Shown here: positions 1-29,511 of the stretch, in pieces
Layout of the letters: the number at the start of each line of letters is the position of its first letter
How positions within the stretch are numbered: position 1 is the first letter of the stretch
The notes under the pieces: generated by a model
The model's database searches: none
What the model was told of the DNA's origin: nothing
The model's input: only the letters and a program-made list of their open reading frames with translations
Program-made: the position numbers and the translations under genes
Virus record (IMG/VR): IMGVR_UViG_3300042448_000350
Span: 1-29,511 of that record
From: a virus
DNA: 29,511 nucleotides
Direction: 5' to 3' (one strand)

Positions 1-23
1 AAAACCAGTAAACTTTTAGTCAT
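1..23 (-). CDS. 5' end of an unidentified gene, cut by the window edge
   Basis: An ATG at 23-21 is followed by in-frame codons reading MTKSLLV up to the window edge. It begins directly after the eight-T run that ends the hairpin at 24-69, so the hairpin would sit immediately in front of its start codon. Seven codons cannot identify a product. The call rests only on strand, position and the promoter and leader upstream; it may be a chance ATG after a terminator. Confidence 0.3.
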
Positions 24-69
24 AAAAAAAACCCTTTAGCGTTCGGGTGCAGCCTACTAACTAAAGAGT
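24..69 (-). terminator. Hairpin plus T8: terminator or attenuator
   Basis: In minus-strand RNA, ACUCUUUAG (69-61) pairs with CUAAAGGGU (39-31): nine pairs with one G-U, around a 21-base loop, followed by eight U residues (31-24). It would stop both the small-gene operon (128-1037) and any transcript started at 109-116. Because an ATG follows at once, it may act as a conditional attenuator. The long loop contains CTGCAC, which can pair with GTGCAG upstream at 100-95. Confidence 0.65.
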
Positions 70-108
70 TTATAATAATTTCCTTAATTTACCTCTGCAC
101 AGGTTTTA
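24..108 (-). ncRNA. Candidate structured leader RNA or small RNA
   Basis: A TAnnTTTG promoter element at 116-109 would start a transcript of about 80 bases that ends in the hairpin at 24-69. GTGCAG near its 5' end (100-95) is the exact complement of CTGCAC (52-47) in the hairpin loop, so a pseudoknot or an alternative antiterminated fold is possible. I recognise no known riboswitch or small-RNA family. It could be a cis-acting leader of the gene starting at 23, a free small RNA, or only a terminator. Confidence 0.35.
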
Positions 109-116
109 CAAATATA
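109..116 (-). promoter_or_regulatory. -7 promoter element TATATTTG before the leader RNA
   Basis: TATATTTG on the minus strand matches the Bacteroidota TAnnTTTG -7 consensus and lies 12 bases after the stop codon of the last small gene. The bases upstream (ATTAAAAAATAATTGT) resemble the core shared by the four stronger promoters in the window, but no clear TTG lies 19 bases upstream. It is a weaker match than the promoters at 25370 or 22804. Confidence 0.45.
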
Positions 117-127
117 ACAATTATTTT

Positions 128-235
128 TTAATCTGATTCGAAATTTTTATAATAATTATTTGATATGTTAACTTTTATTCTCCACCGTTTTAATTTACGG
201 TAGTCAATCTTTTGCTTTGCGTTGTATATTATCAT
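128..235 (-). CDS. Small basic protein, 35 aa, last gene of the tiny-gene operon
   Basis: The reading frame opens with ATG at 235-233, which overlaps the TAA of the preceding small gene (TAATG), and closes with TAA at 130-128. It starts MIIYNAKQKIDYRKL and is rich in Lys, Arg, Tyr and Asn, with no hydrophobic segment. No family is recognised. Support comes from strict start/stop coupling to its neighbour and from lying in a run of six such genes. A chance frame in A+T-rich DNA remains possible at this length. Confidence 0.45.
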   Translation of the reverse strand: MIIYNAKQKIDYRKLKRWRIKVNISNNYYKNFESD

Positions 236-321
236 TACCAATACTTAATTATAAAATGAATAACAATATACCAAAATATAAAACCTATTACAAACGGTAA
301 TAAACATCCTAAACGTTTCAT
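235..321 (-). CDS. 28-aa single-span membrane peptide
   Basis: ATG at 321-319 overlaps the TGA of the upstream gene (ATGA) and the TAA at 237-235 overlaps the next ATG. The peptide starts MKRLGCLLPF and is almost entirely one hydrophobic segment from about residue 5 to 25, with positive residues at the N-terminus (K2, R3) and near the end (K26). This is the look of a tiny bitopic membrane protein. The function is unknown; superinfection immunity or a host-membrane effect would fit its place in a terminal accessory cassette, but that is speculation. Confidence 0.5.
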   Translation of the reverse strand: MKRLGCLLPFVIGFIFWYIVIHFIIKYW

Positions 322-500
322 AGCTTTTCCAATTCAGTTACAACAGACTTCCAAAACACGATTTTATCTAAGTCTAAGGTTTCCCAAACATGAGAATGAG
401 CCAAATATATTGCTATCTTTTTAGCTGTTAACTGGTGTTTTATTTCTAAACCTACATAAATATCATCCATTAGGTTTATTGCTTTCTCTTTTGGTGTCAT
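318..500 (-). CDS. Hypothetical protein, 60 aa
   Basis: A small, probably helical soluble protein starting MTPKEKAINLMDDIYVGL. It has no membrane segment and no motif I recognise. It starts with ATG overlapping the upstream stop (ATGA at 500-497) and its own TGA overlaps the start of the 28-aa membrane peptide, so it is translated within the same coupled operon driven by the promoter at 1061-1090. Similar fragments are scattered in Flavobacteriia phages, but I assign no role. Confidence 0.65.
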   Translation of the reverse strand: MTPKEKAINLMDDIYVGLEIKHQLTAKKIAIYLAHSHVWETLDLDKIVFWKSVVTELEKL

Positions 501-724
501 ACGTTTGATTTTACTATTACTGAATCCGTGTTTACAATCTTAAAAGTACGCAATTTTCTGTATTCTTGTTTAAATTGTACTAATCGCATCCCTTTATCTG
601 TTTTACAAACTTTCTCAAAGTATTCTTTTCCCTTAGTGACTTCTTTATAAACACGATTCAATACTTGTTGTAAGTCCTCAGGAGTAGTATATTCAAATGT
701 ACAAGTAACTTCTTTCGTTTTCAT
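497..724 (-). CDS. Hypothetical protein, 75 aa
   Basis: Starts MKTKEVTCTFEYTTPEDLQQ, with an apparent beta strand followed by a helix (about residues 15-45) rich in Lys and Glu, then a short strand-rich end. It is joined to both neighbours by ATGA overlaps (724-721 and 500-497). No domain is recognised. The compact alpha/beta pattern and charge suggest a soluble small host-directed or regulatory protein, but nothing in the sequence gives a function. Confidence 0.65.
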   Translation of the reverse strand: MKTKEVTCTFEYTTPEDLQQVLNRVYKEVTKGKEYFEKVCKTDKGMRLVQFKQEYRKLRTFKIVNTDSVIVKSNV

Positions 725-894
725 ATACGATAGTATTTATTTGTTTCTGAATCATACCTAACATTGTATGCTTTTGCATGGCAAATCTTTAAATATAACT
801 CCATGTTAAACTTACCTATGTTTTTTTTCTCTTGGTCTTTCCAATATCTAATAATCTCTATCAAAGTTGGATTGCTTTTTTTAGGCTCTCTCAT
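721..894 (-). CDS. Hypothetical protein, 57 aa
   Basis: I take the ATG at 894-892 as the start because it overlaps the TGA of the upstream membrane protein (ATGA), as elsewhere in this operon. A longer TTG-started form beginning at 915 lies inside that upstream gene and is less likely. The protein starts MREPKKSNPTLIEIIRYWKD, is basic and helical in its first half, and ends NKYYRI. No family is recognised. It overlaps the next gene by ATGA at 724-721. Confidence 0.6.
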   Translation of the reverse strand: MREPKKSNPTLIEIIRYWKDQEKKNIGKFNMELYLKICHAKAYNVRYDSETNKYYRI

Positions 895-1037
895 CGCATG
901 AATTTTAAAATACAATACAATGCTCCAACGATAGCGAAAAGTATCACTGGAAAGCCTAAAAACGTGTAAATAACGTCTTTGTGTTCATCTGTTGTCGGTT
1001 TAACATCGTCCAACAAGTTGTTTAATCTGTTTTTCAT
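891..1037 (-). CDS. 48-aa single-span membrane protein, first gene of the tiny-gene operon
   Basis: ATG at 1037-1035, TGA at 893-891. The N-terminal half (MKNRLNNLLDDVKPTT...) is charged and soluble. Residues about 24-44 form one hydrophobic segment (TFLGFPVILFAIVGALYCIL), followed by a short basic tail KFMR, which predicts a cytoplasmic C-terminus. It is the first gene after the promoter at 1061-1090, with a leader of about 20 bases carrying the shared AAACAATTAAA element. Role unknown; a second holin or antiholin is one possibility given the lysis cassette just upstream, though the separate promoter argues for a different function. Confidence 0.6.
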   Translation of the reverse strand: MKNRLNNLLDDVKPTTDEHKDVIYTFLGFPVILFAIVGALYCILKFMR

Positions 1038-1060
1038 AACTTAAATTTTAATTGTTTCAG

Positions 1061-1090
1061 CAAATATACTATTCTTTTTAATATAAGTTA
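1061..1090 (-). promoter_or_regulatory. Promoter A, for the tiny-gene operon
   Basis: Minus-strand TATATTTG (1068-1061) matches TAnnTTTG and is preceded by the 17-base TATATTAAAAAGAATAG (1085-1069), which also occurs at 25379-25395 and 25810-25826. No good TTG sits 19 bases upstream. The leader toward the ATG at 1037 contains AAACAATTAAAA, shared with the other three promoters. It follows the late-operon terminator at 1119-1146, so the small genes form an independent unit. Confidence 0.7.
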
Positions 1091-1118
1091 CGTTTTTTAA
1101 CAATTATTTTTCAGACAA

Positions 1119-1146
1119 TAAAAAAACCCCTACTTTTTATAGGGGT
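1119..1146 (-). terminator. Rho-independent terminator of the late operon
   Basis: In minus-strand RNA, ACCCCUA (1146-1140) pairs perfectly with UAGGGGU (1132-1126) around a seven-base loop, followed by a run of U residues (1126-1121). It lies about 50 bases after the last lysis-cassette gene and before promoter A, so it is the natural end of the late transcript. Confidence 0.85.
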
Positions 1147-1187
1147 CTTTCAGTTAAAACAATTAAACCAAATTATGATTAGATATG

Positions 1188-1195
1188 CAAATATA
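1188..1195 (-). promoter_or_regulatory. Possible promoter element for a short terminator-ended RNA
   Basis: TATATTTG on the minus strand lies at the 3' end of the gene at 1198-1419, with AAAAGAATTAAATAGTT upstream, a loose match to the shared promoter core. A transcript from here would be only about 65 bases and would end at the terminator at 1119-1146. It could be a 3'-UTR-derived small RNA, or a chance match in A+T-rich DNA. No TTG is seen at the expected distance. Confidence 0.25.
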
Positions 1196-1197
1196 AA

Positions 1198-1419
1198 CTA
1201 TTTAATTCTTTTAGTAATCACTTTCGCAATTATTTTACCTATGAATTTCAGTAAGCCACCTTGTGCGTCAACTTTCACCTCAACGTTATCGGTGGTCTTA
1301 CTTACTTCTATATCTAAGTTTTTAGTATCTATATCTACTTTCGTGTTTCCGTCTTTGCGTTCTACATTAACATCTACGTTTTGCGTATCAACTTCTACTT
1401 TTAAATTCTTTTTAGCCAT
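1198..1419 (-). CDS. Small lysis-associated protein with cationic amphipathic C-terminal helix (disruptin-like candidate)
   Basis: 73 aa. Residues 1-52 alternate hydrophobic and charged residues (VEVD, VDVNVE, VDID, LDIEV, VEVKVD), suggesting repeated short beta strands. After a GG hinge, the last 18 residues are LLKFIGKIIAKVITKRIK: lysines fall every fourth position (3, 7, 11, 15 of the segment), hydrophobic residues fill the other face, and net charge is +6. This is the pattern of a membrane-disrupting helix. The gene directly follows the endolysin (TAATG overlap) and precedes the late terminator, so it belongs to the lysis cassette. Phage phiKT disruptin is a known cationic peptide that breaks the outer membrane; similarity here is in character only. 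A membrane-anchored structural protein is an alternative. Confidence 0.6.
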   Translation of the reverse strand: MAKKNLKVEVDTQNVDVNVERKDGNTKVDIDTKNLDIEVSKTTDNVEVKVDAQGGLLKFIGKIIAKVITKRIK

Positions 1420-1865
1420 TATTTAATAAATTTAGTATATACTGATTTTCCTTTAATCTTTGTCATTCTTAATGCTTCCTTTCGGTTTCCACTTGATTTG
1501 TAGCTTATATGAAACCAACCCGCCTGTGTTTCTGTTCCACCCTCAAATATAGCTTGGTCAAAATCTAAATTCTCAATTATCCAAACAAATAATTCTTTGT
1601 CATGTAAATCTAAGTCCATTGCCTCACCTTTGCAATGCTGAGATGACTTTGCCCCACCGATAACTTTATTTAATAACGTTGAACGAAAACCCGAATTGAT
1701 TTTAATTGGCCCACCTACCTTTTTTCTAATAGGCTCAAACACTTTCTCACAAAGTAATTTAGCTTTTACAGTTTCGCTTTCATTCATCTTATTTAAGATG
1801 CTATGCTTTGTCGCTGATTCCGACCTTTCAAATTCAACAAGCGATACGTGTTCAGATAGTTTCAT
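1419..1865 (-). CDS. Endolysin, M15-family peptidase
   Basis: 148 aa zinc peptidase of the M15 (VanY / M15_3) group, which cuts peptide cross-links in murein. The fold signature is clear: INSGFRS at 56-62, then SSQHCKGEAMDLD at 74-86, giving the first metal ligands H77 and D84, and GWFHISY at 116-122, giving H119. No signal peptide is visible, so export would depend on the holin. The start overlaps the holin candidate by 14 bases, and the stop overlaps the next ATG. Phage M15 enzymes act as D-Ala-D-Ala carboxypeptidases or L-Ala-D-Glu endopeptidases; which applies here cannot be told from the sequence. Confidence 0.9.
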   Translation of the reverse strand: MKLSEHVSLVEFERSESATKHSILNKMNESETVKAKLLCEKVFEPIRKKVGGPIKINSGFRSTLLNKVIGGAKSSQHCKGEAMDLDLHDKELFVWIIENLDFDQAIFEGGTETQAGWFHISYKSSGNRKEALRMTKIKGKSVYTKFIK

Positions 1866-2094
1866 CTTCTAATTCGTTTTTCGGTAAAATTGCATAAAAA
1901 TTATTAAATAAACCTTGTTTGTTTTTTTCAGTTTGTTCAATCAATGCTGTTTTACCATAACAATCATATAATCGTTGTTTAAGTTCTTGAACTTCGGTAT
2001 GGGTGTACCATAACCATATTGCCAAAACTCCCGTTGCCCCTTGTTTTTTAATCACGTCTAAAAGTTCGTTTAGATTTATCATTTTTTTATTCAT
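1852..2094 (-). CDS. Probable holin, BhlA/UviB-like
   Basis: 80 aa. After a short polar start (MNKKMINLNELLDVIKKQ) comes one short hydrophobic stretch, GATGVLAIWLWYTHTEV (about 19-35), then a charged helix containing VQELKQRLYDCY. This layout of one N-terminal membrane segment before a charged helix resembles BhlA/UviB-type holins. Its position immediately before the endolysin, with overlapping frames, strongly supports a lysis role. The membrane segment is shorter than typical, and a tail-tip or adaptor role cannot be excluded. Confidence 0.6.
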   Translation of the reverse strand: MNKKMINLNELLDVIKKQGATGVLAIWLWYTHTEVQELKQRLYDCYGKTALIEQTEKNKQGLFNNFYAILPKNELEDETI

Positions 2095-2321
2095 TGTTCT
2101 GTTGTTATTTCAAAAGTTGTTGGTTGTCCTAATATCATTTCAATGCTATCATCAAAAACTATATACCAAAATATAGGTGTATCAAGTTCTGCTGTTTGAT
2201 AATCTACCCAGTATTGAGTAATATCATCTGGAGCTTTTGGTAATCCGTAATAATCAGCACAAGATTTTCGTGCGTCTATTGCATCTTGTTCATTCGTGTA
2301 TTTGTAGCCTGTTATTTCCAT
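2091..2321 (-). CDS. Hypothetical protein between fibre and holin, 76 aa
   Basis: I place the start at the ATG at 2321-2319, which overlaps the TAA of the fibre gene (TAATG); a TTG five codons earlier is less likely. The protein starts MEITGYKYTNEQDAIDARKS and contains DDITQYWVDYQTAELD and an aromatic strand FWYIVFDDS, giving an acidic alpha/beta protein. Comparable short proteins accompany tail-fibre genes in Bacteroidota phages, so a fibre-associated or chaperone role is possible. Its stop overlaps the holin start (ATGA). Confidence 0.65.
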   Translation of the reverse strand: MEITGYKYTNEQDAIDARKSCADYYGLPKAPDDITQYWVDYQTAELDTPIFWYIVFDDSIEMILGQPTTFEITTEQ

Positions 2322-3502
2322 TAGTATATTGTCCAATAATTGTTAGCATTTGTTTCAATTCCAGTTCTATTACTTTCTTGGTCACTCGCCCAATAAACTT
2401 CTTCTTGTTTGTACCCAACTGTTGTAACTGTTGAAAACGCTCCAAATTGACTTATTGCGTTGGCTGTTCCAGAACTTGTGCCAGTTGTTAAAGCTGTATT
2501 ATTTAGCCAACATTTTACGTTATTACTCGAATCCCTTAACACTGTCATAATTAATTTACCTGTTGACGTATTACTTGCTGAATGAGTAGCTGTTCCTGTA
2601 CCGTATGCTGAGGATATTGAATTATTAGCATCCCAACATCCTATTTTTGGAGTAACTGCATTTGCCCCAATACCGTAAATCCTTGTACCCGTTGTAGTTC
2701 TATTAAACACCCCAAGTTTAAAATGTGTTTGTGTCATTGTAATTGATGAACCTAAGGCATATGAATCACTACTCCATAAAGACGATATTTTACCACTCAC
2801 TGGATCCGTAATCATTGAACCACTTGAAACAATTTGAGCTTGATTAGTAGCTGTTGCTTGTGTTGAATTATTTGTGTTTCCCGATTGGTCGTACCACGTT
2901 GTTATAAAACCATTACCAGCACCGCAAAAAGTAAGTAATGAAGCAGTATCTAAAAGATTATTTACAAATCCAAAATCTTGTTCTGTATTATCACTTGAAC
3001 GTCTTACTCTAATTACATTTCCTGTATAAGCAGAACGTAGCTTTCTAAGTGAATAAGCAACTGATGCACTTGGGTAACTATCTAATAAACCAGTAAAAGC
3101 ACTTGTAGGAGTTACGGTATTTGAATCAGCATTTGAACTCCCTAAAGCATTCGTAGCTGTTACCGTACATTTAATTGACTGTCCTACATCAGCAGTTACT
3201 AAGGTATATGTTGAATTTGTAGCACTTCCGATATTACTACCGTTTCGTTTCCATTGATAAGTATATGTAGGTGTTCCCGTCCATGTTCCCGTTGAACAAG
3301 TTAATGTTTGTCCCTCTTGTGCTGTTCCTGTAATTGCAGGTGCAACCGTATTAGTAGGGGCATTCCCACCGTCTATATCAGTTGCTCCACTCCATGAACT
3401 AATATGTGATTTTCCCCAAGAAATACTATTGTTAATAGCACCTTGTCCCCAACCTATATTATTATTTGCAGCACCATCTCCCCAACCGTTACTATTTGCC
3501 AT
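2321..3502 (-). CDS. Receptor-binding tail fibre/adhesin: Trp-Gly repeats, Ig-like domain, arabinofuranosidase-B-like domain
   Basis: 393 aa in three parts. Residues 6-37 hold three Trp-Gly units (NGWGDGA, IGWGQGA, ISWGKSH), probably an attachment region. Residues about 50-132 form an Ig-like domain of the bacterial adhesin type, with PAITGTAQEGQTLTCS, TYQWKRNGS and a two-cysteine pair. From about 143, AYSLRKLRSAYTGNVIRVRR, DFGF, FCGAGNGFITTWYDQSG and QAQIV match the concanavalin-like part of alpha-L-arabinofuranosidase B, a fold that recurs in phage tail proteins where it probably binds glycans. Ser, Thr and Asn are very abundant. It lies last in the structural module, directly before lysis. 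Whether it is catalytic is unknown. Confidence 0.8.
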   Translation of the reverse strand: MANSNGWGDGAANNNIGWGQGAINNSISWGKSHISSWSGATDIDGGNAPTNTVAPAITGTAQEGQTLTCSTGTWTGTPTYTYQWKRNGSNIGSATNSTYTLVTADVGQSIKCTVTATNALGSSNADSNTVTPTSAFTGLLDSYPSASVAYSLRKLRSAYTGNVIRVRRSSDNTEQDFGFVNNLLDTASLLTFCGAGNGFITTWYDQSGNTNNSTQATATNQAQIVSSGSMITDPVSGKISSLWSSDSYALGSSITMTQTHFKLGVFNRTTTGTRIYGIGANAVTPKIGCWDANNSISSAYGTGTATHSASNTSTGKLIMTVLRDSSNNVKCWLNNTALTTGTSSGTANAISQFGAFSTVTTVGYKQEEVYWASDQESNRTGIETNANNYWTIY

Positions 3503-3593
3503 TTTTTACTTCTTTTTGTTTAGTTAAATAAATCATTAACTTTTTTATGTTTTCCTGTTTAGGAGTATATTTCTTTACTTTTATAGAATCCAT
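3492..3593 (-). CDS. Possible 33-aa basic protein bridging connector and fibre genes
   Basis: ATG at 3593-3591 lies inside the last codons of the connector gene, and TAG at 3494-3492 lies inside the first codons of the fibre gene. The frame starts MDSIKVKKYTPKQENIKK and is strongly basic and helical. It exactly fills the only gap between these genes, which fits the tight packing of the rest of the operon. No family is recognised, and a chance frame of 33 codons is quite possible. Confidence 0.4.
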   Translation of the reverse strand: MDSIKVKKYTPKQENIKKLMIYLTKQKEVKNGK

Positions 3594-4093
3594 CCACCGT
3601 AATTATTAATGTCACTTGGGTAAATATCCCCGTTTACATTTGCATTGTATTCTGGGAATAGGTCTTGATTATAAATTATATAACTTATAAATCTATCCGT
3701 ATATTCTTTCGCTATATTCGAGTATTTGTTTATTAAAAAGTCAACTTCGAGTTTATCTACGTTTTCCGAGTTTTCAGAACTATGCTTGTATATTCCTTTG
3801 TTTGCTATCGTATAAGCAGCATTTGGTAAATACTCAACCATGCTCCAATAAATAAGCATTGGCTTAACGTATATTTCTAATAGGTCTTTATAGTCACTAA
3901 AAGCAGGGTCATCTATATCTCCATTTAATACTAAATCTTTAATCTTAGTTAGTAATTTAGTTCCTAAGTAATTCTCTATATGAATGTCTTGAGCTATTTT
4001 TATAAACTGAATAAATTTATCCGTATCCGTGTTTCCGTTTAATGCTGTTAAACGTACTAAGTCATCCCTTGTTATTAATAAAGCTTCTGCCAT
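3581..4093 (-). CDS. Head-tail connector/head completion-like protein
   Basis: 170 aa, mostly helical. It has IKIAQDIHIENYLGTKLLTKIK (about 31-52, the centre of a long helix), a DYKDLLEIYVKP helix and YWSMVEYLPNAAYTIANKG, a pattern I associate with DUF6712-like adaptor proteins that lie beside portal genes in Bacteroidota phages and correspond to gp6-type connectors. Its ATG overlaps the portal stop codon (TAATG at 4093). It should sit under the portal ring, but this rests on family resemblance and context. Confidence 0.65.
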   Translation of the reverse strand: MAEALLITRDDLVRLTALNGNTDTDKFIQFIKIAQDIHIENYLGTKLLTKIKDLVLNGDIDDPAFSDYKDLLEIYVKPMLIYWSMVEYLPNAAYTIANKGIYKHSSENSENVDKLEVDFLINKYSNIAKEYTDRFISYIIYNQDLFPEYNANVNGDIYPSDINNYGGWIL

Positions 4094-5856
4094 TATTTCC
4101 CGTATATTTTATTAGTTGGTAAAAACCCGTTATAAGGCATATCTTTTGGAAGTGTACTAACTTTAGGTTCGTTTTTAACTACATAACCTAATTTTTCAGC
4201 TTTACGAACTGCTACTCTTTTAGCTTTTGGGCTATTAACATCTATTCCAGTACCCTCAAAACTTGCATACACTTGTTTATTCCACCTATGATTGCAATTA
4301 CCACCACCTTTATATAACCAAATTGAATATAAATCAGCTCCCTCTGGTCCCCAACCTGCATTAACAGCTTGTGTACTCATTCTTAAAATATCTTCTTTAC
4401 GGTAAATCTTTTTAGCTAACATCATTTTGCGACAAAACTCTCTTGAATCTGTTGTAGTATTACCTTGATAAACATAACGTGTTATGAATTTAACACCGTC
4501 TATATTTTCGTCTTGTGTACTTTTTGAATTAGGAAACGCAGAACCCGTTGAAACAAGGTTAACTACTTTACTTAATAAACTTTGTTTTGGCTCTTTAGAA
4601 AGTGTTTCGTTCTCGCTATCATCATTATCATAATCAACAGGGCTTTCGTCTATTAGAAGCCAATTTTCGTTTGGGTCTTCTCCTAAGTCAATTAACGATT
4701 GAGCAACAACAGAATCTTTACTTAACATCGTTCCCGTTTCTTCTGCTACTTGTTCCTCAGTTTGTGCGTTTTCAACATCCGTAAATTCTAAAGGTTGTAA
4801 TGTTCTAAAAGCTAATTTAAGCGATATTCCATTAAAAGCTAATATCTTATCTAAGTTAGTTATTAAAATGTCTTGAAACGGTTTAATAACCATGTTATCA
4901 AATAATATAAAACTATTTTTTAACTCATCTGCGTTACTTGAAAAGCCATTACTTGAAGCAATACCAAATAATAAAGGAGAAGTTACGTTATGCCCTAACA
5001 TTATTTTGCGTAAACACTCCTCACTTAAATATGTATAATGGTCTGGAGCATCGTTTAACGGTATATCCTCAACACTTGTTCGTGTTTCTACATTGTCGTT
5101 AAAACTTACTATAACTTTACGACCTTGTGAGCCTGTTAATTTCCCTAATACTTGGCTTGTGATTTGGTCTTGTTGTTCGGGTGTTGGAACACCGTTATTA
5201 AAGTTTACAATCTTAGTCCCAGAAAAACTATTTTGAACTTCATTGATTAAATAGTTAGCTACTTCTTCTTCTAACATTGCGTAACTTAACGCACCTTGAT
5301 AATCAACGTAACTAAAGTATTTCATGCCTATTGAATAAGGCTTAATATAAAGTATCTCTACTTCATTATTTGAAAACCCAAAAGCATCAAATCGCTTAGG
5401 TGGGAATTTGCGTATATCTTCCCAATTATCAGAATAATAATATGCTTCTATTTCTCCGTCTTTATTACACTTTTCAGGTGCTAATAACTGTACTGGAATA
5501 TGATATGCTTTAATTATTTTTTTATGGTCTTTAGTGTAATGAACTTGAATAGCACACTGCCCTAAAGCCTTTAATTCAAATGCTAACTTTCTTAAACAAT
5601 CTTGATTGAATAAGGTCATCATTTGAGCATACTCATTTGGCTTTTTATTAGCATCTAAAGCAAACAATCCACGACCGTAAATTAATCGGCTTATATTGTT
5701 TATAATTGCGTTATTAGTTGTTGAATTTTTATACCTATCAATAAGGAAATTAAAATAAGAATTTGATTCCCCGTATGTAACCCAATCTTCTCTTTTGGAT
5801 TCCACGACTTCTGGTGCTTCGTATTTTGCTAAATCTATTATATGTAGGTTATTCAT
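4093..5856 (-). CDS. Portal protein with C-terminal Mu F-like minor-head segment
   Basis: 587 aa. Residues 1 to about 390 look like a portal: an opening segment with SREDW-like charged start, TTNNAIINNISRLIYGRGL, LSYAMLEEEVANYLINEVQNSFSG and a long helix-rich stem with SSNADELKNSFILFDNMV. After an acidic, low-complexity linker (about 405-455) a separate module follows, with DSREFCRKMM, KIYRKEDILRMS, WGPEGADLYSIW and GGNCNHRW. The Cys/His spacing resembles the C-terminal motif of Mu F-like head morphogenesis proteins. The protein would form the DNA entry channel and may carry its own morphogenesis domain. No separate Mu F gene is seen. Unusually, the gene lies downstream of the capsid gene. 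Confidence 0.75.
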   Translation of the reverse strand: MNNLHIIDLAKYEAPEVVESKREDWVTYGESNSYFNFLIDRYKNSTTNNAIINNISRLIYGRGLFALDANKKPNEYAQMMTLFNQDCLRKLAFELKALGQCAIQVHYTKDHKKIIKAYHIPVQLLAPEKCNKDGEIEAYYYSDNWEDIRKFPPKRFDAFGFSNNEVEILYIKPYSIGMKYFSYVDYQGALSYAMLEEEVANYLINEVQNSFSGTKIVNFNNGVPTPEQQDQITSQVLGKLTGSQGRKVIVSFNDNVETRTSVEDIPLNDAPDHYTYLSEECLRKIMLGHNVTSPLLFGIASSNGFSSNADELKNSFILFDNMVIKPFQDILITNLDKILAFNGISLKLAFRTLQPLEFTDVENAQTEEQVAEETGTMLSKDSVVAQSLIDLGEDPNENWLLIDESPVDYDNDDSENETLSKEPKQSLLSKVVNLVSTGSAFPNSKSTQDENIDGVKFITRYVYQGNTTTDSREFCRKMMLAKKIYRKEDILRMSTQAVNAGWGPEGADLYSIWLYKGGGNCNHRWNKQVYASFEGTGIDVNSPKAKRVAVRKAEKLGYVVKNEPKVSTLPKDMPYNGFLPTNKIYGK

Positions 5857-6181
5857 AAGTTATATATTCATTTGTAGTCGTATGACTTGTGTACTGTCCG
5901 TTATTAACTGAAAAATTAACTATTGTTTGGTCGGTACAAAATGCTTTACCTCTAAATACTAATTCTCCGTCGTTAAATAATTCAACTTTATAAAAGTGAT
6001 TTTCTATTAATTCACAATAGATATTCAAAACCAAATAATATACTTTGTCATCAACTGAATCAATAGTGATTTCTTCTGTTGTATTATTGCTTTCGTCCGT
6101 AAAATATAAAGTATCAAATGTATTAGAACGTGGTATTATTACCAATTCTTGAAGTTCTGTTGAAGTAGTTAATACATTCAT
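5849..6181 (-). CDS. Beta-rich structural protein, 110 aa
   Basis: Starts MNVLTTSTELQELVIIPRS and shows repeated short strands (DTLYFTD, EEITIDSV, KVYYLVLNIY, FYKVELFNDGELVFRGKAF), a compact beta-sandwich pattern. It lies between the tail-tube candidate and the portal and overlaps the portal start by eight bases. Similar small beta proteins occupy this spot in related phages. A minor capsid or head-tail joining role fits, but no defined family is recognised. Confidence 0.55.
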   Translation of the reverse strand: MNVLTTSTELQELVIIPRSNTFDTLYFTDESNNTTEEITIDSVDDKVYYLVLNIYCELIENHFYKVELFNDGELVFRGKAFCTDQTIVNFSVNNGQYTSHTTTNEYITYE

Positions 6182-6217
6182 ATATTATAAACGTTTGTTT
6201 CGTGTTTCTGTTTCTAA

Positions 6218-6249
6218 AACAAAAAACCCCACCAATTTAGGCAGGGTCT
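6218..6249 (-). terminator. Hairpin terminator after the tail-tube candidate
   Basis: In minus-strand RNA, ACCCUGCC (6247-6240) pairs with GGUGGGGU (6233-6226) through six Watson-Crick and two G-U pairs, loop UAAAUU, followed by six U residues. It would end most transcripts of the highly expressed capsid region before the portal genes. Confidence 0.7.
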
Positions 6250-6272
6250 TTTATGCTTGGAGAAAATAAAAT

Positions 6273-6842
6273 TTAAGCAGTAACTACGGATGCTCCGTCT
6301 AATACTACATTTAGTAAATCAGCTTCGCTTGAACAATCTAAGAAATTTGCAGGTACGTTTTCCATTCCTGTAAACGTCAATGAATACCCATTGAAATCAC
6401 CTAACGCAGTTCCCGAAGATACCGTTCCCGCACTTACATCACAACCTCTTTGCAATCCTGCAATAAAGAATTGATTACCACGTGTTCTAACGATAATGTT
6501 AGGACGTCCGTAAGCCAATAATTTGATTGTTTTATGTGTAACTACGTCTTGTTTTTTTAACTGTATTGTTAACGTTTGCTCAAAAAATGTAGTACCGTTA
6601 TCTCTTGAAGATTGAATAGCTTGTTCAAAAGCATTCGCACCCTTTAATTCGTATTTATATACCGTTGGCACGTTTGCAATTTGAGTAATTAAATCAGTGT
6701 AAGTTGCATCATAGGTAATATCACCACCCAATGCAGCAGAATCAGGATTGTACGTCCCGTAGTTAATAATATAGATAGCATCTAATCCACTTACTGAATC
6801 TTTACATGCTTCTAATCTTCCATTTGCTATATCACAGCTCAT
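6273..6842 (-). CDS. Probable major tail (tube) protein
   Basis: 189 aa. Starts MSCDIANGRLEACKDSVSGL, followed by strand-rich sequence (AIYIINYG, VYKYELKGA, FFEQTLTIQLKK, LLAYGRPNIIVRTRGNQFFI) and a C-terminal part with YSLTFTGMENVPANFL. This start and the closing 'LTFTGME' strand are typical of a protein next to the capsid gene in Bacteroidota siphoviruses that I regard as the tail tube. It stands between two strong hairpin terminators, which fits a high-copy structural gene. A capsid decoration protein is the main alternative. Confidence 0.6.
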   Translation of the reverse strand: MSCDIANGRLEACKDSVSGLDAIYIINYGTYNPDSAALGGDITYDATYTDLITQIANVPTVYKYELKGANAFEQAIQSSRDNGTTFFEQTLTIQLKKQDVVTHKTIKLLAYGRPNIIVRTRGNQFFIAGLQRGCDVSAGTVSSGTALGDFNGYSLTFTGMENVPANFLDCSSEADLLNVVLDGASVVTA

Positions 6843-6866
6843 ATCTTTTTATTTTATAATGTTTCT

Positions 6867-6896
6867 AAAAAAAAAGGTGGTGTTTATTGCACCACC
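6867..6896 (-). terminator. Strong terminator after the major capsid gene
   Basis: In minus-strand RNA, GGUGGUG (6896-6890) pairs perfectly with CACCACC (6882-6876) around a seven-base loop, followed by nine U residues (6875-6867). It lies right behind the capsid stop. Since essential genes follow without a recognisable new promoter, it must be read through in part, giving a capsid-heavy transcript ratio, or it may protect the 3' end. Confidence 0.85.
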
Positions 6897-6918
6897 CTTA
6901 TATTATTTTATCAGTTAA

Positions 6919-7854
6919 TTAGATTCCGTAAGTAACTACGTCAGAAGCAAAACCGTATTTAGCATCTGCAGTAAATCTCATTACTACTCTTACATTTTGA
7001 GAACCGTCATTTTCTGCCATGTCAATTACACGTACTTCGTTCAAGTCACTCATCAATCCTGTTGCAAAATACAAGTTAGAAGTTTGAGCTAACAAAGCTG
7101 TGTTTGTCGCAAGACCTGGAGCTAAAAATACTTTAACACCGTCAAAATAAAGGTCATTTAATTGTTGGTTAGTTCCTTTGTTATCGTAACCGTTAGCACC
7201 TACTCCAGAAGCAGCAAATCCACCCAAAGCACGAACGTAAGCACGATAGATATTAGAAGAAACATAAAGTTTCAAATCTTCTTTTCCGTACAAAGCAGCA
7301 GGTAAAGCATCAATGATAGAACCTAACTCAGCAACAACGTTAGAAGCTGTTACAGAAGTACCCGCTATTTTTTGCCCTGCAGGAAGTGAAGCATCTACGT
7401 CTAATTGTCGCATGATTCCAGAAAATTCACCAGCACTTGCGTTGTTACCGTCCCAAATAACTAATTCCATTTGTTGAGCAACTTTTTCAGCAGCATGAGC
7501 AATTAAGAAATCAGCGAATGATTTAGGCAATACGTCAAATGCAGAATACCCCATTTGAACAGCATCCCAATCTGAACGAAAGTCTGTTTTACAAAGTTGT
7601 AAGTTAACTTGAAAAGTTTCAGGTTGAAGAATTTTTTCAGTCAAAGTAACTGTTGACGTTGGGTCAAAGTCACAAGTTCCGTTTTTAATAATTCCGTCAG
7701 TAGCTACTTTTTTGATAACTTGTTTGTACTTAACGTTAGGCATGATAGTGATACCGCCTTTGTCTAATGTTGGACAGCTTAAAAGTGCTGCCGCAATGTA
7801 CTTACCTGCGAACTCGCCTGCGTAAGTAGTTGTAATTGAAGTTGTTGTTGCCAT
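6919..7854 (-). CDS. Major capsid protein, HK97 fold
   Basis: 311 aa. Starts MATTTSITTTYAGEFAGKY and includes GGITIMPNVKYKQVIKKV, CKTDFRSDWDAVQMG, FADFLIAHAAEKVAQQMELVIWDG and LPAALYGKEDLKLYVSSNIYRAYVRAL, which correspond to the E-loop/P-domain spine helix and A-domain layout of Bacteroidota HK97-type capsid proteins. It directly follows the scaffold-like gene and an XkdF-like protease two genes earlier, and is followed by the strongest terminator of the window. Codon choice is visibly richer in G+C than the neighbours, as expected of a highly expressed gene. The start may be processed. Confidence 0.85.
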   Translation of the reverse strand: MATTTSITTTYAGEFAGKYIAAALLSCPTLDKGGITIMPNVKYKQVIKKVATDGIIKNGTCDFDPTSTVTLTEKILQPETFQVNLQLCKTDFRSDWDAVQMGYSAFDVLPKSFADFLIAHAAEKVAQQMELVIWDGNNASAGEFSGIMRQLDVDASLPAGQKIAGTSVTASNVVAELGSIIDALPAALYGKEDLKLYVSSNIYRAYVRALGGFAASGVGANGYDNKGTNQQLNDLYFDGVKVFLAPGLATNTALLAQTSNLYFATGLMSDLNEVRVIDMAENDGSQNVRVVMRFTADAKYGFASDVVTYGI

Positions 7855-7876
7855 TCTTTATTTAAAAATTTATTTA

Positions 7877-8455
7877 TTACTTATTTAGTTTTTCTAAGAT
7901 TGTATCCATTATTGAACGTTCTCTTTTAGAAGCAAGTCTTACTCTTTCAATTGGGTTCGTGTTTTCGGGATTGAATGAAATAGGCTTAGGCTCCTCGCTT
8001 AATTCTACTTCTGTTTTTTCTTCTACTTTGTTTAGTTTAGATAACTCAGCTTTCAAAGTTTCGTTTTCAGCTTTCAATGCTTCGATTTCACTAAAGAATG
8101 ATTCCTTAACTACACTTTCGATAGTTTTCTTTGGAGTAGCTACTGTTGTTTCGTTAGCTTCTACTTCTACCTCAACTGTTGGTTCTTCTTCCATTGGCTC
8201 CTCTTCCATTTTCTCTTTAACCTCTTTAACTACACCCTCAACCTCTACTACTAAAATACGTCCGTCTTCCGTTTCATATTCACCAACTGGAACTGGTATT
8301 TTTTGGTCATCTTCCGTAACTACGAAAACTTCCATTTCAGGTTCGAATGCGTCAGCTTCTAAAACTGTTACACCGTCCATTAATTTCATTCGTTCTAATT
8401 TTACTTCCATTCCTAAAAGAACTCGAACTTTGTTTAAGATTTGATTTGTATTCAT
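7877..8455 (-). CDS. Capsid scaffolding-like protein
   Basis: 192 aa. The first 80 residues form a small beta-rich domain (VTVLEADAFEPEMEVFVVTEDD, with VPVGEYETEDGRILVVE). It is followed by an extremely acidic Glu/Val-rich linker (about 82-105), a coiled coil with EIEALKAENETLKAELSKL (about 122-140), and a basic C-terminal end with RVRLASKRERSIMDTILEKL. Acidic linker plus coiled coil plus basic tail, immediately before the capsid gene, is the classic scaffold arrangement; the basic end would touch the capsid protein. It is probably cut by the protease encoded just upstream. Confidence 0.75.
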   Translation of the reverse strand: MNTNQILNKVRVLLGMEVKLERMKLMDGVTVLEADAFEPEMEVFVVTEDDQKIPVPVGEYETEDGRILVVEVEGVVKEVKEKMEEEPMEEEPTVEVEVEANETTVATPKKTIESVVKESFFSEIEALKAENETLKAELSKLNKVEEKTEVELSEEPKPISFNPENTNPIERVRLASKRERSIMDTILEKLNK

Positions 8456-8462
8456 TTTGTTT

Positions 8463-8846
8463 TTATTTAAGAATATTTAACTTTTTAATCAACTCGTTTA
8501 CTTGTGATTGAGTTTTTCTTATTTTATCTTGATTTTTTTTAAATTCAGGTGGTTCCGATAAACCTAATTCTTTAATTGCTTTTTGCAATGGGGCTTCTAA
8601 TGCAATAGTTTTATTTATTGCTTTAACTGCTTCTTGACCAACAAAAACACCACCTTCCAAACGCATTTGTAATTGCTTTTTTAAATCATTAGCTTTATTA
8701 ACAAAATCTGTTAATTCTGTAATCCAACTGTCATCTCCAAATACAGAACGATTATATTCATCTAAAGTAGCTAACTCAACTTCGTGTTTTGCTAATTGAG
8801 TTTCCTCTTTAAATAACTTGTTATAAACTGTTTTTCTCGTGTTCAT
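8463..8846 (-). CDS. Coiled-coil head-module protein, 127 aa
   Basis: Starts MNTRKTVYNKLFKEETQL and is helical throughout, with heptad-like stretches at about 15-35, 45-65 and 100-127 (KTQSQVNELIKKLNILK). It lies between the protease and the scaffold gene. No family is recognised. It may be a second scaffold component or an assembly factor; the sequence gives no catalytic residues and no membrane segment. Confidence 0.6.
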   Translation of the reverse strand: MNTRKTVYNKLFKEETQLAKHEVELATLDEYNRSVFGDDSWITELTDFVNKANDLKKQLQMRLEGGVFVGQEAVKAINKTIALEAPLQKAIKELGLSEPPEFKKNQDKIRKTQSQVNELIKKLNILK

Positions 8847-8884
8847 ATTTCTTAAACGTTTTAAATTATTATTTTGTTACTTTT

Positions 8885-9076
8885 TTATCCGTTTTGACGT
8901 ATTGTCGTTCTTACTCCGTTGTTTTCCGTTTGCGTTACATTTTGAGGTGGTACACTCGCTGTTTTACCTATTCCTTGAGCTCTTAAACTTCCATCACAGC
9001 ATTTATTTGAATAAGTATTATCTTTACATAGACAACCTCTTTTACCACCTTTTGGGCTTGGTATTTTATTTGCCAT
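8885..9076 (-). CDS. Small cysteine-rich head-module protein, 63 aa
   Basis: The start MANKIPSPKGGKRGCLCKD is followed by NTYSNKCCDGSLRAQGIG; the four cysteines (C-x-C and CC) fall within about 13 residues and could bind zinc or form disulfides. The C-terminal part is polar and low in structure. Proteins with this Cys signature recur next to the protease or scaffold genes of Bacteroidota phages, but I know of no assigned function. It is placed between the prohead protease and the coiled-coil protein. Confidence 0.65.
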   Translation of the reverse strand: MANKIPSPKGGKRGCLCKDNTYSNKCCDGSLRAQGIGKTASVPPQNVTQTENNGVRTTIRQNG

Positions 9077-9082
9077 ATTAGT

Positions 9083-9664
9083 TTATTTTAAAAGTTGTTT
9101 AAGCTGATTAATTATTTCTTGTTTTTCGTTTTTCTCTTGGCTCATTTCGTATTTGTCAGCGAAGTAACCCTCGATTGAAAAACCTTTAACTTTACCTGCT
9201 TTTACATCTTTCCAGATATCTTCGTTATTTACTTTCATAGCAATCATCCAAGTTCCTTTTGGTAAGCTAAAACCATACTCTTTAGATTTATCCATTTCTG
9301 GGTTATCAATTACCCAACTTTCAACAACACTCATTCCGTTTAACTTTTCTTTGTGTTCTAACGTTGCATTGTTTTGATTTGAGCGCATTAAGAACAATTC
9401 TGAAGCCTTTTTAATAGTGTCCTCACTAAAATATATGTAATATCCGTTTCCGTCTTTGTCAGCCCTTAAAATTTGCTTATTAGGAACCAATGCAGCACCC
9501 ATTAAAATTTTCTTTTCGGCATCTACTTCTTTTAGTTCTATTTCGTGTTTTGATAAAGCTATAAAGTTTTCTTCGATTGCAGGAGAATGAACAACACTAA
9601 CCGCATGGATTCCCGTTTGTAAATCGTTTTCGTCTATTACTAATTCAATTATTTTCTTATCCAT
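9083..9664 (-). CDS. Prohead maturation protease, XkdF/S78-like
   Basis: 193 aa. Signature stretches of the XkdF-like putative phage serine protease family are present in order: VVHSPAIEENFIAL (24-37), MGAALVPNKQILR (55-67), ATLEHKEKLNGMSVVESWV (100-118) and PKGTWMIAMKV with VKGFSIEGYF (135-168). By analogy with herpes/HK97-type proteases, H104 and S163 are the likely catalytic pair. It should trim the scaffold and capsid N-termini. Gene order protease, small proteins, scaffold, capsid agrees. The C-terminal Lys/Glu-rich helix could anchor it to the scaffold. Confidence 0.85.
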   Translation of the reverse strand: MDKKIIELVIDENDLQTGIHAVSVVHSPAIEENFIALSKHEIELKEVDAEKKILMGAALVPNKQILRADKDGNGYYIYFSEDTIKKASELFLMRSNQNNATLEHKEKLNGMSVVESWVIDNPEMDKSKEYGFSLPKGTWMIAMKVNNEDIWKDVKAGKVKGFSIEGYFADKYEMSQEKNEKQEIINQLKQLLK

Positions 9665-9676
9665 ATTTTCTAAACG

Positions 9677-11917
9677 TTAAAATGATGCGTTTTGTAACCT
9701 ATTTCTTTCAAGGCTCAATCCATTTGCTACGTCCCCACTAACTACATAAGCCCTTGTTGGTTGTTGTTGTATTTGTGCTAATTGATTAACTCCAGAACTT
9801 CCTATAACATTAAAGTTAGGAGCCATTGCACCACCTCCAGCACTTGGAGATTGAACTTGGTCGCCACCACCATCAAATTTAGCTTTCGATATTGTAGCTA
9901 TTTGTAACGCACCCATAGCAGCTGCAGCAATACCAAACGGAATACCAGTTGGAATACCACCACCGTTTCTAATTGATTGTACTACGTTTGATGCTGTATC
10001 TATAATAGTTTGAACAATTCTTAATTTTTTATCTCTTTCAAACATTTTACGTTTAATATCTTCTTCGTCTTTACTACCTTTTTTTACACTTTTCAATCTT
10101 TCTTCATCGTTTGCGTTTAATAATGAATTAAGACTTGACATCGCTTGTCCGAATGTTTGAGCATATTTTAAAATTAAATCTACACGTGCCTGTTGAGATA
10201 CCTTTGCTTTTTCTGCGTATGTTTTTTCAATCTTATCTATTTCAGCTTGTTTAGCTTCTTCAATTATTGCTAATTTTTCTGCATTTCCTTTTGCTTCTTC
10301 TTCAAGTGTAAAATACTTTTGCCTAACTAATTCTAATTCATATTCTTCTTCACTCATTGATTTCTTTAAACGTGCCTGAAAATTAGATTCGTCTATTTCT
10401 TCAATTTCTGAATTAAGTTGATTTTCTTGTTCAATTCTTATTTTATTAGCTTCTGCTTTCGCTTCTGCTTCTTTTGCGTAATAATCAGCATCTAATTTTT
10501 CTAAATCTTTATTTAAGTTTTCTTGAATTAGTTTTGTTAATTGTGCTTTTTGTTCACTTGATGCTGTACTACTTTCAATTTCTTTTATTCGTGTTTGTGC
10601 ATCCGTTATTAATTTAACTTGTTGCTGTGCGTTTATATCTTGAATCTGTTTAATTTCTTCTTCATAAATTTGTTGTTTTAAATCTGCAACTTCTGTTATA
10701 GTTTTAGTTTCTGTACTTGCATTTTCAGTTGTTTGTTCAACGTATTTTTTCCCGTTATAAGTTAACTTATCAATTTCTCCTTGTGCTGTTAAGGATGATT
10801 TACCATAAGAATCCAATCGTTTTTCAGCATTCTTTAAAGATTCTCCATACTCAACAATAGATACTTTTCCTTGTTTGTATTCTGCATTTAATGAATTTAT
10901 CTTTTCTTGTAGTTTATCGTATTGAGAAAACAACTGTGTTTCCGTTGTTACTCTACTGGCTGAACTTAATGCTTTTTGTGAGGATACTAATTCCTTTTCA
11001 ATTTCAATTTGTCTTCGCTTTTGCTTATTTAATTTAGTAGTTATTTCGTCTTGAACTTCTAAATTCTTAGTTATTTTTTCTTCGTTTTTCTGTAAGGTAA
11101 ATTTTGCTTTTTGATATTCCAAATAGTTTTTTACTTCCTTATTTAATTGCGCTTGAAATTCTGCTTCGTCACTAAGGTTTTTTAACGTTGTACCGTACTT
11201 TTTATTTATTTCCGAAATTAATGTACTTCGCTCTTTACTACCTTTATTAGTTGCTTTTAATTGACTTATATAACCTACAAATGCTGCGCTTTCTTTAGAT
11301 ACCGTTTCACGCATTTCTTTTGCATCTTGAATGGCTCTTTTTTGTTGCTCATTGAATTTCTGTTGCTCTTTATTTGTGATTCCAATATACTCTGAAACCT
11401 TATCCCAATTAGCAATTAATATACCTATTCCAGTAATTAACAATCCTATTCCCGTAATTGCAAAAGCCTTACCAGCTGCAGTCATTCCTTTAAACGCATC
11501 TTTAGCAACCGCTCCTAATTGCATGAATGAATCCTTTGCTTCCAATACACCTTGAAGACCTTGTGACAATGCCATAGCACTTTGTACTTTTAACATCGTC
11601 TTTTGTAATGATTCACTTTCAACACCTATTAAACCCAATGCTCCCTCGTATGCTTGGAAACCGTTTAATACACCACCAATAGAACTGCTTAATGAATTAA
11701 ATTTAGCATCTGGGTTGAACGCATCAGTTAAGTTTTTTGCGTCTTCAATAGCATCTTTTAATTCGGATGCTTTCTTTGCAGCATTAACCGCTTCTTGTGA
11801 AGTTGCACCAAACTTTTCACTTAACTTTTGTACCTCTGCCTGTGCTTCTCTTAATTGAGATTTTAAACTTTTTTCATTGGTCTGAATGTCTAATTCAATT
11901 ACCCTTTTTTCTGCCAT
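9677..11917 (-). CDS. Tail tape measure protein
   Basis: 746 aa. Starts MAEKRVIELDIQTNEKSLKS and continues as long coiled coil (Gln/Glu/Lys/Ala-rich, about 10-90, 185-400 and 430-600). A hydrophobic segment AFAITGIGLLITGIGILIAN (about 150-170) and a second Gly/Ala-rich hydrophobic region near 660-690 (IPTGIPFGIAAAAMGALQIA) are typical of tape measures, which form channels in the host membrane. At roughly 0.15 nm per residue it would set a tail of about 110 nm (inference). No peptidase motif is seen. Unusually, the next genes are head genes rather than tail-tip genes. Confidence 0.85.
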   Translation of the reverse strand: MAEKRVIELDIQTNEKSLKSQLREAQAEVQKLSEKFGATSQEAVNAAKKASELKDAIEDAKNLTDAFNPDAKFNSLSSSIGGVLNGFQAYEGALGLIGVESESLQKTMLKVQSAMALSQGLQGVLEAKDSFMQLGAVAKDAFKGMTAAGKAFAITGIGLLITGIGILIANWDKVSEYIGITNKEQQKFNEQQKRAIQDAKEMRETVSKESAAFVGYISQLKATNKGSKERSTLISEINKKYGTTLKNLSDEAEFQAQLNKEVKNYLEYQKAKFTLQKNEEKITKNLEVQDEITTKLNKQKRRQIEIEKELVSSQKALSSASRVTTETQLFSQYDKLQEKINSLNAEYKQGKVSIVEYGESLKNAEKRLDSYGKSSLTAQGEIDKLTYNGKKYVEQTTENASTETKTITEVADLKQQIYEEEIKQIQDINAQQQVKLITDAQTRIKEIESSTASSEQKAQLTKLIQENLNKDLEKLDADYYAKEAEAKAEANKIRIEQENQLNSEIEEIDESNFQARLKKSMSEEEYELELVRQKYFTLEEEAKGNAEKLAIIEEAKQAEIDKIEKTYAEKAKVSQQARVDLILKYAQTFGQAMSSLNSLLNANDEERLKSVKKGSKDEEDIKRKMFERDKKLRIVQTIIDTASNVVQSIRNGGGIPTGIPFGIAAAAMGALQIATISKAKFDGGGDQVQSPSAGGGAMAPNFNVIGSSGVNQLAQIQQQPTRAYVVSGDVANGLSLERNRLQNASF

Positions 11918-12065
11918 TTCGTTTTACTTTTAGTTCTCTTATTGATTGATTCCAAAGGCTTTTAAAATCCTTTTTTAATTCGTGTTTTCCTTTCGCTATT
12001 TCTATGTTTTCAGATGCTCCTATAAACGCATCCAATTTTAACATATCTATTATTCCTTTTATCAT
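11895..12065 (-). CDS. Small basic protein before the tape measure, 56 aa
   Basis: ATG at 12065-12063 overlaps the TGA of the large tail protein (ATGA); TGA at 11897-11895 lies 23 bases inside the tape measure gene. The protein starts MIKGIIDMLKLDAFIGASEN and ends in a basic helix rich in Lys and Arg. It fills the whole gap between the two tail genes, and the coupled start makes it credible. A tape-measure chaperone or tail-tip factor is conceivable; no family is recognised. Confidence 0.6.
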   Translation of the reverse strand: MIKGIIDMLKLDAFIGASENIEIAKGKHELKKDFKSLWNQSIRELKVKRNGRKKGN

Positions 12066-14638
12066 GCTTGTTGAATAAAATAATACTTAATTGTAGTGTT
12101 GTCTGAGTATTTAATAGTTAATGTAAATCGTCTTTGTAAACCCGTTGTATTTCCAGGCACACCAACACCTAAACTTTTAACAGAAGTATCTGTGCCAACC
12201 CAATTAAAACCAGCACTTGAAAGAACTAATCCTGGTCCCGTATTAGTTGTTGAAACAGAACCGTTTCTAAAATATACAGGAAAATAAAGTGAATGAGCTG
12301 TACTATCTAAAATAATTAAATTATTAAGTTCAACTGGTCTGAAATCGTTATATAAACTTAGTGTTGCTTCTCCAGAAGTCAACTCAATTTTCATATCGTT
12401 AATTATATATCGCTTATCTCCGATTATTAACCTATCATTCAAATTTAAGTTAGTAACTAAACTTGTTGGCAATATAGTTTTTATAGTTGTTAATCGTTGT
12501 TTAAGATTATATAAGTTAGATAAGTAAGCGAAATAATAAGTAGCATATAAACCATTTTGGATTGTTTCGTTTTCTATTATTGAATTATCAGCACCAAAAT
12601 TTAAAGAATAGTTTATTCCGTCTTTTATTCTATCCTGCCCAAATAAAACATAGTCGTTTATATTTACATTTGCAGTTCCGTTATCGAATTTAATTGCATG
12701 GTCTAAAACATATTTATCGTTATACATATATAACAATGTAGGCTTAGGAATATAACCGTTAAAACTTTCGTTTAAATAATACCCTAATATCGCTTCGTGA
12801 TTGTGTGTATCAACTGCCCTTGCAAATAATAAATTTTCAAATGGACTATCAACAGTAAAATTCCCACCGTCATAGTTAAACGTGTTTACCGTATCTCCAT
12901 ACTCTGAGTTAGAAACTTTAAAATAATTTCTATTTACAAATGATTCACTTTCTGGATGCTTAAATTCAATCGTACTATACAAAGGTATTTGTGCAATATC
13001 TACACTTTCAATATCAGTGTAATTTGTTATATCAATAACATTCCCTCTGTTATACCAATCCTCTAAAGGTAATAATTCAAAAGATTTATCAGCTACTCCA
13101 ACACAAGTTAAATTAAACTCTTTTATAATTCCAGAAACAAAATCAGATACTTTCATATCTGGCATTGAAGTAGCTACATTTACCTTGCCTAATAATACAC
13201 TTGAATTTGTAGTAATTGCAGTTACTGAATAAGGGTAAATTTGGTTTCCAAATCCGTCTTCCGTTATCATGTGAACTTCGTATGTTATATCAATACCAAG
13301 TGTCATAGTATCAGATGCTTTAACTCTAAATGTTATTACTTGTTCTGAATCTAAAGAAGTAACTATAATCGGTGTTAAAAAACCCGTTGTTGTCCCTGTT
13401 AATGTTTGCCAATAAATACCATTTTTAAATACATCAATATAATAAGTTCCTGCTGCAGATTTTGAAAATACTTCTAAACTTATTCTATGGTAATTTATAT
13501 CAACACTAAAATTAGTTAACGTAATAGTGTTGTTAACTAAATCTACGTAATCTCCTGAATTAGTAGGGTAATTCCATGTGCCAAATAATAATGTTCCTTT
13601 GTTGTTAAAATTAATATCAAGTATTTCAGTTATAAATTCATACTCAATAGCATTCTTTGCAACTAAAAAACACTTATCAAATCTATCATCTGTAAAGAAA
13701 GAACTATTAAAAGTAACCCCAAAATAACTTTGTATTACATCAAATATCTTAGCTATTTTAACTGCAGGGAATAATTCACTATATTTTATTGCATGAGAAT
13801 TTTGCGTTATATCTTCCGTTCCCGTTGTTCCGTAACTCCATAACCTATTGTTTGCTATTAATGGATAACGTACATCGTAATCAGTTGCTATATCCGTTAT
13901 TCTGTTGTATATTTCAGTTCCGTTATAATCAAATTCAATACTTGAATAATCTAATTGATTTAGCTTTGTATCTCCAAATAAATTAAGCATATTAGTTAAC
14001 TGCCCGTAAAAGCTAATTTGATAATTATCTATAACTCGACTTTTCACGTTCGCTTTTTCCAACCCTATTACCCCAGTTCTAAATGGTATGTAATCAATTT
14101 CAATATATGCAGGGCGCTTTAAATTGTGATCTATTGTACCGTCTACATCGTTTTGGTAAAAGTGTTCAAAGATTTTGTTATTTGTTACACTGCCTGGAAT
14201 AGTAAACGATTGACTAAAGTCGGTAAACGTTTTAGAAATATCACTAAGATTTTGGATGCTTGAAGTAACGTTTATTTTTTCGTCATTAAATAGTTCAATA
14301 CGTTCGTATTGTATTTTATTACATTGCGTTGTTTCAATAATTCCAAAACAAGGGTCTTCTTCTTCCGTACATTCCCAATCACTTAAAAACGGGTAATAAA
14401 CATCCTGTTGCGAAGTGTAATAATACGTTACTCCGTCTATTGTAATTCTTATTACCCATTGATCTGGTTCCCAATATATAGAAAGTAAATCATCTTCTCT
14501 TGTATAAGCAGGTTTCCCGTAAGCATACGCAACTATATAAGCCTCATACCTTGTTGGGACACCGTCTATTATAATTGTTATTTCAATACATTCTAAATCA
14601 ACAACTGTTCTGCCTATATATATTTGTACGGTCTTCAT
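12062..14638 (-). CDS. Large tail/baseplate protein, 858 aa
   Basis: The N-terminal about 110 residues form a small beta domain (VTYYYTSQQDVYYPFLSDWE, then a Cys-containing CFGIIETTQC). From about 115 comes a conserved-looking part with SQSFTIPGSVTNNKIFEHFY and FRTGVIGLEKANV, which I associate with tail-tip proteins of Bacteroidota siphoviruses. The remainder is strand-rich and Tyr/Asn-rich, ending in a beta domain with RRFTLTIKYSDNTTIKYYF. It lies just before the tape measure. A baseplate hub or distal-tail function is likely; no enzymatic motif is seen. Confidence 0.65.
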   Translation of the reverse strand: MKTVQIYIGRTVVDLECIEITIIIDGVPTRYEAYIVAYAYGKPAYTREDDLLSIYWEPDQWVIRITIDGVTYYYTSQQDVYYPFLSDWECTEEEDPCFGIIETTQCNKIQYERIELFNDEKINVTSSIQNLSDISKTFTDFSQSFTIPGSVTNNKIFEHFYQNDVDGTIDHNLKRPAYIEIDYIPFRTGVIGLEKANVKSRVIDNYQISFYGQLTNMLNLFGDTKLNQLDYSSIEFDYNGTEIYNRITDIATDYDVRYPLIANNRLWSYGTTGTEDITQNSHAIKYSELFPAVKIAKIFDVIQSYFGVTFNSSFFTDDRFDKCFLVAKNAIEYEFITEILDINFNNKGTLLFGTWNYPTNSGDYVDLVNNTITLTNFSVDINYHRISLEVFSKSAAGTYYIDVFKNGIYWQTLTGTTTGFLTPIIVTSLDSEQVITFRVKASDTMTLGIDITYEVHMITEDGFGNQIYPYSVTAITTNSSVLLGKVNVATSMPDMKVSDFVSGIIKEFNLTCVGVADKSFELLPLEDWYNRGNVIDITNYTDIESVDIAQIPLYSTIEFKHPESESFVNRNYFKVSNSEYGDTVNTFNYDGGNFTVDSPFENLLFARAVDTHNHEAILGYYLNESFNGYIPKPTLLYMYNDKYVLDHAIKFDNGTANVNINDYVLFGQDRIKDGINYSLNFGADNSIIENETIQNGLYATYYFAYLSNLYNLKQRLTTIKTILPTSLVTNLNLNDRLIIGDKRYIINDMKIELTSGEATLSLYNDFRPVELNNLIILDSTAHSLYFPVYFRNGSVSTTNTGPGLVLSSAGFNWVGTDTSVKSLGVGVPGNTTGLQRRFTLTIKYSDNTTIKYYFIQQA

Positions 14639-15741
14639 TAAACTATTGAATTTATTTTATCGTAAGCCATTTCAAAATCAAGTGAGTAGTTTATTTGTTT
14701 CGTGTTTATCTCTTTGTATTTTTCAACTGATTTTGTTTTTAATGTAGCTGGAAAATCATTAACACGAATAACCTCACTTAACATTAATTCTTCAATTACT
14801 ATTTTGTATTGCTCATGAACAAAACCCGTATTAGTTTTTATGCTTGTTCTTCCGTTTGTATTAAAGTTCTTAAACTGCCCTTGATTAGTGTTGTAATCTA
14901 TTGGATTTGGATTTATCTTATAAGTGTTATTTGTAATATCTAAAGTTTCATTTGAAGCCTTATAAAACCATTCTCTTTGCCATGCTCCAAAACGATTAAT
15001 AAAATCTACTTTAACAGCTTCGTATTTACATTCGCATTGAGGCTCAAAATAATACTGTACTACAATCTCTGTTCCGTCTTTATTGTCATATCTTAATGAA
15101 AATATATTACCAACTGATACAAAGTCTGGATGAACTTTTAGCATATTAGCAATATATGTTTGTGATATTTGGACTTCAATTTGGGGTGCTGAATTATCCA
15201 AAGGAGTGTAAATAACATAAAGTTGACTAATATCAGTATAATAACTTAACCCTAATACCGTAATCGTTCCTATATCTTCGGGGTCTATATCACATAAATA
15301 AGTATATGGAATGTTTCGTGTTTTTGCATTTAACTCACTTAAAAGAACTGTCCCAACTGTGACGTATGTAGGATTCATTTCGTTTTCATAGTAACCATAA
15401 CCGTCAGTAGCTATTGTTTGGGTAATATCTATTTCAGTATCAGTACCTCCGATTGTTGCATAGGTAATTATCTTTACATTACAATAAGCATATTGATTAG
15501 GTAGTTGATTATTTCCAACTGATACTGGAGAACTATATATAAAATTAAAATACTCTCTAATATAGGGTGCTATATTGTAATAAGTTTCCACTTGATTAGT
15601 TGCAGGAATTAACTTTGATAAACTATACGTTGGTATTGCAGGAGCTGAACCTGTGCCATTCCATAAAAATAATTCTATTCGTGTTTGTGTTTGCCCTGTT
15701 TCTGCAATCTTTACAATATACGGGCTTCTCGCTAATATCAT
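14638..15741 (-). CDS. Tail protein, 367 aa
   Basis: Starts MILARSPYIVKIAETGQTQT and is beta-rich throughout, with an aromatic YNIAPYIREYFNF stretch (about 54-68) and a Cys pair in FEPQCECKYEAVKVDF (about 233-248) followed by NRFGAWQREWF. Such proteins precede the 'SFTIPGS' tail protein in Bacteroidota phages and are probably part of the tail tip. Its start overlaps the previous gene by four bases and its stop meets the next ATG. Exact role unknown. Confidence 0.6.
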   Translation of the reverse strand: MILARSPYIVKIAETGQTQTRIELFLWNGTGSAPAIPTYSLSKLIPATNQVETYYNIAPYIREYFNFIYSSPVSVGNNQLPNQYAYCNVKIITYATIGGTDTEIDITQTIATDGYGYYENEMNPTYVTVGTVLLSELNAKTRNIPYTYLCDIDPEDIGTITVLGLSYYTDISQLYVIYTPLDNSAPQIEVQISQTYIANMLKVHPDFVSVGNIFSLRYDNKDGTEIVVQYYFEPQCECKYEAVKVDFINRFGAWQREWFYKASNETLDITNNTYKINPNPIDYNTNQGQFKNFNTNGRTSIKTNTGFVHEQYKIVIEELMLSEVIRVNDFPATLKTKSVEKYKEINTKQINYSLDFEMAYDKINSIV

Positions 15742-16247
15742 TTCTTAAAATTTTGTTTCATTACACTATCAAATAAATCTACCACATCCAACCCGTAACT
15801 TTCAACTAAATCATCTGGTAACTTTTTAAACCCTGCTTCAAATGGTTTTGTAAAAAATAAACTTGGTTTAATTCCTTTCTCAAATATAGAACGTGCTATT
15901 GCAAAGTTTAAACCTTTTCTACTTTGAAATTGTCCTTTAACATTTCTCGGTGCAATACCTCTACGAATAGTCCATTTGTCAAATGCGCTCGGAGGTGGCA
16001 TTTTAGATTTATAAGAAAACGGAGTATTAAATTTTCTTTTTTTACCTGATACACCTTTGTCTTGATAGAACCCATACTCCTCCATATCGAAGTAAATACC
16101 TATTGAATTCGGGAATTGTTTTGCTTCTCCTGAAATTGAATTGTAAAGTTTTTTTGATGCGTTTTTATTCTTTGTAGTTAAGTTCCTTTTGGATTGAGCT
16201 ACTACATACGCAACAAATTTCTTTATAGTTTCTTCGTGGTTAGTCAT
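15738..16247 (-). CDS. HK97 gp10-like head-tail/tail completion protein
   Basis: 169 aa, basic. It has an N-terminal helix (HEETIKKFVAYVVAQSKRNL), then strands with IGIYFDMEEYGFYQDKGVSG, a Lys/Arg-rich loop, and a C-terminal helical part with KPSLFFTKPFEAGFKKLPDDL. The 'EYGFYQDKGVSG' strand and overall layout resemble HK97 gp10-like proteins that join tail and head. Position next to the tail-terminator candidate (eight-base overlap) supports this. Similarity is by eye only. Confidence 0.6.
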   Translation of the reverse strand: MTNHEETIKKFVAYVVAQSKRNLTTKNKNASKKLYNSISGEAKQFPNSIGIYFDMEEYGFYQDKGVSGKKRKFNTPFSYKSKMPPPSAFDKWTIRRGIAPRNVKGQFQSRKGLNFAIARSIFEKGIKPSLFFTKPFEAGFKKLPDDLVESYGLDVVDLFDSVMKQNFKK

Positions 16248-16698
16248 TACAAACAGTCATTTCGTTGCCTATTAAATAATCAAAAGTCATAGTCCACCCT
16301 GCTAAGTTGTTTTCAAAACGTTCAATGAACGGTTCGAGTGTTGGATTACCGTCAATAATTCCAGCATTCAAAAAGTAATCACCCCTTATTAACTTATCAT
16401 ATACTCGATTAAGCATTACTACCTGAGTATTTAATACGTCTTGTTCATTATCGTTGCCTACAAAAATATCAGTTGTTTCGTCTTTTGATATATCTACTAT
16501 ATCCATTGCTATAATAGAAATGTTATAACGAATAACGTTATTTTCAAACGTGGCAGTATTTACCATGATATGCGACAAAGGGAAAATTGTTTGTTTAGAT
16601 AAATCAACTCTAAATATATCTCCCTCCGTTACCGTGTTAACTAAATTAGTTGCTTCTAATTCCGTCTTTATGGTGTTTAAAATTGCGTAATAACTCAT
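16240..16698 (-). CDS. Tail terminator-like protein
   Basis: 152 aa. Starts MSYYAILNTIKTELEATNLV; an N-terminal helix is followed by strands FPLSHIMVNTATF and VIRYNISIIAMDIVDI, a loop, a helix VLNTQVVMLNRVYDKL, and a last strand AGWTMTFDYLIGNEM. This alpha-beta layout (helix, strand pair, helix, strand) fits gpU/tail-terminator family proteins, which cap the tail tube. It sits directly between the tail chaperone and the gp10-like gene. No sequence motif proves it. Confidence 0.6.
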   Translation of the reverse strand: MSYYAILNTIKTELEATNLVNTVTEGDIFRVDLSKQTIFPLSHIMVNTATFENNVIRYNISIIAMDIVDISKDETTDIFVGNDNEQDVLNTQVVMLNRVYDKLIRGDYFLNAGIIDGNPTLEPFIERFENNLAGWTMTFDYLIGNEMTVCND

Positions 16699-16970
16699 CT
16701 TTTAATTTGTCTTTTTAATTCTCTATTTTCTATTTCCTGTTTCTGCTTTTCAAAAGTAAGGTAGGTAAGTGCTTTTGTAAGTCGTAGTCTGGTAACTTCG
16801 TCAAATTTTGTGACATCTCCCTTAGCGACTGCATATATTGATTGATACCACCCCCACTGTTTTGCAAATTGAGTTCTTTCGCTAAAGTCGTTTGTATCTG
16901 CTTGTTCATCTTCACTTGGTTCTCCAAATAATACAGGGTAGCCGTCAATAATTCGTTTTCTAAATTGCAA
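16695..16970 (-). CDS. -1 frame extension of the tail assembly chaperone
   Basis: This frame opens at the T9 run with TTG and holds no ATG or suitable start; it reads LQFRKRIIDGYPVLFGEP, then FAKQWGWYQSIYAVAKGDVT and LTKALTYLTFEKQKQEI. The Trp-rich WGWYQSIY and LTYLTFEKQKQE parts look like the conserved end of Bacteroidota-phage tail chaperones, so the frame is real. A -1 slip at 16969-16977 joins it to the first 163 residues of the upstream frame, giving a 254-aa G-T-like fusion. The first 240 bases are dual-coded with the gene at 16730-17458. Confidence 0.75.
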   Translation of the reverse strand: MQFRKRIIDGYPVLFGEPSEDEQADTNDFSERTQFAKQWGWYQSIYAVAKGDVTKFDEVTRLRLTKALTYLTFEKQKQEIENRELKRQIKR

Positions 16971-17458
16971 AAAAAAACTTGTGCAGCTAAAGCAATATCC
17001 AAAGGAGCAAATTCCATTACTTCTGAATAATTAGCTGAACTAACATACTCCTCAATTAAATACTTGTTTCTGTGTTTTTCTTTTATTGGTCGATACATAA
17101 CTGCCATTGCTTTGTGAAAGTTGTTTATATCGCTTATATTCGATTCTAAGTCTATATATTCTCCCCAACTTATTTCTTCTAAGTTTGGAATAAAACCAAA
17201 TTCAACTCCAGATAATGTAAACCTATTTTGAAAATTCGTCTTTTGCTCAAATAACTTTGCAAAGTGAATGCTTAATGCTTCGATTTCTTTAAACGGAATC
17301 TTAACTATTTCTTTTAATTCAATACCGCAAAATATCTGAATCATCTTTTCAGCTAAAAATTCTTCATCATTCGTCTTTTTGGATAACTCTAAAAACTTCT
17401 GATAATGCTTTAAAGGTATTTCACTTAGCTTTGTCGGTATGGTTAGTTCTAATTTCAT
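16730..17458 (-). CDS. Tail assembly chaperone, frame-0 product
   Basis: 242 aa. Starts MKLELTIPTKLSEIPLKHYQ, a typical opening of tail chaperone (gpG-like) proteins of Bacteroidota phages, with mixed helices after it and WGEYIDLESNI near 100. At residues 161-163 (VFF) the T9 run allows a -1 shift to the other product. Without slipping, translation continues 79 residues in frame 0 through NSGGGINQYMQSLREM to SRNRK. Both frames look constrained. Such proteins bind the tape measure and recruit tail tube subunits. It lies downstream of TerL, far from the tape measure gene, which is unusual. Confidence 0.75.
   Translation of the reverse strand: MKLELTIPTKLSEIPLKHYQKFLELSKKTNDEEFLAEKMIQIFCGIELKEIVKIPFKEIEALSIHFAKLFEQKTNFQNRFTLSGVEFGFIPNLEEISWGEYIDLESNISDINNFHKAMAVMYRPIKEKHRNKYLIEEYVSSANYSEVMEFAPLDIALAAQVFFCNLENELLTATLYYLENQVKMNKQIQTTLAKELNLQNSGGGINQYMQSLREMSQNLTKLPDYDLQKHLPTLLLKSRNRK
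16969..16977 (-). other. T9 slippery site for -1 frameshifting
   Basis: The coding strand reads GTT TTT TTT TGC, i.e. nine consecutive T after G. Peptidyl- and aminoacyl-tRNA-Phe can both re-pair after sliding back one base (U UUU UUU pattern), moving translation into the frame LQFRKR. RNA polymerase slippage on T9 could have the same effect. I did not identify a clear stimulatory stem-loop. Confidence 0.75.
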
Positions 17459-17643
17459 TCTTTATTATTAAACGTTTGTTCTGTTTTTTTGTAGTTCACA
17501 GCAATAGAATACGCATCTCCTAACATTATTAAATGCTTTCTTATACTTTGAGGGTCATCAAATACTATTTTAATTCGTTTTCCTGTACGAATATACACAT
17601 AGTTCTCAACTACCGCCTTTAATATCGGTGTGTCATCTGTCAT
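17455..17643 (-). CDS. Hypothetical protein between TerL and the tail chaperone, 62 aa
   Basis: Starts MTDDTPILKAVVENYVYIRT; a helix, two strands (KRIKIVFDD) and a helix (SIRKHLIMLGDAYSIAVNYKK) suggest a small alpha/beta protein. Its ATG overlaps the end of TerL and its stop overlaps the chaperone ATG (ATGA). No family is recognised; packing in the structural operon argues for a virion or assembly role. Confidence 0.65.
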   Translation of the reverse strand: MTDDTPILKAVVENYVYIRTGKRIKIVFDDPQSIRKHLIMLGDAYSIAVNYKKTEQTFNNKE

Positions 17644-18803
17644 TATCGTATATTATACGTTCCGTAATTGCGCTTTAATCCGAGTGTTTCCATTTCATGA
17701 TAACGAAAAGCATCAATAGCATGGTTATTATTGTCAATAGGTTTGTTTAACCTGGTTCCGTTTTTATCTACGTCCCAACAATAAGCACGAAGTTCTTTGA
17801 TTAAATTAATACTGTTTGACGTCACTAAATACTCCTGCTGTTGTATTACATCAATTCCGTAATTAATGCTATCCTTACCCTTTGTAACACCCTTAATAGT
17901 TACTCCATATCGTTTTATTTCGTCTATTGATTTCGGTTCTGAACTATCAGCATAAATAGGTACGTGTTTTGGAAGTATTTTAGCTATATCGCTGTTTAAC
18001 ATTCCTGTTTGGTACTTTAATTCATTAAGTATTCGTGTTCCGTTATAATTGTAAACTTCAATTATTGCAGTCGGATCGTTTGTATATCCAAAGTCTAAAC
18101 CGATTCCAATTAATTTAGCTTCTTTTGGTAGTACGTCAATTTGTTTCCAATTACTGAATATAACACCCTCAAGCATTCCTATTTCTCCTAATCCGTAAAC
18201 CCTCCACCAATTACTCCAATAGCTACTTGTTTCTGCTTTTAAACGATTCTTTTCTATTTGTTGAACAATACTATTATCAAGTGCTTCGTTGTCTTTGTAC
18301 GTTAAGATTATAAACTCACTGTCTGCTTCGTCTTTTAGTTCCGTATGTACCCAAAATTCATTGGCAGGGTTGAAATCTAAATAGACTTCTTTTTTTGTTC
18401 GAATAGCAAGTTCATTATAACTTTCAAAAGTGATATTATTACACTCATTAATATAGAGAATATCCCTACGAGCACCACGTAACTTACTGCTATCGTCAGC
18501 AGAAAAAAACTCAAAACTACTTCCATTCTTAAATTGATAGTTAAGAAGCGATTTATTAAATTGGTCTTCATAATATCTGTTAGTCCATTTAAGTATTTTT
18601 AAAAAGTCTTTTAATGCTCCCCTACGCAAGTGAGGTATTGATTCAGCTACTATGCTTATTTCTAAGTTAGGTTGTATTATTGCTTTGTTTATTAAGACTG
18701 CTAATATAGAATACGTTTTCGAAGCTGAGGTTCCGCCTTGAATTATTTTGATTCGTTTTTTTAAAGCGAGTACCTTATTCGTTGCTGTCGTTCTCTGAAA
18801 CAT
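17643..18803 (-). CDS. terL: Terminase large subunit
   Basis: 386 aa packaging motor with ATPase and nuclease domains. Walker A-type GGTSASKT is at 23-30, an adenine-side motif at the start, and Walker B DILYINE at 114-120 with catalytic E120. The C-terminal RNase H-like nuclease shows GLDFGYTNDPTA (first Asp) near 235, ADSSEPKSIDEI near 287, and HAIDAFRY near 363. The length is at the short end for TerL but all motifs are present. It starts with ATG 29 bases inside the TerS gene. It cuts concatemers and drives DNA into the prohead. Confidence 0.93.
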   Translation of the reverse strand: MFQRTTATNKVLALKKRIKIIQGGTSASKTYSILAVLINKAIIQPNLEISIVAESIPHLRRGALKDFLKILKWTNRYYEDQFNKSLLNYQFKNGSSFEFFSADDSSKLRGARRDILYINECNNITFESYNELAIRTKKEVYLDFNPANEFWVHTELKDEADSEFIILTYKDNEALDNSIVQQIEKNRLKAETSSYWSNWWRVYGLGEIGMLEGVIFSNWKQIDVLPKEAKLIGIGLDFGYTNDPTAIIEVYNYNGTRILNELKYQTGMLNSDIAKILPKHVPIYADSSEPKSIDEIKRYGVTIKGVTKGKDSINYGIDVIQQQEYLVTSNSINLIKELRAYCWDVDKNGTRLNKPIDNNNHAIDAFRYHEMETLGLKRNYGTYNIR

Positions 18804-19110
18804 CAGGAAATAAAGGTTGTTCTACTATTGTTTGTTCTATCTGTTGAAGTGGCGCACCATAACCGCTATCCATTAATGCTTTATAAGCAGCTACATCTCC
18901 CTCACGTGCTTTCTTTATAAGTGCCAAAGTCATTAAATCTTCTTGGCTCATTGTTTCGCTTTCTCCTGTTAACGGGTTTTTTAAGTTCTGATTAACTTCT
19001 AACCAATACTTTGCTATTGTGCTGCGGTTCTTTGCTCCTTTAGGTCTACCGTTAGGGTTTCCGCTTTCGCCTTTTTCCCAACGTGGTTCTATTTCTTTAT
19101 ATCCTGCCAT
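18775..19110 (-). CDS. terS: Terminase small subunit-like protein
   Basis: 111 aa. Opens MAGYKEIEPRWEKGESGNPN and continues GRPKGAKNRST, the 'W-x-K-G-x-SGNP-GRPKGAKNR' signature of DUF5681-type small terminase proteins. A central helix EDLMTLALIKKAREGDVAAYKALMDSGYG follows (about 56-84), then an acidic C-terminus. The basic Gly/Pro/Arg start probably contacts DNA. Its 3' end overlaps TerL by 29 bases, the usual terS-terL coupling. Confidence 0.8.
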   Translation of the reverse strand: MAGYKEIEPRWEKGESGNPNGRPKGAKNRSTIAKYWLEVNQNLKNPLTGESETMSQEDLMTLALIKKAREGDVAAYKALMDSGYGAPLQQIEQTIVEQPLFPDVSENDSNE

Positions 19111-19117
19111 CTCGTTG

Positions 19118-19918
19118 TTATTTCGTTGTTTTCTCTACAAATGCTTTAAGAGGGTAAAATACAAGGCTATTTCTATATCCACCCTCATGAGTTGGAATAA
19201 TTGGTGTTACTCCATGTATATTTTTCCAAGCTGGATAAACAAGTATTGAATTATCCTCTTGTCCTATTGTAGCATTATAATCTGGTATATGTAAATCTCC
19301 GCCTTTTGAATTTAGTTTCTTGCAAATTATAACGTTAACCGCTCCAACTATATTTTTAGTATCTCTATGAAAAGGAGCTGAAATATTAAAGTTTGAAATT
19401 GAACTTGTAAATAAGTTTGCAAATCTCCATTTTTCAGGAACATCATTAAATAATTCAATTTGTTGTTTATATTGTTTAGGTAATAATTCTTTTATTAATT
19501 GTTCACTTTCTTTTGCTAATAGTAACATAGCTTTAATAAAAGTTTTTGATTTTTTATTTAGATGAACACTTGAAATTGACGGATAAGGTCTTGACATATG
19601 AGGTTTAGGAGGTATGCTTCCAATTATAGTACTTAATTGTTCAACTTCATTTTTATATTTAAAATTTCCTGTTTTTTCGTCAATACCATCTCCAGTTCTT
19701 CTTGTTAAAAGTGTTTTTTTTACATTATTACTTCTAAACTCTGCATTTGCTAATTCTGCCAACTTGCACATCTTTTCAGGCATCTTTGTAAGATAAAATC
19801 CAATAGGTTCTCCGTTATCGTAAAAAATGCAATCTTCAGTTATGTTTGGTTCTATTGTTCCGCACGTGTCTCCTATTTTAACATCGTGTTTTTGTAGTAT
19901 CAAATCAATTCTTTTCAT
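19118..19918 (-). CDS. 2OG-Fe(II) dioxygenase, TET/JBP-like
   Basis: 266 aa from the ATG at 19918-19916, which overlaps the methyltransferase end by 14 bases; an ATG 51 bases farther upstream is less likely. The double-stranded beta-helix motifs are visible: FHRDTKN (H184 and D186, the HxD iron ligands), GGDLHIPDY (206-214), NIHGVTPI (H235, third iron ligand) and GYRNSLVFY (R249, 2-oxoglutarate). The upstream part has RSNNVKKTLLTRRTG, IPPKPHMSRPYPS and WRFANLFTSS, which I recognise from TET/JBP-type oxygenases of phages. Those hydroxylate methylated bases in DNA. The place between TerS and a methyltransferase supports a nucleic-acid target, but a protein or glycan substrate is not excluded. 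Confidence 0.75.
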   Translation of the reverse strand: MKRIDLILQKHDVKIGDTCGTIEPNITEDCIFYDNGEPIGFYLTKMPEKMCKLAELANAEFRSNNVKKTLLTRRTGDGIDEKTGNFKYKNEVEQLSTIIGSIPPKPHMSRPYPSISSVHLNKKSKTFIKAMLLLAKESEQLIKELLPKQYKQQIELFNDVPEKWRFANLFTSSISNFNISAPFHRDTKNIVGAVNVIICKKLNSKGGDLHIPDYNATIGQEDNSILVYPAWKNIHGVTPIIPTHEGGYRNSLVFYPLKAFVEKTTK

Positions 19919-20603
19919 ATCCAAATACATTTGTACAAGCTGGAAACCAAGACTTTTGCCATACGTCATAATCTCGGCTTTTAAACTTCGCTGTGTTTCC
20001 TATTTCTGCTAAATTATAAACTCTATTTTGTTTTTCAATTATATTCCAAAATCTTGGTAAACTTCCGTCAATATCAAAACTCCATTCATAAACTAATTTT
20101 TTAAATACTTTATTCGTGTTTTCAAGTATAGGCATTTCAGCACCCTCAATATCCATTTTACAGCAATCAAAATTTTCTGCTTCTAAATCAAAATTTAAAC
20201 AAGGAACTTTTATTCCTTTGTTATTCCATTTCTTAACAATAGAATTTCGCCATACATTTCCGTTATTCCCTATAAAAAGTATTATTTCTTTTGTATCATT
20301 ATGAATTAAAGCGGCTTGTTTTATCTCAGCATTAAAATTATTCAGCTTCAAATTTCTTTCAATCATTTTGCAGTTAAACGGGTCAGGTTCATAAATAGTA
20401 ACTTTTGCTCCTTTTGAACAAGCTAATAAAGCAAATGCACCAACGTTACCACCACAATCCATCCACTTTTCACCTTTATTTATTGTCATTCCTTTTTTAA
20501 GATAGGTTTTATTTCCTATTACTTCATTGAATGTTTTAAGGTCTGAAAAACCTTCTCGATGATAAAATTTTATTCCGTCTATTTGTCCCTCGTTTAACTT
20601 CAT
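19905..20603 (-). CDS. FkbM-family SAM-dependent methyltransferase
   Basis: 232 aa. SAM-binding motif I WMDCGGNVGAFALL (47-60), the acidic strand VTIYEPDPFN (68-77) and DCCKMDIEGAEMPIL (146-160) are the standard FkbM motifs. FkbM enzymes are usually O-methyltransferases of sugars or small molecules. Starts MKLNEGQIDGIKFYHREG, with ATG overlapping the ParB-like stop (ATGA). It lies in a run ParB-like, FkbM, oxygenase, TerS, TerL, so it may modify a base adduct, a virion glycan, or a protein. The target cannot be deduced. Confidence 0.8.
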   Translation of the reverse strand: MKLNEGQIDGIKFYHREGFSDLKTFNEVIGNKTYLKKGMTINKGEKWMDCGGNVGAFALLACSKGAKVTIYEPDPFNCKMIERNLKLNNFNAEIKQAALIHNDTKEIILFIGNNGNVWRNSIVKKWNNKGIKVPCLNFDLEAENFDCCKMDIEGAEMPILENTNKVFKKLVYEWSFDIDGSLPRFWNIIEKQNRVYNLAEIGNTAKFKSRDYDVWQKSWFPACTNVFGYEKN

Positions 20604-21184
20604 AACTTTTCCTTTTCGTCTTTAAGTTTTTCCATTATAAAACCACCAATATATAATTCTTTTTGTCTCCAAAACTTTACAAGTTCGTAGGCTTCTTCGT
20701 AGTGTTCCGCTTCAAATTCTATTTGAATTGCTTTTTTTACTCCGTCGGTCATTGCATTTAGTTGGTCTTCTAAGTCTTCATCGTCTAAAATTGAATAGTC
20801 AACATCATCCGCAAAGATTGGGACATTCAACCCCCATTCGTCTAACTTTTCAGCATCCCATTCATTTGCTAAACTATCCCAATCCCATTCTCCAAATCCT
20901 ACGTTATCTTTAATTAAAAACTCTGCTTTTTGTTCTTCCGTCCATTCGTCTGCTATTATAACGGGTATTTCTTTAAATTTTAACTCATTTAAGGCTTTTA
21001 AACGCATATTACCACCTAAGACAACGTATTTATCATCTACATCAGTAAAAACGATTAGAGGTCGTTTATTTAGCATATCAGGAAACTCCTGAATTGACTT
21101 AACTAACTTTTGGAATTTTCCGTCTTTTATTATTCTTGGGTTCTTTGGGTTCGGCTTTACGTCCGTTATCTTTACTAATTTCAT
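20600..21184 (-). CDS. ParB/Srx-like nuclease-fold protein
   Basis: 194 aa. The N-terminal ParB/sulfiredoxin-like domain shows VKPNPKNPRIIKDG (9-22), LIVFTDVDDKYVVLGGNMRLKAL (43-65) and ADEWTEEQKAEFLIKDN (78-94). It is followed by GEWDWDSLANEWDAEKLDEWGL, typical of phage ParB-like proteins located near terminase or methyltransferase genes. The C-terminal domain is acidic and ends LYIGGFIMEKLKDEKEKL. No DNA-binding HTH follows, so it is not a partition protein. Phage members are thought to be DNA-modification-linked or nicking enzymes; activity here is unknown. Confidence 0.75.
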   Translation of the reverse strand: MKLVKITDVKPNPKNPRIIKDGKFQKLVKSIQEFPDMLNKRPLIVFTDVDDKYVVLGGNMRLKALNELKFKEIPVIIADEWTEEQKAEFLIKDNVGFGEWDWDSLANEWDAEKLDEWGLNVPIFADDVDYSILDDEDLEDQLNAMTDGVKKAIQIEFEAEHYEEAYELVKFWRQKELYIGGFIMEKLKDEKEKL

Positions 21185-21385
21185 TTAGTTTGGATTATAT
21201 TGATAGGTTTTAAATTCTTCTTTTGTTACTGCGTGTATTTCTAACTTATTTATTTCATAGTCTAAAAATATACAGTAGTTTATTTCGCTAACTTGCATTA
21301 TTACTCTTATTGCGCTCCATTCGTGTTTATGTTTGTTTGGGTTCATAAACACTATGTAATAATCGCTTTTTAGAATAATGCTCAC
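21185..21385 (-). CDS. Hypothetical protein, 66 aa
   Basis: Starts MSIILKSDYYIVFMNPNKHK and is composed mainly of beta strands (AIRVIMQVS, INYCIFLDYE, LEIHAVTKEE) followed by a short helix. It ends directly before the ParB-like ATG (TAAATG). No recognised family, membrane segment or catalytic motif. Likely a small accessory protein of the late operon. Confidence 0.6.
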   Translation of the reverse strand: MSIILKSDYYIVFMNPNKHKHEWSAIRVIMQVSEINYCIFLDYEINKLEIHAVTKEEFKTYQYNPN

Positions 21386-21784
21386 TTACTTTAATTCGTC
21401 TTTGTATTCGTTATAAACTTTTCTTAAATCATTTATTCTTTCAGCTACGCAACTTGGGCAGCTTGTTAGTTCGTTTCTTACTTGGAATACTCTTGAATGT
21501 ATTTTAAATAGTTCTACTTGTTCTGAAGCAGTTACTTTATCCGTGTTTCTGCTAAACCATTCATGCAACCAATCATACTCTAATTGTTCTAAACACAAAG
21601 GTTTTTTATAAGGGAATAATTCGTTTAATTTAGCTTTACGTTCATCGCATCCGCAATCTTCTCCTAATATCCATTTTGCAACCTTTGAAATTCCAGTTGC
21701 TTCTAATACCTTTTCTACTGTGTCTCCTAATCCTTTACTTTCAGCTGCTAAAATTTCAGCTTTAGTTCGTCTTTTTCTTGCCAT
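21386..21784 (-). CDS. Conserved phage protein with four cysteines, 132 aa
   Basis: A basic start (MARKRRTKAEILAAE) is followed by VEKVLEATGISKVAKWILG and GEDCGCDERKAKLNELFPYK; a second Cys pair, SCPSCVAERI, lies near 110. The four cysteines may bind zinc. The rest is helical, with YDWLHEWFSR. The 'GEDCGCDxRK-LN-LFP' sequence recurs upstream of terminase genes in Bacteroidota phages; its function is unknown to me. It may bind nucleic acid given the basic N-terminus. Confidence 0.65.
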   Translation of the reverse strand: MARKRRTKAEILAAESKGLGDTVEKVLEATGISKVAKWILGEDCGCDERKAKLNELFPYKKPLCLEQLEYDWLHEWFSRNTDKVTASEQVELFKIHSRVFQVRNELTSCPSCVAERINDLRKVYNEYKDELK

Positions 21785-21786
21785 AT

Positions 21787-22317
21787 TTATTTAATTAATT
21801 CGTAATCTTGGTTTTTAAAATCTTGGTAATCTTCTTCAACGTTTTCTTTTAAACGTTCTTTGCAACTTTTTATAGTACAGAAGATAGAACGTAAACTTAT
21901 ATTCGTGTCTTTTGCTATATCTCGCATTGATTTATCCGTGTCTTTGTATAACTTGAATAAAAGCTGGTCGTAATAATGCCACGTTTTAGTTTCATTGTTT
22001 ACTCTATTCATTAAACTTCCAAAGGCTTCGTGTTCTTCTATCTCATCTATCTGTTGTAAAGTAAGTATTTCACTAATATCTACTTTTATTATTTTGCTTT
22101 TCTGCCTGTAAAAATCAACGAATAACGAACGCAAAGTTAAGTAAACGTAATACCTATTCACTTGTCCGTTTATAATAACTTGTTGCTCTTTATTTTTATT
22201 CAATAAACGAATATACATTTCCTGTACTAAGTCTTCTGCATAAAAGTATTCTCCAAATCCTTGAATCGTCTTTACATACTCTTTGTGATGCTTTGCTACA
22301 AGTTCAATCCAATTCAC
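21787..22317 (-). CDS. Sigma-70-like transcription factor
   Basis: I choose the GTG at 22317-22315 (MNWIELVAKHHKEY) because it overlaps the stop of the small upstream frame (GTGA); the upstream TTG would add eight residues. 176 aa in two domains. A sigma region-2-like part has FGEYFYAEDLVQEMYIRLLN (about 21-40) and YVYLTLRSLFVDFYRQKSK (the helix that meets -10 DNA). A region-4-like HTH has KSMRDIAKDTNISLRSIFCTI near 135-155. The layout resembles ECF-type sigma factors. It lies near the head of the late operon, so it may redirect host RNA polymerase to late or small-gene promoters. Confidence 0.75.
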   Translation of the reverse strand: MNWIELVAKHHKEYVKTIQGFGEYFYAEDLVQEMYIRLLNKNKEQQVIINGQVNRYYVYLTLRSLFVDFYRQKSKIIKVDISEILTLQQIDEIEEHEAFGSLMNRVNNETKTWHYYDQLLFKLYKDTDKSMRDIAKDTNISLRSIFCTIKSCKERLKENVEEDYQDFKNQDYELIK

Positions 22318-22421
22318 TTTACATATATTTCTACAACCCAATACAAAAAGAAAATGCCTATGACACCAGAACTTTTATAACTGATACCAAAGGCAATCTC
22401 ATCCGTTCGTTTAATTTTCAC
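22314..22421 (-). CDS. 35-aa membrane peptide coupled to the sigma-like gene
   Basis: A GTG at 22421-22419 overlaps the TAG of the zinc-ribbon gene (TAGTG), and the TGA at 22316-22314 overlaps the GTG of the sigma-like gene (GTGA), so this frame bridges the two genes exactly. The first about 17 residues are charged and polar (KIKRTDEIAFGISYKSS); the rest is hydrophobic with GVIGIFFLYWVVEIYV. It may be a real peptide or a leader whose translation sets the level of the sigma-like protein. An anti-sigma role is speculative. Confidence 0.45.
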   Translation of the reverse strand: MKIKRTDEIAFGISYKSSGVIGIFFLYWVVEIYVK

Positions 22422-22774
22422 TATGCTAAAGTAAGCAATTTATTTCTATATTGTTTAAGTCGGTATAAACCACGTGTTAAAGTGTCTAACCTGTCTAAGT
22501 ATATTTCAACATATCTTTCTGAATTTACTTTTTTTGCTGAGTAAGCCGATCTACCTACTAATTCAATTCGTGATTGCATCCCTTGAATCATGTCTTCAAT
22601 ACACATCATTCGGTCTTCAACTGCATCTGGAGATAAAACATATTGCTTACCGTCACAACTCATGCAAGTATAGTCAACCTCTCTTTGTTCGTACGGTATT
22701 ATCGTATCGTTCAAATCAATAGTTACATAACCGCATCCATTACATTCCGGGCATTCCATTAATAAATCTTTCAT
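22421..22774 (-). CDS. DnaJ-type zinc-ribbon protein, first gene of the late operon
   Basis: 117 aa. MECPECNGCGYVTID near the N-terminus and YTCMSCDGKQYVL near 35-47 give two Cys-x-x-Cys pairs, like the zinc-binding repeats of DnaJ. The second part (about 52-117) is a helical hairpin, with Met-rich DRMMCIEDMIQGMQSRIEL and an Arg/Lys/Tyr-rich end. The ATG follows promoter D after a leader of about 27 bases. Small zinc proteins of this kind often bind nucleic acid or act as transcription factors, but no function is proved. Confidence 0.65.
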   Translation of the reverse strand: MKDLLMECPECNGCGYVTIDLNDTIIPYEQREVDYTCMSCDGKQYVLSPDAVEDRMMCIEDMIQGMQSRIELVGRSAYSAKKVNSERYVEIYLDRLDTLTRGLYRLKQYRNKLLTLA

Positions 22775-22803
22775 AATTCGTGTTTTTAATTGTTTAACGT
22801 CTA

Positions 22804-22833
22804 CAAATATACTAAAAAGAATAATACAAACAA
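22804..22833 (-). promoter_or_regulatory. Promoter D, start of the late operon
   Basis: Minus-strand TTG (22833-22831), a 19-base spacer, and TATATTTG (22811-22804) give a full Bacteroidota promoter. The 26 bases at 22786-22811 are identical to those at 25352-25377 (promoter B). The AAAAAGAATA core between the elements is present, but in the opposite orientation compared with promoters A, B and C. The -33 element overlaps the U-tract of the terminator at 22832-22863, so the upstream operon ends where this begins. Confidence 0.8.
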
Positions 22834-22863
22834 AAAAAAGAGGGAATTTTTTACACTCCCTCT
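22832..22863 (-). terminator. Terminator of the recombination/HTH operon
   Basis: In minus-strand RNA, AGAGGGA (22863-22857) pairs perfectly with UCCCUCU (22845-22839) around an 11-base loop, followed by U8 (22839-22832). It lies just after the HTH gene and just before promoter D, marking the early-to-late boundary. Confidence 0.88.
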
Positions 22864-22886
22864 AATTTGGTTTTGCCGAACCTCAG

Positions 22887-23090
22887 TTATTTACTAAAAA
22901 ACATTCCTAATTTTTCGATTGAACTGCTGGACAAATTTTGTCCTTTCATAAACTTGTGCAAGTTAGGTTGTCTTATATCTACAATCTTTGAAAATGCGTT
23001 TAAACTTAATTCGTGTTTTTGTATGTAATTTTTAATCATTAACCGAGTAAGTTCATTCGCTTCGCTTAATACTTTTGCGTGTTCTTTCAT
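22887..23090 (-). CDS. Small Cro/CI-like HTH protein
   Basis: 67 aa. A first helix (LTRLMIKNYIQKH) is followed by LSLNAFSKIVDIRQPNLHKFMKGQNLSSSSIEKLGMFF, an XRE-type HTH (about 28-66) in which SKIVDIRQPNLHKFM is the helix-turn-helix. No dimerisation or cleavage domain exists. It is the last gene before the terminator at 22832 and promoter D, joined to its neighbour by ATGA. It is a good candidate for the protein binding the shared promoter core and timing the early-late switch; a lysogeny repressor role is possible but no lysogeny gene is seen. Confidence 0.8.
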   Translation of the reverse strand: MKEHAKVLSEANELTRLMIKNYIQKHELSLNAFSKIVDIRQPNLHKFMKGQNLSSSSIEKLGMFFSK

Positions 23091-23311
23091 ATACCGTTTA
23101 AAAAGTCATCAAATCCTTGTTTCTGTTTAGGCTGTTCCTGGACTGGTTTAAAACTTAATGATTGAAATTTACCTTTTGCTCCGTCTTTTACCCAAGCAGA
23201 AACGTAATAATCAACTCCGTTAATAGTTGCTTTACCTTGATAGTGCGGATGCGTTTCCTTTTCTCTTTTGTCGTTAGTAAATAACGCTCCGCTGTTTTCT
23301 CTTTTTTCCAT
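23087..23311 (-). CDS. DUF736-like small protein, 74 aa
   Basis: Starts MEKRENSGALFTNDKREKET and continues HPHYQGKATINGVDYYVSAWVKD and KFQSLSFKPV, matching the 'GALF-N--K---HP-Y-G---I-G--Y--S-W-K---G---L' pattern I know from DUF736-like proteins. The acidic/Gln tail ends GFDDFLNGI, which resembles the C-terminal tip of single-strand-binding proteins. The place in a recombination operon and that tail suggest an SSB-like accessory role, without proof. Confidence 0.65.
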   Translation of the reverse strand: MEKRENSGALFTNDKREKETHPHYQGKATINGVDYYVSAWVKDGAKGKFQSLSFKPVQEQPKQKQGFDDFLNGI

Positions 23312-23324
23312 TTTACTTATTTAT

Positions 23325-23762
23325 TTAAAGTTTTACAAATTCTACTGATTCTGAATAATAACCATTACTATCCCCAAACCAACGAATATCTACATATCCT
23401 TTTATAGTTGCTAATTTATAAAAAGTCCAAGTATAAGATTCAGGTTTACTTTCTCCAAACTCATTTTTATAACTACATTCAAACTTTGGGTTTCGACCTT
23501 CTTCTAACTTAAAAGATTCTTCAAAGTTTTTTACAAAATCATCATTACTTGCTTCTTCAGCTATTAAAATCGGATTACCTATTAAATCATTCAAATCTCC
23601 ATTAATATCATCAATTGTAACAGCTTCGCAACAATCTTGTTCGTGATACATTTTATATTGAGTTCCGTCATTACAAGTAAATAAAATTTCATCTAATTCG
23701 TCATCTACACGAATATATAATAAAGTTTTACCCTTTAATTCTTTTATACCTATATATTCCAT
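23325..23762 (-). CDS. DUF7448-like protein, 145 aa
   Basis: An acidic protein starting [20 protein letters not shown]. The pattern [30 protein letters not shown] with [10 protein letters not shown] and, near the end, [31 protein letters not shown] is the signature I associate with DUF7448, a beta-rich family common in phages. A conserved Cys pair (QDCCE) is present. No biochemical role is known to me. It lies among small genes behind the annealase and exonuclease. Confidence 0.75.
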
Positions 23763-23764
23763 TT

Positions 23765-23956
23765 TTACTTTGTTTTAATATATAATCGTTTAAATCTTTC
23801 AACCGAACAACAAAACTCTGTTATAGGGTTTGTTTCATGTTGTCTTATTGTTTCGTACCAAAGTTTATCTTTTTTAAAGTCTTTGATTTGTACTATTTGC
23901 TCTCGGGTCGTGTTTTTGTAGTAACCCATTATTTGTAAGTCATCTTTCATTTTCAT
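23765..23956 (-). CDS. Hypothetical protein, 63 aa
   Basis: Starts [20 protein letters not shown] and contains [17 protein letters not shown] and [15 protein letters not shown]; a basic, probably mixed alpha/beta protein. It overlaps the upstream coiled-coil gene by 17 bases. No family is recognised. Confidence 0.6.
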
Positions 23957-24152
23957 TTATTTTTTCGCATTCGTATTCACTTATCGTTTCATTCAATAGT
24001 TGAATTTCAGCTTTTGCGCTTGTTAATTTAGTTTCTAAAACTTGAATTTTACTTTCTAAAGATTCGTATTTTAATTTATATTCAATCATTTTAGCTCTTG
24101 ATTCTCCGTACTTATCAATAATGCTTTCAAAAAATTCTGCTAAATCTATCAT
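23940..24152 (-). CDS. Short coiled-coil protein, 70 aa
   Basis: Starts MIDLAEFFESIIDKYGESRA, then a nearly perfect heptad pattern to the end (YESLESKIQVLETKLTSAK, QLLNETISEYE). It should be a parallel or antiparallel coiled coil. It directly follows the YqaJ-like exonuclease with ATGA overlap. It could be a partner of a recombination enzyme; no family is recognised. Confidence 0.65.
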   Translation of the reverse strand: MIDLAEFFESIIDKYGESRAKMIEYKLKYESLESKIQVLETKLTSAKAEIQLLNETISEYECEKINENER

Positions 24153-24820
24153 AATTCATTTATTAAATTGTTATAATATACTCTTGCTAACTCTATTCGT
24201 TCTTTAATTTGTTCTATTACACTTTCGTCTTTTGCTATTTTAAAGACTTTCACGCGCTTTTCTTTTGGTATATGGTCGAAATTATGTTTCTTCTGCACAA
24301 AATCTCTTACATCCAAACTTTCATCAATTAACCCTTGTCTCCAATGTTCACGCCTAACCTCGTCCTCAACTATTTGAAACGGTGTATTGACTAAACAATA
24401 ACAAAGTAACGCTTCATCTTTTCCTGTTAACCACATATAACCCTGAAGTTGATAGTAATAATCTTTGTTAGGACATTCGGTTTCAAAAAACGGAAACGTC
24501 GTAGCGTCCCAAGAAGTTTTCACGTCTAAAAGTATTTCATTTGTGTTTACGTCAGGAGTTCCCGTTATCCATTCGTTGTTTAGATTTTCATCATTCTTAT
24601 AAATAAACCCTAAGTTCAAAACATCGTTAACAAGTTCAATGGCTTCGTCTTCGCATTCGTTACCTTTGTCAGTGTATCGACTCCAAAACTCCTTACGGAT
24701 TCCATACGTGTTTTCGATTGCAAGTTCCTGAATGTAGCTTTTACAGGTCTTAGATAGAACTTCCCCTTTGGTTTTTGGGGAAGTCATTATTTTGCCTAAT
24801 TGTGATGCTCGGATTTTCAT
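24149..24820 (-). CDS. YqaJ-like exonuclease (lambda-exo fold)
   Basis: 223 aa. The PD-(D/E)XK signature is visible: KGNECEDEAIELV (52-64), GTPDVNTNEILLDVKTSW (87-104) with D90, D99 and K101, and KDYYYQLQGYMWLTG (119-133), the YqaJ QxxxY motif. These enzymes degrade one strand of double-stranded ends and hand it to an annealase. It overlaps the ERF-like gene by ATGA, the standard exonuclease-annealase pair. The N-terminal RASQLGKIM is also characteristic. Confidence 0.9.
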   Translation of the reverse strand: MKIRASQLGKIMTSPKTKGEVLSKTCKSYIQELAIENTYGIRKEFWSRYTDKGNECEDEAIELVNDVLNLGFIYKNDENLNNEWITGTPDVNTNEILLDVKTSWDATTFPFFETECPNKDYYYQLQGYMWLTGKDEALLCYCLVNTPFQIVEDEVRREHWRQGLIDESLDVRDFVQKKHNFDHIPKEKRVKVFKIAKDESVIEQIKERIELARVYYNNLINEL

Positions 24821-25341
24821 ACTAATAACAATGCTTTTGTTTGTAATTCAGTTAATTCAAATTTATCTTTTAATTGTTCAACTGTAAATTCGTTATTACG
24901 TATTGATTCAATAGCTTTTTCAAATCGTGCGTTATCTATTGCAGGTTTTTTTGCTTCCGTTTTTGTGTTGTCTTTTGAATCGGGGTCGCTTTCAGTTTCG
25001 TCAATTAAGAATAAACCATTCAATGCGTATTTACGTGCGTAACTTGAAGCGGTACCAGTGCATTGCTCACTTGACATTCCTTTGTGTTCTCCCATTTCAG
25101 CATATCCAAAAACCTCTATTGTTCCGTCATCATCTGAAATAAGCGCACTTGCTTTTAAAAATAGTTTGTTACCTACTTGAATAATTTCATCGGATAAAAG
25201 TAATAACGCATCGTGTTTTTGTAGCAATGGTTTTACTGATTCTAAAATTTGTTCTGCGCTTCGGTATTTGTATTTACCGAATGAATTGTAAGAACCTTTT
25301 GGACATTTTAATTCTTGTTGAATTCTCCTAAGTGTTTTCAT
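24817..25341 (-). CDS. erf: ERF-family single-strand annealing protein
   Basis: 174 aa. YNSFGKYKYRSAEQILESVKPLL (about 18-40) and SSEQCTGTASSYARKYALNGLFLIDE (about 94-119) are the ERF signature. An acidic, disordered linker (SDPDSKDNTKTE) follows, then a small C-terminal helical domain. ERF proteins anneal complementary strands for circularisation and replication-linked recombination. First gene after promoter B, with the partner exonuclease next. The short length is within the family range. Confidence 0.88.
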   Translation of the reverse strand: MKTLRRIQQELKCPKGSYNSFGKYKYRSAEQILESVKPLLQKHDALLLLSDEIIQVGNKLFLKASALISDDDGTIEVFGYAEMGEHKGMSSEQCTGTASSYARKYALNGLFLIDETESDPDSKDNTKTEAKKPAIDNARFEKAIESIRNNEFTVEQLKDKFELTELQTKALLLV

Positions 25342-25369
25342 AAAATATAAATTAATTGTTTAACGTCTA

Positions 25370-25399
25370 CAAATATAACTATTCTTTTTAATATAACAA
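25370..25399 (-). promoter_or_regulatory. Promoter B, for the recombination operon
   Basis: Minus-strand TTG (25399-25397), a 19-base spacer containing TATATTAAAAAGAATAGT, and TATATTTG (25377-25370): both elements at canonical spacing. The leader contains GTAGACGTTAAACAATTAA, identical to promoter D. It drives ERF through HTH. Confidence 0.85.
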
Positions 25400-25415
25400 C
25401 AAAGAACAAAAAAAA

Positions 25416-25778
25416 TTATAAAAATTTCTTCAATCCGTTGGCACATCGTGTTATACTGTTAGCACGTTCCTGGAGTGACTTTATTTGCTCTTGGATAGTT
25501 TCTTTACAATCGCTTGTAAAATAACCGTTAGACGTTGCTATTAACGGAATAATGCCGTTTGTACGAATGTAGTTAACAATTTTACGTAAACGTGGTTGTG
25601 TCATTCGTGTTTTATATCCACGTGCTAATAGATATTCGTTCATTCGTGTTACGATTAATTCAGCTTTTATTGGATTCGTCTTTTTGTAGTTTCTGAAACC
25701 ATGTACTACGATAGGTAGTATCTCCATTTCTTCGCTTGTTAGTTCGCTTGTGTGTTCTTCAAAGTTTGTAACTGACAT
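25416..25778 (-). CDS. Winged-helix-like small protein, 120 aa
   Basis: The first 35 residues are acidic with SEEMEILPIVVHGFR; then NPIKAELIVTRMNEYLLARG, TRMTQPRLRKIVNYIRTNG and IIPLIATSNGYFTSDCKETIQEQ look like a winged-helix domain with a beta wing (IATSNGYF). A C-terminal helix with SLQERANSITRCANGLKKF follows. Similar proteins are common in Bacteroidota phages. It has its own promoter (C) and is the only gene before promoter B, so a transcription or replication control role is reasonable. Confidence 0.65.
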   Translation of the reverse strand: MSVTNFEEHTSELTSEEMEILPIVVHGFRNYKKTNPIKAELIVTRMNEYLLARGYKTRMTQPRLRKIVNYIRTNGIIPLIATSNGYFTSDCKETIQEQIKSLQERANSITRCANGLKKFL

Positions 25779-25800
25779 AATTTTAGTTTTAATTGTTTCT

Positions 25801-25830
25801 CAAAATTAACTATTCTTTTTAATATAGAAT
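25801..25830 (-). promoter_or_regulatory. Promoter C, for the winged-helix-like gene
   Basis: Minus-strand TAATTTTG (25808-25801) fits TAnnTTTG; it is preceded by TATATTAAAAAGAATAGT (25826-25809), identical to promoter B. No TTG is found at -33. The leader to the ATG at 25778 includes GAAACAATTAAAAC, the shared element. Confidence 0.72.
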
Positions 25831-25840
25831 GTTAAATTAA

Positions 25841-26485
25841 TTAAAATAATTTTAATTGCTTAACGTGATTGTTAATTCTTTCAATCGCCTTTTCGTAGTA
25901 TTCAGTATCTAATTCGCAAGCTGTTAAATTAAATCCGTAGTCATGGCATGCAATAGCTATTGAGCCACTTCCTAAATGAGTGTCAAGTATCTTATCGCCT
26001 TGTTTACCGTATTTATCGAGTAACCATTTGTAAAGTTTATAAGGCTTTTCAGTTGGATGGAATGTATTTTGCATATTTAATTGCGCTCTATTTATTTCAA
26101 TTTGCCTTGTTACCGTTTTAAAAGAAGTCCAAGCCATTTCACCATCTGACATTGTTAAATCATTTTGACCTTTATACCAAAATATCCAAGCCTTTGTAGG
26201 TTTTAAATATTCAGTAAAGTAATTTCCACCCCAAACAATTTGATTAGCAGAAACACGGAACAATTCTTCAAAATATTCTTTTGTAGGTATCGAACTATCC
26301 CAGCTTTTTTTTGAATGTTCTTTACGATTGTGTTTAGGGTTTTTATTAATGTTTTTCTTTTGTCCGTCTATTCCAATCCCATAAGGCGGGTCAACAATAG
26401 CCAAATCAAAATAGTTATCAGGATAACGAGCCATTAAAGCCATATTATCTTCGTTTGTTATTGTTATTTTGTCTGTTACTTGCAT
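25841..26485 (-). CDS. DNA methyltransferase, N6-adenine/N4-cytosine class
   Basis: 214 aa. Catalytic motif IV is VDPPYGIGID (31-40), and SAM motif I is DTHLGSGSIAIACHDYG in the C-terminal part (near 167-183), the order of the beta class (N6_N4_Mtase). FHPTEKPYKL (near 143) is the typical 'HPT-KP' signature. The target-recognition region between the two motifs is small. No restriction endonuclease is adjacent, so this is an orphan enzyme, probably protecting phage DNA or regulating it. Confidence 0.88.
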   Translation of the reverse strand: MQVTDKITITNEDNMALMARYPDNYFDLAIVDPPYGIGIDGQKKNINKNPKHNRKEHSKKSWDSSIPTKEYFEELFRVSANQIVWGGNYFTEYLKPTKAWIFWYKGQNDLTMSDGEMAWTSFKTVTRQIEINRAQLNMQNTFHPTEKPYKLYKWLLDKYGKQGDKILDTHLGSGSIAIACHDYGFNLTACELDTEYYEKAIERINNHVKQLKLF

Positions 26486-26486
26486 A

Positions 26487-26741
26487 TCAATTAAAATTTT
26501 CTTTTACCCATTCTCTAAATGCTCTTTGAATATCTATCTGCTGTGCGTTTACTTCAATATCAGTATGCTTCAATATACGTTCGTCATTTTGTCGGATTTC
26601 ATCCATTAACATATTTGCTTTACGTTTAATGTTCTTTGAAAACACGAACTCCATGTTTAAATCCTCAATGTAATCTGCTAATACTGGTAATACTCCACAT
26701 AATACCAATAGTTTTTTTTCTGTTTCAATGCTTACTTTCAT
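26487..26741 (-). CDS. Hypothetical protein, 84 aa
   Basis: Starts MKVSIETEKKLLVLCGVLPV; mostly helical, with LADYIEDLNMEFVFSK, an Asn/Lys-rich central helix and AFREWVKENFN at the end. It overlaps NinG by 17 bases and ends directly before the methyltransferase start. No family is recognised. An accessory to replication or recombination is likely from position alone. Confidence 0.6.
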   Translation of the reverse strand: MKVSIETEKKLLVLCGVLPVLADYIEDLNMEFVFSKNIKRKANMLMDEIRQNDERILKHTDIEVNAQQIDIQRAFREWVKENFN

Positions 26742-27255
26742 TTTCTAATTGTTTTACTTTTTGTTTATACTCGGTTATTATTTTTTTTAGTTCGTCTTTT
26801 GTGAACTTTCGTGTTTTCCTTGCCTCTGCTTCAAGAATAAGAAATTCGGAATTTCCGATTTTGTTAATTAGGTTGGTTCTATATTCCAACAGATTACCAC
26901 TCAAATAGGTATTGCAGTGTTCGCATTGGAGATGCGTATTCCTTTCGTCAAATCGAACGTTCCAATGATTGTTTGCATTAAAGAAGTGTCCGGCATTTTC
27001 TTTTAAGGCTGGTTTTTGGCATGATATACAAACTTGTCCTTTATCACGTAACCGTATGAACTTATTGAAAATGATTTGTGTCATTTTAACGTAGTCTTGT
27101 ATTGTTTCGAGTTCCTGTTGCATCTTTTGTTTCTTCTGTTTCCATTGTTTCGCCTTTTCGGATTCTACCCAAACACGGACGCACTCAGATTCTAAACAAT
27201 ACTTTTGATTAAAGCGGATAGGCTCAAATTTCTCTTTGCAGTTTTTACACTTCAT
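26725..27255 (-). CDS. ninG: NinG-like recombination endonuclease
   Basis: I choose the ATG at 27255-27253 (MKCKNCKEKFEPIRF), as the TTG two codons upstream is unlikely. 176 aa. A zinc motif (CKNC at 3-6 with CLESEC at 20-25), a long charged helix, then CISCQKPALKENAGHFFNA and LQCEHCNTYLSGN show the Cys/His arrangement of lambda NinG (Rap), a Holliday junction endonuclease. Overlap with the C5 methyltransferase is 11 bases. Together with ERF and YqaJ it makes a recombination set. Confidence 0.85.
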   Translation of the reverse strand: MKCKNCKEKFEPIRFNQKYCLESECVRVWVESEKAKQWKQKKQKMQQELETIQDYVKMTQIIFNKFIRLRDKGQVCISCQKPALKENAGHFFNANNHWNVRFDERNTHLQCEHCNTYLSGNLLEYRTNLINKIGNSEFLILEAEARKTRKFTKDELKKIITEYKQKVKQLENESKH

Positions 27256-27919
27256 AATCAAATATTGATGTTTGGTTTATATTCGTCTTTTTGTAAATGT
27301 TTAACGCAGTTTCGAGTATTGTTTTCCCGGCTTCATAATCTACTAAGTTACGTGCCATTTTAAGTACTGATTGCGTACCGTTGTATTTTTTAAAATTGTA
27401 ATTATGAAACTCACACAATCCTTTTAATTCATCTTTTGCTTGACTTATTGCAAATCTTCTATCATTTAAACCACTTGGCAAATTAAAGTTGGTCCAGTAC
27501 AAATGTCTTCCTCGTTTTTGTGCGTGTATTAAAGGTTCGTAGTAAGGTATTACATTTTCAACTACAAATTTTCCGTGTTTATAATAATGCTGTAAAAACA
27601 AAATTTCTTCATATAATTTCATATCCGGGTAAACAGGTTCGGTTGTGGTGTCGTAATTTGAACTATTCCAATACCTGGCCCGTGAATGACTTGGACAAGG
27701 GGGCGAACTCCAAATAAAATCGAACTCTTTGTAATGGTCTAAAAGATATTGGTGTGCGTCTGCTACTATTACTTTGTCATTTGAAAAACGTTCTTGATAT
27801 AAACGTGCTGCTTCCGGGTCAAGTTCTACCGCTGTTATTTCTAAGTTGTCTGCAACCTCATCCCACTTGTAACGATTGCCACCTAAACAAGCATATAAAT
27901 TTAGTATTCTATATTTCAT
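27245..27919 (-). CDS. Cytosine-5 DNA methyltransferase-like, short
   Basis: 224 aa. SAM region ILNLYACLGGNRYKW at 5-19 and AVELDPEAARLY at 30-41, catalytic motif IV SSPPCPSHS at 71-79 with nucleophile C75, and VVENVIPYY at 119-127 (ENV motif VI) identify the C5 family. The usual motif VIII and a separate target-recognition domain are not clear, so it is shorter than Dcm-type enzymes. It may methylate a short site such as a dinucleotide. No partner endonuclease is seen. Confidence 0.78.
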   Translation of the reverse strand: MKYRILNLYACLGGNRYKWDEVADNLEITAVELDPEAARLYQERFSNDKVIVADAHQYLLDHYKEFDFIWSSPPCPSHSRARYWNSSNYDTTTEPVYPDMKLYEEILFLQHYYKHGKFVVENVIPYYEPLIHAQKRGRHLYWTNFNLPSGLNDRRFAISQAKDELKGLCEFHNYNFKKYNGTQSVLKMARNLVDYEAGKTILETALNIYKKTNINQTSIFDYEV

Positions 27920-28202
27920 AATTTTTAGTTGTTAATTGTGCCTCTAAATCCTTTGCTTTAAACTTCTCTTCCATTAATAGCTTTTCAAGTCTAAAATTTT
28001 GCTGTAATGCTGCTCTTAGTTCCTTTTCCATAGCATCGTAACTTATTTTTACTTGTTGTAAGTCTGCTAAGCTACGTTCCATTGAATGTATTAAATCATA
28101 TCTATTTGAGGCACGTTCTTTTATTTCTTCAAGACTTAGTTTAATCTTTAAATAGGTAGTGTCTAAGTTTACTTTTCCAGTTATAATTGTCAGTTCATCC
28201 AT
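27909..28202 (-). CDS. Coiled-coil protein, 97 aa
   Basis: Starts MDELTIITGKVNLDTTYLKI, then helices with a heptad pattern (RSLADLQQVKISYDAMEKEL, NFRLEKLLMEEKFKAKDLE). Its leader contains the iterons at 28231-28281 and an AAAAACACGAATAA element just before the ATG. It is adjacent to the helicase gene, so a helicase partner or loader is possible, but no family is recognised. Confidence 0.6.
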   Translation of the reverse strand: MDELTIITGKVNLDTTYLKIKLSLEEIKERASNRYDLIHSMERSLADLQQVKISYDAMEKELRAALQQNFRLEKLLMEEKFKAKDLEAQLTTKNYEI

Positions 28203-28230
28203 TTATTCGTGTTTTTGCTTGTTATATTTA

Positions 28231-28281
28231 TCTAAATTACGTCTAAAGTATGTCTAAAGTACGTCTAAATTACGTCTAAAA
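28231..28281. repeat. Tandem 11-bp iterons, about 4.5 copies
   Basis: On the plus strand the units start at 28231, 28242, 28253 and 28264: TCTAAATTACG, TCTAAAGTATG, TCTAAAGTACG, TCTAAATTACG, then a partial TCTAAAA at 28275. Consensus TCTAAA[TG]TA[CT]G; the period of 11 is about one helical turn, so bound proteins would line up on one face. The last half unit reaches into the helicase stop codon. It may be a replication origin, a partition or operator site. Confidence 0.85.
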
Positions 28282-29304
28282 TGGAACATCTTTTTTCATC
28301 TTTTCGCTAAACGAAAGTAATTCTTTTCCGTTAACCACATCGGGTTCGATTAAAGGAAGTTTAGCCGGAAAACTATTTGATATTGGTTTCGTGTTTCTTT
28401 GTGCGTAAACTTTACGACCAAAATTATCAATCATGTAATACTGATATTTTTCAATATCTAAATACATTTTGTAAGTTCCGTTTTTTGATACCCCTTTTGG
28501 TTTGCTTTTAGCTACTTTCAAATGTACTTCATTAATTTCATAAACATTATTATCATTATCTGTCAATCCAACAGGTGGTCTCCAAGGAATTAAAACTGAT
28601 AAACCTTTACGGAACCATACTTGCCCTCCAGCAAAATCTCGAGCAGTTGGCATTGGATAAAATGTATGTTCATTTCGTGTTATTGGTGCCTGGTCCCGAA
28701 CGTGATTAATAATACAGTTATGTCGGTTTGTTTTACGTGCGTTTTTTCGTGCCAATCCTAAAATTCTACTAAGGTATTTATCTTCTCTGCCTAAGTCTGA
28801 ATGAATATAGTTTTCAGTTAATTCATTCCAAGGGTCAATTGTCGTAGTGTGAATGTTTATTTCGTATTTACGTTCAATCTCATCAACCATTTCATAAAAC
28901 TTTTCAAGTGTTAAATCCTCATCAATCGGATCAATTACTATAAAATGCTCATTAATAAAATTCTCTGCTATTGTTTGCTCCGATAAACTCATTGTGTTTT
29001 CGTGTTTTGCGTATGGCTTACCGATATACTTATAACAAAGTTCGGAAAATATCTCAGCTGAACTTCCAGTCTCAGGAGAAAATATAACGTGATTCCAATT
29101 GTGTAAACACGAAAGATTAATTAAAAACTCAAACCATAACTCAGTTTTACCACTTGCTGGTGCTGCTCCGATATACGTTGTACATCCCTCTTTGATTGTG
29201 TATGGTAATAAATCCCAATCCCAACCAACTGATTTACCTTTTACGTTTAATTCGTTTCGTATTGCGAATAGTTCGCTTGAAACTTCTTGAAGTCGTTTAA
29301 ACAT
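28276..29304 (-). CDS. DnaB/Twinkle-like replicative helicase
   Basis: 342 aa. The SF4 motor has YIGAAPASGKTELWFEFL (44-61, Walker A GAAPASGKT at 46-54), IFSPETGSS (near 75), a Walker B-type TTTIDPWNEL (near 154), NHVRDQAP (near 200, H3) and DFAGGQVWFRKGLSVLI (near 223, H4). The 'DPWNE' and 'AAGASGK'-like details recall Twinkle and T7 gp4 helicase parts. There is no primase and no DnaB N-terminal domain, so it needs a separate primase. Its ATG overlaps the previous stop (TAATG). Confidence 0.83.
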   Translation of the reverse strand: MFKRLQEVSSELFAIRNELNVKGKSVGWDWDLLPYTIKEGCTTYIGAAPASGKTELWFEFLINLSCLHNWNHVIFSPETGSSAEIFSELCYKYIGKPYAKHENTMSLSEQTIAENFINEHFIVIDPIDEDLTLEKFYEMVDEIERKYEINIHTTTIDPWNELTENYIHSDLGREDKYLSRILGLARKNARKTNRHNCIINHVRDQAPITRNEHTFYPMPTARDFAGGQVWFRKGLSVLIPWRPPVGLTDNDNNVYEINEVHLKVAKSKPKGVSKNGTYKMYLDIEKYQYYMIDNFGRKVYAQRNTKPISNSFPAKLPLIEPDVVNGKELLSFSEKMKKDVPF

Positions 29305-29511
29305 TATTCGTGTATTATTTGAGGTGTGTAACTTTTTGATTCGTCTTTACGTAAATACGGAAGTGTATTTAATAAAGTGCTTTTCCAATTTACAATTTTA
29401 CGTGTTTTATTATTAACTGTAACACTCCAGTCGTTAACTTTCCATGATTCGTATTTAAGTCTAACATCTTCTTTGTTTATGAACTTAACTTGACTAACTG
29501 CATAATCTAAA
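29304..29511 (-). CDS. Replisome organiser/HTH replication protein, C-terminal part, cut by the window edge
   Basis: 68 residues of an open frame reach the 29511 edge and stop with TAA overlapping the helicase ATG. The visible part, FINKEDVRLKYESWKVND, WSVTVNNKTRKIVNWKSTLL and NTLPYLRK, resembles the C-terminal end of phage replication initiator proteins ('W---W-v---rkI-NWK-tL-ntLPYL'). Location before the helicase gene supports a role in loading it at the origin. The N-terminal DNA-binding domain would be outside the window. Confidence 0.55.
   Translation of the reverse strand, partial: LDYAVSQVKFINKEDVRLKYESWKVNDWSVTVNNKTRKIVNWKSTLLNTLPYLRKDESKSYTPQIIHE

Follow-up and report, generated by a model that had tools for sequence, protein, structure and literature searches.

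The polar heptamer AAACACG is selected as nucleic acid in one lineage of uncultured phages and may be a Chi-like signal

Why does a 29,511-nucleotide stretch of viral DNA (the window) carry so many copies of one heptamer, AAACACG, mostly on one strand? Exact counting confirmed the tally of the initial annotation, 31 copies on the minus (coding) strand and 6 on the plus strand, and the positions that it had read by eye were correct within about 11 bases. It had roughly estimated 2 to 3 copies per strand from base composition; a zero-order model gives 2.5 for the minus strand and 0.9 for the plus strand. A third-order Markov model gives 9.3 for the minus strand. Below, minus-strand copies are called forward and plus-strand copies reverse; all were placed by exact count, and codon phase, context, start-codon distance, ORF or occurrence in relatives is added where it was determined.

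527..533, minus, forward copy
1342..1348, minus, forward copy
4028..4034, minus, forward copy, codons AAC ACG
5081..5087, minus, forward copy, codons ACA CGA
6201..6207, minus, forward copy, leader
7958..7964, minus, forward copy
8783..8789, minus, forward copy, codons AAA CAC GAA
9544..9550, minus, forward copy, codons AAA CAC GAA
10590..10596, minus, forward copy
11981..11987, minus, forward copy, intergenic
12881..12887, minus, forward copy
14701..14707, minus, forward copy
15317..15323, minus, forward copy
15680..15686, minus, forward copy
17963..17969, minus, forward copy
19885..19891, minus, forward copy
20115..20121, minus, forward copy
21322..21328, minus, forward copy, intergenic
21542..21548, minus, forward copy
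22779..22785, minus, forward copy, directly ahead of ATG
23012..23018, minus, forward copy, inside small HTH ORF
23909..23915, minus, forward copy, inside small ORF
24707..24713, minus, forward copy
25212..25218, minus, forward copy
25606..25612, minus, forward copy
26810..26816, minus, forward copy in ninG, site common to many relatives
27574..27580, minus, forward copy
28208..28214, minus, forward copy, directly ahead of ATG
28390..28396, minus, forward copy
29001..29007, minus, forward copy
29401..29407, minus, forward copy
354..360, plus, reverse copy
649..655, plus, reverse copy
26251..26257, plus, reverse copy
26640..26646, plus, reverse copy
27171..27177, plus, reverse copy in ninG, site common to many relatives
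29105..29111, plus, reverse copy

As first described, copies are found in each of the three codon phases, and a few are in leaders; those at 22779 and 28208 end 5-6 bases ahead of an ATG. Several seemingly intergenic copies fall within small ORFs. The spacing had been called fairly even, and in the window it is (gap CV 0.64, reached by about 1% of random placements), but across 24 relatives the mean percentile is 0.49, and regular spacing is rejected as a general feature. The motif is best written AAA(C>G)ACG(A/G)A, with AAAGACG as a weaker alternative.

Selection on AAACACG acts at the nucleic-acid level, whichever reading frame it falls in. Within the coding sequences of the window there are 21 copies, compared with 4.0 expected by synonymous shuffling (maximum of 11 in 100 shuffles) and 2.5 by codon shuffling. 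Synonymous shuffling also makes AAACACG the top over-represented 7-mer in 24 motif-rich related phage records (479 versus 120), while 13 comparison phages show no enrichment (26 versus 22). The polarity likewise extends to related phages: 80 portal relatives hold 479 forward copies, with 64 expected, and 93 reverse copies. At orthologous sites the motif is kept in 43% of cases versus 13% for permuted 7-mers (65-70% identity bin), and its conservation exceeds that of the permutations in every identity bin. Where the encoded amino acids are identical, conservation is 87% against a median of 34% (rank 8 of 2885). Codon choice bends around the motif as well. The His codon of Lys-His-G (AAA before, G after) is CAC 169 times and CAT 3 times, whereas the same position followed by another base has CAC 46 and CAT 57; AAC-ACG following xxA occurs 219 times versus 47 expected. 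None of these context biases is seen in the non-enriched phages. Together, the conservation and the codon bending indicate that AAACACG acts as a nucleic acid, and the initial view that it is not a product of codon or amino-acid choice is supported. The coding strand is rich in A and ACG, and hexamers within the motif are likewise common, but the synonymous shuffles, the all-frame context tests, the conservation at amino-acid-identical sites and the non-enriched relatives refute, for practical purposes, an origin in codon usage, composition or common protein motifs.

The motif is specific to phages that share a common recombination/replication module, a group of uncultured phages whose hosts are probably Flavobacteria-type. 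In an unbiased scan, motif-rich contigs came nearly all from this single lineage; the 11 copies of one T4-like contig (L540) belong to an element that is repeated locally and has another context. A literature search found no paper on the motif. The relevant genes of the window are the following.

17643..18803, minus, terminase large subunit (terL); forward density peaks between the replication genes and here
23087..23311, minus, small SSB-like protein (phrog_18154, by profile search)
24149..24820, minus, lambda-exo/YqaJ-type exonuclease; tracks the motif except where a FEN-type exonuclease substitutes
24817..25341, minus, Erf-type single-strand annealing protein
26725..27261, minus, NinG/Rap junction endonuclease
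27909..28202, minus, small coiled-coil-like protein (assessed by presence across genomes)
28276..29304, minus, DnaB/primase-helicase-like ATPase, near the presumed origin

The presence of AAACACG follows the recombination/replication module rather than head or DNA-methylation genes, and swaps of the head module leave it unaffected. Portal relatives that apparently lack it are mostly short portal-centred contigs covering the motif-poor head region. No single phage gene accounts for the motif, which persists through swaps of both exonuclease and SSB. Seven contigs (L462-L467 and L213) have a FEN-type exonuclease in place of the lambda type and retain AAACACG, which rejects the exonuclease as sole reader; distant homologues of the exonuclease (39-43%) occur in phages without the motif. 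By profile search, the SSB-like family is present in 24 of 24 motif-rich and 0 of 13 other genomes, and each of the 76 loci (6 kb or longer) that carry the SSB is enriched about 5-fold or more. However, the SSB is of a divergent type in two of the 24 (G126 and G127), resembling that of the non-enriched G123, and these two still hold 28-32 copies, which speaks against the SSB as sole reader. A fold search with a model of the SSB-like protein gave no significant match, the best being to PC4/Sub1-like ssDNA binders (E 0.8). The coiled-coil-like protein, found in 23 of 24 motif-rich genomes and 1 of 13 others, was rejected as reader because its matches in G134 and G137 are weak.

Orientation is regional, not simply transcriptional. 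Reverse copies are enriched, exceeding all 104 permutations, only from -5 to +1 kb around ninG, where all genes point forward. Forward density is 1.40/kb in the prim-to-terL interval versus 0.75/kb outside, and is higher inside in 21 of 22 genomes; the origin and the site and direction of packaging are here deduced from gene order. Forward copies are sparsest in the late head genes, perhaps owing to coding constraint there.

The best reading of these results is a phage-private Chi-like polar signal that governs how DNA ends are processed during recombination-dependent replication and packaging, and we consider it about an even chance that AAACACG, in its extended form AAA[C/g]ACG[A/G]A, is the polar DNA-level recognition signal of the lineage and of this kind. 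Among the initial candidates, a Chi-like or a replication/packaging polar signal fits best, and a modification site is unlikely. An end-processing nuclease or recombination complex would enter at DNA ends, such as a concatemer cut by headful packaging near terL, and would then meet forward-facing copies across the origin-to-terminase interval. There it might pause or switch activity, so that phage DNA would be spared and recombined. The reader is slightly more likely to be a phage exonuclease/annealase/SSB complex than host AddAB.

KOPS and AIMS octamers, which are leading-strand features of bacterial chromosomes for DNA translocases, are also polar and dispersed; they are not known as a phage-only array. 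The Chi of lambdoid phages (RecBCD, GCTGGTGG) is short, polar and strongly over-represented in phage DNA, and is concentrated between the replication genes and terminase (Bobay et al. 2013, PMC3784561). In both cases the phages have their own recombinase, and an inhibitor was not detected. Chi, however, is the motif of the host, over-represented in E. coli and Salmonella, and its density in lambdoid phages is 0.2/kb, compared with about 1/kb for AAACACG. Lambda exonuclease, of the same family as the phage exonuclease here, pauses at GGCGA in a sequence- and strand-specific manner (Perkins et al. 2003, as described in PMC7496540). In that description the sequence differs and there is one strong pause site, at left cos, whereas AAACACG forms a genome-wide selected array.

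The density of AAACACG in phage DNA is tens of times that in host DNA, and for this reason the motif could also label phage DNA as self. Perhaps the heptamer is read by the phage's own recombination/nuclease machinery, which would direct end resection, the recombination of concatemers and packaging towards phage DNA and protect that DNA, leaving host DNA open to degradation. This more specific proposal is tentative; if true, the virus would own a counterpart of Chi. The Chi-type signals known so far are cellular, and phages borrow them. In this case an entire phage lineage maintains an oriented heptamer of its own, to which protein and codon sequence bend, and the sampled host chromosomes show no sign of it. 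AAACACG is either a first lead to the Chi of an unsampled Bacteroidota host or a virus-owned Chi-like code.

The strongest alternative, though an improbable one, is that AAACACG is the normal AddAB/RecBCD Chi of the true host, whose lineage is simply unsampled. The layout is that of Chi in lambdoid phages with their own recombinases and without an inhibitor; these phages encode Exo and Erf and give no Gam match. AAACACG outlasts the exonuclease and SSB swaps, and 24 of 25 Flavobacteriales genomes encode an AddB-size PDDEXK_1 protein, usually with a second one of AddA size. The Chi of B. fragilis was still unknown in 2014 (PMC4027173). However, AAACACGRA or AAAACACGAA shows no enrichment across sets of 397 and 99 Flavobacteriales and 247 Bacteroidia genomes, generally falling below the reversed control, and the motif-rich contigs nearly all belong to one phage lineage. 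A chromosomal Chi or KOPS of the sampled hosts is therefore rejected, and a host Chi is unsupported. A search for the host by way of the exonuclease gave no hit among 398 Flavobacteriales genomes.

Somewhat less probable still is a replication-strand signal, such as a primase start on the lagging-strand template or a fork- or origin-related site, with forward copies marking rightward forks and reverse copies the region that leftward forks also cross. The density of about 1/kb is near Okazaki fragment size, and the reverse copies are confined to the region around the helicase and initiator genes. But the primase sites that are known are only three nucleotides long and require no enrichment, several motif-rich genomes lack the helicase/primase-like gene or have a very different one, and the spacing is irregular.

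An mRNA-level signal, read by a phage or host RNA-binding protein, an RNase or the ribosome, is unlikely. Copies lie mostly on the sense strand, with a slight excess upstream of start codons (27 at 3-15 bases versus about 12 expected). This excess is too mild for a start-codon element, which was rejected, and 551 of 651 copies are intragenic, mostly distant from starts. Moreover, the antisense copies are strongly enriched within the sense-strand genes of one region, which favours DNA over mRNA.

Finally, it is very unlikely that AAACACG is a DNA modification target, either of a C5-methylase plus TET oxygenase or of an N6/N4 methylase. The window does encode a C5 methylase, a Tet_JBP oxygenase and an N6_N4 methylase, but enrichment does not follow methylase or TET genes, and the modification motif suggested at first is rejected: the enrichment is missing from most phages that have close homologues of TET or the C5 methylase, and neither gene is present in many of the motif-rich phages.

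The window is an IMG/VR virus record of 29,511 bases with genes almost all on the minus strand. Genes for portal, terminase, tape-measure-like and virion proteins are followed by those for Erf, an exonuclease, NinG, and a DnaB/primase-helicase-like ATPase. The minus strand has 31 copies of AAACACG (forward copies) and the plus strand has 6 (reverse copies), exactly as counted in the initial annotation. The codon-aware shuffle suggested there leaves the excess in place: annotated coding sequences contain 21 copies vs. 4.0 after synonymous-codon shuffling (maximum of 11 in 100 shuffles) and 2.5 after codon shuffling, and by both nulls AAACACG is the highest-scoring 7-mer.

Related phages share this enrichment in part. 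The 80 IMG/VR loci linked by portal (68-89% identity) contain 479 forward copies, with 64 expected, and 93 reverse copies; in their noncoding DNA, AAACACG (140 vs. 11.5) is the most enriched 7-mer, barring repeat-like GGTGGT/CCCTTTT types. Among 37 IMG/VR records compared, which are long or near-complete though such records can be fragments, 24 are motif-rich (16-36 forward copies where 2.0-3.6 are expected), and the remaining 13, with 0-7 copies, are not. With mechanical ORF calls and per-genome synonymous shuffles, AAACACG is the most enriched 7-mer of the 24 (479 vs. 120), with AAAGACG as a weaker alternative form (372 vs. 145); because the genomes are related rather than independent, such sums overstate the sample size, and the conservation, codon-context, and permutation controls correct for kinship only partly. 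The other 13 have no excess (26 vs. 22). Five genomes with terL identity of about 33% and different head modules (G124, G126, G127, G130, and G131) keep the motif.

Codon or amino-acid choice is very unlikely to account for the copies, in line with the original argument; selection acts on the nucleic acid itself. In pairwise alignments, AAACACG is retained in the same place more often than its 104 permutations at 65-70% identity (43% vs. 13%), 70-75% (50% vs. 20%), 80-85% (67% vs. 39%), and 90-98% (88% vs. 75%). At amino-acid-identical sites it is retained in 87% of cases, vs. a median of 34% over 2,885 7-mers, ranking 8th; most words above it cover low-degeneracy codons. In motif-rich phages, the His codon after AAA is CAC 169 times and CAT 3 times before a codon starting with G, vs. 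46 and 57 before other codons. Likewise, AAC-ACG preceded by an A-ending codon occurs 219 times where 47 are expected (68 vs. 46 in the control context), and Thr-Arg is written ACA-CG 91 times vs. 23. Non-enriched phages lack bias in these three contexts. Lys-His-G itself is also roughly threefold more frequent among motif-rich phages, at 188 per 194k codons against 36 per 125k.

Forward density is 0.89/kb within genes and 1.25/kb between them, and every codon phase is represented, in agreement with the initial annotation. Reverse copies are enriched in one part of the genome only, starting about 10 kb to the left of ninG and extending to its 3' side, at 0.13-0.43/kb in most bins; the bin at 0 is inflated by a single site inside ninG common to many relatives. 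They exceed 104 of 104 permutations from -5 to +1 kb around ninG and drop to about background to the right. Since the genes of this region all point forward, the orientation pattern does not track transcription, which favors, but does not prove, a role at the DNA level.

Between the replication genes and terL, forward copies reach 1.40/kb, against 0.75/kb outside this interval, and the density is greater within it in 21 of 22 genomes; the permutations go from just 0.186 to 0.151 in the same comparison. The active orientation of a Chi-type site relative to the entering enzyme is established for E. coli RecBCD. Packaging would begin near terL and proceed toward the head genes; the concatemer end left of the packaging cut is where an enzyme would then enter and meet forward copies face-on. 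If packaging does take this direction, forward copies would be in the active Chi-type orientation. Their layout matches that of Chi in lambdoid phages, where Chi is concentrated in the same place and is over-represented in phages that carry a recombinase and lack a RecBCD inhibitor (Bobay et al., PMC3784561). Phages of this lineage have genes for Exo and Erf, or for a FEN-type exonuclease, and no Gam match was found in 22 phage records. Of 25 Flavobacteriales genomes, 24 have an AddB-size PDDEXK_1 protein, in most cases accompanied by another of AddA size.

Motif presence tracks the recombination/replication module. Exo of at least 56% identity is confined, among the 37 records, to motif-rich genomes, as is a small SSB-like family (24/24 vs. 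0/13 by profile search), represented in the window by:

23087-23311, minus strand, small SSB-like protein

All 76 loci of at least 6 kb carrying this family are about 5-fold or more motif-enriched. Its predicted model (pLDDT 84; four strands and one helix) had no significant match in a fold search, the best non-significant ones being PC4/Sub1 ssDNA binders; the family may be a distinct ssDNA-binding one. Many members have an SSB-type acidic tail, and the predicted topology is PC4-like. Probably neither protein is the sole reader of the motif. In one lineage (L462-L467 and L213), Exo has given way to a FEN-type 5'-3' exonuclease that lies between Erf and SSB, with the motif intact, and in G126 and G127 the motif persists beside a divergent SSB similar to the one in non-enriched G123. 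A small coiled-coil-like protein has much the same distribution as the SSB-like family, but is weak in two genomes. Because of these swaps and this weakness, the reader may be either a phage-encoded complex or an enzyme of the host. The FEN/T4 RNase H-like enzyme also stands in place of the lambda-type one, between Erf and SSB, in G125 (L339:3624-4394); in all these loci the swap is a non-homologous replacement within the recombination operon.

Host Flavobacteriia chromosomes, suggested initially as a place to look, show no enrichment: AAACACGRA occurs at about 0.02/kb over both strands in 397 Flavobacteriales genomes, possibly not including the host, generally below its reversed control, vs. 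about 1/kb in the window (28 copies in 29.5 kb; 24 forward, 4 reverse). Genomes of 99 Flavobacteriales and of 247 Bacteroidia likewise show no enrichment of AAAACACGAA. Thus, AAACACG is not the motif of any sampled host. The closest clues to the host come from Chishuiella (55% in terL) and from the Nonlabens phages P12024S/L (36% in portal); the Chishuiella genome is not motif-rich, and nor is P12024S. In an unbiased paired-motif scan, 59 of 79 contigs have at least 3 window genes in common, and the remaining contigs that were checked are explained by local repeats, by chance, or by membership in this lineage. A T4-like contig, L540, carries a repeated TCAAACACGAAAG element, possibly promoter-like and unrelated to the window lineage.

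Three window genes suggest, from their sequences, a cytosine hypermodification pathway:

19118-19969, minus strand, Tet_JBP-type 2OG-Fe oxygenase (PF12851, 4e-10; labeled 'queuine tRNA-ribosyltransferase' in PHROGs)
19905-20603, FkbM-type methyltransferase
27245-27919, C5-cytosine methylase

The palindromic 4-mers CTAG, GATC, GGCC, CATG, and CCGG are strongly depleted in window relatives L004-L083, suggesting restriction avoidance. A weak sigma-70 region 2-like protein (21787-22341, minus strand) is a possible phage transcription factor.

Follow-up and report, generated by a model that had tools for sequence, protein, structure and literature searches.

A candidate tail assembly chaperone gene with a T9 slip run and a long overlap constrained in two frames in a phage probably infecting Flavobacteriaceae

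A conserved -1 frameshift in the tail assembly chaperones of phages was reportedly described by Xu, Hendrix and Duda in 2004. The tail assembly chaperones that carry a conserved -1 frameshift, lambda gpG/gpGT and its relatives, have since been reviewed (PMC5009743), and tandem -1 slippage is the mode of the lambda-like ones (PMC5009743). Such frameshifts usually adjoin the frame-0 stop (PMC10885494). In the SEA-PHAGES set, on which PRFect was trained, the slip lies on average 26 nt from the in-frame stop; PRFect uses this distance as a feature, and just 2 of the 43 frameshifts in its viral test set are more than 51 nt from the stop (PMC10885494).

The window considered here, i.e. the whole stretch of 29,511 bases that was analysed, carries genes annotated as terminase, portal, protease, tape measure and endolysin. 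The host is probably a member of Flavobacteriaceae, because the named relatives of the phage are Nonlabens phages and one contig of a Flavobacteriaceae MAG; the search of the genome collection yielded one related place, in a Flavobacteriaceae MAG. Like lambda gpG/gpGT, the gene that we describe has an N-terminal part shared by two predicted products, a putative -1 shift at a slippery run and a C-terminal extension on the product predicted to be minor, and it precedes the tape measure gene, with which it shares its orientation. Unlike in lambda-type chaperones, the run is T9, and four genes stand between the chaperone-like gene and the tape measure gene. Moreover, the slip is far upstream of the frame-0 stop (237 nt in this phage versus the SEA-PHAGES mean of 26 nt), and the post-slip frame 0 is constrained as protein. 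The earlier note likewise contrasted this gene with the common G/GT case, as the predicted short product continues long past the slip.

Long recoded overlaps are found in RNA viruses, in particular, influenza PA-X, cardiovirus 2B* and potyvirus P3N-PIPO. There, as at this locus, the frame change is far from the stop and dozens of codons can be read in two frames; unlike this phage gene, these are cases from RNA viruses, with other proteins, other slip sites and no homology. The literature covered, which includes at most a minority of the subscription journals, held no report of a long recoded overlap in phage tail chaperones and no paper on such a frameshift in Flavobacterium phages.

In the Nonlabens phages P12024L and P12024S (Inhavirus), the N-terminal part of the corresponding pair gp40/gp41 is about 30% identical to this protein. 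Similar to this phage, P12024L has T9 and the -1 WGWY domain, whereas its frame-0 end is only 25 residues long. The annotation of the cultured phage P12024L (L008, JQ823123.1, 4001-4695) treats the frameshift pair as two unrelated hypothetical genes, gp40 and gp41, the latter lacking the first part of the -1 extension. Across hundreds of genomes of aquatic phages, similar cases may go unnoticed or be split into two hypothetical genes in the same manner. Judging by the sequences, the gene very likely yields two proteins through a -1 slip at T9, and hundreds of related phages keep both readings for ~165 nt or more, far beyond the textbook tail-chaperone case.

The features relevant to the argument are as follows.

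16730..17458 (stop included), minus strand: frame-0 ORF encoding the putative G-like product, 242 aa; aligned over 76 sequences.
16969..16977, minus strand: T9 slip run, phased G TT.TTT.TTT.T GC, with an in-phase T TTT TTT inside.
16695..16970, minus strand: -1-frame extension, putative T-like domain with WGWYQSIY; 91 codons and the stop.
16733..16969, minus strand: frame-0 end unique to the short product, 79 codons.
16913..16966, minus strand: dual-coded block 1, frame-0 codons +1 to +18 after the slip.
16802..16858, minus strand: dual-coded block 2, frame-0 codons +37 to +55, predicted helix 202-219.
16240..16698, minus strand: next gene, 152 aa, whose ATG overlaps the -1 stop as ATGA (16698-16695).
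17643..18803, minus strand: terminase large subunit gene (PF04466 with E 8.9e-15, PF17288), two genes upstream.
9677..11917, minus strand: tape measure protein gene (phrog_1538, tail length tape measure protein, E 4.4e-5).

The sequence, ORFs and translations reproduced all coordinates of the earlier note, including GTT TTT TTT TGC at 16978-16967. The two predicted products have 163 residues in common, followed by entirely different ends of 79 and 91 residues. On the same strand, the region 18775-21184, from the terminase genes to a ParB-like gene (20600-21184), also contains a probable methyltransferase gene (19905-20603, FkbM-like by eye) and a 283-aa gene of unclear role (19118-19969).

We infer that a shift takes place at the T9 run, with the ribosome as its agent and tail assembly as its purpose. 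Specifically, we assign a probability of about 75% to the reading that two proteins are made in a set ratio by a G/GT-like -1 slip at T9, with ~165 nt serving both. Most ribosomes would stay in frame and produce the 242-residue G-like protein. A minority would shift back by one base at T9, most likely via tandem slippage of two tRNA-Phe on T TTT TTT, yielding a product composed of the 163 shared residues and a T-like helical domain of ~91 residues with WGWY. In analogy to gpG and gpGT of lambda, we would expect the short form to coat the tape measure protein and the long form to recruit the tail tube subunit to that protein. The post-slip frame 0 would be used too, completing a long helix and adding a second one.

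The T9 run is both rare and conserved. The window contains two T9 runs, compared to the mean of 15.4 in dinucleotide shuffles, and the other sense-strand ORFs of related loci contain six in 706,581 nt. The second T9 of the window (6867-6875, minus strand) is intergenic and may represent a terminator U tract; it is flanked by a probable head gene (6919-7854), perhaps that of the major capsid protein, on one side and by the next gene on the other.

To collect relatives, we searched with the N-terminal half by itself, with the whole frame-0 protein and the -1 domain, and with alignments built from either of the latter two, which yielded about 400 partly overlapping loci, nearly all metagenomic. 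At 381 sites, representing 303 distinct sequences, the run was T9 in 272, T10 in 29 and T12 in two of the distinct sequences, and never shorter. In 80 loci found by N-terminal patterns lying off the site, T9 or T10 was present wherever the contig reached the site. T9 was also kept in 25 of 25 more distant loci, some of them with an altered WGW motif. In L408-L412, WSGY stands in place of WGWY, while T9 and a 55-codon frame-0 end are retained. The longer runs arose by substitution or by a whole extra codon, so that the phase was kept, with the exception of L020 (478-1239), where one extra T (T10) fuses the N-terminal and -1 domains in the genome. This could be a mutant, a polymorphism, or a sequencing or assembly error. 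Relatives with the run broken at an intact site, which the earlier note had regarded as evidence against its reading, were sought in about 400 loci, and none were found; the conservation of poly-T that it had proposed to look for holds at a length of at least nine in the 303 distinct sequences and extends to the 25 distant loci.

The same two proteins would result if RNA polymerase slipped on T9, leaving some transcripts with one extra U. Runs of about nine or more A/T are reportedly the substrate of bacterial transcriptional slippage (the finding is said to be that of Wagner et al. in 1990), and the run at this site fits that description. It is never T7 or T8 in the 303 distinct sequences, though T7 suffices for the ribosome. 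No downstream RNA stimulator was found, the mean fold z being -0.44 downstream versus -0.19 in the upstream control, and the window has no Rfam match or tRNA. The genomic T10 fusion in L020 would also be tolerable if the polymerase slips. Still, the flanking T's are set by the encoded amino acids as well (V/L/I/F before the run, Y/W/C/L after it), and columns comparable to them are almost as conserved. In addition, the slip phase is kept in all loci but L020, while efficient polymerase slippage should tolerate T8 and T10 alleles. The phase cannot separate the ribosome from the polymerase, since every T9 holds an in-phase T TTT TTT, and the combination of run length and phase, tried as a test between the two, was not decisive, as the flanking T's are also determined by the amino acids. 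We rank ribosomal slippage ahead and regard slippage by the polymerase as unlikely, albeit a serious contender. Somewhat more doubtful is a fuller scenario for a large clade of environmental phages, probably of Flavobacteriia, in which polymerase slippage at an obligatory run of T9 or more sets the chaperone ratio and a second helix has been overprinted on the T domain, giving the two chaperones different folded C-termini from one piece of DNA. In any case, the lower limit on the poly-T length would allow ribosomal and transcriptional slippage in Bacteroidota to be compared cleanly.

That the gene works like a G/GT tail assembly chaperone is suggested by its anatomy and a weak fold match. Searches of both products against Pfam, NCBIfam and PDB sequences gave nothing significant, and PHROG matches were limited to families of unknown function, including phrog_32199 for the frame-0 ORF (E 6.6e-16). 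Known tail chaperones also diverge beyond sequence recognition. Foldseek found nothing significant in PDB for the frame-0 model, and the fold search of the -1 domain in PDB gave weak matches only. The HK97 tail assembly chaperone (PDB 2ob9), with no detected sequence similarity, aligned to residues 1-74 with VIA-align Z 3.5, rmsd 4.0 and 68 aligned residues, among unrelated weak matches and within the chance range of Z for helical proteins. No major tail protein was recognised beside the gene. It is, therefore, conceivable that both products are real and serve something other than tail assembly, as there is no match to a family or solved structure and the gene is near the terminase, away from the tape measure gene. 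We consider this improbable: chaperone genes classically show just this anatomy, with a -1 extension for a helical C-terminal domain in a tail-module gene that precedes the tape measure gene, and the HK97 chaperone is among the weak fold matches.

With a threshold of E 1e-3, the fold search in BFVD produced 37 matches, almost all to uncharacterised phage proteins, including one from P12024S. Four BFVD proteins of 226-267 aa (A0A6J5N0W0, A0A6J7WDG4, A0A516L611 and A0A516L5A8) match both the N-domain and the -1-domain models, and relatives with both domains in one frame, unshifted, may thus exist. Several of these accessions may, we presume, derive from long-read data, in which homopolymer errors are common. 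Flavobacterium phage 6H (L312, KC959568.1, 9586-10927) encodes a weak fold relative, AGN89393.1, that terminates at CFFYSTR; the frames that follow point to one or more frame breaks, and this locus was excluded.

Comparison of the sequences indicates that the dual coding is real, as each frame is constrained above a null that fixes the other. Among 80 representatives, compared at 65-75% N-terminal identity, the identity of codons for the same amino acid was 0.756 in the overlap versus 0.471 before the slip. The fraction of GTC among valine codons increases from 0.05 before the slip to 0.43 in the overlap, and that of GTG drops from 0.13 to 0, changes that help to avoid frame-0 stops; the fraction of GGA among glycine codons increases from 0.32 to 0.77, a change that avoidance of stops does not call for. 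In close relatives, substitutions are distributed over the frame-0 codon positions as 19/11/70% before the slip versus 26/42/32% in the overlap, so that the third-position bias is lost.

We then applied a stricter null to 16 lineages below 55% identity, fixing the -1 protein and also forbidding frame-0 stops (200 draws). Frame-0 identity was 0.358 at codons +1 to +18, compared to the null value of 0.221 (sd 0.015), and 0.438 at codons +37 to +55, compared to 0.296 (sd 0.016), in both cases above all 200 draws. At codons +19 to +36 the values were 0.283 and 0.257, and from codon +56 on, 0.280 and 0.250, the latter excess being matched by 18 of 200 draws. In the opposite direction, with frame 0 given, the identity of the -1 frame was 0.491 versus 0.216 (sd 0.008). 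As a control, shifted frames of the single-coded part exceed the null by 0.004-0.032, compared to 0.11-0.27 for the overlap. Since the control frames show almost no excess, shared ancestry is not the explanation of the constraint in the overlap. The codon identity of the -1 frame is also raised past the frame-0 stop (0.57-0.67, few sites), being lower than in the overlap in most divergence classes; this may be caused by the codon bias of the Lys/Glu-rich sequence.

The constrained overlap thus spans about 165 nt, or the first ~55 frame-0 codons, by the same comparisons. No constraint was detectable by the null test on relatives in the last ~24 residues of the 79-residue end of this phage. The earlier note had proposed a dual-coded overlap of 240 bases with a constrained frame-0 continuation: each frame does stand above the null given the other, as its check on synonymous sites anticipated, while the length has to be reduced and the constraint confined to the first ~55 of the 79 codons. 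Similarly, in the segment GGGINQYMQSL, singled out as apparently constrained, I, N, M, L and E of the frame-0 segment exceed the null, whereas GG does not (0.76 versus 0.75 and 0.70 versus 0.70), being forced by WGW in the other frame.

The two blocks agree with the predicted structure of the frame-0 product. In this model (pLDDT 81), helix 153-184 crosses the slip residues 162-163 and is continued by block 1; it is followed by a short helix and then by helix 202-219, which matches block 2, and the last residues are of low confidence. The -1 domain is modelled as helical (pLDDT 73), with a low-confidence stretch near the start.

Among relatives, the frame-0 end varies from 48 to 88 codons, 55 being the length in a large group. 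It has 16 to about 31 residues in P12024L and its near relatives, in L416/L417 and in distant relatives. Given these short ends, either the main clade acquired the second frame-0 helix or other lineages lost it. The short ends, as well as the undetected frame-0 constraint past codon +55, could also mean that past the slip the -1 product alone is of importance, frame 0 being open by chance or due to a nucleotide signal such as an RNA structure or a binding site. We consider this very improbable. With the -1 protein fixed and N-terminal codon usage, frame 0 was open for at least 51 codons in 5.8% of draws on average, yet nearly all relatives maintain the opening; BLOSUM62 similarity, beyond identity alone, is in excess in the two blocks that coincide with the predicted helices; and there is no notable RNA structure. 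Provided that both ends are produced, the locus is a natural example of a single DNA segment shaped by two helical protein domains, which raises the question of whether the short chaperone needs a folded end of its own.

Finally, we considered where the frame changes. The earlier note stated that the -1 frame opens only at the run. This does not hold in the window, where the -1 frame is already open about two dozen codons upstream of the run, while the site is bounded in four other loci (L041, L058, L099 and L163), which have a -1-frame stop 9 nt upstream of the slip codon, and there the frame change must fall inside the run. Its claim that the -1 frame has no start of its own is borne out: between the slip codon and WGW, 78 of the 80 representatives have no ATG, GTG or TTG, and 59 of the 80 have TTA as their first -1 codon. 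Accordingly, an independent start of the -1 ORF was rejected, and a separate gene, for which one could cite the annotation of the -1 frame end of P12024L as a CDS of its own (P12024L_41) and the TTG in the run of this window, is hardly credible, given that TTA is a non-start. From the sequence, the -1 extension is very likely accessed by recoding only. At its end, ATGA is found at the -1 stop in 65 of the 80 representatives, and due to this overlap ribosomes reading the -1 frame would terminate on the start codon of the next gene.
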